A stretch of DNA of 64,000 bases from Chondrilla cf. caribensis. Its lineage: Eukaryota; Porifera; Demospongiae; Chondrillida; Chondrillidae. The position numbers and the translations under genes are program-made. Position 1 is the stretch's first letter; each line of letters starts with the position of its first letter. Location: assembly GCA_964020155.1 (NCBI GenBank), contig OZ026547.1, positions 3,899,095 through 3,963,094 on the forward strand. Direction: 5' to 3'. Below the pieces are notes generated by a model. That model was given only the letters and a program-made list of their open reading frames with translations. It was not told the DNA's origin and made no database searches. Below are positions 1-64,000 of the stretch, in pieces.

Positions 1-565
1 AATATAAAAGTGTCTATGTACATGTGAATTCCAGGTGATAGGAGCTAGGTTTATTCACTGGCTGTATTTATTGAATGTAGGGTGGTGTGTATAGCATTCA
101 CTGCCATGGACACTGTACCATTCCACAACCATTTTATCATGTGTAAAGTCCTAGCCATTGTATGAAGTTTCGTTTTAAACTTTTGTCCCTTTCATTTTTT
201 TAATATTTATGATATCAACGGATGCTACACTAGTTGAAACATGGTCACTCAGGCAGTATGACACATGAAATACACTTGTGACACTGTGACCTGTGACTAC
301 TGTAGATCACAATTGATGCATTTGCGTGAGATTCAAGTTTGTTCAGTTCGTAGTCACCTCACAGGAATTGATAGTCTCATTGTAGTCTTGAATCCAGTTG
401 TTTTTCCCATTGTGTGTTGATGCGTTCCCCGCATGTAGGTAATATTATTTTTTTTCCTGCATGCATGGAACATATAAACACGTAATGGGAAAGTTTGTGG
501 ACTCTAAACTACGCAGTCTCGGTGTTGGTTTCTGTATTACATTCTGTGTATTGCGTCTACTCCAG
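1..565. other. Probable intron of the LRMDA-like gene; nothing else seen
   Basis: AT-rich sequence upstream of the first recognisable exon. No coding similarity, repeat or RNA gene was seen. Because the exon at 566 starts with the last base of a split codon, this stretch should be intronic. Confidence 0.5.
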
Positions 566-3500
566 ATTGTATGTTTTGCATCGACTACCCAACCTCAAAT
601 TTTTGGATTCCACTGAAGTGTCAGAAGAGGAGCAGAAAGAGGCCAAACGCGTGGGTCAGTTCATGAAGGTTGTCAAGCCTTCGGACAGCCAGGTGAAGAT
701 CGGTTAATTGGCATCTGCAATTAGTTGTGATTTCAAGCAAAGGCAATAATTGTATTGGCATGAAATCTGATATTACTGTTATCGTTGCCATGCAATTATT
801 GGCTAGTATCAAGTTTTATCCAATGTTTCAATCCTACGATACACATATCTATTGTGAAAATGTATAGGTGAGTATTCATTGTGCATGTTTCTGGCAAAAG
901 TACCTCTCACTCTTAGATCATGATCACATTATTACTATCTAGTGAATATGGTTTTGAACTGCATGGAATAGTGCAGTACTCATGTTTTGCCAGAGATTTG
1001 GCCTTTCAGCATTTCGAAAAGCTGGCAATAGCCAAAAGGTGCAATTCTACCTTGTCATCATCCACCATGCATTGTAATAGTGATGATCACCATATTTGCC
1101 ACAGTTAGTTATCGTTTGGGGAATCTGTGATATCAACCAACACCACTCAATTGTGCCTAATTGGTAGTCACCGTCACTGCTCTGGAATTTCAAACAGGTC
1201 AGAAACATCAATGTTCCTTTAAGTACCAACCTGGCAGCGGCAGTTGTGGAAATCAGTGTTGATCAGGGTTGATGATGCTGTCCGTTGAAAGTATATTCAT
1301 ACATACAGTGAATTCTAGTTAATCTGCCACAATTTGTTTTTAAAGAATATGGTGAATTAACGAGTTTGGCAGATTAACTGGATATTCATTGGTACTTGTA
1401 CATTATATAGGTACTGGGAAATTTTGGCAGATTAGAAGGTTTGGTGGATAAAGTGGTGACAGATTAACAAGAATTTACTGTATTCATTAGTACCTATGTA
1501 TCTAGAGAATTAGTGCATCAGCACTACAGGTACACAATGTCACAAACATTGAAGAAAACACAAATTCAGTAAAAAGACTACAATTTTGGTGCACAAAACC
1601 TTTCTCTCTTGACATTGTGTATGGGGATTTAAAGTTTTGCCCACTCTCCCAAGCCTGTTTTGGCTCAGAGAGACGATCACTGTCATCATTATCGCCACAC
1701 CTTTTCCATGCTGGGGGTAGACACCCCCTAATAAGGACTGGTGTGGGTATGACTAATACATGCCTATTGACATCAATATGTGCATACAGTAACTACATAT
1801 AATTCAGTTCATTTGTCTGTTTGTATTCACATCAATTGGAAACTGTAGCACAGAACACTGCCAAACACACGGCAATTGTGAACTAACTGTACTTGGGAGT
1901 GTCATGTGTGGGCTGCAATCACCTAATAGTTCTTGTTGAATTTCTTCACGACCAACTGTAATTTTCAATTAGTACTCCTCCCATCTTCTGGTTGCTGGTA
2001 ACCAGAAAAATGATGAGCTGACAATTGTTGTTATAAGGATCCCACGCGGGAGAGGCATATGTAAACATAACATAATTACGTTTTGTTCAGATTCCAACAA
2101 CTTCACACCTTTTTGACTACTTCACACTGGGTTGCCTGTCTGAATGGTTGGGAACCAAGCTAGTAACTATATTCATACCTGTCTATTCACCTCATTATGT
2201 GCTTACAGTACATGCAAATAATGTATGACTCAATATCTCTCGCCCTATTTAAGAACACTTGATAGATTACTGAATTTGACATACTTTGATTTGTTTGGGT
2301 TTCTTTATTCTTGGTTAGAAAGTGTCCACAGATAGTACGTCATAATGAGATATGCTTATTGCTGGATGTGTGAAATGTTGTTTCGTGACAATCTGACTGC
2401 AACACCTGTACCTTTCTACAGTATAGTGAAGAATTTTCACAAGAAATTTCACAATTTCACCCTCAAAAGAGCATTTCATGGTTTCAATTTCACAATTCAT
2501 TCTGATATTTTTGCTTGTAATGATTATGCAAAAAATGTAACATTTCAACCTCGCACAGTCTTCTCATTGTACAGTATAACTTAGAATAGTTTGTTGTGTC
2601 TGGTTGATTGTTACCTTTTACTCTGTAAGCATTTTGTATTGTAGAAGGATGACAATGATGAGGAGCTCACTTTGTCCGATGTTCCTCACTATACACCTCT
2701 GCCTAATAAAGATCCAAGCCAAAAAGGAAAAGGTCACCTTCTTGCACCATGCACACACTTGATAATGATGTGTAGAGTGGAACCTCCATCAGTCAACACC
2801 ATATTCCAGCTGTATTTCAAGACTATCATTATAACAGACCATGCTAAACAACATCCATACATGACATGCTATTGGTTGCTCATTCAGTGTTGGATGGTCC
2901 AAGTTCCACTGTATTATATGCATACATATATACATACACATGTACATGCACATGTATGTACACATGTATATACACATGTACATGCGCATGAATGTACACA
3001 TGTATGTACACAGTATGTACACATATATACACATGAACGGTACTAATCATACAAAACTGAACATGCTGCGGGTGTTCCTGTTTTCTGAAAGCGTGCCTGG
3101 AAAAGGTACGGGTATGGACAGGTATGGGTGTACCCGTTCTCTTGCTTACCCTACGCTCCAATCAACACCTCAAAGTGTTATTTCAAAATGAAGTGGTATT
3201 TCTGGAGTTCACAGAATATATTCCCAAAAAGAGCAGTGAAAGAATCGATTTGCGATAACAAGAAGAAAAAACAAATGCAAATAATAAATCTGGAAAGATG
3301 TTTTTCTTGTTGAATCATGAAGAACACCCAAGAGAATAAGCAACCCTCCCTCCGAACGACGATAAAATGGAATTCGTTTCTTCATGTAACTCAAATAAAC
3401 AGTTTCAAACGAACTGTAACACAATGAACTGGAAATACTTATCAACTTCAACACTAAAATTTACATTATGATTGTAATCATTATCACTACTTAGGTATAG

Positions 3501-3829
3501 ATTTTTACAATCGTCAAGTTCAGCGACTCACCCACTAAATGGACATTCCTGCTTAATGGGTACGGGTACACCCATTCTACACCCATAGAACGTTCAGTTT
3601 TATATGATTAGTACCATACATGTGCATGTATGTACACATGTACATGCACAGGGTCACACAATTGCTGTAGGTGGACAGATGTACAGACCAGAATTACTGG
3701 TCTATTTTCAGTGTCTAACAAGTGATTGTTGTCCTGTCCTGGTCTGCAGCTGTCTTTGGTAGTGTGAAGTACGTCTACCATGGCAAACATTCAGAAGGAA
3801 ATCGCTTCATCAGAAATTCTCAACTCTAA
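566..3829 (+). CDS. LRMDA: LRMDA-like leucine-rich-repeat protein, C-terminal three exons (5' end outside window)
   Basis: Three coding exons join in frame: 566-692, 2645-2732 and 3750-3829 (stop TAA 3827-3829). Exon 566-692 follows a tctactccag acceptor and reads LYVLHRLPNLKFLDSTEV..., the last leucine-rich repeat and cap, then GQFMKVVKPSDSQ. Exon 2645-2732 contains HYTPLPNKDPSQKGK and ends in phase 1 at a gtcacc donor. The last exon restores frame and gives VKYVYHGKHSEGNRFIRNSQL then stop. From memory this matches the conserved C-terminus of vertebrate LRMDA (C10orf11), including the HYTPLP and YYGK.SEGNRFIR blocks and the terminal QL. LRMDA is a small LRR protein linked to melanocyte differentiation in vertebrates; its role in an animal lacking melanocytes is unknown. 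Upstream LRR exons were not found in 1-565 and must lie to the left. The last exon is too short to stand out as an open frame and was found by motif. Confidence 0.75.
1304..1482. mobile_element. Small MITE with TA-flanked terminal inverted repeats
   Basis: The ends read TACAGTGAATTCTAGTTAATC and, in reverse complement, TACAGTAAATTCTTGTTAATC, so the termini are inverted repeats of about 22 bp with few mismatches. Both ends carry TA, the usual target of Tc1/mariner/pogo elements. At 179 bp it is non-coding and would depend on a transposase elsewhere. It lies in the first visible intron of the LRMDA-like gene. A single similar end (CAGATTAACGAGATTTCACTGTA-type) is seen near 14,857-14,878. Confidence 0.6.
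1640..1750 (+). repeat. Dispersed repeat, copy 1 (related to 20,680-20,775 in inverse orientation)
   Basis: The segment containing CAGAGAGACGATCACTGTCA and TTATCGCCACACCTTTTCC recurs in reverse complement at about 20,680-20,775. Both translate to a similar short string (RRSLSSLSPHLF here, KQSLSSLSPHPF there), but this is shared repeat sequence rather than a gene: there is no longer frame and no splice context. Confidence 0.5.
2925..3030. repeat. TACATG/ACACATGT-rich low-complexity repeat
   Basis: Imperfect alternation of tacatg, acatgt and gtacac over about 100 bp. It abuts the left end of the inverted-repeat element at 3,039-3,615, and a similar run lies just right of that element (3,616-3,650), so the two may be parts of one longer inverted repeat. 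Confidence 0.6.
3039..3615. mobile_element. Inverted-repeat element (MITE-like, 577 bp)
   Basis: GGTACTAATCATACAAAACT... at 3,039-3,062 is the reverse complement of 3,592-3,615 with one mismatch in 24 bases. Inside the termini both arms carry GGGTGTACCC / GGTACGGGTA-type strings in inverse order, so the subterminal regions also pair imperfectly. No transposase frame is present. It sits in the LRMDA intron 2,733-3,749. No target-site duplication could be fixed because both flanks are the same tacatg repeat. Confidence 0.55.
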
Positions 3830-5700
3830 CTGCCGCCAACCCCTGGAAAAAACTACCTTTTGCATGTTTGATGTAATTATTGCATAATTATTATTACACA
3901 TAACATTTTCATTGATTCAGTATTAAGTTGCTTGTTATTTGTTAATGCTTTAAATTTGGCAGATTAATATGTTTGCATACAACTTGTCTTTGGAACCTCA
4001 CAATCATGTTGCATACTATTATTTGCAACATAATAGTCTAACGTATTTTATGATTGTACATATATCTTAGTGTATAATGTATTGTACAATTAAGCTATTT
4101 GAATGTTAATAATATTATCCATATAATATAATATTACACTTATACTTAAATATGGCATATAAAATGTATTATATTATAATAATAATACTGTTCCACTATA
4201 TGTATAGTACATGTACAGCTTAGTTATGATTATAAGTGGGTTATAGAATTAGTATAATATATTATATATTATATTATACATACCAGATCTGTATTATAGT
4301 GAGTATAATATGTATGCTCCTCACTCGTCACTAATAATTATTACATAGTACTTGCAGGCATGTCAAGTGTAAGTACCTCTGATTAGAAGTATAGATTTGG
4401 TGTGTATTATACATCCCTTGATTGAGGTATATCAATCATGCAATCAATCAATCAATTTTTTATTAAAGTGCATCACACCAAAAGGTGCTAGGACACGGAA
4501 GGGTCTGAAGTAGCACTATACATGATACAATGATAATTGGATGCAGCATGCCAAAGTAAAACAATAAGTATAATGATGTCAGATGAGTAATGAGATAAAA
4601 ATAGTAAATATATAAGATTTTGTATATTACAATTCAATTAAAACAAGCACACTACATACTGTATAGTGGGAAATTTCATGGGACAAAATTTTTGCTGATG
4701 GCTCCAAAAATGAAAATATGCCGATAAAATTTTCACGGATGCTGGCCACAGTCACGTGATATAGAACAACGAGCTCGAGAATGCCTAATTTGCAGTTTTC
4801 ATTTTCACGGATGTTAGGCCAATTGTGAAATCCGCCAAAATTTTGTCTTCCGAAAATTTCCCACAGTGGAGCTAATACAATGCAAAATGCCATTATAAGA
4901 ACATGCTATGGATGGTAATACAGCAGTTTGCTTCTGCACAGTTAACGTTGTCGCTTTGGGTGAGCCTCGTAGCCTGCATGAGTGCAGTAATTAGGAGCTG
5001 CCTGATCTGATATTATGTATTTGTTTACTAATCAAGTTTGACTGTACTACGTATACCTACTTGTAACAATCATAACAATTTAATTAAGTGTCCTATCCAC
5101 ATTTTTAATATCATTAATATACATGCTAGTACTCCCAGGTCTATTTAGCTAGGTTATAACCCTTCATTTTTTGACTTATTTTGAATTTAGTCCCATTGGA
5201 TCAAACGCACGCTGTCAACCCATGGGAGGACACAGTGTAACTTGGGACGTATGCATGATATTATAGGGTGACTTTGAACATTGCATTGTGGCAAGAGATA
5301 TGTGTTTGAGTGTCTACCACTGGTCAATCCCATATGAATGAAGATATCGCAGTTCAAAGTACCGTATAGCGGGAAACCTTTCCGTCCGTACGGTAATAGT
5401 GGAGTTATAGATGAAATCAGGATCAGCTGTCTTAAAGTATCCCCTAAGGACCTTGCTCAAAATTACTTCATTTCGCTCTACTAATGTAAATCGCGCACAC
5501 ATCTAGTTGGAAACACAGTATTTTCGATCCCGTCCAAGTTCTTACCACGGATATTCGGACTCGCGCCCTAGTCGAATTTATTACTGTAATTTTATTCGAG
5601 CACAATATCTGCACGTGATTGATTGATGTTTCCATTCTCGTTACAAAAGCAGTATGGAAACGAGAACTCGCGCAGCTGAGATCATGGGTACATGGGCGAG
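3830..5700. other. Intergenic region between LRMDA-like gene and sulfotransferase promoter
   Basis: No supported gene. 3,900-4,330 is very AT-rich with repeated TATA/TAATAT strings. It contains a MITE at about 4,660-4,875 (separate entry). From about 5,330 the sequence becomes richer in CpG, consistent with approach to a promoter. The short open frames here lack splice signals and similarity. Confidence 0.5.
4660..4875. mobile_element. MITE-like inverted repeat with GTGGGAAATTT ends
   Basis: The left end reads TATAGTGGGAAATTT followed by GGGACAAAATTTT; the right end reads CAAAATTTTGTC then GAAAATTTCCCACAGTGG. The two ends are inverted copies over about 40 bp with several mismatches. The 215-bp interior has no coding capacity. 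A related string (TATAGCGGGAAACCTTTCC) occurs at about 5,365, suggesting a family. Confidence 0.55.
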
Positions 5701-5701
5701 G

Positions 5702-5773
5702 TATATAAAGAGATCGAGAGGCCTGGGATATCTGTGAGATTTCGCGTCATTCGAACTTCACAGAAGACAGATC
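5702..5773 (+). promoter_or_regulatory. Candidate promoter and non-coding first exon of the sulfotransferase gene
   Basis: TATATAAA at 5,702-5,709 is followed about 65 bp later by a strong donor (ATC|GTAAGTGAG at 5,774). The coding exon of the sulfotransferase begins right after a good acceptor (CTTCTTACGTAG ending 12,105), only 11 bp before its ATG, so an upstream untranslated exon is required. The segment of about 5,735-5,773 in a CpG-richer neighbourhood is the best candidate seen. This is inference: no transcript evidence is available, and the 6.3-kb intron it implies is the longest in the window. Confidence 0.35.
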
Positions 5774-7229
5774 GTAAGTGAGTCGAGCCTGCATACATTA
5801 AAATGTACTTTCATGTATATCGAGGGTCTCTGTAATCTTCGTTTGTGTTGGAAGTATTCGTTAGCGGCGTTGGTATTCACACACCACCCGTCTCACTCTT
5901 GTAGCTAGAATATCATTAGCACTACGCGTGAGTAACATCATCAGAAAGACTGCCGCTAGCTGTTTTACCAAACCTGCATTCGTGAAACCTAACGAAACGC
6001 GTAGCTATTTTGGCACCAAAGTAGATAGCCGTCTTCACGTTATATTGTGCGTGGAAAGTATGTGGCATTGTGTAGAACTGTATGCTCACTGAAGCACATC
6101 ACTACAATGTGGCTTGACACATGCAAATGATGATCAACACGCATCTGGGGTTGAATAAACAGAGAATGTGGTGATATCTCAAATTATGAATACAATGTGA
6201 ACTGACCTACGTACTTGTGCTGCAATGTTTGGAATGCTTCTTATCACTGCCTTTGTCTGGTCTCTTCCATGTGACTGGACTAGTTCGTGTATAGCTGAGG
6301 TAAAGTGGGGTAAATCGGACAATCACGGTATAAATCCAGCCACTTGTGAATAGCCACCTCACAAAGAACAAGTGGCTGACTTCACTGCCCTCTTTGTTGC
6401 AGCTAAAAGATTGTCATTCCAAGTGGAACACTGTAGTTGTCGTCAAGTGCTTAGCATTTGTGTTATCGTTATTGTCGATTATTGTGAAATACTAATAATA
6501 TTTATTAGCTAATTGTAAATGATATTTATTAACCTTATTTATTTCCTTATACAAACATATTAGAATATTAATGTTGCTTATTCGCTATTGTTTAGTTCAT
6601 TATGATTAGTATCATTCCATTCAGCTGAAATGTAGATATACTTTGAAGTCATATTTAACGCTAACTTCCCAGTAGAAACCTACTACGTAAATCATATTCA
6701 ACACTAACTTCCTATTAGAAACCTACTATATTATGTGGTATTTCAATGTCCTTCTTATTGGTGATTTTTTTTACGTACACTGCTATGACAATCTAAACAA
6801 AGCTCACACGGTGGTGTGTGCTAAATGATAAGTTGGCTGAGAGTGTTTGTCTCAACACATTACTACTGTATATAACATATAATAGTGGATGTATGCAAAA
6901 TGTAGCTATATTATATGTACTCCTTTTTTCTGGTTAGTGGGCACCTCACCTCCGTGATGTTGTGTGTACCAACTAGTCTTATTTTCCCACGGTCGGTGAC
7001 TAGGGCATTGCTTCTCACAGCAAGGCTTGATCATTATCCATTAATTTTATTCATTGTTACACACAGCAGAGATATGAATCTCTTTATCTCAATGTTGTGG
7101 TGGACTATACATCTTCATTGTCTCAACAGCAGACTATATGAATCTCATTACCTATTGTCCTTTGTTACTGTAAGTGTTGATTTGATCAACAATGAACACA
7201 TGTCAGGAATGATGTATGCAGTACCCTCT

Positions 7230-7450
7230 CAAATCTGTGATCATCAACAATAATTTTGTTGTGTTGGAGAAGATGTATTGTTCTTGTTGATCCTCCCACA
7301 ACAATCTTGTGTTAGTTGGTGTGTGAACTCCTCTGTGATCATCAATGATAATTTTGTTGTGTTGGAGGAGATATATTGTTCTCTGTGGTCCTCCAACAGT
7401 AATCTTGTTAGTTCATATGTAAACTCCTCTGTGATCATCAATGATATTTT
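7230..7450. repeat. Tandem repeat, about 97-bp period, about 2.3 copies
   Basis: TCTGTGATCATCAA recurs at 7,234, 7,332 and 7,428, each followed by a similar block (AATTTTGTTGTGTTGGAG). Periods are 98 and 96 bp. Open frames on both strands here are products of the repetition. Confidence 0.7.
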
Positions 7451-7790
7451 AATTTGTTGCGTTAATGCATATGCTCTATCTGATGGTAGGTATGTACATG
7501 TGTCTATTGTTCCATCAGTGAATAATATGACACTACAACAATGGCTGATTATGTAGATTGTACCATTGCTAAGTATATGTACTGAGCATGAGTGTTTGGC
7601 CTGCTCTTGATGCCAATACAGTTGATTGATCATATACGTACGTAACTGTTGTGTATTTATGTATGTCAATGTATGTCATTATGTCTTATGAGTTGCAAGA
7701 ATGTACAGAATTGAATATGGAATGGTGAATTCCATGAGTGTATCGATGGGAAAAACTCATTCCAAACATTTCAAAGATGACCTTGAAGCG

Positions 7791-7913
7791 AAAGTTGGAA
7801 GTAAGGGCACACGTCACTTGGATGGTGGCGCATGAGGTTTCTGACCCATGGAAAGTTGGAAGTGTGGGGATGAATCCCTTGGATGGAGATGCATAAGGTT
7901 TCTGACCACCTAA
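7791..7913. repeat. Tandem duplication, 61-bp period, two copies
   Basis: AAAGTTGGAAGT begins both copies (7,791 and 7,852), and both end in GAGGTTTCTGACC or AAGGTTTCTGACC. The copies differ at several positions, so the duplication is not recent. Confidence 0.65.
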
Positions 7914-8211
7914 TAGCAATGCAAAACTGGTACAGACATTACCTACCGAAACTCCAAAAGAATGCGGATACACATGGAAAACACTGTACCTGATCCAATA
8001 CACATTGATATTTATCCTCCGAACCCTTCTCCAACCATTTGTAGTAAATGTTTGTAGGTTAGTGTTGTTGTACGTACGTAGGTGGCTGGGAAGAGATTAT
8101 TTTCGATCAAAGGAATCGGACATTTTCATCTATGTGATCAGCTAAAACTGGTATTGACTAGAACTAATAATAATAAGTAGCTCGTCATCCTTAGAAAGTT
8201 CACGTTCTAAA

Positions 8212-9053
8212 CTAGTCTGGCCTGCTACGACCGTCCCACCAAGCGCCCTGGGCGAGGAAAGGGAGGGACGGTCTTGCGGCACTAGAGATTAATTCACACC
8301 TTGCCGTTATCAATATGTGACAAATCAAATTTCGACCTATTTTATACAGTATTGGAAATTTATATTGGATGAATAGCTAATATACCAATATAAATTCGTC
8401 AGAAATTCGGGCTTTCGCAGAGGTTTAGATAACTTGTTCGGATTTCCTCCAAGTAGTACATGTCTACCTCCTACTTTCGTATTTTAAAGTAGGCATGTAT
8501 AGCTATTACTTCTGACGTTTTCTGACTACATCGTCGCTTCTCCACTGTGTAGTGAAGTCCGTCCGAAAGCTCATCTCTTTCCAGATATCGATTATCTTAA
8601 GATGCTTTTTTGATCGTCTCTAACAGAGCGTTGCAATAAGCTACGAGGATCTTACTGAGTGGGAAACGAATACATGTAATGGCATATGTAACAAAGTTTA
8701 TTGGGAGTCGATAGATTTTATAGTTTTCGAGTAATTTTAGATGACCGAATATAGCTAGGCGGTGTCCGAAAATCAGTTGAGCTGGAAATTAAAGTGACAC
8801 ACGACTGAGATCCTATCGGTATATCGATTGAAGGAGTTCAAATGAAGACAAACGACCGATTCTGTCATTTGTGCTGCTCTACACTTGATGTAAAGAATTA
8901 TCTACAATGATCTAACACCTTTTTTTAATGAGTGCCGAGATTCTCGGCACTCGTAGCTGATTCGTCAAAAGTTGCGCAATTAATCTCTAGTGCCGCTAGA
9001 CCGTCTTTCACGCCGGAGGCGTTTAGAAAGACGGTCGTAGCAGGCCAGACTAG
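8212..9053. mobile_element. Non-autonomous DNA transposon with perfect 24-bp TIRs and 7-bp target duplication
   Basis: Positions 8,212-8,235 (beginning CTAGTCTGGCCTGCTACGAC) are the perfect reverse complement of 9,030-9,053. The element is flanked by TTCTAAA at 8,205-8,211 and 9,054-9,060, a direct 7-bp duplication. Each arm also folds on itself: GACCGTCCC pairs with GGGACGGTC on the left and GACCGTC with GACGGTC on the right. The next inner strings (CTAGAGATTAATT / AATTAATCTCTAG) again pair between arms. There is no transposase. Long folded termini with a 7-10-bp duplication recall foldback or Mutator-like MITEs. It shares the GACCGTCCC terminus with the element at 53,297-54,063. Confidence 0.85.
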
Positions 9054-9819
9054 TTCTAAACAGAAATACCATTTTGCCTGTCCCTTCCATTTTGTTATGT
9101 ACATACGTATAATCTCAAACATATAACCCTGAACTACTTTATTTACTCCCAGCCATTGCCAACAAATCTGTATAAGTAAAATTGTGCGTGTTGGGAAACT
9201 GGTTGTTCAGGGTACATACGTACGTACGTACGTACATACGTGTGTCATAGTTGATTACTGTCAGTCTAAAGGTCAGACAAAACATCCTTTCAAAGAGGGT
9301 ACAGAACCTTGCCTTAGGGTGGGGCAGTATTGTGGTGTTGGGAAACTATTGGGGTATTGTTGCATCCATCGCAGGTTTCTTTCTGCTGCCTCTGTTCTGA
9401 AGTCCTTAATGGAAGGTACTTTGATGTGGGCAAAGTATGTATTCAAAAGCTATCCTATGATAAGTGTCAACTCTAGTAGTTAGTAATTGCCTGTCATCCC
9501 CAAATGGCATTGTATTACATTGAAGGCGTTGTATTGAGTATGTGTACCTTATGGTATTGACTTGTGAAAGGTATGTACATACGTATGTGGAATCCAATTA
9601 TTGGGTTGGGGGATACATTTTATGTTGGACACAACTGAGTAAAAATGCTGATTGAGATATTGAGGATGTTTGGGTAATGATCAATAATAATATTAACAAA
9701 CTTGTATAGTGTGTCATACTTCCCTATGTACGTACATAAGTACCTAGGAATGTGTCATGTATAATGTTTCAACCCAAAGTAATCTCACCCAAGGGTGTTA
9801 TGCTGTAGGGTGTAATAGT

Positions 9820-10925
9820 ATATGGGAGCACTACCAAGGTGGTGTTGTGGAGAGGTCTGACTACATGCATGAGTATGGGAGCTCTAACATGGGTGGTGTT
9901 GTAAAGAATTCTGACTGTATACTAGTGTATGGAAGCACTACCAAGGGTGGTGTTGTGAAAAGGTTTGACTGTATACTAGTGTATGGGAGTACTACCAAGG
10001 GTGATGTTGTGAAGAGGTTTGACTGTATACTAGTGTATGGGAGCACTACCAAGGGTGGTGTTGTAAAGAATTCTGACTGTATACTAGTGTATGGAAGCAC
10101 TACCAAGGGTGGTGTCGTGAAGAGGTTTGACTGTATACTAGTGTATGGGAGTACTACCAAGGGTGATGTTGTGAAGAGGTTTGACTGTATACTAGTGTAT
10201 GGGAGCACTACCAAGGGTGTTGTTGTAAAGAGGTCTGACTGTATACTAGTGTAGTATGGGAGCACTACCAAGGGTGATGTTGTGAAAAGGTCTGACTGTA
10301 TACTAGTGTATGGGAGCACTACCAAGGGTGATGTTGTAAAGAGGTCTGACTGTATACTAGTGTATGGGAGCACTACCAAGGGTGTTGTTGTAAAGAGGTC
10401 TGACGTATACATGTGTAGTATGGGAGCACTACCAAGGGTGTTGTTGTAAAGAGGTCTGACTGGAGCACTACCAAGGGTGATGTTGTGAAGAGGTTTGACT
10501 GTATACTAGTGTATGGGAGCACTACCAAGGGTGATGTTGTGAAAAGGTCTGACTGTATACTAGTGTATGGGAGCACTACCAAGGGTGATGTTGTAAAGAG
10601 GTCTGACTGTATACTAGTGTATGGGAGCACTACCAAGGGTGTTGTTGTAAAGAGGTCTGACATATACATGTGTAGTATGGGAGCACTACCAAGGGTGTTG
10701 TTGTAAAGAGGTCTGACTGGAGCACTACCAAGGGTGATGTTGTGAAGAGGTTTGACTGTATACTAGTGTAGTATGGGAGCACTACCAAAGGTGATGTTGT
10801 GAAAAGGTCTGACTGTATACTAGTGTATGGGAGTACTACCAAGGGTGATGTTGTAAAGAGGTCTGAGTGTATACTAGTGTAGTATGTGAGCACTACCAAG
10901 GGTGATGTTGTAAAGAGGTCCAACT
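9820..10925. repeat. 54-bp minisatellite array, about 20 units
   Basis: The unit of 54 bp (18 codons) reads on the plus strand as DCILVYGSTTKGDVVKRF. Because its length is divisible by three and no stop falls in two frames, it keeps long open frames on both strands. Some units carry an extra TAG triplet before TATGGGAG (for example near 10,250, 10,415 and 10,670), which stops the plus frame. A higher-order copy of about 257 bp is visible: the aberrant join GAC-TATACATGTGTAG occurs at 10,401 and again at 10,658. No start context, splice signal or conserved protein supports coding. Confidence 0.85.
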
Positions 10926-12116
10926 GTACTTCAGAGAAACACATACAGGACAGCAAAACTATAGTGCTTGATAAATGAAGAAATTATGCATTCTATTTAT
11001 CGTTTCTTGACTGGGATACAGCCTTCTTCAGTTATTATGGATATTTATAAGCACCACTTGTGACGTTTGACCATGAGAGTCATCTTCAGGAGTGTGCAAT
11101 GTGTACATTGACATTGGCATCGGGTGGAGATGTGTGGAGTGGTTTTGTTTAGTGGAGTGTTTGGTGTTTAATCCTGATCTGGCACCTCTTCTACTCCGTG
11201 AAGTGTGACTGTTTGAAAACTGTGTATCATGTACGTACCTACGTATGTTGTACGTATGTTGTCCCAGACTAAGGCTTGTAATGTACGTATGTACATATTG
11301 TGTGGGTGTTATGGGATGTTGTTTATAAACCCTGATCTCATAGAAGTGCCATTACAACAGTATTGTATTACAAGGAGTGCCTAATACAGGACAATGTGGT
11401 CATGCCCTGCAGCATCAAAGACCATACTACACACAAATGTGTATTACAGAGTGCATATAGCATCTCTCTGAAGTCTGTGTGGCTCTTGGTTTGAGAGACG
11501 TATCAAAGAACAAACAACCTTGTTTGACATAAAATACGTACGTACATTCGTATATACTGTATTTTTCTTTCAAAGTTTTAATGTTTGATTCTTTGTTCTT
11601 TGTTATTGCTGTGATGTGCTTTTGCTTGTGTTCCGGGTACCTTTACATCAGCCATTGACTGATGTTTCCCAAGTTGAAATTAAATTCCTGATACCTGGTA
11701 CTGTAGGTATCTCTTAGCTTTGTTGTATGATAGTACTGTATGCTCCTTGAATTGTGAATATCAGTGTGGTGTGTTGAACAGGATTCTGTGCCTGCAGATC
11801 TGGAGATGGCATTCTTGAATCACTCAGTAAAGCTCAGATGTGTTAAGTCTGAGAATTTGTGTGTAATGAACATAGTGTGTGTGTGTTGAATAGCTGTTAG
11901 GATGATTGTGTTTGTTAACCAAACCAATCACAATATAATTATTATTGTCTGCTTGTTTGTTGTTTGGAGTGAGTTTTACATGCATGAACATGTATAGGAC
12001 ACCACAAGATGTTTCACTGTTTCACGTGTCAAAACATACATATGTACATATTATTATTATACTCAGGTAATCATGTGCATTTACAAGATCTTTCTTCTTA
12101 CGTAGATTGATCCATA

Positions 12117-15100
12117 ATGCCATCCCTGACTAGATTGCTGTGGAAGTGTCGATCCGTGTACACACTCAATGCAGCTCTGGTAGTTGCGATCTTTGTAATA
12201 TTTGTATTCACCATTGGGATGAATGACACCTTCACCTTGCCCACCCATCAAACTGCTGTCACTGATTTAAACAAAGTTAAAAGAGATTTCGACTCGGTGA
12301 AAGAATTGCAAAGTGAAACAGTACAAATTTCACATCAAGAGGATGACTCAAATCCATTGAATGGCTTCAATTTGGACATCAACAGTCGTATGGAGGTACG
12401 TACATATGTAACAGCTACAGTGAACTATGTACATTGTGTATAAATATTGTATGCAGGAATGGTATTGTTCATACTTGAATTCACATACAATGTCATATGT
12501 ACGTAGGTATGCTTGCATACTGTCAGAATGCATAATATGTAGTCTCCAATGCATGCTGATCATGCTTATGTACGACATACGTACATATATGTGAATTTAT
12601 GTACTTTAAACTACGTAGGTGTAATAGCACACATAATAATCTAATTGGGCTACACTTGTAACATTAAGTTGAGCCGTTTTTTTTCAGTCTCAGAAAGCAC
12701 TTGTGCAAGAGTTTTGCTCCAAGCACCCAGAGCTCAGGCAAGCACCAAGGAAGGAATGGCTCAGGAGAGACATGTTCAAACACTTGCTGTACAACGACAA
12801 AAAGAAGATTATTTTTTGTTATGTTCCTAAAGGTGAGGACAAGGGCACAGACTTCCTCACACTTGCATATGAATGTACATATTACGACTGGGTTTTGGCT
12901 ATGATTTGTAAATTGATTGTCAGTGCATAGTAACTCATTGATTAATCAATTAATTACTGGAAATAATTAAGTGGGCACATAACCAGAAACCACTCCCACT
13001 CTATTAGACTGAGTATGTATCCAATAGACGTGATGTGGAATCTTTAGAGTCCTTTATACATTTTGGATACTTTTGAAGTATCAAATTGAACCCATAGAGT
13101 GAAAGTTAACTTTTTACTTCTTGTACTAGACGTACCCTGCTTATTATTATTATATGTACTTCTGTTAATACATACGTACAAGTAAGCACCTCTGATAAGG
13201 TGTGCCATTCAAGGTTATTTCACTGCACGTACACACAGCCTGAGACACACGCATGCATGTCTTAGCCTATGTGTGTTCATACATACTTTCTTTATCGCCG
13301 CTTCTTAAGCTTGCTAGTGCTGTTTCTCTTTGCTGTCTTTTGTGACTGTCTCTTAATAGTTCACACTACGTGTTTCTAATGGAGTCCAGCTTTACTGATT
13401 GCTACGTAAGTAGAGATTATGGGATGCAATGGGATCAATCTGAAGGAAACCTGAGAATGACTGCTAATGAACTGATTCTATTATAATTTCATTGATTTGT
13501 GTGTATACATTGTGTCTATTTATCAATCATGCATGTATTTATCTAGTGGGCATCTTGAAAGGTAGCTTAATGGCTAAGAAATGTCCAGCTTGGAATAATA
13601 AAGATTCGATAATATTCTTACAGTATATAGTACATTCTTGTTATTCCACCACCACTTTGTTTGTTGAACCTTTTTATCCGCCACAACCTCCCAGTACACA
13701 TATAGTATGCAACTCGTAATGTATACATGTATCCATTTAATCAGCCAACCTTACTTATCCACCGTTTCTTGAAAGCAAATTTCCGTGGATTAACAAGTAC
13801 TGTAAGTTTTTTTATCTCTCCACACAGTTGGTTGCTCAAATTGGAAGAGAATGTTCCTCGTACTGGAAAAGCGTCTTCCTGTCCCACACAAGGGAGAAAA
13901 GAGACCAAGTGAATCATTCTTGAATAGTGCATCAAAACTAATGAACCTACCTGACAGTGAAAGAGAATGGAGAATAAAGGTATATACTCACCTACGTACT
14001 TTATACATTCCATCCCTCTTGCCTACAAACACACGTACATATGTACATATGTATCTGTATATACTGTATATTATTATGTATACTATATATACTCATGTAG
14101 ATTTTTCAGGAATTATCCTGAAAGTTGAATTACGTATGCATGTACTTACATACGTACATATGTGATTTGGATATCAATATCTACTAAGGCCTGTACAATT
14201 GCAGTTTACTATCGTTGTGGTTCGTGTGGATGCCACATGCAAGCTGTAGGTACATTATTAACCTGAGCATGTCATCACCGAATCTGCCATATTGAATCAT
14301 AATTACGTAGTTTATACTGTGAGCCTATGCCTAGCCCAGTACATAATTTTGTCTAATATTCATGATAGGAAATGTTCCTTAACTTCCTGTATTGTTCTTG
14401 ATTAATTAATTCTATTGATGAAACCTGTCTGTTGACCTGTAATCCTATAATTCACCCCTTAATAAGGATACAAGTGTGTACGTGTACGTATGTGTGTTCA
14501 GAATGTATGTACTTTTAATGCGTATACAATGATTTTTATGAATCCTTAGCATGACTAAAAGTAAGCAAGAATAAGATGTATGTATTTCTGTATGTGGTAT
14601 ATTGTGTGTTGAAATATCCACACTATTTGCACATTTCTCTATGCTATGGCACACTACATATTTATTGCAACTCAACTGTTACTACAACTGCTACAATAAC
14701 AATGCTGCTTGCGAGTTAGTATATAATCTCAGTGAATTCTTGTTAATTCATCACTGCATCATCCTTCCACATTTCCATCTGCCATTATAAACCAGTCTCA
14801 ATGTAATCCACAATCAGTACTGTATATCAAGTAAATCTTCAAAAGTGAATTACAGCAGATTAACGAGATTTCACTGTATGTTATTACTTGTATACGTACG
14901 TAAACCTATCCCGTAATAACTAAGTACAGTACGTTCCTTTGGTAGGACTGTAGTGGATATGTAGACACTTTGGCTTGATTGTTGACTCGGGCCTCATGCA
15001 ATCCAAGATCTTTGTGTATCTGCTACAGCCCTACCAGAGATAGTTTATTCATTACATACAGTATCAGCGTACTAGGTGTACATGTGTGTATAGACAAATT

Positions 15101-15794
15101 GCAGATTTTTTTTGCTTTGGTTAACGTGTATTGTTGTGTTTTGCAGGAATACACTAAATTTACAATAATGAGAGATCCACTTGAGCGTATTGTATCTGGC
15201 TATAACAACAAGATCAACCATCCTCTGAGTGGAAATCTGTCCGTATTCCCAGAATTTGTTAAGTATGACATTCTAAAGAAGTGGTCTCCCCAATCTTTAA
15301 AAGAATACGAACAATCTAACAGAAAGTTAGAAGTGATTCCGTCCTTTGATAATTTCCTCAAATATCTATCTACTACTGATCAGAATATGCTCAATGAACA
15401 TTTCAAGTCATTCATGAACCTGTGCCATCCTTGCTATGTCAATTACCACTTTTATGGCAATTTCAAGCTATTACCGGACGAAGCATTCTCCATGCTGGAC
15501 TATTTTGAGATTCCTCGGGAGTATTACCCCACCAGCGTGTCTCACCCCGCACTGAGTACCTCCAGTCTCCTACCGCTGTATTACTCGGATATGACTCCTC
15601 AGCAGAAGGTGGTGTATGCTCGTGAACTAGCTACCACGCACCAGGCTTCCATGCCGCAGTTCCCCCACGGTGCTCTGACGGACGAATTATACAGAAAAAC
15701 CTTCTCCGTGTTCTCAGGAGACCTTGAACTGTATTATGCTCTATATCCCGAGGACAAGCTAAAACATGGCAAATTCAGAGGCAATAGTGTATAG
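12117..15794 (+). CDS. Golgi carbohydrate sulfotransferase (Sulfotransfer_2 / HNK-1ST family), complete, four coding exons
   Basis: Exons 12117-12395, 12688-12832, 13828-13979 and 15147-15794 join in frame to 407 codons plus a TAG stop. The product is a type II membrane protein: a short cytosolic end, one hydrophobic anchor at residues 16-35 (LNAALVVAIFVIFVFTIGM), a stem, and a lumenal catalytic domain that moves sulfate from PAPS to a sugar. The 5'-phosphosulfate loop is CYVPKVGCSNWKRM at residues 137-150, split by the second intron. The 3'-phosphate motif RDPLERIVSGY is at residues 201-211. A later FKSFMNLCHPCYVNYHFYGN block is also typical of this family. About 400 residues is normal. The family includes the HNK-1, chondroitin-4-O, dermatan-4-O and GalNAc-4-O enzymes; the acceptor cannot be told from sequence. 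ATG 12117 is the only start ahead of the anchor and follows an acceptor by 11 bp. Confidence 0.9.
12833..15146. other. Sulfotransferase introns 2 and 3
   Basis: Intron 2 (12,833-13,827) and intron 3 (13,980-15,146) hold no supported exon. Intron 3 includes a short dispersed repeat at about 14,419-14,475 (ATGAAACCTGTC ... GGATACAAGTGTG) that recurs at about 17,447-17,545, and a lone transposon-like end at 14,857-14,878. Confidence 0.55.
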
Positions 15795-18063
15795 TCTACA
15801 AACTAGAATACAGCATTTATTTTTCTTCCATTCTCGTGTAAATAACCACCATATTCATTGCTATTTTGTCAAAGGATTGATAGAAATATTTAATTATATC
15901 ATAATAATAATAGTAATAATAATACACATTTGCATGTATATGATATCATTATAGCAGTATGTCATCCTATATGTACTATAATTCATGTCAGTATATTGCG
16001 TATATATATAGCATCTGTTCCCATGGAAATGGCATGCATGCACATTTATACAGCATGTATTCTATAACCATATAACTTTCATATGCATGCAAGCATATAT
16101 CATGAGGTACTTTTCTGCTATAAATTATAATGTTAATATACAGTACTTGGGTGATTGATATGACATATTATACACAATGTATAATATCGGTCTTGATATA
16201 CTACATGGCCTATAGACTTTATGTTCATGTCCTATCTACTGAATCATGAATCGTGAAATGTTGAAGTTGGATTGTGTTATAATATAATAATATTACATGT
16301 ATAACATAGAATTGAGAAGCACAACTGTAATGTATGCGTACTATAGGGCGACCATTTTGATTTCGCGTCATCCCTACATAATATTATTATAGAGTGCTAT
16401 TGCACTCTATGATAATAACAGCACATGTACAATGTTATATCAATGATCATGCAAGTGCATGCATATGTGTTGGGCTCATGCACTTACAGCATAGAACGTT
16501 GTATGTAACAGCTCTGGCAATAGCTTGATCAATATACAGTATTGAAGTTGGATAATAAAGAAAGATTAATGAGGGTATGCAGTAATACTGATATGGTTTA
16601 ATTACTACAAAAACAGAACTATTATGCCTCACACTATGTATTCCTATGTGTAGCATCATGGATTACTGTACTTGTATATACGTACACAGTCCTATAGTAA
16701 GCTACACTGGAGCAAGCACCTACCGTACAAAGTTATACCTACATACGAATGAATAATATATGTAATTCTGAGCACACACAAACTACTTTTTGAAAGATAT
16801 TCATAATTATTCTCTGATCTTCCAGCTCTTCTTCATTGCCTATTGGTAGGCTTATCACTCATTTCCAATCCTACATGGGAGAATGTAGCAAAGCAAGATT
16901 ATATTTCATAGATACTTACAATATATATGTATATTATTATATAAAATTAATGTCAAAAAATATATTAGTGCATACCATATTATTATGTATATAAAAAGAT
17001 GAGGAACAATTTGAGATTATTATATATAATATATATATATATATATCATGATGTGTGCATGTTTACGTGTATTTAGTTTCATGTGGTCTAGTGTATCATT
17101 GACTAAAATACGTATCTTATTGTTGCAATGAGGTGCATACTTTGTCTAATTGTTACAATTGAAACAATTTTCAACATCTTGTTGAATTGTGACATATCTA
17201 TACAAACGCTTTAGGGTCCACCTGAACCTAACGTAAGACATCTACACTCTAGATGAGAGATGTGTATGAATATCACTGGACATTGAGATAGTCCAATCAG
17301 GTATCTGGTAGATACAGCAACAGAATAACACTAGCCTGTTTTGGGATTTGTATCTTGAGAGCTATCTGGGTCATTTGCATAAACAAGGAATCCAATTTGG
17401 GCAGTCAACACGAATAAGAACAGATGAGCAAAACAAGTATTAATGAAACCTGTCCGGTGACCTGTGCTGTATCACTGACCTGTGCCACATGGCTTATGTA
17501 CGCACAGTTTTTCGCTTAATCTACCCCTCAACCAGGATACAAGTGAATATATATATTATATATTATGTATTAAGTATATATTGCACATTTATGAGGACAG
17601 AATATGAGACCAAGGTGTTGAATGTCTATGTAATTGGTATCATATTAACTAATCTCATCTCCCACCTGCTGAGACATTGTACAAAATGACTTGATATTAA
17701 GAGTGCTTTGAAAGTTAGGAGTGATAGATAAATAAGTGACACCATCCTGTGGTACCTATGTATAAATTTGCATCTGGGAGAATATCATGCAGTTATCATA
17801 AATATGCCCCGGCCAGTGATGAACACCCAGTTGTCATATTATAGGCTATGCCTGACAAGCAATATTATCATAAAGTATCATTGTGACAACATGTTAAACA
17901 CTAGCATAATGAGGCTCACTTCTTAGGAACTTGATGGAAATTGTAAATGTATATTATGGTACATTCCTCAAAACGTCACATGTATCTATAGCTATGTACT
18001 TACTGTACACTAATAATATTGTTAGGTATACATGTACACAATTGAAATGCATACTATTATGTG
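15795..18063. other. Convergent intergenic region between sulfotransferase and gene A
   Basis: The two genes point at each other, so this 2.3 kb should hold both 3'UTRs. It is AT-rich with runs such as TATATAATATATATATATATA near 17,020-17,045. It also carries one copy of the GGGCGACCATTTTGATTTCG repeat (16,328-16,415) and a copy of the ATGAAACCTGTC repeat (17,447-17,545). No gene is seen. Confidence 0.5.
16328..16415 (+). repeat. Short interspersed repeat, copy 1 of 3 (GGG.G.CCAT.TT...CGTCATC family)
   Basis: TAATGTATGCGTACTATAGG, then GCGACCATTTTGATTTCGCG and TCATCCCTACAT, then a small hairpin ATAGAGTGCTATTGCACTCTAT. The same order of blocks appears at 43,531-43,608 and 58,923-59,008. Confidence 0.65.
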
Positions 18064-19167
18064 TCATTCATATGGCTCACCCAGGTCGGTATAGTACAAT
18101 CCCTTCTGTCCAGAACAACAGTAGCGGAAACAACAAGCAACCGACACCAGAAAAGTTATCCCAATCAAAATTGTCATGATTACAGCAATAGGAAGGATTA
18201 TAGCCAGCAGGGGGACAGCACTTGTTGGAATACCTGCATACATATGAATAATATTGCATGATTGATATACACAATAACAGTTATGAAAAATTACAGTTTA
18301 TGTTGATCTCAAAGTATGTATGTCTACATAGTAAAAATTCTGTGACGGACTATATATTTTGCTGCACGAGCGTACAAGTACTAAATTGTTATTTCAAAGT
18401 TTCACAGTATATTATGTGTAAATGTTATTGTATACATAATAATTGTAATGAAAATTACTGTGTGGGCTTACCATCACACATATCAACTTCCACATTCAAC
18501 CTTGCATAAGTCTTCTCCCCTCTTCCTTCTTCAGCAGTTGTTATAGCTGTCACAACGAAGACAAATGGAGAAAAATCACCGAAAATTTGAATTGACAAGC
18601 CATCGAGGTCTTCCATGGTCAAAATGTAGGAATCATTTCCTGTTTTGTTACCATGTGTTAAATGGTACTCCTTGGGGATGGCTGAAATTTCAATTTGCAA
18701 TGTTTCAGAGCCATCATCCTCATTAGTTATTACGTCCAAATCAATATCAATAGTTTTGGAAGGAGAATTGTCATCAAAGCAAATGGCCATACCGTCATTG
18801 AGCCTTATTTTGGCTTGTGAAGGAATAGGTCTAACAACAAAGGCAATTACTCCTGAACGTGAAGCTATTTCTTCTTCTCTGCTAGTAACAGCATGAGCAT
18901 TCAGAGAAACATTTCCTGTGTAGCCCTCAGGAAGGATCATTTCAACTTCTCCAAAGTCATTGGGATAAAATAACCATCTTGCGCCATCTATTACTCCTTT
19001 ATTAAAGGTTGTATTGGTAGGGTAGTTTTCAATGTATACAAAAGTGGTCACAGAAAGGGAACCATTTTGCACCACTTCTTTGGCTGATATAAGTATGATA
19101 ATAGGCTGTCCCTCCACACCTCCTTGACTTGAGGTTTCCAGTACTGGTGGTTCAATAGGTGGAGTGT
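18064..19167 (-). CDS. Gene A exons 38-39: membrane-proximal beta domain, transmembrane helix and short tail
   Basis: Exon 38 (residues 3745-3976) begins DTPPIEPPVLETSSQGGVEG. It is beta-rich and has strings such as LPEGYTGNVSLNAHAVTSRE and MAICFDDNSPSKTIDIDLDV, reminiscent of Ig-like repeats in bacterial RTX adhesins. Exon 39 supplies SAVPLLAIILPIAVIMTILI followed by GITFLVSVACC, one long hydrophobic helix, then a tail of 21 residues (FRYCCSGQKGLYYTDLGEPY with a last E) before TGA at 18064-18066. Four cysteines at the membrane face (ACC...YCC) could be palmitoylated; the tail also has an acidic tyrosine stretch. With the N-terminal signal peptide this makes a type I protein. Confidence 0.85.
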
Positions 19168-22100
19168 CTATAGTAGTAATTAAAAATATGCATACATAAA
19201 GTTATACATCACAATATTATTATAATGTTATATTACCATGTAAACTACATAATTTTTCATAGATATATACAGTAAATACAATATATCAGCAAAAAACAAG
19301 TAATTCGAGTTTAAAAACTTGTGGGGCTGCCACCCCCACACTCGAATTACTTGGGCGTCTTTTGTAGTTTCAAAAGAACCTATGCTGAAATTATGTTCGA
19401 CGGAGCTTCTGTGCACGAATTCTAGACCGTGTGTTGCGGCTACGTGTAGGAACACATATTATATATATATTATATCTATCTATATACTGTATCGAACCAT
19501 AGATGCTCTATGATCGAACGAGCATTACATACCGGAAGTCGAAATGAAAACAAAATATTATAATATATTATAATATACTTATAATGTATATTATAATATA
19601 GTTGGGTGACCATACAACCCGCAAATTACTGAATGTACATCATGGGTGGATCGTAAATATACCTTTTGAACAGTCATTTCCATAGTATCCAAAATCACAC
19701 TGGCAGATTCCAACTGATGTACATTGACCTCTCATGGAACAATTTTGTGGGCATTGGATAGATGGCAGAATCAGAAGAATAGAATTGTCCAAAGCCTGCT
19801 CTAGTGGTTGCTGATTTCCTACATTGTCCACTGCAGATGCAAACACTCTGTATACATTGCCAGGAAGTAGGGATACAATAGCTACATCTGCTGTAATCCC
19901 AAGAGTCAGGGGTTTCATATCTCCACCATCTATGTATGAATAACATAAAAATATGAAATATTCCAAAAGGTATTGCACAACAAATTAGCTAATAGATTGT
20001 TGACTCAGATGTGATGCTTAACAAACCTGTTATTTCATATAAGTCGACTTCCCTAACTCCAGACTCGCTATCAGTTTTGTTCAATTCAATAGTGACATCA
20101 CTGCTAGACAATGACCCATTCTGTACACTAATGTTCACATCAGGAGGTTGTTTGTCAATCTACAGACGAAAATGTTTGTATATTATTCACGCACATGTAC
20201 ATACGTATGCACAGTGGTACCCACTTGATCATAAGGAATTTTCAATTTCTATATACAGAACCATTTGTATTCCTTTACCATAGCAATAAATATACCTGAT
20301 AGAATACTCTACTATAGTAATGAATATGCTTAAAGGGATATTTTGGATGTAGGAATAGTAATACTGAATTGTCTGTATTCATTTTGTATAGTAGTCTGTC
20401 TGTTTGAAGGCCTATCATTTCATTACCCCTATTGTAAATCTTGTAATACTTGTAACACGTGGTATACATACAAGTTGATTTGTGAAGTTTCGAAGCCCAA
20501 GGTTATTGCTTCCTGACACTCAAGTATATCCCCATGTACCCAGTAAAGGCGGGGTATAACACATATGTATCCCGTTAAAACAATTGAAAGCACGTTGGCG
20601 TTATGAATGCAGACAAGAATTCTTGCGAGGAAAGATTTCTTTAGAAGCTGAAAACCGCGACAGTAAAACCTTTAATAAGAGGCAAGTTAACAATAACTGA
20701 GTACCCATCAGCTCTCCTAGCAAAAAGGGGTGTGGGGATAATGATGACAGTGATTGTTTCTCGGAGCATACTGACTTAGAAGAGTGGACAAACACTTATG
20801 GGTCAAAAACGCCACCAAGAGAACCAAATGGGCTGAGTAACTATATCCAGCCTAGCCCAAACCACAAAGTCTTCAACCTGAATGACCAATCAATTCGTGT
20901 TATAATCATTCTCAATTCGCTGCCCTTCTGAAAACACGACAGTTTTGTGCACTGAGTTTGTGTTCCTTTAACTGAATTGGTTTGGTCTCTAGTGGTCGTG
21001 ATATTGTATATCAGTATTGTTGGTGCATTGATTGTCTGGTGTTAAGTGACAAGTGTGGCGATAATTGATAGCTTCCTTTCAATTAAGAAAACGGGGTATA
21101 TCAGTAATGAAGTCGGAAATATACCCCGATATATCGGGAATATACCGTAGTCAGTGCTTTTGAAGTTAGGTGACAATATCACCAATCGGGATACATGTAT
21201 GGTATATACTATAAACTCACAGTGTTGAATATTGGTGGAGTTTCAATGGGTTCATTTTCATCGAAAATGATAGAAGCTTGTGCATCAATTCTTGCCATAT
21301 TTGGTACAGAGGCCTTCGGTCTGATGGAAAACACCACAAAACCCTGACCACTTGTTCCATTATTTGGAGGTAGGAAGCCGATACTTGGATCAGAAGGGGG
21401 TGCACCTGAAAATCATTGATTGAACACACATAATTGCATTTCCTTTCTATATGTTTTAGGTTGAATTTCACACTTCCAAGATATTAAGTGGAATGTGATG
21501 CCAATAATTATTATTGATGCAATTGTGGCATCTCAAACTAGCAAATACAAGGCCACCTGTTATCATCAAAATAAGCATATATCCTACAGACATTTCCCAC
21601 ATACCTGTGGATGCATCAAGACTTTGTAGTTCCCAAACTGCTTCTCTTTTAACAATGTCAATGCCAGCACGGATACGAACTATAACACCATGAGTATCAA
21701 GTACATCTATTGTATCCTGTATGTAAGTAATAAAGGGACACGCTTATACATAGGGTCTTGTCAAATATCATAAACAGCAAAAAGCAATGTACCCGTCTGA
21801 AATTGTTCAAACCTACATAATTAAAATGTTGTACTGTAATATACAGACGTTTGTTTACAGATACAATACATTTTACAGTTGTCTGCATGTAAGATTTCTT
21901 ACATAGGTACTATAATATCGTGCAAATATTTCATAACATTAGCTATGAAGTGTAGATGCTGAAACAGGATAATTGAAACTGTTGTGGGAAATCCATATCT
22001 GGGAGTATGATATTATCTCCAATCAACCTGGGTTATAACCAGCCCATTACCATGGCAGTGTGAGACAACTATACAGGATATATACATTTAATATATCCAT

Positions 22101-25100
22101 ACTAAATATGGTGGAATGCATATTATATATGAAAAGTACGGATATATAAAAAATCTGTATTAAGAAATAGCAACAGACTATTAGGACCACTTGATGTAAG
22201 TGCATATAAGTACGAATGTATAGCCACCACTCGAATATTTGTTACTTTACCTGAAGAACAGCTCTCTCTTGGGGTTCACGTACAATACTTCCAAAACCGA
22301 ATGATCCGACTCTAAATGTCCTTATGTCGAGATCATCATCTAGTTTGTACGTTATGAGGACACGCTGAGCAGGAGCTGTAGCATTTGGGTGGTTTTCAAA
22401 TCGTATTTTGTACTCCATCAAGGTCTCAGAAGGAATAAAGTGAGCATCACCATATCCAGCTGGGCCTATGATATCATTCTACAGAGAATTAAGAAGAAAT
22501 TTATGTTTCAGTCATGGAAATGAATTGAAACTTTGGATATGATTTGCCTCACAGGGTCAAAAGAACGAATGACATCAATTATAGCATCAGAGATTCTCTT
22601 TTTTACAGTTCCTCGAATTATACTTTCCAGAATAGCTTTTGCTCCTTTAGTAGAATCTCTTTGAAGGAAATCATGAAGTAAGTCTTGTAGCTTTTTGAAA
22701 ACTGATGATGATACAAGAAATGTAATAATATAAAAATAAATATTATCATACAATACTCATGCAAATGCAGTATATAGAATGTGTATACTGTAAATCTGTA
22801 TGTAATGATTTCATTAATTTGACTTATAATTATAATGGTGTTATGATAATATTATTTTGTAAAATATTATAAATTAAATCTATTGTTGGGAAGTTTGGCA
22901 GACATAATATTCCCACCAAACAGATGTAGTGTCTGCTTGCTCTCAGCAGCCTTTTTCAGTTATATTTTACTCAGGGTCTTACTAAGTTACTAAGGTTTGT
23001 TTTCCCTCATATATAGTGTCAAACACTCACAATTTCAACTTATGTACCAGCTACACATAGGGTTGCCTGCCCTGTGGGTGGACACTTCAGTTAATAATAA
23101 TAATACACTTAGTAAAACATTTTGTACATCATTCATTAATTTTAGTGCAACAGTCCAAGAGATCCAATTGCTCATGTGCCCCACCTACAAATTGAAGCTC
23201 TAATTGACATCAGACTTAGTATATGCACCAACTCGAAGGTTATTTAATAATTATTAATCTATTTCTTTTTATACATTACAGTAATTATTATTAGATTATG
23301 TAAACAGGATACTATTCACAATGATAACTCCTTGTATCGGTAATATATTTAGCTTCATTGAAGTGCTTACTGCCCTTGCAATAGGAAAGTTTTTTTAAAT
23401 ATCAGGGACAACAATTATAATAAATATTCATTATTATAAGTGCACTATGTACAATACACCTTTGAGTTACCTTTGTTCCTTGGATATACAGGAATGTGGG
23501 ACAATGCTTGGTCAATAATACCATCCACAATAAGTCTATCCCACTTTACCGGCTTCCCATCAATAAGTGATTCTGTGATTCCTCCAAGCACACCTACTCC
23601 AAATTCAACTGTAAAAAGGCCATAAAATGTATTCATTATACTGTATATGAAACATATATTTGGTGTTTACAATTTGTGCCTTTCAATAAACATGCACTAA
23701 CAATCCAATACTTTTTATGAACATGTAATAATATTTAAGTAAGTTTAGTGTGTAATGTAACTCTTTTTATGGTATTTCATCCCAGATGACTCAAAAGTGT
23801 TTTGCCAGGACCTGTGATGAGATCTACCATTTTCTATGGCATGTACAGGATTGTTCACTAATTGGTGGCTAGGCCTACCACTCATTTCACAACACACAAC
23901 CATAATAATACATCATACAATTCACAGAACAACATACTAATCCCTTTGGCAAATTTGCCTATATTTTTTGCAGTACCAAGCGTTCCATCTACAGCTCCAC
24001 TTAAGGCAGCATTTGCTATACCTAAGAAACAAGAGTACAATAGGACATAATAGATACATTTACATAGCCATATAATGTGTTTTTTCCTGAAATATTGATT
24101 TAAAACAATTCAAATTTTAAATCAGATTAACCATATAGTACGTGCATGCATAAGTACTAAATGTATTTATATATAATATGTATATATATATACTAGCTAA
24201 TTATGAATAGATACCTCTATGAAGAGTACATGTTCATGTGCATAAATGAGATACGTAGTGTATAGAACACGAGTAAATTTGTAATTCAGGAATTAATTAT
24301 CAATATCACTACATAGGACATTAAGGAGTTAACACAATGTAGATAACAATTATTTATGGTATACAAATCAGCAATGAATGATAATGGGTACAAACCTCCT
24401 GGAGTAATCCGTTCCCCAGCAATAACTTTATTGATAATATGAAGAGACACTGATTTAATTGCTCCTTTTGCTGCTCCACCAATAAACACTGCTGGTACAT
24501 GTATAAACAATCCTTGGGGATCTTTAACTTCAACAGGGTTATTATTTGCATAGGCATAAAAGTTGACACTGTTCCCATAGATTTCTGGAGAGGAGAAAGA
24601 AAATCATATTACAGCATTATTATTCATAATTGGGATGGAAATTTCAGTGGTTAAGACTGGGGCACAGTGGGAGTATGGCATACAAATGCCAAATCCCGAG
24701 GACGCAAAGCACCAAGGGCGAGTGCATTATATATGTTACACTATCTGAGTGTTCATGTGTTAACCTACAGCATCTATTGTTATCACAAACATTGAAAGCT
24801 TACATCAGCTAATAGTTTAAAAGTCTAATACAAGGGTTAGGGGTCCGTACATTATAAAATTGATGCATAAAGGTTCCATTCCCATGCATGGTAAAGGTTG
24901 CTATGCAACTTGGAAGTGCACATACAGTACACCTGCATATTCACATACTACATACAGGTATGTATCAGATCCCATCAATGCAAAAGGCAAGTTCATATCT
25001 AAAAATACTAACAGTCACCTGCAAATAAGACTGTAATTGAAACTTGACACTGTGCAATCATTTATTGCAGAGGAAAAGGTATGTGCAGTCTTGATAATTT

Positions 25101-28100
25101 AATGTAATAATCAGTAATCAGTAATGGAGACATTAAAGACTAGTATCAAAAATATATACCAAGAAATGCAATGATTGTATATTATACCAGTGAAATCAAA
25201 GGCAAATGCATTTAAATTAATAATATTATAGTAGCTGGATGCCTTAAATTCTCTTGAAATAAATTTAGCAATGGAAAGATACATACAGTATGCACCATTT
25301 AAAAATAAATAATATCATTTCATATAACCTCACCTAATGGATCTGAGCTAATGAATCTGCCATGTTCTGCATCATAACATCTTGCTCTCATATGGTACAT
25401 ATCGTCCAGTCCATGAACTTTTACAATACCATACTGACCAAGGTACTGGAAACCATTTGTTAGTTTTTCTGAACGATGGAGGACTTTACCAAAGGGATCA
25501 TAGGAGTATTCATTCATAACTTCACCATTCTCATTCACAAGGTGGATGATGGACCTGTGTGTATAGGCAATTATATTTTCCATTGACTTGCTATTATGGT
25601 ACAAAATGAAAGACTATGGCCACATATTTTCCCTGGAAGCATGCAACTCATCTGAGTGAAGTATAATGCTTACCCCTCTCTGTCTAAGTAATAGAATGAT
25701 TTTGTTTGTTCCTTAATGTTTGCTGTAGCAATCAATCCTTCTTCATGTGTGTGTACAAAATATACTGTTTCATCTCCTTCAACCTAATGATAAGGATATA
25801 GTGATTATAAAATGCTGTGGAATTTCAAAATACCTTTGTACTTTTTCATTTTACATGAAATAAATTTTGATAGTAATGCATCTTCCTGCATGGATAAAAC
25901 ATTGGTTTGTACTGTATACAAATACGTAGGTATACGTAGATATAATGTAACATATGGCAGTGGGTGAATGACATGATCAAAATCTTTTGCAAGAATACAT
26001 CCATTTACATTATATAGTGGAGGGGATGCCTGGATGGGGTACTAGGCATTAGATAATTGCATTAACAGGTGAATGTGCAAACAAATTACCTTATTAGGGC
26101 CGTTTACACATAACACTGGTGACTTTCTGGTAAATGTCTAAAATATACAGTGACACAAATGTGTGTGTATAACTGGCTGCCTCCATATTATGAAGAATTA
26201 AACTAGGTAGGCTTTTCACCCTATCTTCCTGTCTCGATCCACCTATGTATACAATTGTTTGATCAAGTGTTGTCTTGTGTGATTAAAATTTAATATATAC
26301 CTCTGCAAGTTAACTTTCTTCTTTATGTACTCAGTTATGTATGTATGTAGATGTACTGTACATGTCATACTTACTTCAGCAACAATGTCATCCCCAAAGT
26401 ATCCAAAAGGATCAATTATGTATGTTGCAAGGGTAGAATCAGTACAGTTTCTCTGATACAGGTTACCAAAAGCAGTGTAACTGTAAGAACAGCTGAAGGA
26501 CATAAAACATAAGAAAACCATAAAAGTATTTGGGATACTATTAATATTCAACAGATATATTAACATTCATTGTACACTGCCTATTAAGAAGATAATAAAC
26601 TAGCTCATACTGATTGTACTTGTACCAGTACATTGATCATAAAGTACATTGTCAAACATTTTCAAAAATTTTTCTGTAACTTCCTGGGGGCTCTATATTA
26701 CATATATTGCAGTACTAAATCCTCCAACATCTACTCTATATATTATGTTCATGACAAACTACATGCATCTAGTATTTCATTGTGTGAGTTTTAGAAGGAA
26801 ATTAGTAATTCAATCCAATAATCTACAAACTGGTCATTTACAGGTAAACATTGGATCCTTTTACCTCCTTTCAGTAGTTTCAGTGAGAACAAGCCTTCCT
26901 TCAGCATCAAATGTGAAGCTTTGAGAGCCTCCAGATTTCATTTTTTTCATAAGATTCCCATCTCGATCATACCAGAAAGTTTGATCATCAGCATAAGTAG
27001 TATATTGGTTGAGATTGTTGACAGAGTATCCATTATCAACATTATTAGTTGTTATGGTGACTCTATTCTTTCGACTGTCATAAGCAATTTCTGTACTGTC
27101 TCCACTGGGATCAGTCCACCCTATCAGTTGACCAAATGCATCATAAATATACGACCAATTACCTTGAATGGTTGCTAGTTTTTCCAAGTGACCATCTCTG
27201 TCATAATAGTGAACAAAGTATGACAGGAGAGTACCATTGGGAAGATAGTTTGATATTTCTATGAGTCTTTCTGATGTTGGGTTGTATTTGTAAGTTGTGT
27301 AGCCACCATTCCCAAGAGTCTTCTTGACAGGTCGGAGGTGGTTAGCATATTCCCATTCAGCAATAGCCTCACTGGTATTAGCATATCTCACTGCAATTAG
27401 CCTATACCTCCAATCATAATCATAAGTAATGTTGAAACCATGGTTATCAGCTAGAAAAGTACGTTGGTTCCATTCATTGTATCCATAATATAGTGCATGC
27501 CCATTGGGATATGCCACCATGTCAGGCAAACCATTGCTGCTGTATGCCACAGACACATTACCAAGGAAGTTGACACCCTTAACTATTTGTTGCCTGTTGT
27601 TGTAGTCAAACATTGTAGTGAGTCCAAGGTCATTGTCTACAGATTTCAACACCTACAGTGATCAGATTGACAGGTTAGTATAATGCATTATCATAATAAA
27701 GATTACATTTCAAGTATAATATTATATTGATTGTAAGGAAACACTGTATGTATATACATGTTCGATATTATTATATTATTGCTAATAAGTAAATTATCAA
27801 GTAGTCAGTAGTTAGTTCAAAACTTAAAGAAGTGTATACATCACTGAGTTGTGTAGTTAATGCCAATACTGTAGATGAAAATGATAGCTGTGTATCTATT
27901 AAAGTGTATATATGCATGCACAGTATATAATTAAGCACAATTATAAGGAAATGCAAATGAATGTAGCAGTGCGTCAAGGTGCAACATATTGTGCATGGCC
28001 GGACCAGTAAACATTGGTATACAGTCAGGCCTCTTTACAACATCATGTCACTATCTATAATTTGGCAGTCTCTGTTAACATGTCTTGTAGACATAGATGT

Positions 28101-31100
28101 ATTCACCTACGTATGTACAATAATAGGTTGTCATAACATTCTGAGGAGGAAAGTGAACAACCAAAAGACGATATAGTGAAGAGGCTGCCTGCAGTTACAA
28201 GTATCAGATGTATGATTATAGTACTTCCACACTAACATCCTATATCACTTACTAAGTTTGATTGGTCATCATATGTGTACTTGATGTGTGCACCGCTTCG
28301 TCTGACAACTTCACTCAACAGTTGAGAGTCACTCCCTGCATAAGACAGTTCAACTCTACTACCATCAGGATAATTGTGTTTTGTTACTCTTTGTTCATTG
28401 TCCACTTCAGATGCATAGATGTTTCCTCCACTGTCTTTAAAGCTAAATTCCCCCTTTTTTCCAAACTTAAATGTGGTTACATCTTCATTAGCATCTTCAG
28501 AAACTAAAGTGCCTGTTTCTGAGTCAAATGTGAGCACCGAAACCACCTACGTATTATACATGAGGAAAAATCCACAAGTAGCCAATACACAAAAGTGAAC
28601 ATTTTTACAGGGAGACACCAAACAATACCTGGTCATTATATATTATATCATTATAACGAGTGAAGTTCATTTTTAATATAAAGTATAAAGCTATACATAT
28701 ATACACATTTCTCACTTTAACCAGAAAATAATCAATGATTTTTTTATATTCTAATGAAAAATTTGAAACATGAAAATTAACTACTCACAAATATAAATTT
28801 AAAGACATAAAGATTTTATCTGCACTTAATCATTTATTCAAATGCATGTAATCATTTATTTACCTGATGTCCACTGAGTACTGTCTTCCTTCCATATGTT
28901 GTTTGGGAGATTTGCCTAATCGGGGTACCATCACCAGTAACAACATGATGGATTACTCCGGATGTGCCATAGTAAGCATTTATTGTAGTATTCTCTGGCA
29001 TTATTGTCATCTGAACACTCCCATTCCAACTATACAGTAAATGCAATGATGACAACAAATCCTTGTTACTACTGTAAGTTTCGAGAGAAGCTAGAAAGCT
29101 ATCCTCATTGTACTGGAATAGTCTCCTTTCACCTGTTGTATAAGCTACAGTTGCCAAATCACCATTGTTACTGTAGCCATACAGAACTGATAAACCACCA
29201 GCATTGACTTCTGTGAGATGCTGTGTACTGGCATCATATGTATAGAAGCTAAGGAATAAACATGCACCATAACAATTAATGCTCAAATCAATAGTTTGCA
29301 GGCTATACCATAGCTAACCTGCTCTTCTCCTTAGTACCATACTGATCCACTATACTAACAGAAGTAATGAGGCCATTTTCATTGTATGCAATATTCATTT
29401 GCTTTCCATCTGAACGCTTGAAGCATTTGGGAAGCTTTGAACTGTCGTATATGATAGTGATAACAATGCTGTCATTAGACTGTGAACTGATGCCTTCCAA
29501 ATGACCAGTAGATGCATTGAAGTAGTACAGATACTCTGACTCCAAAGGTCTATATTCATAATCTGTGTATTAAGAAGTTTAATCCATGATCATATAACAT
29601 ATACCTACATGCATCATTGAACATTATAATTTCTGTCCGTGACTTACTACAAACAGTAATTATAATGTTCATATCCATTATTAGCATAACATACAGTAAA
29701 AGTCACCTTGATCCTTCAAAAGTAGGTTTCCATATCTGCGATTTTGATATACTTTAAATGGTGTAGCTTGGGTTAAAACAAATGGTATTATTTTTCTTTC
29801 TCTAATCAGATCAATCCTGCTATTGGTTACAATGGTTATTTGCATCTCCCTATAAAAGCATGGTGATAAAATGACATTGTGACAATCAAATACACATTAC
29901 GTGATTAATGAAATTGGATGGATATGTGATTATTATCAAAATATAATTAACATGTGTAAGTAACAGCTTTAGTATAATAATTATTACATACGTATGTAAT
30001 TGGTGAGCATAGGCAATCTTTTAAATTGATAATAGGTAATTGTACTGTTGATATAAAATACATTGTCATTATATATGTATGGATACAAGCTTTATTTAGC
30101 AAAAATCAACAAGCTCCAAAATGAATATACGTTAAATTGAATATATTCTTGTAATTCTTGTTTCAATTTCTGCTCCAATGCCACACAACAGATAATGTAC
30201 ACATTGTATATACAGAAGGATATCTAAAATATATATACGTCTTGTGGGATTATGTTCCTTAAAGAAAATTAGAACTATATACAGTATAGTATTACATACA
30301 TAAATGTAAGAAATTCTTACCACCAAGGAAGTGTCCATCCTTGTCCCATTGGTCCAAATGTTCTACGTTTGGAAATATATGGAGAATATGATCTCTTAAG
30401 CTTGAATGGCAAGGGACCAAAGCCTTCTTCATAGATATCAACAATATCCAACAATCTTTCACCTACATGTAAGTAAACATTGATATACATTCATAGAAAC
30501 TGTGCTCAATTTGTCATTCACATGCACGTTCCATGTTTTCACATGTATGAAATTCCTATACAACTTTATGGATGTATACAGACTAATGCAATATACCTTT
30601 GCTGAAATACTGCAAATAGCACAAACCTGATAGCATTCCATCAGCTATTTGCAGCTGGTATTCCACTAATTTGTTGAATGAATATATCTTTTCATTTCTT
30701 AAACTGAGCACGTTTGAAACATCACTCATTCTATTTTGAATAGTCGTCCAGGATGTACCACATGACTTTAGAAAATTGTTCCAAATAATGGTCCAAACAT
30801 CATTTGGAATCACTGAAGGCTTCAAGGTGTCTCTCTCATTAAAAAAATCATGACGTACATCAGTTGCTTCAATCTGGCCTAACTGAAGAGTCTCCTGACC
30901 AGCTAACACCTCAGGAACCACTTTGAAAAGCAATTGGTTCAGGGTTTGAGGTGGTAAGATCCCACCTGGTCCATCATTTGGCAAGGCAAAGAATGACAGA
31001 GAAGAAACCAATTCCTCTTCAACATCATTGCCAAATAAACTGAGTGACAAAGATTCTGAAGACTGGATGTGAAGTAGTGGTGTTGGAATATCTGTGTTAC

Positions 31101-34100
31101 CTACATTCCTTATATGCAAAGTGGCCGTACCATTTTCGCCAGGCCTAAGAGGTCTAGGAGTCTCCATACTAACTACCAATTGTCCTGGTATTCCACTACT
31201 AATCTGCAAACTGTTATTTAGAGTTGCCACAGAACCTTCATTGACATCAAGTAGCTTCACACTGTAGTAGCCAACAGAGATATTTGTCACATTAAAAGTA
31301 GCAAACACCTTTTCTGAACTATACCAGTATACATTACTAGCAGTTGATCTAGTGAGCTGATTTGAATCAACTAGAGTCGCCACCAGTGAAAATCCAAACA
31401 AAGTACCCTGGATAGACAGTGTCACACTACCGAGTGGAGCAGCTTGCCTTGGACTAACATCCAGAATTTCAAAGGATGCTATTTTCACAAGCAGTTCAAT
31501 CTCATAATTATCTACTTCCAAACCAGAACTTTCAACTTTGAGGTAATATGATCCACTCTTTGTATTTTGTACAGTTACTCTCTGATTTGAGCCCAGGGGT
31601 ACTAATGATGTAGCATCAAAATCAAAACCAGTCGGTGGGGTCCTGTATCTGAGCAGCAGTCGGTGGAAAATTGTAGTCTCTCCAGTAATCAGTGTAGCTA
31701 TCAAAGATTCTGAGGCAGGAATATTATTGATTTTGAATACACGGTCCTTTCCGGATATCATATTGACAGTGGCTGTTTCACCAAGTTTCAACACTTCAGC
31801 TTCAATGGAAATTTTTGATGATGAAAATCTTACATTATTGTCTAAATTGGCATCTCTGATGTTACTTCTGGACCTAATGACAGCCCAATATTGTTGCTGG
31901 GCAGTGAAAGGAGCTTCAACACTATATTGATATTGTATGTCAGTCATTGTTGTATTATACGGATCAATATTGAATCTAGAACATTGAGGAGTGCCAAGTT
32001 GCTGGTCAGTATATTCCCATTCCATGTCCTCAGACAGGTACAATGTATCACACTTGTAGCCAGTGGCACGAATACTGCCATTGTTCCTGATTTGCCACTC
32101 AGTGTCAATCACTACAATGAATTATTAAAAGAATGAATTGAATGATATTACATATTTGAATTACTTGAATCTACAATAGTTTGGAAACAAACATGTATTA
32201 TGCAGATTAATTTATTTACTTAAATCCTATTGATGTCCTCTTTCAAAGCATAGTTTATAATTATGCTTTGGAATAGGACATCAATAGGATCTAAAAATAT
32301 GGTACACACATCAAACTGTTCTAGATGTATGTACGTACATGCATATGCACACTTAATACAATGCTCATTAGTATCCTTAAGATACTATTAACCTTTTGCG
32401 TACCATTGCTAATGCAAATCTGGTTTTATTTGGCTATGTAGATTACCTATGGTAAAGTAACATAAGAGGATAGTTTCCCCATATGGCCACCCCTTTTGTA
32501 GTACTTAGAATTTTGGATGGTGCACAAGCCCTCACCTTGTCCATAAGTAACAGTTTGTGGAGAAACTGATGTTTCAGTGACAGAAATGTCTGTGCTAACC
32601 AAAGGTTTAAGAGAAACCTTTTTGCTGACAATGTTATTTCCTCCATCATTTTCTCCAATATGATTCCGAACATCAACGTGGTATATCAAGTAGTATTCAG
32701 GATAGGAAAGATCATAGGGTATGAACACTTCAGCAGTTTGTGAATAACTTTCATTGGAAGCAAGGGCATTTTTACGACGTTTCGATTTAAGCTTGACATC
32801 AAAAGGGTCAAGATATGCATCAAAACTGAGAAAAACAGCATCATACCACACTCTATCAGCTGAACCATTTCCAAGATTCCTAACAGAAAATGCCAAATTG
32901 TGTGGTGTCCCACTGTGAAGAACAAGATCATCTGCTGGCAAAATAATGGTCAAATCTGACAATTCTCCTGGCTCAATTGCAAGAGGGACAGTTCCATAAG
33001 TGGATGGAATAGTGCTGATGTTGGAGTACAAAATGTCCAATTTATTATTCACATCCATAATGATGTACACATAGAATATTTGGTAGATGCCATAAGGAAT
33101 TGTTGTATTAGTTGAGATGATTACTTCTCCATCAATTTCCAATTGCTCATTATGGAGGATTTCCTTCAAAAGAATCCCTCCAGCCAGAACTGCTACCCTG
33201 TTTGCATTCAAAGTGGAATAAAGGTAGATACCATCAATCCAAGAAGTACGGGATAACCTCATTCTTCCTCTGTTCACTATTTTATATTCAATTGCTAATC
33301 CCTGTCCTGCAAAAAGTGTGCTTGAAGGCAAGTCTGAAATCAATTCCACTTGTAAGTCTGGTAGTAGTGGATGTTCGATCATCATAATAGCTGTGGCATA
33401 GTTGTTGTCCTCTCCGTGTACTTCCAGAACGTCATCAAACCTATCACACTGTACAAAAAGGTAATATTTCCCGGTTGCTGTTGAAGGCAATGCTACAGTA
33501 CGTGATAAAGTATACTGCTGAAGGGTAATTAGTTGAGCTTCTACAAGAAAATGTCCTAAATGTATGGCTGACATGGAGTCTACATCTAATTTTTTTGTGA
33601 GAAATACAGCATCAATCCAAGTATCTTTTTTTATCATACTGTTACCCTTATTAGCAACAGTCCAGGTAACTGTAAGAGTGGTAAGATGTCTGTTGTAAGA
33701 CAATTCCTGTACTTGTAAGTCAGGAGTAGGTGGAATAGACAGGTACACAGCGATTGCAGATGTGGCACTGTTACTTTCCAAATTTCCAAAGATGTCGGTA
33801 ATTAAAATTATGAAGTACTCGCCAAACAAACCATCAGGGATTAAAACTGTTGAATTGTGATAGTAACTTTGTCCAGGTGAAACACTCATACTATTCTTGA
33901 CCTGACCTAATTTTATGGATGTGTTTATTTTTGTTGGCATTGAAGAAAGGTAAATTCCATCAAACCAATATTTGTTATTAATCAATCCATTTCCTCTGTT
34001 GGATACCTTCCATCTCAGAGTTAACATACTACCAGAATATGCTTCTGAACCACCTTCATAATCAAAGGAGACAATAGTAAGTCTGGGAAGTACTGGCTGA

Positions 34101-37100
34101 ATTGAAATTGGTCCTTTGGTGTAGATGTTGTTGGTTTCTTGCTCTTCTGTGACTTGACCATCATAGTCCAAGAGTATATGGATGTAAATATTGCCAAATA
34201 ATGTACCTGGAAGGTTAATCATAAGGTTATGGACAGTGTAATTGTTTCCGCTAGCTATTGAATGCTTTCTTTGGATATAACTGGTTAGAAAATGGCTTGA
34301 TCTCTCCTCAAAGTCTGAGGTAACTGATAGAGCTATCCTGTCGGTCCATGGAGCACCTATTGCTGGTCCTTCACCCTGGTTCACAACACTGTAGTTCACC
34401 AGCAATGTATTGCCTTTGATAGATTTTGCTGTAACAACTGCGACACTGTCTGGAAGAGTTTTGAGGTCGGACAACTTCAAATCAAATTGTACTGACTTCC
34501 ATAATATGTTGTTATTATCATAAAGAAACTCAAAAACTCTGTTGTTGTAGTCAGTGTGTACTGTTAGATTATAAAGGCCAGGCTGCATATTAGGAGATAT
34601 GAAGTATTCCACTTCTCTCACATAAGACTGAAGTGGTCTGAAAGTACCAGCAAACGTATCAGTACTCAATATGATGGATGTCTGTGAAGAAATTAATGTC
34701 AGCACCTAAGAAAAAAGTAAACACAAATTAAAATTACCATTTAAGGTATAGAAAAGTGCCTATTGAATTTAATGTATATATATACGTATCTACTACAAGG
34801 TATTACATCAAACAGTTAAGGATATATAGATGCAAAACAATGACTAAAGAACTGCAATAAGTTGAATAAAGAATATGTATCATGATATAAATGATAGGTC
34901 AGCAGTATTGTACAATAATCATCATTTTTATCTAAAGCAATGAATTGTTTCAATTGTTTGAAATCTATGGTGTGTGTTAATGTCCTAATAAACCCTCAGC
35001 AAGAAATTATTTACAGTATGCAGGGGTCTGCCTGGATGCTGTACATGTGCTGTGCTGTGCATATAATAATATTACGTAAACCTGTCTTCATATTGCAAGA
35101 ACTGGATGGTCAACTGCTATATATCCGGCTGCATGTCTTTTTAAGAGTACTAGCTCATTATTGCTGTAATGCATTATATAACAGCTATAATAAATCTATA
35201 TATTTTACTAGGGCTATACAACTGGAGATCCAAGGGTTTAAATATAACATCTTTAAATATTTATGTAAGATAATCATTATGTACATTGTACATCAATAAC
35301 AATGTGTTGCAAGTTGGAAATTCTAGCAACCATAATCTAAATTCAATATAAGATTGCTAACATTAAATTTTGCTGCGTACACAATTTCATTTACATCAGA
35401 ATGCACATACCACTTGATCCTGCCAGTATCTTTCAAATGGTTCTCCACTGCCTTCATTACTGACTTGATACTGTACTTTCATTATATTGCCAGTGCTGTA
35501 AGCATCATTCACCATGAGCGATGTCACAATTAGGTCTGGTGGTGGTGATAACAGTATCTCCAAGGAAGACTAGTAAGTAATATACATAGAGAATATGATT
35601 TATACTACAGTTATAACAAGTAGCGAAAATGCATCCAAAGTGTACATATATAATTTTAGCAAGAAAATAATTGAACCAAGTATAAAGAACAAATACAGTT
35701 TACGTACATGTAGACACTACAAAATATACATCTTAGGTATCATTTGTGCCATTAAGTTACTCTGGACTATTATAATATTATGCATGCATGTATGTACGCA
35801 TGTAGTTTTAGTGTATATGGAATAATCAAATATTTGCACTCTTGACACACTGATTAACTGCACACAGGTGTAAAGGTATACATGTGTACTCAATATTGTG
35901 ATTATAATTACTTTTTCTGCATTACATACATACCGTATGTACTACAGCAACTCACTTCTGAGGTGAAAATGTTGTCATTTTCATCAAGATATTCATATAC
36001 ATCATTCCGGACATCAGTTACAATGATGATGTAGTAGGTACCATAAATAGCATTAGGGATTTCCACTGATGCACTCTTGGAATAACTACTCCCAGCTGTG
36101 AGATAGCCTTGTCTATCCTCTGTGGCCAATAATGTATCTTGATCATCTAATGTAAATATCATAGTAACAATGTTTATAATACATTATATAGCTGTTTGTA
36201 AGTATGTAGGTAGAAATACATAGATAATTTTTACTTACCCTTCTGCATGTTTTGCGACAAGAAAATTCCATCATACCATGTGCTGGTTGCCGTTATTCCT
36301 GTACCTTCATTCATGACAGTCCATGATACTGTTATCATTTCACCTAAAAAATCAGATCGCATTATTTTTGACAATACTATGTATATATGTAATAGTTACT
36401 ACATGCTCTCTGTGCCGTATTGCGTTTACTGCACTCGCCCTTGGGTGCTTCGCACCCTCGGGTCTCGAGCAGTAAATAAAGCAATACAGCAAGGAGAGCG
36501 TGTAGTAAGTGGCTTATATCGCAAAATAGCCGCCTAGAAAATACACTGTACGTTTGAATTCAAATATTTTTCTTCCCCTTGTTTCGATATTTCCAGTAAT
36601 TTTGTTTCTCTTTCAACAAAATGGTCCATCATAAGCATTTGCAATCTTCTGGCAGTGAGGAAAGCCAACCACTAGCTATTGAGTAAGCAATTTCATTTTG
36701 ACATGGAAGATAACGAGTTCCAATAACCGAGTATGGTGTGGTGCCCCAATTCTGGATGCATTCTACTTTCGAACATCAAGTACGATAATCAGTTAAATTT
36801 ATTCAAATCTTTAAATGTTGTTTCGTAGATTGAGGATCAGTTTGATACCAAACTTGATCCGAAAAAGAACCGGTTTGTGAAGAGAACATTTTCGCAACAA
36901 TCCAAAGTGTCCGAAATTACGAAGCATCAGGGGTTCACGGCACCTCACCATGAAAACAGAGTGAAACAAATCAAGCCAATGAAGAAAGCTGTACATCAGT
37001 ACGAGACTGATTGATTGATTAACAATGGTCTTCCAAAGTGTTGATTGATGTGATAATTATTGTGCGATCCTGTTGTTAGGTTTTAGGGGGCGCTTACAGG

Positions 37101-40100
37101 TTACTGCAGTGCTGGTAACCTGTATACCAGCGTACTCTTTGATATATGATGTCATCAGGCCATTATAATGGTTTATGTACAAGAATACAACTGAAAAAAT
37201 TACCTGAATATGTTGATTGAAGAAATGTTGTTGACTTAACAACAAGGTTAGGAGGTGGGGTCAGTTTCACTTCAAGTGCAAATGAGCTCACTTTTATATT
37301 GTTTTCTCTATTGATGTCTGTGACCTACAAACAGAACATTTACAAACCTGCGTGTACATGTGAAGCATACACAATGTGTATAGTAAGTACCTACATACTT
37401 ATGTGCAAGTAATAAGCAAAATACAGCTATAGCAGGGCTCTATTATATCATATGTACATATTATGTATACACCAGGATTAAATGGGAATTGTCCACTAAG
37501 TCTGATTAAAATGAACACATTTTTTACAAGTTTCTCAACTACATATAATATGTGAAGATACAATTGCTTAAATAATTTAACTGGACTTACGGCATGATAT
37601 ACATCTGTTCCCACAAATACAAAGAAATTTCCCAAGTCATCTTCATCCAGCATGATTGATGTTGTTGAGGTATATCCATCATGTGGATCCAAGTATCTTG
37701 TCTCCTTGAGTAAGGTCACTCTAACTTTATCACTTCCATCTGCATTTCTTCCAAGGTAAACAGCATCATACCAAGTTGGAGTTGTTGAGCTAATATTACC
37801 TAAATTGATAACATTCCAAGACAATTCAAATTCAGTACCAGAATAAGCATAAGGAGGAATGGATAAAGATTGAACGACAAAATCGGCAAAAGAACGTGTT
37901 TCAAATCCCCAAATTGGACTTGGTATTACTGCACTGGCATTTATGGAGTACAGTACTTGCCAAAGAAACCTTGTACCTGGTGAATACGGCTCAGAAGGTC
38001 TATAATAACGCATTGTTACTTCAGCTGTGGCATTGTTCGGTTGTTGTGAACCATATCTCCAAACAAATACTTTGTAGCTAATGGCACCTGGGTATTGTGG
38101 CCATCTCAGTACTTGATTAAGCTCAACATTTGTCTCGCCATTATTAGGACGATCAGGCTGCTGTGGGTCCAGTACTCGGATGGTCTGTTGAAAGGAAGTC
38201 CTCATTCCACAATCGTCCTCCACAAACCAGTTACGAGTGAAGATAAAGCCACATCGATTGATGTCAGATGCATCCATAAAACTGATATCAATAGGTCTTT
38301 CACAATAATTAGTAATAACAAAGGATTCACTTAGTTTATTTGCTGCATCTAATATTTCTGATATACTTCCACATGGAATGACGGCAACAGTTGCTGCCAT
38401 CACATTCAGTGCCCTGGGATTTGTGAAGGAAATAACTTGTGTTTCCATGGCAATATTGTTTGCATCATCAACTGCACTCCATATACGGTGGACTCTACAC
38501 CCTGCAGCTGGTACATCTCTATAGCTGACTGATACCATTGAATCCATACTGTCTACAGCCATAGGCGACCCTGTACGACCAACACTATAATCCTCTCCAC
38601 AGGTAATGGTTATATTAGAAAGTGAAGATAGTACAGGTGGTGTTGTATCTGGAAAATAAGAGAAGAGTTTGCATTCAAAAATAATTTATATACATCAGAG
38701 TTATATCTATGCTATAAGTAAGTAATAGATAAACATTTGTGGTGTCTGTCATTTAACACACAAGTGAAGTGATGGCATGACACCACAAAGTGCCATGGTT
38801 AACCTGTTTTAATTAATGTGCTGCTTTCAAAAACATAGTTCAAGTAAACTGAACCTCTATGCTATGACTCAGCAGTTATTACATGGCATTGTGCTTAACA
38901 TGAATCCAAAAAATATTATTAATATTACATGGCAGTCGATTGCATCCATGTAATATGTTTTTTAAATAGGACTATCCATAGTAACATTAGCTAATATTAT
39001 GTAAATACACATGCACGTACCTACTATCCAGCGAAAAGCTTTTTCGGGGCCAACATTACCAACACCATCAGTGGCTATAACAGTAAACTCATAATGCCCA
39101 CCATTACTAAGAGTTCGAGTGGTAAAGAATCTAGCACATATAGTATACTGTGGAATTTCTCCAACAGTGTGTGCACTACACTTGTATGAGCATTTCCACT
39201 CATTGAGACATCGAAACTAAAATGTAAACTGTTCCTTATTGCTGACTGGTGTAGGGTATGAGGTGAGCCTTACTAATGGGGGTTGAAGATCTGCAAAAAG
39301 AAAGAGAAAAGTGATGTGTGGTCAAACATTGGAGTATTAACATAAAATAAGAATAACCTGCATAGTGCCAACATTTTAAACAATGAAATAATGGGTGATC
39401 ACTGACAAGACTGCAAAATTGCATCTGTGAAATTTCACATGCAGTATTTCGAATTCAAAGATGAGGGTGAGGCTACTTCATGAAAATTTATCCCGGTGCA
39501 TGCGTAATAGTTACCACATGGTTTGCAGGGCGCACTGTGTTTACTGACCTCACCCTCGGGCGCAAAGAACACAATCTATTGAAGAAGAACACGATCTATT
39601 TCTCTTTCTCTTGCCGAAGAACATGATCTATTTCTCTTTCTTTTACCGAAGAACACGATCTCTTTCTCTCGCCAAAGAACACGATCTATTTCTCTTTCTC
39701 TCGCTGTATGTCTAAGCGACAGATTTGTTCCAAGGATAACTTGCCTCCGGCCAGGCACTGCTCCAGATTTAATTTTGACGTTTCAGATGGCGACTTCAAA
39801 GAGTACTCTCGAGGTTTCATAACCCCTGCTACTGCTCAAATTTGATAATGATATTCATTTCCTGGAATGCGCAAAATTGTCATAGTTGGTATAACACCTC
39901 ACAATTACTGCCCTTTTAAGGTCAAAACTGGGCGCTTACGCCGCATTACCGGATACTGTACCTGCGTGCACGTGCGCACAGGGCAGTACCACCGCCATGC
40001 AGGTGTATTGATTGGATTGACTATGACAACATTGGTTTTTATGAGTTACATGTTTGGTACTTAATTTAATGTCTAACACATCAGTAATAAGAAATAAATA

Positions 40101-43100
40101 ATGGACGAGTGTAGATCAAACACATGAAATTGAAAATGTCAACGTTATCTACATTGAACATGTTAACAAATGATGGTCATCTTTATTGTTTAAAAATTTT
40201 GTTGAACAAAATGACTATTCAACTAATCCAAATGGATAATGTTGCTTGTAATTGAACAAATCATTTGCTATTATGTTACATGTATCCACAGTGTACATAT
40301 TTGATTATGCTTTTCTTGGTTGCAAAAATGAATAACTAAAATATTGTTGTATTGTAATCATATAATATGGAAGACCCTTCCATGTATACAATATGTAAAT
40401 CATGATTTCGTAGCAACATACATACATACCTACTGTCCATGTATGCCTTGCAGGTTGTAGTGCCATATTTCCTGCCAGATCGGTATATCGAACATAAAGT
40501 GTGTGTATACCACTCTCTAGTCCAATGCCTTTGAAAGAGTCATTGCAAGAAAGTGACTGAAGTACATTGCTTGGATATTGTATTGTACAAGTTGAGGTCA
40601 CTTCTTCATTGTACTCCCAGGTGATGGTGACATTCTCATTAGAATAAGAAGGATGGCTTATGAAGGATAGTGTGGGAGGGGTTATGTCCGCTGTAGAAAA
40701 AATACAATCCAAAGTACTTTAATACAAAGTAATCACTATAGTGCGTGCTTCAAATAATAAAAGCTGTGGAAAATGATGCTTACCTATAGACACCACCCAA
40801 AAATTCTTGTCACGGATAGTAGGTGACTCAGCCCCACAAAACGTCTGGCCTACTACCACTCCTATAATGCAATTATATGAAATTATTTTAATTTATATCA
40901 ACAATAATAACTGTTACTACATACATACACGCAGTTATTTACCTGGATCAAACAATACATGATATGTCTTCTTTTCAATAAATTTGTAATTGGTATAGAA
41001 GAATAGGGTTCTACCCATACTGTTGTCTGGGTAGGTAACATTTGGACTTATAGCAACATCAATGCTGACAACCTCAGCTCCACTTTCACTATCAATGACT
41101 TTTATGTGTCGTGTTCGTGCTGACCTGGAGAACTGAATGGTATCAAAAGGACTTTAATTAAATATATGCAATTACATTTTACACAAATTCTATTGTCTAT
41201 TGTAAATTCTTTGCTGTAGTCTTTCAGAAAATAATTGATTTAATATTGCATTACAACCAGTGTTTCAAAGGCAGTAATCCTATTAGAATCCTCCCTTCAA
41301 GAAAAGCACCCAAAAATGAATTGCAACATGCAAGATCACATAAAATCAAACCATTGACGGCAACTCCTTTGATATCGTAAACATTAAGTACAGTATAGTA
41401 TGTGTACATAACTTAATCAACTGTACCTGTTGATTGAAATCAATTGACCATTCATGATGATTGGGCTGTATTTCACCAGTTGGTGTTTGAGAACCATCAA
41501 TGGAAACAGGTGGTTGAACTATATGTGTATAAAAATGTGTATATAAATGTGAGCGTGCAAGCGAAAAGGGCCCTTAGCCATTGTTATCAAAATGTTCGGA
41601 ATGTATCAAAACAGCCAAATAATGCAAAATTTTCGGTTTCCGTTTTATTCGATCAAATTGCTTATACAGTGATAAAGAATAAGTTCTGAAAGCGTCGTAT
41701 CGATACGATTCGTAATTTTCGAGAACGAAGCATTTTCGGCAAACGTTCAAAGTCGCCATTTTAAATTATACGGAGTTATGCGGTTCCATCTTGAATGCGG
41801 ATTCGCCTTGAATGACGTCATGAATATCCATTGGTCAGTATGCCATTACATCTTCAGTATACGGATCCAGTGCCAGAAACGGAAATGACCCAGTTATCCG
41901 TTATAACGTTGCGCGGAGGGACTCAAACAAAGACCTGTAGCGCATAAATAGTCGCTCCTATGATCTAAATGATTGCGCCATCGTCTGCAGAGTGGAATAG
42001 GCTATCGAACAATACCAAAAACGCGCATTCGACAAAAAATCGCTAAGGGCCCTTTTCGCTTGCACATACACAAATGAAAGTACTATTCACTATGCATGGA
42101 TGTGAACAAAAATATCATGCAGTTACATTCAATTTGATAAGCCTTGGATTGGATTTTGGACACTGGAGTATCAGTTGGTGTTTGATGTTTGCTCATTAAT
42201 TGACTGTGCATGCCTATTTTAACCATACATATTGTGATCTTCACTTTGTCAAAGTCAACCCGACATCCATTATCATTTGAAAATGTAATTTAATTAATAT
42301 AAGAATTATCATTTAGATTTGATGTGATTGATAATGATAAATACATAAATAACTATTGGGTTGTTACCAATCTATGCCTTAATCACTGAACCACTTTAGA
42401 GCCATAGCTTTTTCAAATATAAGTCCTTCATATCATATTTGCTGTAACAACAGAATTTGTATAACATGCACACTTTATATATAGGTATGTTATTAAGCAC
42501 TTAAAGTTATTATTGCATTCAAAACCAGAGAACACCTCTTAAGAATACTCTAAATAAAGCACCAAATTGGACGTCTCTGCAGTACCAATACATTGTCATC
42601 TCTGAAGAGGGACAACATCTCTACAGATAAAGTTGTCCCAATGTGTTCATTGTTAAAGAGGATACAGTGCATGTTAGATTATATAGATTTCAAGTGGACG
42701 ATAATTGTTAATTTCATGAATGAATGAATAAACCATAGTAAACTAAATGATTCAAATGCTTAATTACAGTAAGGGAGGTTCTTATTGAAGCAAAGGTTCA
42801 ACTTCAGGTGTCAGGTTACTTTAAGAGTTTCAAAACTAACTTTTCAATTGAACAGAAGAAGGGGATCCCAATCAAATTATTGGTTCTGTATGAACCTGGC
42901 CCAGTGTATGGGTAAGCACAACATACAGCAAGATAACATGTACACAGTATAATATTATACATGTACATATGCAAATACATAATACAGTACATACCTCCTC
43001 CAAGAAGGGTAACACAAGACTGTGAGGATGTAAGCCTACAGTGATTATAATAGAGTATATATGATATAAACTCAATTCAAGTATTGAATTACAATACATT

Positions 43101-46100
43101 TAATAATGTGAGAATTGTTATTGTCTAATATATTATTTATATTGTAAATGTATGTATGTATTAAATTTAAGGTTTGAATATTTTTTATATGAACTATGCA
43201 GTTTATATTACTAATTGTTATATATATCTAGTATAGTCAAGAGACTGAGTAGATACACTGCAGTTGGCAGTACCACTAGTGCAGTATGACAGGAGAATTG
43301 AGGAGGGGCTGGTTGCTGTGGTGGCTTCGTGGCTCAGTGGTTATGGTGACTACAGTCAGACGCCCTGGTTTGAGTTCCGCAGTTGCCAGTACTTCTCTTT
43401 TCTCCTTTCTCCATGAGCAGGTTGATTTCCCATTAAAATTCTATAACTACATAGTTTGCAACTGATTTCTATTTCATGGGCCCACAGGAATATACAGTAA
43501 GATACACAAATAATATATTTTGTGAAACTGCAATGTATGCAAGGTATAGGGCCGCCATTTTGTTTTCGTGTCATCGTTTCATATCATCGCACTCTATGAT
43601 AATTAAAGCAGATCACAAGGTTATGACTATATTTTCACCATAGAGAATGTTATTTCATCCCATTTTTGACATGTGTGAGAATTTGTATGGTGAAATCTTG
43701 AAACTCATAAAATTCTGCATATTTCAGTAGGGATCGAAGAATTAAAACAAGATTTACTTTTGTAAAACTTGAGATATTGCTGTATTCTATATTTTGAGTC
43801 TAGACACTTTTAGTAGTACTCTAATCCACAGCCTTTTGAATCTGCACCTTTTTACAGATGGAAATAAATGTTGAGTTTATCCAGTGAAAAAATGAGATTA
43901 CACAAAAAGTTTTGATAATGAATTATGCTCAAAATTGGTTTTATGTTATGACTCAACCTTGGAGTGGAGAAAGAGGACAGGAGTACAATTTTGTCATGAT
44001 GTTAGTTGTCATTTTGGCCACAGTTTAAATGTACATATGTCATACCTGTGTATGCATGGATACGTACGTATACTGCATACATGAGTACTAATAGAAAAAT
44101 AATACTTCCTGTGTTATCACTAAGTACGTAAGCCTCAATTTGTAAGTGGACCTGTCTTATACAAACATAGATCAGCCCTATTTACAATGAGATCAGTTCT
44201 ACTTACAAATGGATCAGTCCTACTTACAAATATATCACTCCTAATCTACTTCAAGATCATATGAAGATCAGACTGATCAGTCCTAGGCCTACAGAACATC
44301 CTATAAGCAGTACAGCCATGTGTTCAATTTATGTTCACATGCACAAATAGGATACATACATAGATTACATTAAAATCATGATATTGCATGCTTTAGGAAG
44401 AGAAAATACATAATTCACTTATAATTCAGCTTCAACTTTGATGAATCATACACTTTTATTATCTGCCTTATAATTTGCAAATGAAATTATGCATTATGAT
44501 ATTACATACCCATTGTTATCCTCTGCTGTATAGCAGAAAAGGTTTGGTCCAGATTGTTCAGTTGATGGACTCCATGTTATATTAACATAAAACTGTCTTG
44601 GGTTCTCTTGATATTGTTGAAGAATGGATTTGACTAATCCACTAGGTGACACAGTGATGATTTCACGTATGCTGAAGGTTATGAAATTCAAATATATTAT
44701 GCATGTATTATAAAACAATTCTTACACTTATACTTATCTCATACTAGCTATAATTTATATTGTGTGAAAAATATGCTGAGAATTAGAAATTGATCTGGAA
44801 TTCAAGTGCAAAACTATGTCATAATATTATGAAAAGACAAAATATCTTCAGCATCCATTCTTTTAAATCTGCAGAATACACCCATTAATAATAATGTAGA
44901 AGATCAAATTTTTCTTGTACCAAGTGTACAAATTTCCACTTCAACAGGAAAACTGGTTAATTTATAGAAAAATAGCTAGATATTGTCCCATTATTAATAT
45001 TGTAAATAATATTTGATGAGATTTTAAGATCAACTTGTGCTATATGTATGTACATTCATTTCAAACCTTGCGAATTCAGCAGCTTCTGCAATGATTGGCT
45101 CATGAAATGTTGTATTAAATGGAACACCAACACATGATCCAGCCTCTCTGGTAATTCCAACAAACTTTGGAGAAACAGAGCAGTTGGCTGTAGTCGAAGT
45201 AAACACTCGAACAAGAAACTGGAGTGGGACGCTGCTCATTGGAACAGTATCAGTGGGAGTCAAGAAATCCTCTATCTGAAGTGCTACAGCATACCATCCA
45301 ACTCTTCCAACAGCTTCATAATGAAGTGTACAGTCCCTCTAAATAGCCCAGAAAGTGAGTATGAACTCAATAGAATTGAAACCTGTCTAATAGTACTAGT
45401 GGACACATAAACCTTTTCCAAGTGGAGGTAATTAGATAAAAAAATTCTATGTGTACGTAACTGCAACAGAAATTTGGCTAGAAGTCGAGTGCAAAGGCTT
45501 CACCAAACATAATATCTTCAGTGAAGGTGTTTAAAACCTGAAAGAGATTCCTAAGTTATTTGAGTGTGGGGTACAGTAGCCCCACAAGCTTTCTAGCTTC
45601 ACAATCAATAGTGAATTCACAGGAGTAGTCCCTGATTACATGTAAAAGCCCCAATGTAATATATATGAAAGCTATTTCATGTTGTAGAACTGTACAATGC
45701 TATAATATGACAGTAATAGACTTCATGTGATATTGTAACTATAATTTCACTTCATCAATATATATAATATTATGCATAAATTATACTATCCTCTACATAA
45801 TAAGTACCTCATTGAGTACAGCTCCTGAGAAAGTTTGACAAACTCCTGCACATTCTCTCAAGTCACTTCTAGACCATCTGCACCTGATTTCATCTCCATC
45901 AACATCCTCCACTGTAAACAGGTAATTAGTACATGATGAACACAAATGGAGAGAATATACAGAGTACAATAAAATGTCAACATAAAGGATCTGTATGACT
46001 CCTAGCCAATAATCACTGCTGCAATGCAAGGAAAATGGTATAAAACACCGCAAAAGTCATTGTAAAGAATCAAATATTTATACTCAATCGTAAGCAAAAA

Positions 46101-49100
46101 TGGTTATCAGTTCACACACTCCCTTATGATCCCTAAAACAATGATTATTATTCATGCATATAATTTGAGAATTTTTAATGCCATTTAATGAGCTTATACA
46201 TAATACATATTATATAAAAGTATAGCTACACTGCATAGACAAATATCTGAGAAAAAACATCATTAAATAACGATTTCAGGTGCTAGAATATGTGTGCATT
46301 TCTTTGGATAGACTATAATCATCAATAATTAGATGTAAATATTTTAAATACACTGTTAACATATTCTTCTGTGTATGTATGTATATTGTATTATACCAAG
46401 TAATTCTGAATCCAATTGTTACATAATTAGGGGGCTGCCTGTGGCAGCCCCTATATTGTTGCTTTCATTTCGACTTCCGGTATATAATGCTCGTCCGATA
46501 GATAGATAGATAGATATATAATACGTGTTCCTATGCGTAGCCGCAACAATGAATATATATGTTGTGTGTTTACTGGGAGCATTATGTTTTATAACATGCA
46601 ATTAGTTTTCAATCGAAAGATTTGATATATTATGTACAGTTCATGAGAAAGTAATATAATCTACATACATATATATGAAGGTATGTAAATTGTAACAGTC
46701 AATCAAAATTCAATGATGAACGATGTATGTACTGTAGATCCGGATACTTGCCTGGAATTACAATGCTGTGGTTGCATCCATGTAGAAGACGAACAATAGG
46801 AGACATGCTTGAGATTGGAGATGAATTAACTACTCCAGTATCAGGCCTAGCTGTGAGGTTTCCCTTCACTCTTACTTCCCAGCTACCACCTCCTTCAACC
46901 AAGTATATCCAGGCTCCACCAGAGTACCTAATATGGTCAAACACCTAATAATACTGAAATCAAAATAACCTGTAAACTCTGATATTCAGCTATATTTTAT
47001 GCGTAACAAAACTTGAATAGAGTGACTTTAAAGCTCATAACTACCTCAAACAGAGTCTGAAGGGGCTTAACCAAGCTCACAGTGTGCAGAGGTCTGCAGA
47101 CATGCAGTAACAGAAGTTGAAATAGCATACACAGACACTGACTGATCATGATCAGTTTATTTATGTGTTACAATAATGTTATTCTGCATTTCCATGTAGC
47201 AGAAGTTGAAATGGTACATGTATTGCCATTGATTGTGGTCTGCAGGCTGATCTACAGAGGTGCATATGCTAGTAACAGGATCTGCACATGGTGTCTAGAT
47301 CTGTTCTCATAACTGTGCATTAGCTACAGGAATATAAACGGCAGTTGTTTATGCATAAAGACTACATTATTCCACATTTCCGTAGGAACATATATTTACA
47401 TTGATCCCGAGATTCCTTGTTCCAGAAGTAAATTATAAAGCCAAAGTGGTTCAAAAGTAAATATGTGTCATTTTTGCAACCATTTTGATAGTTTTGTAAG
47501 AACAACACTACATACACAAGATGTAATAGCACACAAAGAGACCCATCAACTCTGGAAAGGACCATGCTCCCCAAAAGGCTGTTGGCTTGGTGCAACTCTA
47601 TGCAGGACAAGTTGCAGGAATTGAAGCGGCAATTCATGCAATGAATATGGCCTTTGAGGAAGAGCATTATTTTGACTTCTACAGTAATGCTGGTATATAT
47701 ATACAACTTTGTACATTGCACGTGCTTAACTTCTGTCACATGAAACACAGCCATGCAGCTGTTGACACGACCATAATACCTGAATGAAGCATGCTACGAA
47801 GTTGAGGTTTTGTCCGAATATTGATTGAATCGTCCAAAAATCGATTGTTTCAGTTGTGCCATCCAATCATCGGTATTGCAAAGATACAAAAAGTTCCAAA
47901 ATTCATAGTACGTATTACTTACTATCTTATAGAGACCTTGATAATGCTCATTATTTGGAGTTAATTGCTTTGGTATTTCTAGGATCTGGGAGTCTGAAAT
48001 TGATATGTCCGATTAGTAATTGCTTACATGTTCTGAACAGTACTGTTAAATTCTGATTAAGCCTCGACCTGGGTATTCAGCAGTTTCATCACATTTATAA
48101 GGTTTTAACAGTTATTTGTTGATAAACAGTATTAAGTGTTATTGAAAAGAGGGTATTTGCTAGGTAACATCTTGTGGATATGTTCAATGGAATTTTCCAT
48201 GGCTAGAGAATTCCATTGAACTTATCTACAAGATGTTACCTAGCCATTCCTTCCATTACCTAGCTTCATCACCTGCGGAAACATTTGGTGCAATAAATTT
48301 CTATGGCTAGAGAATTCCAGTAAATGAGTCTTTTAGTATATAAAATGTCCCCAGAGAAATTTCATTCGGTGACTGAGAAGTATATGGTTATTACCATTGT
48401 GAATCCTGATCTCTCTGATCTCCGAACTCTGGAGTATTATACCAATGTAAATCCAAATTCCCACATGTACCTGTTAGGAGAATAATGGTAGAAATGGTAG
48501 CCGTTTTCAATCTGTTCTCCTGGCAACGTATAAATTACTCTTCTTGAATAAGTTATGAACAGCTGTCAGTGATGAAGAACATTATATGTATATGATAACA
48601 AAGGATGCAGGAATTTGGATTTGCCGTTGGCATTAATTTCAGAGTTCGCAATTCAGAGGTTGGAGATCAGAGTTCAGAATTTGGAGTTAGAATTCCATGC
48701 GTCATTGAGTTGTGTCAGGCGTTTTCATGTGCATGATAAAATATGCCATGTTTCCAACATACTTGGGAATTTATATTGTATTGTATTGAATTATTACAAT
48801 ACAGGCTGAATGGCATAATTCCTCAATAAAAATTTCTATCGGCTATACAAATTCGTCCGACACATTTGGTCTTTCACAGAGGATTAGATAAATTGTTAGA
48901 TAACTTGAACATTGACAAGAATGAATCATTTTCACAATGGATTTCTTAAGCAGCCATTTGTCTCAACATTTCATGTACAGATAAGGACCAAATTCTTCAA
49001 AATATTTGGTCCTGGGGGATGGGTGACAGGGAATAAGGGGAACCAACTAGTTCAAACAGTTTGCAGAGGTCAGCATAGACATGCACAATGATCCACACTG

Positions 49101-50228
49101 ACTGATGGTTACAGCGTGCTCTTTCCAGGCGAATATAAATGTTAGTGTCAGCATCTCTAAAAGTGCATGCCTGATAGAGTGACTATAACACATCTACAGC
49201 CTGGTGCACAAAGTTATTCCGCATTTTTGTTTGTGAGATACATTAATATATGTTGAGATTCCTTATTCCACAAGAGAATCATTCAAACAAAAGTGGCTTA
49301 TCAGCTAGCCTATGCAATTTTTCGAACCGTTAAACATGCAGTTTTCTGAAGGTCAAAACTATGAACGCAAGTGTATTCACGCGTAAAAAGACTCGCCGAA
49401 GTAGGAACTTGCTCTCTCGTCGCTTCCTGCCTTCAGAAGGAGTTCCCAGTGTCTCTACATCTTTCTAGTGTTAGAGGAATGTACGGTGATTGAATGGTTC
49501 GTAAAGAATCGCGCCATTGCTCCGTGTGATCGACGATCGAAATGGTCTCGCGTCTCGTCTAAAACGTCAACGTGGTTGAAAATTCTCCTCGAACGTTTCG
49601 CAATGGGCATACAGGTCTTCCACAGGACCACTCGGACGTCTTCAAAAGAGTTTCGGTCCTTCAAAGATTGGCACGAGCGCGGAATATATGCGTCAAAAAC
49701 TTTTGTCGAATTCTTTGTATAAATATACATATTGAATATACACATAGTATAATAATACTATATCCACACCGGAAGCGTAGGCTGGCAGATCTCCAACTCG
49801 CTATTGTGGGGCTCGCTTAGGCTCGCCCCAAATAAGGCATGACACTCCCTCAGAGGCTGAACCACTCTTACTACTGACACACTTGTAGGTTGTCCAATCC
49901 CACAATATATTCAAGTACAGACTGTACATATGTTTATTGTGTGTGACCAATTAACCCATATCAGTGTTATCTTCCACCTTACAGACTGGACCAATCCCAC
50001 TGTTTACAGTGGTTTCAGGTTGTCAAATCTCACAGCATATCCAAGTAGGGACGTGTACATGTGTTTTATGAATAACCAACCCATATTGCTTTTATCTTGT
50101 AGCCTTACAGACTGGACCACTCCCATTGTTTACAGTGACTTCAGGTTGTCCCATCCCACGATATATATAAGTACAAACTATACACATGTTTTGTTTGAAT
50201 GTGTATGTTTATGTGCATCTCTCTCCCT

Positions 50229-50326
<98 letters not shown>

Positions 50327-50967
50327 ATGTATGTGTACATGTGTGCACAAACATTCTTTTTAACCTTTTGGTAGGAAGAAAAATTTTAATATGATCTGAT
50401 CATTTTCAGAAATGCTTCCATAAGACCTGAGTGTTAAATAGTTTGAAGTACCCATTACCCTTTGTAGTATTTCAACTCACGAGGCTTCAAAGTAATCTAC
50501 TCCTGACATGCTATATTGATACATCCTTGATCCAGAAGACCAATCCTCTGATGTACTGAAATCAGTACAGTAGTACTGCATACTACCCAGATTTCCAGAG
50601 CAACCAATTCTACATTGCAAGTTATCACTGAACCCAATTAGATTACCAAGCTCAATATCACTTTGTGAACATTGAGTTTCTGAACTAAAACTTCTCCTCC
50701 ATGCAATTCTGTGATTAATTTCAATCTACAGTATAGAAAATAATATAGACAATCAAAGTAAATAATATGAGTGCAATTAATTTTTATGAGAACCACAAAA
50801 TTGATCGAAAATATATTGTCGTAATGTTATATTAATGAACCCACAATTCCATTGAAATTGGCTGCATCCACGGGTTTCCACTTAATAATAGCCCCTCTGA
50901 AGTGACTGGACAGCACTTGGGCTATCAATAAGAAGCAGATTGTGAGAAGCAAAATGCCCCTCCACAT
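18064..50967 (-). CDS. Gene A: giant type I membrane protein with HYR-like, CARDB, RHS/YD, EGF modules (39 exons, about 4,032 residues)
   Basis: Exons in transcript order: 50845-50967, 50481-50725, 46752-46927, 45808-45911, 45067-45338, 44510-44671, 42995-43035, 41427-41518, 40943-41132, 40784-40861, 40430-40690, 39021-39290, 37591-38648, 37204-37324, 36239-36343, 35956-36146, 35411-35569, 32536-34705, 30627-32111, 30321-30462, 29707-29849, 29319-29562, 28864-29248, 28253-28546, 26865-27652, 26375-26492, 25674-25783, 25334-25554, 24396-24584, 23938-24021, 23471-23608, 22553-22701, 22251-22478, 21605-21716, 21221-21405, 20027-20159, 19663-19929, 18472-19167, 18064-18233. All phases match and the total of 12,099 nt is divisible by three, strong support for the model. 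Every intron is GT-AG except intron 3 (GC-AG). The start is bounded by an in-frame TGA 11 codons upstream and gives a signal peptide (residues 1-20). One in-frame TAG interrupts exon 12 (codon 606). Function is unknown; the architecture suggests a surface adhesin or receptor. It is not a teneurin, since teneurins are type II and lack CARDB. Confidence 0.85.
18234..18471. other. Intron 38 of gene A
   Basis: Short AT-rich intron with GTAAGC donor and ATGCAG acceptor on the minus strand. Nothing else is seen. Confidence 0.7.
19320..19555. repeat. Dispersed repeat, copy 1 (CCGGAAGTCGAAATGAAAAC family) in gene A intron 37
   Basis: The right end GCATTACATACCGGAAGTCG and AAATGAAAAC matches 51,430-51,460 on the same strand and 46,458-46,490 in reverse. 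The left part contains GTGGGGCTGCCACCCCC, also seen as GGGGCTGCC..GGCAGCCCC at 46,431, and the middle has GTTGCGGCTACGTGTAGGAACAC followed by TATC/TATA runs. Part order is the same in all copies. Confidence 0.65.
19663..20159 (-). CDS. Gene A exons 36-37: Ig-like domain followed by one EGF module
   Basis: Residues 3612-3744. IDKQPPDVNISVQNGSLSSS ... SGVREVDLYEIT and YRVFASAVDNVGNQQPLEQA form a second Bap-type Ig-like unit split by an intron. Exon 37 ends with CPQNCSMRGQCTSVGICQCD, then FGYYGNDCS, a six-cysteine EGF-like module of the tenascin/teneurin kind. A single EGF unit here, C-terminal to the RHS shell, is the reverse of the teneurin order, in which EGF repeats precede it. Confidence 0.8.
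20680..20775 (-). repeat. Dispersed repeat, copy 2 of the family at 1,640-1,750, in gene A intron 35
   Basis: Reverse-strand match to 1,640-1,750 (GAGAAACAATCACTGTCATC, TTATCCCCACACCCC). The surrounding intron (20,160-21,220) also has GGGGTATA/TATACCCC strings at both sides (20,540 and 21,090-21,120) that may be worn inverted repeats. No exon is seen. Confidence 0.45.
21221..22478 (-). CDS. Gene A exons 33-35: bacterial-type surface-protein domain after the RHS core
   Basis: Residues 3437-3611. NDIIGPAGYGD, then YKIRFENHPNATAPAQRVLI, then LDDDLDIRTFRVGSFGFGS, then RIRAGIDIVKREAVWELQSL, then IGFLPPNNGTSGQGFVVFSI and ASIIFDENEPIETPPIFNT. The same succession (ENDP..ATAPAQ.V, LD..LD..TF.LG...FG, G.L.PN...G.G.V.F...PK, I.F D.N.PI.T) is familiar to me from large secreted bacterial proteins, usually near RHS, dockerin or PKD modules. 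I know no animal family with it. It is intact here, with spliced introns inside, so it is a settled part of the host gene. Confidence 0.7.
22553..24584 (-). CDS. Gene A exons 29-32: end of RHS core and glycine-rich post-core segment
   Basis: Residues 3250-3436. Exon 29 completes the core with NSVNFYAYANNNPVEVKDPQ followed by GL, the N.Y.Y..N.P....DP.GL signature that marks the autoproteolysis point in bacterial RHS proteins. The first half of that signature, normally DPLG, is DPLE across the exon 28/29 junction. Then come VFIGGAAKGAIKSVS, ANAALSGAVDGTLG and FGVGVLGGITESLIDG, a small-residue-rich linker very like the pre-toxin segment after bacterial RHS cores. Exon 32 (VFKKLQDLLHDFLQRD ... 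AILESIIRGTVKKRI) is predicted helical. I do not recognise a toxin or enzyme domain here; the cargo position seems to be filled by ordinary linker and helix. Confidence 0.7.
25334..30462 (-). CDS. Gene A exons 20-28: RHS/YD-repeat shell and RHS core
   Basis: Residues 2435-3249. YD-type repeats are visible as YFNASTGHLEGI, YTYDASTQHLTEV, LTFDSETGTLVSE, YTYDDQSNL, YKYNPTSERLIEI, YYDRDGHLEKL, YIYDAFGQLIGW, WYDRDGNLMKK, FTFDAEGRLVL and YSYTAFGNLYQ. Exon 28 holds the hallmark of the RHS core: YSYDPFGKVLHR, then FQYLGQYG, then YHMRARCYDAEHGRFISSDP. In bacteria such repeats wrap into a hollow beta shell around a C-terminal cargo; in teneurins they form the extracellular barrel. The entry sequence SKRRTFGPMGQGWTLPW fits the G.GW start of an RHS N-terminal cap. 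Exons are short and out of register with the repeats. Confidence 0.9.
30627..32111 (-). CDS. Gene A exon 19: last CARDB repeat, PPC-like and IPT/TIG-like beta domains
   Basis: Residues about 1940-2434. It begins with TEWQIRNNGSIRATGYKCD, the ninth CARDB-like unit. Next is a stretch with TATVNMISGKDRVFKI and QNTKSGSYYLKVESSG, like a bacterial pre-peptidase C-terminal (PPC) fold. EILDVSPRQAAPLGSVTLSI then resembles an IPT/TIG domain. VVSMETPRPLRPGENGTATL with HIRNVGNTDIP is an N-x-G-N-T strand typical of DUF11-like units. The end, rich in W, N and S (NDVWTIIWNNFLKSCGTSW), leads into the RHS region. Assignments are by pattern only, and a profile search is needed to name each unit. Confidence 0.7.
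32224..32290. repeat. Near-perfect 67-bp palindrome in gene A intron 18
   Basis: ATCCTATTGATGTCCT at the left and AGGACATCAATAGGAT at the right are exact reverse complements, and the inner CAAAGCATA/TATGCTTTG pairs too. The loop is only a few bases. It would form a long hairpin in RNA or cruciform DNA. Confidence 0.8.
32536..37324 (-). CDS. Gene A exons 14-18: array of CARDB repeats
   Basis: Exons 14-17 (residues 1025-1216) and the 2,170-bp exon 18 (residues 1217-1939) hold about seven more CARDB repeats. Each starts with a D/L-L-x-V strand, then W/Y-x-V-x-N-x-G: VSWTVMNEGTG, VQYQVSNEGSG, LVNYSVVNQGEG, LRWKVSNRGNG, VTWTVANKGN, IEYKIVNRGR and LAFSVRNLGNG. W-x-D-x-(I/V)-(F/Y)-L-(S) follows, and each repeat ends near an acidic turn such as GENDGGNNI. 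The copies diverge strongly, so the array is old. Fusing several repeats in one exon while the first ones are split by introns suggests intron gain or loss after duplication. CARDB repeats usually act as spacers or adhesion units outside the cell. Confidence 0.85.
36394..36515. repeat. Hairpin repeat with CCCTCGGG core, copy 1 (gene A intron 14)
   Basis: The stem arms AGTTACTACATGCTCTC... and ...GAGAGCGTGTAGTAAGT pair, with a core of TTGGGTGCTTCGCACCCTCG and CTCGAGCAGTAAA. The same core and stem design occur at 54,740-54,854, and one-sided relatives beginning AATAGTTACCACA start at 39,507 and 52,728. It abuts the longer repeat at 36,535-37,165. Confidence 0.7.
36535..37165 (+). repeat. About 630-bp dispersed repeat, copy A (empty-site copy) in gene A intron 14
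   Basis: It is collinear with 52,785-53,296 joined to 54,072-54,115 (examples: GAATTCAAATA, CATAAGCATTTGCA, TACTTTCGAACATCAAGTAC, GGATCAGT.TGATACCAA, GTGTCCGAAATTA, CTTACAGGTT.CTGCAGTGCT). A shorter relative is at 51,845-51,955. The reading frames are broken and no protein family is recognised, so it is probably a non-coding transposon remnant. Confidence 0.75.
37591..38648 (-). CDS. Gene A exon 13: two HYR-like repeats, an FN3-like stretch and the first CARDB repeat
   Basis: Residues about 672-1024. It opens DTTPPVLSSL and ITCGEDYSVGRTGSPMAVD, then CRVHRIWSAVDDANNIAMET. This is the C...TG.P.A.D...Y.D...C....R.W.A.D..GN pattern of HYR-like domains. A second copy ends NWFVEDDCGMRTSFQQTIRV. 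Then LRWPQYPGAISYKVFVWRYG and FLWQVLYSINAS look like a fibronectin III-type strand set. The C-terminal part (YAYSGTEFELSWNVINLGN ... WYDAVYLG) is a CARDB domain, the cell-adhesion-related beta domain of bacteria and archaea. The exon is exactly as long (1,058 bp) as its counterpart in gene B. Confidence 0.8.
39021..40690 (-). CDS. Gene A exons 11-12: two Ig-like (Bap-type) domains; exon 12 has an in-frame stop
   Basis: Exon 11 (40430-40690, residues 495-581) reads DITPPTLSFISHPSYSNENV..., with FTD-type LYVRYTDLAGN at the end. Exon 12 (39021-39290, residues 582-671) starts DLQPPLVRLTSYP and ends TVIATDGVGNVG. This is the TPPTV...C...G.H...V.ATD..GN pattern common in bacterial adhesins and some marine animal proteins. 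In exon 12 the codon after QFTF is TAG (39217-39219), where gene B has TCC. The rest of the exon is conserved and open in the same frame, with both splice sites good. The exon is 270 bp with phase 1 at both ends, so skipping it would leave the frame intact. Confidence 0.75.
39565..39715. repeat. About 33-bp minisatellite, 4-5 units, in gene A intron 11
   Basis: GAAGAACACGATCTATTTCT with CTTTCTCTCGCC-type tails repeats four to five times with small changes. It gives minus-strand frames with repeated EREIDRV strings, which are a product of the repeat. Intron 11 of gene B has its own, unrelated minisatellite. Confidence 0.75.
40784..50967 (-). CDS. Gene A exons 1-10: signal peptide and N-terminal cysteine-containing module
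   Basis: Exon 1 gives MWRGILLLTICFLLIAQVLS, a clear signal peptide, then SHFRGAIIKWKPVD. Exons 2-6 (residues 42-360) form a module with ordered cysteines: CRIGCSG, GCNHSIVIP, DVDGDEIRCRWSRSDLREC, AGVCQTFSG, GWYAVALQIEDF, SSVPLQFLVRVF, GSCVGVPFNTTFHEP and FCYTAEDNNG. I recall this arrangement from uncharacterised invertebrate extracellular proteins but cannot name a Pfam domain. The spacing suggests cadherin- or Ig-like folds, and the DGDEIRC and AEDNNG turns would suit calcium binding. Exons 7-10 (residues 361-494) include VTLLGG, EVVSIDVAISPNVTYPD and YHVLFDP. Exon 3 ends at a GC donor (CCAG|GCAAGT). Confidence 0.75.
41556..42064. mobile_element. 509-bp MITE with perfect 23-bp terminal inverted repeats (gene A intron 7)
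   Basis: 41,556-41,578 (TGCAAGCGAAAAGGGCCCTT plus AGC) is the exact reverse complement of 42,042-42,064. The interior is richer in CpG than its surroundings (ACGTTGCGCGG, GATACGATTCG) and has no transposase. It lies between exon 8 and exon 7 of gene A, and no target duplication was obvious. Perfect ends point to a fairly recent arrival. Confidence 0.8.
43325..43395 (+). mobile_element. tRNA-like SINE head with pol III boxes (gene A intron 6)
   Basis: Box A TGGCTCAGTGG at 43,330-43,340 and box B GGTTTGAGTTCC at 43,377-43,388 have near-consensus sequence and tRNA-like spacing. The flanks do not pair into an acceptor stem and the anticodon arm is poor, so this is not a working tRNA. A tRNA-derived SINE or a degraded tRNA pseudogene is the best reading. 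Confidence 0.55.
43531..43608 (+). repeat. Short interspersed repeat, copy 2 of 3
   Basis: TGCAATGTATGCAAGGTATA, GGGCCGCCATTTTGTTTTCG, TGTCATCG and CACTCTATGATAATTA follow the block order of 16,328-16,415. The small terminal hairpin is reduced here. Confidence 0.6.
44143..44245. repeat. Short degenerate tandem repeat (GATCAGTCCTACTTACAAAT-like units)
   Basis: About four units of 26-29 bp built on GATCAGTCCTACTTACAAAT, in gene A intron 6. No function is suggested. Confidence 0.6.
46430..46555 (-). repeat. Dispersed repeat, copy 2 (CCGGAAGTCGAAATGAAA family) in gene A intron 3
   Basis: Reverse-strand copy of the repeat at 19,320-19,555. It starts with the hairpin GGGGCTGCCTGTGGCAGCCC, then CATTTCGACTTCCGGTATAT, a (GATA)n run and CCTATGCGTAGCCGCAAC. 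Confidence 0.65.
47575..47700 (+). pseudogene. Possible reverse-transcriptase fragment from a retroelement
   Basis: The plus-strand frame reads QLYAGQVAGIEAAIHAMNMA and FEEEHYFDF. This resembles the QL.AG..GG.EAAIHAM...FE segment of reverse transcriptases of marine-invertebrate retroelements, but the following D-A-x-N-A-F motif is lost and no further RT blocks are open. It is therefore a short dead fragment in gene A intron 2. Identification is by memory of the motif and needs a profile search. Confidence 0.35.
48159..48244. repeat. 86-bp palindrome (gene A intron 2)
   Basis: GCTAGGTAACATCTTGTGGA on the left pairs with ATCTACAAGATGTTACCTAG on the right, and GTTCAATGGAATT pairs with AATTCCATTGAAC around a short loop. 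A partial extra copy (TATGGCTAGAGAATTCCA) follows at about 48,302. Confidence 0.8.
49888..50165. repeat. Tandem repeat, about 126-bp period, about 2.2 copies
   Basis: GGTTGTCCAATCCCA, GGTTGTCAAATCTCA and GGTTGTCCCATCCCA begin successive copies. CTTACAGACTGGACCA recurs at 49,979 and 50,104. Confidence 0.7.
50219..50325. repeat. (CT)n-(GT)n compound microsatellite
   Basis: An uninterrupted CT run of about 65 bp is followed directly by a GT run of about 40 bp, close to exon 2 of gene A. Simple-sequence frames here encode only S/L or V/C repeats and are not genes. Confidence 0.95.
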
Positions 50968-51239
50968 ATTGTGACTTGTCACAAAACTGCCAATGACACT
51001 TCACAACATAAGAGTTTTATGGAATGTCAATGTCGCTGAAGGATGATGCCCCTCCTAGTGGTTAATTCTTCAGCCACTTCCTGTTTACATAGGGGGTCCA
51101 ATAAAATGTACCAAAGCTAGCGCTGCCAAAGCGTAAAAATAGCATTTCGCAATTGTAGACATATAGGCAATTATAGCTATAGGCTAAATTTCTAATTGTC
51201 GGTGTTCGAAATCGGCCATCTTTATTTCATGCAATATAA

Positions 51240-51465
51240 ATTATAATATAAATTTATTGTTGCAGTCACGCATAGGAATACATATTATATATTTATTATT
51301 ATTATCATTATTATTATTATGATTATTATTATTATTATTATTAAAGTGCATTGTAGGACAGTTGTCCAAAATAGAATATAATATATATATAATATATTAT
51401 ATCTACATGTATATCTATCGGATGAGCGTTGCATACCGGAAGTCGAAATGAAAACAATAAAACAA
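51240..51465 (+). repeat. Dispersed repeat, copy 3 (CCGGAAGTCGAAATGAAAAC family) with internal (TTA)n
   Basis: TTGCAGTCACGCATAGGAAT at the left and CATACCGGAAGTCGAAATGA at the right match 19,320-19,555. Between them sits an extra segment of (TTA)n followed by AAAGTGCATTGTAGGACAG, absent from the other two copies, so it is probably a later insertion. Confidence 0.65.
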
Positions 51466-51988
51466 ACTTTAGTTGACTAATATGCTTATATATTGCAGAA
51501 TGTACATCTACTAAAATTGTTAATTAAAGTTGTATTGTATGTTATATGCACACATTTTACATGTATATGTTCTATTTGTATCAAGTCTATTGGAGTTGAA
51601 GTGCCCAAGGGCAAATAGACTAACGGGATAGAGCCCTAAATAGACATGGTACAAATGGTTTGTATCCCTTTTATGATTGGTTTACGTATTCTTATTTGAT
51701 TTTTTGATACAATGAATTCAATGAAACCTTCTTTTCTGTATTCCGTGAATGAGCCAGGAGAAAATTGTGGGTCTCCTAAATAAGAGTGTACCCTAGAACA
51801 CTGCCATTACTAAAGCAGAAGCTGAACACGCCAAAGGATGTATGGTAAGGTGCCCTAATTTCGGGCATCAAGTACCATAATCTGTCCGAAACTTTTACAT
51901 GTTAGTAGCTTTAGGTGCTTCATAGATTGAGAATCAGTTTGATACCAATGACCCATCAAGCAAATTAATTAGAGTATTGTTAAGCACA

Positions 51989-52111
51989 ATCACAGCTACT
52001 GGTTAATCACAAGAAATTACTTTAATTTACCAGGGCCTTAATCTGTGGATCATATTCAACTGCATGGTACAGAAATAGACATTTCTTTTGTGATTAACCA
52101 GTAGCTGTGAT
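51989..52111. repeat. Inverted repeat with 29-bp arms
   Basis: ATCACAGCTACTGGTTAATC at 51,989 pairs with GATTAACCAGTAGCTGTGAT ending at 52,111, leaving a spacer of about 65 bp. It lies upstream of gene B exon 1. Confidence 0.75.
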
Positions 52112-52485
52112 CATGCTGAATCTCAAGGTATATATTATTATAATAATATATTACACATACCGTGCAGTGTGATTTTGCATTGCCAGGTATACATACTGTG
52201 GTCAGACTGCTATGTATACATTATACTTTGTACTTAGTACTTACATAAATTTGAACTGATAAGCAGATTCAATTGTGACTAGTACATGTCTATAACACCA
52301 CCTCCATGTCTAAATATGGCAAAAGTATCTCACTGTAGGTGGTCCTTTCTTGGAAGAGTAGTACACCACATGCAGAGATAGACATTGTGTTGTATATAGT
52401 ATATAGGCAATTTTCAGCCTACGATAAGCCCAAGCTTGAGGCTGAAGAAGCTGTAAAGAACAGAATACCTTCTGTGCAGTACAGC

Positions 52486-55400
52486 ATGTGCTGCAACTAC
52501 AGAATCCAGTTTTTTCTTGTATTTTGTTTCCTCATACCGTGGCAAGTGTTATCTAGTCACTTTAGAGGTGCTAGCATAACATGGAAACCTCTCGATCCAG
52601 CCAATTTTGATGGAACAGTGAGTACAAACAGCACTGAATTGAATAACTGACTGCATAAAAGTGATATAGTTAAACATTATAGGATGCGATAACTCTAGAT
52701 CTTCACTCTTTGGATCCTGGCAATAAGAAATAGTTACCACACGTTCTCCATGTCGTATTGTGTTTTCTGTGCGAGACAGCCTTATAGAAAGTACGTTCGA
52801 ATTCAAATACGTACTATTTCCCCCTTTGCTTCGATAATTCTGATGATTTTGTTTCTTTTCCTACAAAATGGCCTAGCATAAGCATTTGCAGCCGTCAGGC
52901 AGTAATGAAAACCAACCACTATTGATTTAAGCGATTCGATTCCGACGTGGACGATAACGATGTCCAAGAACCGTGTACGGTATGGTGCCCTAATTCTGGA
53001 AGGATGCTTTCTACTTTCGAACATCAAGTACGATAATCGTTAAATTTATCAAAAATTTTCAAACGCATCCACGTAGATCGAGGATCAGTGTGATACCAAC
53101 CATGATCCGAAAAACGGTTTGCGATCGAAGAGAAATTTCTTCGTAACAATCCAATGTGTCCGAAATTAGCGTCCGGGGATCACGGCATCTTACCACAAAA
53201 ACCGAGCAAAGCAAATCAAGCTAGCTAGCTATCAAGAAATCGAGTTGCTGTATTATAATGAGGTGTTAGGGGGCACTTACAGGTTCCTGCAGTGCTGTAG
53301 TTCAACTAGCTAGACCGTCCCTAAGAGGCGCCGTGGGGCGGAAAAGTTCACACCTGCCAATTAACAAATAACACGAATAGAGTTCATACGGTTCACCTCA
53401 CACCACGTACGTGCCAAGAGGACCATAGATACACTAACTCTATTAGAGTATCTATGCGATGACAGAGGGAAGCAAAGAAAGAATGAATCTAGTGTTGTGT
53501 GGGCGGTTTTATCAATTACGCGATGATTCTTCATCAGAATATAGGCATCAGTAACATTAATGTCTCCAAACACTCTATAAATGCAGAGCAAACTATGGTC
53601 ATGAATGTTTTTAACTTGTTCGTTTGTCAGAAATATAAGTGGAGATGCAATTTGGAGGACTTAATATGTTGGTTGTCCTTCCTTTGTTTGTAATCCTTTA
53701 TTGAACGCATGATATACTGCGAGATACATTTGAAGATCGGTGACTTGCCATGACCGGTCGGGAGACATGCAATTCAAGCATGTCCTTGCAAAATACTAGT
53801 AATACCGTTCATCTGACTGTTAGATGAGTGAGTATTCTCAGCTAGCTTTACTACAGATGCCGAGTACATAAGTGGATTCTCCATAACACTAAACAATTAA
53901 CTATTCTGAATCACTGGGTATCATTGCCAAGACTCTTGGCAGTAGCATTTCATTGATGGATGGTCATACAGTCAGGTGTGAACTGATTGCTACTTGGGCT
54001 TGACTGTCCCTTCCCTTTTCTGCCCCTCGCCACCTCTTAGGGACGGTCTAGCTAGTTAGGCTAGCACTGCTAGTAACCTGTTTACCAATATACAGGTGTT
54101 TTGATGTATGACGTTATAGTAAAAATTTCAAATTGGATGCGAGAATGGGTATGGGCAACGCAAGACTGAGATTTCGTATAGCCAGAAAGAATGGTGGGGA
54201 ATTTATTTTGGTGCAGTGGAAATTTTCAAATCTACCACAAAATAATAATCTTACGTCCACCCCTTCCAGAGAAGAATCAGTGTGCTGAATATGGTTGACT
54301 GTGAATAATTCATCCTACTTCCAGGGTAAACAAGCCACATGTGCTATTGAAGTCCTATAAGAAGCATTTGCAGCATTCTTGGCGGATAAAGCTAACCACC
54401 CTGTCGCTATGACCACCTGCCTTGCGGTTCGACTTCTTCCTGGAAGATGACGATTTTGAAAATATGATGAAGTTCTACCAGCCCAAAAACGTGCAGCTGA
54501 ATGGGCACTCAACGGCTTTTGGGCTGATAGGGCTTCGTCATTTTATCTTTAAATTGTCGTCTTTCAGAGAAAAGCCGATTCATGAGGCTGGTATCTTTGG
54601 CGAAGGATTGTTTACTTCGTTGCTTGCCTTAGGAGCCATTAAGACAAGAGCAATTACATAAGAGAAGGAGCAACCACACTGTAGTCTACTGCAAAATACA
54701 CTTTTTTCACTAAACACTTAGGGACATGTACAACAAGTCAGTTACTGTACAGGGAAGTGTGCACTGGTACGTTTATTGTAATTGCTCTCGGGCATTTTGC
54801 ACCCTCGGGACTCGAGCAATAAACACGCCAATGCACACTTCTCCGTACAGTAACTATTACATTAGACCACCTTTCCCATACTAAATTCCTTATATTTGCA
54901 CAATAGTCATACTTAATAGAAGTAATAATAATAAAGTGTATAGAATTATAAAAATGTAATTGGAAATATAGACGTACTTCTCTTACATCATCCATTAGAT
55001 CATAATTAGTCACAGGATTGCTTGGAGGAACAGCTATTCAAGTTATACACAGTGTACACAAAGTACTATTGAAAATGGTAACCTGATTGGCATCAGGGAT
55101 GACTTGTACTGCAAAAGTGGCTGTTCTGGGAGGATTGGTAGCATGCAGTACTACTGCACTGATTTCAGCTCCTCAGAAGACTGGTCTGCTGGAACAAGGT
55201 CATACCAGTACGATATGAGAGAAGTGATGTACTTTGAAGCATCGTGAGTAATCTAGTAGTTGTTAAAATATATGCTATATATAACATGTACGTATATCTC
55301 AGATGCAGAAGTACTATATTCATAATTGAGCAAAGAATCTTATAGTCATTCCAAATATAATTATATACAGTAGGAACTTGCGAAGATTATCACCCTTAAA

Positions 55401-56453
55401 GACAAATTATTGTTCAACATCGATAAGTCTCTGAGCTTTGTTTGAATCCTACATGATAAGAACATTCAATAACAATAAATAATCGTGTGGGGAGCCAATA
55501 TATAATTTGTCTTAATTATTATATACATGTTTTTTCTGTAATGTAATTATAATATTATTGTATATTATCAGTACTGACTACTGCTGCTGGAAAATATATA
55601 TTGATCCAACTTAAAACTTATTAAATCCTACTAAACTGTATTATGATAACTTACGGATTGACCATTAATCAAATTAATATTGTACATAGTAAGTAACCTC
55701 TGATAACAATAATATGCATTATTATGAGAATTATTTAGACAAGGTAGTGGAATCCAGCTCGGTTGGCAAAGTTACATTGCATGTCCATGTGCTCAGGTAC
55801 ACTGGTCGAGACTGGATTTCCTTGGTTGAAGGAGGTGGTGACTGGGAAGTACGAGTGAAGGGAAACCTCACAGCTAGGCCCGACACTGGAATAGTTAATT
55901 CATCTCCAATCTCCAGTATGTCTCCTATTGTTCGTCTTCTACGTGGATGCAATCACACCATTGTAATTCCAGGCAAGTCTAGCTATAATATAGTAGAGGG
56001 CATACATATATATGTACATGAGTATGTGCACTTTTAATTCCTTGCCAACATTCTATGGAGTATATATATAGTTGTATTAGTATGTATAATATTATAGTTG
56101 TTTATGTTATTCCAAAATTAATAATAGATATGCATTAAAATAGTATAATAAATCACCGCAAGAAGTCAATTGGTAATGGTAGAGTTTCTTATCAAATGTG
56201 TGAAGAGTGAGCAGCAATGCCTAGCATAGTCTATTCATTTTTAATGCAATAACTATAGCCTTCAGTTGGCATGCTTGTGTTTGTTTATATGTATGTATTT
56301 ATTACATGGAAATTTGTAGCTGGAGATGTTAATGGGGATGAAGTAAGGTGCAGATGGTCCAGATCTGACTTGAAGGAATGTGCAGGAGTTTGCCAGACAT
56401 TCTCTGGAGCTGTACTCAATGAGGTATGTTGCTGGTATGTATTTTGTATGTGT

Positions 56454-56501
<48 letters not shown>

Positions 56502-59500
56502 TTATTGTTTTACTAATTATTGAAGAGGCTATATTCTTCAGCAAGCTGGCCCTTTGAGAAAATATATACTGAATTGAATATTATGAGCAATGTACTGTAT
56601 ACATAATATGTACACATGAACAGTATCATATATATTGAATTATTTTAGTTATATATACACTGGACCTCTTGAACATACACGCACATTGGTACCAGCCATT
56701 GTGTTCAATGTAAAAAATTTCTCCATTCATTAAAAACTTAAGATAAAACATACATTATATCACTATAAAAAGTTTGCATCATTCTGATGACTCAGGCAAA
56801 ATGAATTCTTTGTACTGTATGGCCTGAAATAATGACAGAGAATTAATTCTGGGGACTTGGCGATTTTCAAATATACCACCAAATTATAATCCCCCAAATT
56901 ATTGCTCAGAAACGCATATCCTTATGACATAATCCCTTCTTCATTCACCTGTATTACATTCATAGGCTGAGAATGTAATTATAACCCAGGGGAAGGCAAC
57001 CACTACAATATAAACTGCCAAAGTTGAATTTACCCCCAAATTGCCAAATATTCTTCTTGATTCCGGCTATACAGTATAAACTAATTACCAGTTTTAATAT
57101 GTCCTTTACTCAGAGGGTCCTTATAACATTTTATGGGCAATAAGATGCATCTTGGTGAGAGTTGCACTGGTCACTGATTTGAATAGTAATGTACATGGTT
57201 GATAACACTATAGTGAACACTAGTGCAGGCCAAGTGAAGTCCATAACATTAAATGAGCCTTTAACTCAAGCCAATTATATCCCTCAGAACACACACAACT
57301 TTTCGACTTACTGAAATATACTGTTGTCTTAGCTCCTGTCTATATAGCAAACACCATTACCTAATGCTTGTATTATAGCTGTAATTGTTGCTTCACTTCA
57401 GCTCATGCCTTGCTTCAGCACTTATGACTGCATGATATTATATTTCTAAGAATTATATAACTAACTTTTGTTGTTCTATTCACAGAGAGAGTGTACTCTT
57501 CAGTACGAGGCAATAGGTACTGTTGGGTGGTATGCTGTTGCCCTTCAGATAGAAGACTTCATGACTGCAACTGATACAACTCCTTTGAGTAGTGTCCCAG
57601 TGCAGTTTCTGGTTCAAGTGTTTGAATCGTCCAATTCTACTTGCACTGTTACTCCGAAATTTGTGGGAGTCACTAGAAGAGATGGTTCATGTATCGGGGT
57701 ACCAATCAATACTACATTTCACGAACCATTCATCGCTCAATCTTTCGGAAATGTCAGGTATGAAGTAATTGTACAGAACAGTAAAAGTACCTGTGATATC
57801 GAATCACTTTACAAGTCTAGAGTATAAGTGTTTTGGGCTGTCAAAGATGGTACCTGATATGTTTTCACTTTTAAGAGTGTCTGGAACAATATTTGTTGTG
57901 ATCATAAAAATGTCAGACATTCGCAATACAAGAATGAGTTTAATTTCAAAAAGACGCCATACAGCTCGTTGTGATTATTGTAGTTCAATTTTTGGACATA
58001 TTAACTATTGCTGAACCCTTAAACATCTTCAACTTTATCGATTCTATTAATATAGCAGCTACAAAAAGATTTCTTTGGCAGTTATATCCTTCATAGTAAG
58101 AAATTGTTGTCTACTACAAAAAATGACAAATTGACAATGACAATTTTTGAGGTCATAGATGGCGAACAATATTATTATACACACATTAATTTTATCCGCA
58201 TATACACTGTATGTACATAACTGATGATAACTACATGCATTTCCCTTAATTGTACAGTATTAATGATATCATTACTGTATCACCTGCCGGACTGCTCAAG
58301 TCAACTCTTACTCAATATGAGGGAATGAGGAGCTGGTATGTCAATATAACATGGAGCCCCTCAAGTGAACAAACTGGACCTAATATTTTCTGCTTTACAG
58401 CAGAGGATACCAATGGGTATGTACTACACACATTACATTACATATGTACGCATATTAAGCGATTCATTCACACCTAATTATTCATAATAGTAATCAATTT
58501 TCAAATCACCAACCACACTTATAATCTTGATATTCCACTTCTACTTATATGAAAGAGAGTCATATGAACACACTATGTCATTATGAAATAAATCTAGTTT
58601 TTAGCAGCTCTGATAATGTAGTGAAAACCTCAAGTGATAATCGAGCTACTTTGATATTTATAGGGCTGTATGAAATCCATGACAACCTTTCACATTTCAG
58701 ATACTCTTTGTTGATCCAGCAAACATAATAACATTAGGTTCGACTAACTGACCAACCAAAGTTCTAGAATATGTACATATGTAGTATAAAATGTATTATA
58801 GTGGATCACCTGCCTAAGTACATGCATATGTTCCTTCTAATAAGGTTTATTATAGTTTGGTGTATTATGTATTACTATTTATATTATTAATTAATAGTAA
58901 TACATAATAATATTGCAAATTAGTAATGTATGCGTGATATAGGGCTGCCATGTTCTTTCGCGTCATCCCTACATATAGAGTGCTATTGCACTCCATGATG
59001 ATTACACTCAAATCAACAAATACTCAAAACTTGATTATACTAGGTATAAGTAGTTCCTGTGTTCCATTATTTACTGAAGTATATACACCATTTCCACAGG
59101 TTGACATCTGCACAATCCTGCATCACTCTTCTTGGTGGAGGTATGCTTTCAACGCACATTCCTTTTGTATGCATATGTGTGTGGTCCATATCAAAGACAA
59201 TCAACGCTTTCTATAAAATTAATACTAATGTTATTACATATAATTTCATATAGATATGACATACGTATGTGTACCATACATACAGGACAATCCCTTCAAT
59301 CCACTGTATATTTCCTGTACATAATTACAGTAGAAACTTGTTTCAAGATAAACACCTGAGGAATAGTTTGGTTCAACACAAACTAATGTTATGAGCATTA
59401 TTCACTTTGGTGTAATAGTATGACATTGTATATTTTCTCAAGCAAATCCCAGTAAGAAGAACATGGAATAAAGAATTAATCTTGAACTAAATTAAACTCA

Positions 59501-62500
59501 TTAATTTTGCATTAAGCAGCATGTTTTCTGGTGGTTTTGTCTTAATAAGTTTCTATTGCATGTATTGTGTAGCTATAGAGTACTTCTGCAGTTATTACTT
59601 CATTGTTATTTGTGTTGTTGTCATGAATTCATTTTTGTTACTTATTCAAACACATATAGTTGAGGCTCCTGATATTGTCAATGGCTCCCAAGTACCAATG
59701 GGAGAAGTCTATTCAAACCACAGAGAATGGTCCATACAATTCAACAAGCAGGTAAGTATAATACATTGTGGAATCTACATACTTTGAAATAGTCACCCTT
59801 GTACACTGTAAGGGTATCATTTGTAATACATGTATGTGCGTGCAAAAATTTTGATATCTTTTTTTGTAAACATGGTTGAGTATTCAGCACTTCCTTAATA
59901 GTTTTTTCCTTTCTATCACCTTTATGTACTTTCCTGGAGATATTGTCCCACCAAGGTTAAATTGCAAATCTAATTTTGTAAAAGATCTTGCTGAAATGTT
60001 TTCACTGCTTCTTTATAATCTTTTATTGGAAGTGTATGTACATGGTACTGGGTTTAAATATTTTGATAGAGATTTTTGAGATTTGATCAATGTATCTGAA
60101 TCAATAGACACACCTACGTAGTTGAGTACATTGTTGTATGTACATTCTGTACCTGAACCTACATGCTGGGACTTACTTGTCTGTACTGTATATTGTAGTT
60201 TTTCAGATCAACGAGAAGCCGTTACATAAAGATCATTGAAAAAGAAACAAACAGACAGGTTGTATCGATCGATGTTGCCATCAGTCCAAATGTTACCTTT
60301 CCTGACAGCAACCTTGGCAGGACTCTTTACTTTTACACCAACTACACATTCACGGAAAAGAAGCTATATTATGTACTATTTGACCCAGGTATGCACGACA
60401 TGTGGGTAAATTTGAAATAATCACACACCCAGTATACCAATGCGGAGTATACAAATTTTGTGATCATTATTCCAGGGGTAGTTGTTTGCCAAGAATTTTG
60501 TGGAGCTGAGTCACCTGCTATTCATGACAAAGACTACTGGGTCGTGTCCATAGGTGAGTAGCAATCCATTAGGCAGCTGTACCTATTGGTTGATGTGTAA
60601 AGATCAGGATGTTTATTATAATGTGCATGTTTTCCTGTAGCCGACACAACTCCTCCTTCAGTTACCTTCATAAATCGTCCTTCTTATTCAAATGAAAATG
60701 TCACCATCACCTGGGAGTACAATGAAGAAGTGACGTCAACTTGTACAATACAATACCCCAACAATGTCTTTGATACCTTCGCTTGTAATGACACATTCAA
60801 TGGTACTGGTTTGGATGATGGTTTACACACACTCTACATTCAGTTCACTGATTTGGCTGGAAATTCAGCACCTGAAGCTACAAGACACACATGGACTGTA
60901 GGTAAGTTGGCACTCCTATAATACTACATAGTTAATTGACACTCCTGGTTAGTATACACTCCTGCATGGTTAGCACGCACTCCTGGTCAGTACACACTAC
61001 TGGTCAGTACACACTCCTGCTTAGCATACACTCGATCCTGGTTAGTACACACTCCTGGTTAGTACACACTCCTGGTTAGTATACCCTCCTGGTTGGTACA
61101 CACTCCAGGTTAGTACATACCCCCGGTTAGTAGACACTCCTGGCTGGTACACACTCCTGGTTTGTACACACTCCTGGGTAGTACACACTCCTGGTTTGTA
61201 CATACTCTTGGTTAGAACACACTCCTGCTTAGTTTACAATTCACAAGATTATGGATTAGGCATGTGCTTATATACTACATGCATAAGCTTATTGGATGTT
61301 TTGTTAATAAAGTTTTCAACTTGAAACAGAGGAGTTTACATTGCACTTATATATGACGTATTAAGGCTAATCAAGGAATTGTTATATTTGGAGCACAGCT
61401 ACAGTGTGATTCTTATAATTAAGCAAACTAGAGCATGTAGAGTGAATCTATGTGATTGAGCCAAACGTAATGAAACACTGCTATGTTTCAAATATCACAG
61501 CATGATTCTCAATCCAAATACTCAATTTTATTCTCCTCCTCAATAAATATCTTCTCTCTCGTGTTCCAACTCTGTGCATAATTACTGTGTTCAATTCTCA
61601 AACTCCAAAAGGTACTTTATTACAATTTGCAGCAATGAACCTTCAAATTGCATGTACCATAAATATACATATGATGTATAAATGTACATCTGTACGTGAT
61701 ATCACTTGTGATCTTTCTTCAGATCTCCAACCACCAGTTGTGAGACTCACTTCATATCCACCAGCAGTCAGCAACAAGGGTCAATTTACATTTTCCTTCA
61801 ACTGTCTGAATGAATGGCAGTGTTCCTTCATGTGCAGTGTTCACACTGTTGGACAAATTCCGCAATATAGCAGTTGCAATGGATTATTTACTACACAAAC
61901 CCTAACGAACGGTGGACATTATGAGTTTACAGTCAAGGCTACAGATGGTGTTGGCAATGTTGGTGAAAAGGAAGATTTCCAGTGGATGATTGGTATGTTG
62001 AAATGTTAACTTGCTTGCATGGATATTTTAAGCTCCTCTACAGTATTAAATGTATTGTGCGGTAATGAACGTGCCTCTAGTTTCGTCCATATGCATTATA
62101 GAGTTCAAAAATACTTTGAATTCATTACAATAATTATAGGAAGAAGGAGTATAATAATCACTAGCTCCATCAACTGTAAACTGCTCTATACTGGGTTGCC
62201 TGCCAAAAGGGTATGAAAGTCAGCCAGTTCTTTATAACACGACTATATTCTTTTACAGACAAAATCACTATTATTGAATCTTCAGATCTCGATATTTTGT
62301 CAACCTCTAGTAGCATAATGCATGTGTAACATATTACATCCAGAAACACCAATTTTATTTGTATGTAATTATTTACGTGTCATGGTTATGTATTAGTGAG
62401 TGTATTTGGCTGTTTTCAGATACCTCTCCACCAGTGTTATCTTCAATTGCTGATGTGAATGTTATTTGCGGAGAGGATTATAGCACCAATACAACAGGAT

Positions 62501-63942
62501 CACCAGTGGCAATGGACAATATAGATCTAATGGTATCAGTCAGCTATAGAGATGTACCAGCTGCAGGGTGTAGAGTCCACCGTATATGGAGTGCATTTGA
62601 TGATGCAGACAACGTTGCCATGGAAACACAAATCATTTCTTTCATTAATCCCAGACCACTCAATGTGGTAGCATCAACTACTGCTAACATTCCATGTGGA
62701 AGTGTTAGAGAGATATTGGATGCAGCTTACGAACTCCACAATGACTTTGTAGTTAGTCATCCATGTGACAGACTGGTTAATATCACCTATGCAGACTCTT
62801 CTGAGGTTAACCGCTGTGGTTTCAGCTTTGTCCGTACATGGTCTTTGGCAGATGATTGTGGAATGACAAGCTCCTTCCAGCAGACTATCAGAGTTCTGGA
62901 GCCACAGTACCCCGATCGACCTATGAATGGAGAGACTAATGTTGAAATTTACCAAAGCCTCAATTGGCCACAATATACAGGAGCATATAGCTATAAAGTG
63001 TTTGTATGGAGATTTGGATCACCAAGACCACATAATAACACTGCTGAAGTGACAACCCGTTACTATAGACCACTCGAACCCTATCCATCAGGTACTAGGC
63101 TTCTTTGGCAAATTATGTACTCTTTAAGTGCTAATACATCAGTTCCTAGTCCCATATGGGGATTTGAGACACGCTCTTTTGTTGATCTTGTGGTTTCATC
63201 TCTGTCTATTCCATCCTATGCTTATTCTGGTGACGAATTTGAACTTTCTTGGACTGTTATCAATTCTGGCAACATTACAACACGACGTCCAAATTGGTAT
63301 GATGCCATTTTCATCAGCCGAAACACAGATGGAAGTGACAGGAGAAGGGTGAGGTTGATAAGGCAAAGAAGATATTTAGATCCCAATGATGGCTACACGT
63401 CAGCAACAAGTGTGATGCTGAATGAAGATGATTTGGGGAATTTTTTCGTTTTTGTGGAAACGGATCATTATTCTTCGGTATGTTCTAGGTGTGTATATTG
63501 CTTGAGCCATGTGAAATATCATGGTACTCTTTATATTATCATTCATAAACATTAAATTTTAAACCCTGGACTGAATCCTCTAAGTACTACACACATGTGT
63601 ATGTATTATGATGATATATTATTGTGCTTAAATTTGTAGGTTGAAGAAATTGATAGAGACAACAACGTTAAAGTGAGTGCCTTTGCACTTGAAGTGAAGT
63701 TAACTCCGCCTCCTAACCTTGTTGTGATGTCAACAAGATTCATCCAATCAACATATTCAGGTGATTACAATTATTCCCCTGTTACAGACACACAATTATT
63801 TGACTATATTGTTCCTATCGCAAACTGATTTATTTAGGAGAACCATTAGCTGTAACATGGACAGTCTCCAATGAGGGTACAGGATTAACAGCCAGTAACA
63901 CTTGGCGTGATGTTTGTTTCTTGTCAATGGATATGATTTTGG
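52486..63942 (+). CDS. Gene B: paralogue of gene A, first 15 exons (continues past window end)
   Basis: Exons: 52486-52617, 54999-55243, 55797-55972, 56320-56423, 57486-57757, 58258-58416, 59100-59140, 59660-59751, 60199-60388, 60476-60553, 60641-60901, 61723-61992, 62420-63477, 63640-63760, 63838-63942. These 3,304 nt (1,101 codons plus one base) are open throughout. Every exon has the same phase as in gene A and the same length, except exon 1 (132 vs 123) and exon 6 (159 vs 162). Start ATG 52486 gives the signal peptide MCCNYRIQFFLVFCFLIPWQ, then VLSSHFRGASITWKPLD as in A. An in-frame ATG at 52339 would bury that signal sequence and was not chosen. Modules seen: the cysteine-containing N-terminal region, two Ig-like domains (exons 11, 12), HYR-like repeats and CARDB repeat 1 (exon 13), CARDB repeat 2 begun (exons 14-15). 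By analogy the missing part should hold more CARDB, RHS and a membrane helix. Exon 12 is intact. Confidence 0.85.
52785..54115 (+). repeat. About 630-bp dispersed repeat, copy B, split by a nested insertion
   Basis: 52,785-53,296 and 54,072-54,115 together align with 36,535-37,165. The break falls exactly at GCAGTGCT, where copy A is uninterrupted (37,106-37,113, followed by GGTAACCTGTATACCA; here AGTAACCTGTTTACCA after the insertion). Confidence 0.8.
53297..54063. mobile_element. Nested DNA transposon, about 767 bp, in copy B of the 630-bp repeat
   Basis: 53,304-53,328 (AACTAGCTAGACCGTCCCTA plus AGAGG) is the exact reverse complement of 54,033-54,057, and the pairing extends imperfectly outwards to TAG on each side. 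Flanking 8-mers GCAGTGCT (53,289-53,296) and GCACTGCT (54,064-54,071) differ by one base and fit an 8-bp target duplication. No transposase was found: a 76-residue minus-strand frame (53,361-53,591) shows no known motif. Its ends share GACCGTCCC with the element at 8,212-9,053, suggesting one superfamily. Confidence 0.8.
54740..54854. repeat. Hairpin repeat with CCCTCGGG core, copy 2 (gene B intron 1)
   Basis: GTTACTGTACAGGGAAGTGT on the left pairs with ACACTTCTCCGTACAGTAAC on the right. The core TTTTGCACCCTCGGGACTCG and AGCAATAAA is shared with 36,394-36,515, while the outer stem sequences differ, so the arms evolve together. Confidence 0.75.
56455..56499. repeat. (ATC)n microsatellite, about 15 units, gene B intron 4
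   Basis: Pure ATC/CAT run. It produces a spurious poly-Met frame on the minus strand and a poly-His frame on the plus strand. Confidence 0.95.
56500..57485. other. Remainder of gene B intron 4
   Basis: About 1 kb of AT-rich sequence between exon 4 and exon 5. Only short pairs such as CCACCAAATTATAATCCCCC are seen, and no gene. Confidence 0.5.
58923..59008 (+). repeat. Short interspersed repeat, copy 3 of 3 (gene B intron 6)
   Basis: GTAATGTATGCGTGATATAG, GGCTGCCATGTTCTTTCGCG, TCATCCCTACAT and the hairpin TAGAGTGCTATTGCACTCCA match copy 1 at 16,328-16,415 nearly base for base. Confidence 0.7.
60937..61233. repeat. About 19-bp minisatellite, about 15 units, gene B intron 11
   Basis: ACTCCTGGTTAGTACACAC-like units repeat with frequent one-base changes (GGTCAGT, GGTTTGT, GGCTGGT). 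The array starts just past the exon 11 donor. Gene A has a different minisatellite in the same intron. Confidence 0.85.
62420..63477 (+). CDS. Gene B exon 13: HYR-like repeats, FN3-like stretch and first CARDB repeat
   Basis: The largest exon of gene B in the window, 1,058 bp like its partner in A. Landmarks: DTSPPVLSSIADVNVICGED, SYRDVPAAGCRVHRIWSAFD, CGFSFVRTWSLADDCGMTSS, SYKVFVWRFGSPRPHNNTAE, SGDEFELSWTVINSGNITTR, WYDAIFISRN and DDLGNFFVFVETD. Several stretches of 12 or more residues are identical to gene A (for example SVSYRDVPAAGCRVHRIWSA), while CARDB surface loops differ, as expected of paralogues under constraint. Confidence 0.85.
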
Positions 63943-64000
63943 GTGAGCTATATTCCTTTGGTGTATAACTTTGGGTGGGCATGTCAACCATGTCTATATA

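Follow-up and report, generated by a model that had tools for sequence, protein, structure and literature searches.

Gene A and its paralogue

The window, that is, the whole 64,000-nucleotide stretch of DNA analysed here (C2:3899095-3963094 of a 137-Mb assembly of Chondrilla cf. caribensis in 37 contigs, on which the genome-wide searches were run), contains a giant gene on the reverse strand, gene A, and the beginning of its full-length paralogue, gene B, on the forward strand (Table 1). Contig C37 of the same assembly (19,283 bases) is a mitochondrial genome, with a COX1 that has TGA inside, 24 tRNA genes by ARAGORN (10 and 14 in its two halves), and a 78-residue frame (L023:5483-5719) identified by eye as atp9; mitochondrial atp9 beside a full set of tRNAs is what a demosponge, and not a cnidarian, would have. 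The joined exons of gene A amount to 12,099 bases, or 4,032 codons and a stop. Its junctions were chosen by picking donors and acceptors with equal phase in both copies, and, since equal phase was a rule of the choice, it is not independent evidence for the model. All 39 exons recur in order in paralogue B, and the length difference between the two copies is a multiple of 3 in 37 of 39 exons, which is more than chance. Separate exon predictions with a stronger intron penalty gave 41 exons for A and 42 for B, and the two products predicted in this way are 64% identical over 3,960 aligned residues. Under a light intron penalty the exon counts rose to 160 and 164, mostly through false microexons, and these predictions were dropped. 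The end of exon 26 was placed by inspection, because with the alternative end the frame is lost and 85 stops appear. Two junctions are nearly tied with their runners-up, namely those of exons 31-32 (18.2 vs 17.4) and exons 38-39 (26.1 vs 25.7). A sequence-only reading of this DNA had proposed 39 exons joined in phase to about 4,032 codons. Both counts were reproduced exactly with the help of the paralogue, which that reading had not used, but the joined frame is not open, being interrupted by a TAG at codon 606.

Table 1. Features of the window, with positions counted from its first letter
Feature	Positions	Strand	Basis or remark
Gene A, ATG to stop, 39 exons, 4,032 codons	18064..50967	-	Splice model paired with paralogue B
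Exon 1: start codon, signal-peptide-like stretch (MWRGILLLTICFLLIAQVLS), then SHFRG motif	50845..50967	-	Hydropathy
Exons 2-12: N-terminal SHFRG module and Ig-like (Big_13-like) modules, residues 42-672	39021..50725	-	Domain matches
Start of intron 3, GC-AG type (GCAAGT)	46731..46751	-	Common to paralogue B (B 55973)
In-frame TAG, codon 606, exon 12	39217..39219	-	Joined frame of gene A
Exon 13: HYR_4C-like module and first CARDB unit	37591..38648	-	Both weak on the exon alone
CARDB array, nine units by motif, residues about 916-2050, exons 13-19	31780..37917	-	Pfam and motif
PPC/IPT-like part, residues about 2051-2435	30627..31779	-	Weak PPC match (E 0.027) on exon 19 alone
Exons 20-28: RHS/YD shell, DUF6531-like at its start	25334..30462	-	Pfam/NCBIfam
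RHS-associated core, residues 3194-3275	24508..25502	-	TIGR03696, E 1.6e-17
Post-core Gly/Ala-rich segment, residues 3276-3435, fast-evolving	22556..24507	-	Alignments
DUF7619 (FEN..ATAPAQRV), residues 3436-3611	21221..22555	-	Pfam PF24595, E 2.2e-16
Exons 36-37: OmpL47-type/fn3-like module (below cut-off) and EGF (19753-19670)	19663..20159	-	Pfam/NCBIfam
Exon 38: juxtamembrane C-terminal domain	18472..19167	-	Low-confidence model, beta structure, mean pLDDT 65
C-terminal membrane helix, about residues 3983-4009; short tail in exon 39	18136..18216	-	Hydropathy
Paralogue B, full-length, head-to-head with A	52486..64000, on past the window to about G000:C2:3984943	+	About 1.5 kb from the start of A
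Sulfotransferase exon, part of a neighbouring gene	14979-15794	+	Pfam Sulfotransfer_2, E 3.6e-19
Minisatellite, mostly 54-57-base units	9816-10928		9816-10462 alone has 11.9 copies; repeat DNA that resembles coding sequence, several frames being open

Domain architecture of the product

In the whole product of gene A, the models over their cut-offs were CARDB (E 7.8e-40), RHS_repeat (3.2e-16), Rhs_assc_core (1.6e-17), DUF7619 (2.2e-16), and YD_repeat_2x (2.9e-6), and those below it were DUF6531 (9.8e-5), Big_13 (1.7e-5), the OmpL47-type model (5.7e-8), and HYR_4C (0.069). EGF_2 was likewise below its cut-off in the whole product (2.7e-4) and over it on its own exon alone, and two teneurin EGF models (EGF_TEN/EGF_Teneurin) matched weakly, below cut-off. 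This single EGF lies after the shell, at residues 3715-3742. The C-terminal hydrophobic helix reaches a peak of 2.86 on the Kyte-Doolittle scale, used here in place of a dedicated predictor, and is followed by Arg, Lys, and a short tail. Together with the signal-peptide-like start, this helix gives the product of A, by its sequence, a type I topology. A structure model of exon 25, within the shell, consisted entirely of beta strands, at a low confidence (mean pLDDT 61).

The order of modules given by the sequence-only reading, from signal peptide through HYR-like, Ig-like, and CARDB parts to the RHS shell and core, DUF7619, EGF, and C-terminal helix, was thus recovered by Pfam, NCBIfam, and hydropathy, with the HYR-like, Ig-like, and EGF matches below cut-off in the whole product. 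Its count of about nine CARDB repeats agrees with the nine unit motifs, whose starts fall between 964 and 1959, the ninth being divergent and added to the pattern after inspection; Pfam itself delimits five stretches. The PPC/IPT-like units that it named correspond to the PPC match on exon 19, which is weak.

Relatives in animals and metagenomes

Relatives of the product were found in six named animals, Montipora foliosa, Gigantopelta aegis, Amphiura filiformis, Anneissia japonica, Antedon mediterranea, and Nematostella vectensis, all of them annotated as uncharacterized. The two crinoid members are full length, and align to A at residues 11-3984 (Anneissia, 33.8%) and 5-4013 (Antedon, 33.1%). 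The others are partial models: the coral Montipora aligns to A 238-3975 (36.5%), the sea anemone Nematostella, whose gene is LOC116611783 and whose model stops in DUF7619, to 1-3570 (37.2%), the snail Gigantopelta to 829-3330 and 3425-3995, and Amphiura to 1573-3383 and 3427-3954. Six metagenomic proteins of 3,332-4,127 residues (P0004, P0007, P0008, P0148, P0149, and P0155) also belong to the family, of which P0007 aligns to A 5-3838. Their contigs are only 12.8-17.4 kb long, so that the gene can have few or no introns there. A viral origin of these metagenomic relatives was considered and set aside, as a scan of viral contigs returned nothing. The crinoid and metagenomic proteins are the best evidence that exons 1-39 make one polypeptide, which in the sponge would come from a single transcript.

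The C-terminal end is less uniform. A C-terminal helix is present in three of the six named relatives, the coral and both crinoids, some relatives being incomplete. The hydropathy scan found none in the Amphiura member, and the short hydrophobic C-terminal tail of Gigantopelta could be a GPI signal. In the same scan no end helix was seen in any of the six metagenomic proteins, which contig ends may cut; five of the six finish in or just past a TSP1-type module. The searches for relatives scored 1,730 and 2,276 candidates sharing most words with the query, and most matches carry no species name; the taxa given here are therefore a lower bound.

A search with the N-terminal part (a 2,100-residue query, covering candidates of about 1,155-3,675 residues) returned many further proteins, mostly of about 2,200 residues (P0097-P0123), that match this part of A at 34-39%. 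When three of them, P0097, P0101, and P0110, were set against the whole product, their alignments were confined to its N-terminal part. Thus, there seems to exist a larger family that shares the front end of A and is without the shell.

Bacterial kin of the central block

With the DUF7619 part as query, 234 relatives came up in bacterial and archaeal genomes, of which 80 were kept. Among these 80 loci, by bit thresholds set by the authors, CARDB matches occur at 62, RHS matches at 8, and both at 4, while neither the N-terminal module nor the C-terminal EGF/anchor end was matched at any of the 80 within 10 kb on each side or up to the contig end. A CARDB-RHS-DUF7619 block in one open frame is found in Nodosilinea (L028, 4,487 aa) and in a Clostridia MAG (L024, at least 4,255 aa), and the bacterial database protein P0018 aligns to A at 908-3275 and 3425-3709. 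These single-frame blocks indicate that the join of CARDB arm, shell, and DUF7619 is also bacterial, and that the animal proteins add the two ends. One further DUF7619 protein (L038) is from Candidatus Paraprochloron terpiosi, which we take to be a cyanobacterial symbiont of a sponge. Eukaryotic matches of isopeptide domains have been judged likely false positives or contamination (PMC12617251); the multi-exon structure of gene A shows that DUF7619 can be truly animal. An isopeptide bond has been predicted for the DUF7619 family (PMC12617251), but looks unlikely in the present proteins: at what is presumed to be the matching position, directly behind PND/PNE, 10/10 rows have Ile or Met in place of Lys.

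For the phylogeny, an RHS stretch of sufficient length was available in 65 of 147 proteins; a quick tree was made with 52 of 66 rows and a careful one with 45 rows hand-picked from 74, metazoan teneurins and paralogue B being in neither. In the careful tree a long stem with 100/100 support leads to a single clade of all 13 eukaryote-type rows. Within it the demosponge row groups with metagenomic rows (97/90), and the cnidarians, mollusc, and echinoderms make up the other half (96/90). Three bacterial teneurin-like rows (P0077, P0086, and P0088) fall apart from this clade, and a tree that forces them together with the family is modestly rejected (p-AU 0.036). Their Pfam accessions include PF24329, PF25020, and PF25021, which we take to be the teneurin FN-plug, TTR, and NHL. 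The quick tree has a branch (SH-aLRT 99) that unites the family with 16 bacterial rows, of which P0024, P0025, P0032, and P0035 are without DUF7619 in the Pfam list. The link of the family to RHS-DUF7619 bacteria reaches 59/14 in the careful tree, so that this tie is unsure.

The profile A1 matched only six distinct bacterial Rhs sequences in the PDB at E <= 0.01, those of T6SS effectors (7q97, 8qja-8qjd, and 8cp6). P0007 matched Rhs chains and SGS1 (8fjp, 43 bits). The coral member scores highest with 9pt5, a bacterial teneurin-like protein (92 bits), and next with Rhs proteins (84 bits for one of them), and its best matches to teneurin-2 chains run through EGF repeats.

Integrity of the gene pair

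At the position matching codon 606 of A, paralogue B has a sense codon, and the surrounding stretch is conserved in all seven relatives that cover it, among nine aligned. An open chain of 4,011 codons can be obtained for A by extending exon 11 by 8 bases and starting exon 12 just after the TAG; this alternative loses the conserved stretch. The TAG could be a null allele, an assembly error, or a codon avoided by splicing. Paralogue B has its own breaks, exons 18 and 23 being out of frame. Over 3,082 aligned codons in 36 exons (exons 18, 23, and 39 have a stop in B and were left aside, that in exon 39 being the final one), A and B differ with dN 0.22 and dS 0.96. The resulting dN/dS of 0.23 implies that A and B alike have been constrained through most of their past. 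Values of dS are far below the rest (about 1) in exons 33 and 35-37 (0.10-0.38) and in exon 3 (0.18), with 0.70 in exon 34, which suggests tracts of gene conversion between the copies in exons 3, 33, and 35-37.

Elsewhere in the assembly, RHS_repeat matches were confined to A and B (a lower bound), as were those of a search with exon 25, and the third DUF7619 site is a decayed 3' copy on contig C7 near 2287453 (L019:305-3394), which spans about exons 32-38, carries stops, and looks by eye nearest to paralogue B. The pair at the locus might itself be recently dead in the sampled individual, in which case the family would be real and no full product would come from this locus. The TAG in A, the frame breaks in B, and the decayed copy on C7 all fit this reading. 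However, the low dN/dS speaks of long constraint, and assembly errors or the 4,011-codon chain might account for the apparent damage. A dead pair is thus regarded as unlikely, although it retains a real share of belief.

The core and the segment behind it

The core of A contains Arg3234, Asp3247, and Asp3271, at spacings of 13 and 24, and the sequence PVEVKDPQG from residue 3266 fits the pattern PxxxxDPxG. The spacings are those of R2103, D2116, and D2140, with which the bacterial teneurin-like protein BiTLP cleaves itself (PMC13018210). Read directly from the alignment of ten family rows (A and nine relatives), Arg and both Asp are kept in 10/10 and the full motif in 9/10, the remaining row, P0008, having the motif without its Pro. 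Of the 25 other proteins listed with A, three (P0008, P0012, and P0015) gave no match to the motif pattern. Because the core keeps the Arg-Asp-Asp set and the cleavage motif, the product of A is predicted to cleave itself after Leu3275, with the shell then held non-covalently on a membrane stub.

The segment of about 160 residues that follows is much less conserved, with a mean identity of 25% against 48% in the core and 53% in DUF7619. Between A and B, exons 30, 31, and 32 (48, 37, and 33% identity) are among the least alike, together with exons 21, 23 (frame broken), and 39. Hydrophobic stretches occur just past the cut site in 7 of 12 relatives scanned, but A itself has none above 1.6 in its post-core segment on the hydropathy scan. 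In the mosquito protein SGS1, the chain is cut at the equivalent site in saliva and hydrophobic helices remain in the shell (PMC9935623). This behaviour, together with the kept catalytic set, led us to propose a cut yet held-together surface protein for A.

A rival view keeps the family and makes its members plain covalent adhesins, in which the core has lost its cleavage, the post-core segment serves as an internal linker that exits through the shell wall, and only the teneurin-like binding at the surface remains. Teneurins have indeed kept the shell and lost cleavage (PMC6425310, PMC13018210), mammalian teneurins being described as without the cleavage motif (PMC13018210), and their internal linker exits through the shell wall (PMC6425310); a C-terminal anchor, too, needs a chain that leaves the shell. 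Against this, the catalytic residues have been retained in every row, and the whole motif in all but one, across a long-branched clade, which makes a core that has stopped cutting doubtful.

It is also conceivable, if improbable, that the protein is a surface-displayed polymorphic effector, with the post-core segment as a cargo that may act on membranes and is released against microbes, prey, or non-self cells. A variable post-core segment stands beside a conserved core and DUF7619, as it does in RHS proteins of bacteria, the hydrophobic stretches past the cut would suit such a cargo, and dN in exons 30-32 is 0.65 against 0.22 overall. However, dN/dS there is 0.30, with dS (2.18) near saturation, giving no sign of positive selection; no effector model of Pfam or NCBIfam matched in A, and the C-terminal piece is anchored in the membrane of its own cell.

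That two neighbouring genes, one for a CARDB protein and one for an RHS protein, were wrongly joined is very improbable: Lunatibacter does carry the CARDB, RHS, and DUF7619 parts in three adjacent open frames (L094) and two Mytilus records cover just the N-terminal part or stop within the shell, but in both copies the exon 19-20 junction has a clear lead (32.6 vs 24.9 for the runner-up), and it is spanned by single records in all six named animals (predicted models) as well as by metagenomic and bacterial proteins. The claim of the sequence-only reading that both parts belong to one gene is thus supported by the colinear crinoid records and by the other animal and metagenomic ones that cross this junction, the animal records being predicted models.

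Comparison with known RHS proteins

Teneurins share with A a bacterial-derived YD shell with an RHS core on an animal surface protein. They are type II proteins with an N-terminal cytoplasmic domain, whereas A has a signal-peptide-like stretch at residues 1-20 and, by hydropathy, one strong helix at about 3983-4009; their EGF repeats precede the shell, whereas the single EGF of A follows it; and the CARDB arm, DUF7619, and kept cleavage residues of A set it apart from them. No Pfam model of NHL, TTR, FN-plug, or Tox-GHH/TCAP was among the matches of A at E <= 0.1. TEN_YD-shell (PF25023) matched neither the product of A nor the genome, and, since this model fails on A too, its absence from the genome is a weak test for teneurins. 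Sponges, placozoans, ctenophores, and cnidarians are reported to have no teneurins (PMC6297184, PMC6425310, PMC13018210).

Teneurins, the animal RHS proteins named when the locus was read from sequence alone, are not the only ones, for the SGS proteins of arthropods belong here as well (PMC3482391, PMC9935623). SGS1 (PDB 8fjp) resembles the A family in being an animal RHS shell with a retained cleavage site, and has a hydrophobic C-terminal segment in the shell (PMC9935623). It differs in its two beta-propellers, CBM, lectin, and wedge modules and Tox-SGS end, and, as far as described, has no CARDB, DUF7619, or SHFRG module (PMC9935623). Pfam models of beta-propellers and Tox-SGS were absent among the matches of A at E <= 0.1; this is a weak test of SGS kinship, because the surface modules of SGS1 are themselves unannotated by sequence (PMC9935623).

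Among bacterial proteins, those with CARDB, RHS, and DUF7619 (L028, L024, P0018, P0011, and P0015) have the same module order as A at residues about 908-3709. Being bacterial, their genes are intronless, and the animal ends were matched at none of the 80 loci, some of them cut by contig ends, whereas A has 39 exons, a signal peptide, an EGF, and a membrane helix. T6SS Rhs effectors, whose structures were matched by the A1 profile, carry secretion-system modules and toxin ends and are not known to have an anchor. BiTLP (PDB 9pt5/9ifo) has the shell, the core, and the Arg-Asp-Asp spacing of A, and differs in its TTR, FN-plug, and NHL modules (PMC13018210).

The sequence-only reading had proposed a separate, undescribed class of RHS proteins. 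This view is upheld by the opposite topology, the EGF after the shell, the lack of NHL, TTR, FN-plug, and Tox-GHH matches, and the separate position of three bacterial teneurin-like rows in a tree that had metazoan teneurins outside it. Among the matches listed in the literature on teneurins, animal RHS proteins, CARDB, and DUF7619, with most subscription journals and bioRxiv outside the scope, neither a description of such a family nor a paper pairing CARDB with an RHS repeat was found. The further term of that reading, receptor or adhesin, names a role that the architecture suggests.

A proposed cut and held-together surface protein

The reading that we prefer, and hold to be moderately probable, is that gene A belongs to an undescribed animal family of giant single-pass surface proteins with a bacterial middle, animal ends, and a shell that is cut and held together. 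The middle 2,700 residues, comprising the CARDB arm, RHS/YD shell, RHS core, and DUF7619, would derive from a bacterial surface protein, captured most likely once and independently of teneurins. Animal ends would then have been wrapped round this block, with the signal peptide and SHFRG/HYR modules in front and the EGF and membrane anchor behind. The protein would be secreted, and its CARDB arm and N-terminal modules would project and bind a partner. After the shell closes, the core, a putative aspartyl protease, would cut after Leu3275; the post-core segment would stay inside the shell, while the rest of the C-terminal piece would exit through an opening and be fixed in the membrane. The outer part of 3,275 residues would thereby be held on the cell only by the enclosed segment, and may act as a releasable head for adhesion or recognition.

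Several observations weigh against this reading. Both A and B may be damaged in the assembled haplotype, through the TAG and the broken exons 18 and 23. The C-terminal helix is seen in half of the named relatives and in none of the metagenomic ones, and P0008 is without the Pro of the motif. The strongest solved match of the coral member is a bacterial teneurin-like protein, the tie of the clade to RHS-DUF7619 bacteria is unsure, and the post-core segment of A is without a clearly hydrophobic stretch. More tentatively, and as a possibility to which we give less weight than to the preferred reading, a bacterial YD shell may have been adopted by animals once more, ahead of the split between sponges, cnidarians, and bilaterians, with its protease retained. 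The outcome would be a receptor class whose shell cleaves the chain that it belongs to and holds on to the membrane stub through a plug enclosed within it.

If this is true, animals would possess a surface head released by force or by a ligand, also in lineages that are reported to lack teneurins. In teneurins, the known example, a toxin shell of bacteria became an animal receptor. The family of gene A, which has members in a demosponge, cnidarians, a mollusc, and echinoderms and has kept the bacterial protease residues, points to another capture. It thus offers a testable model of how a self-cutting shell may become a receptor, and one of its members is in Nematostella, a laboratory animal.
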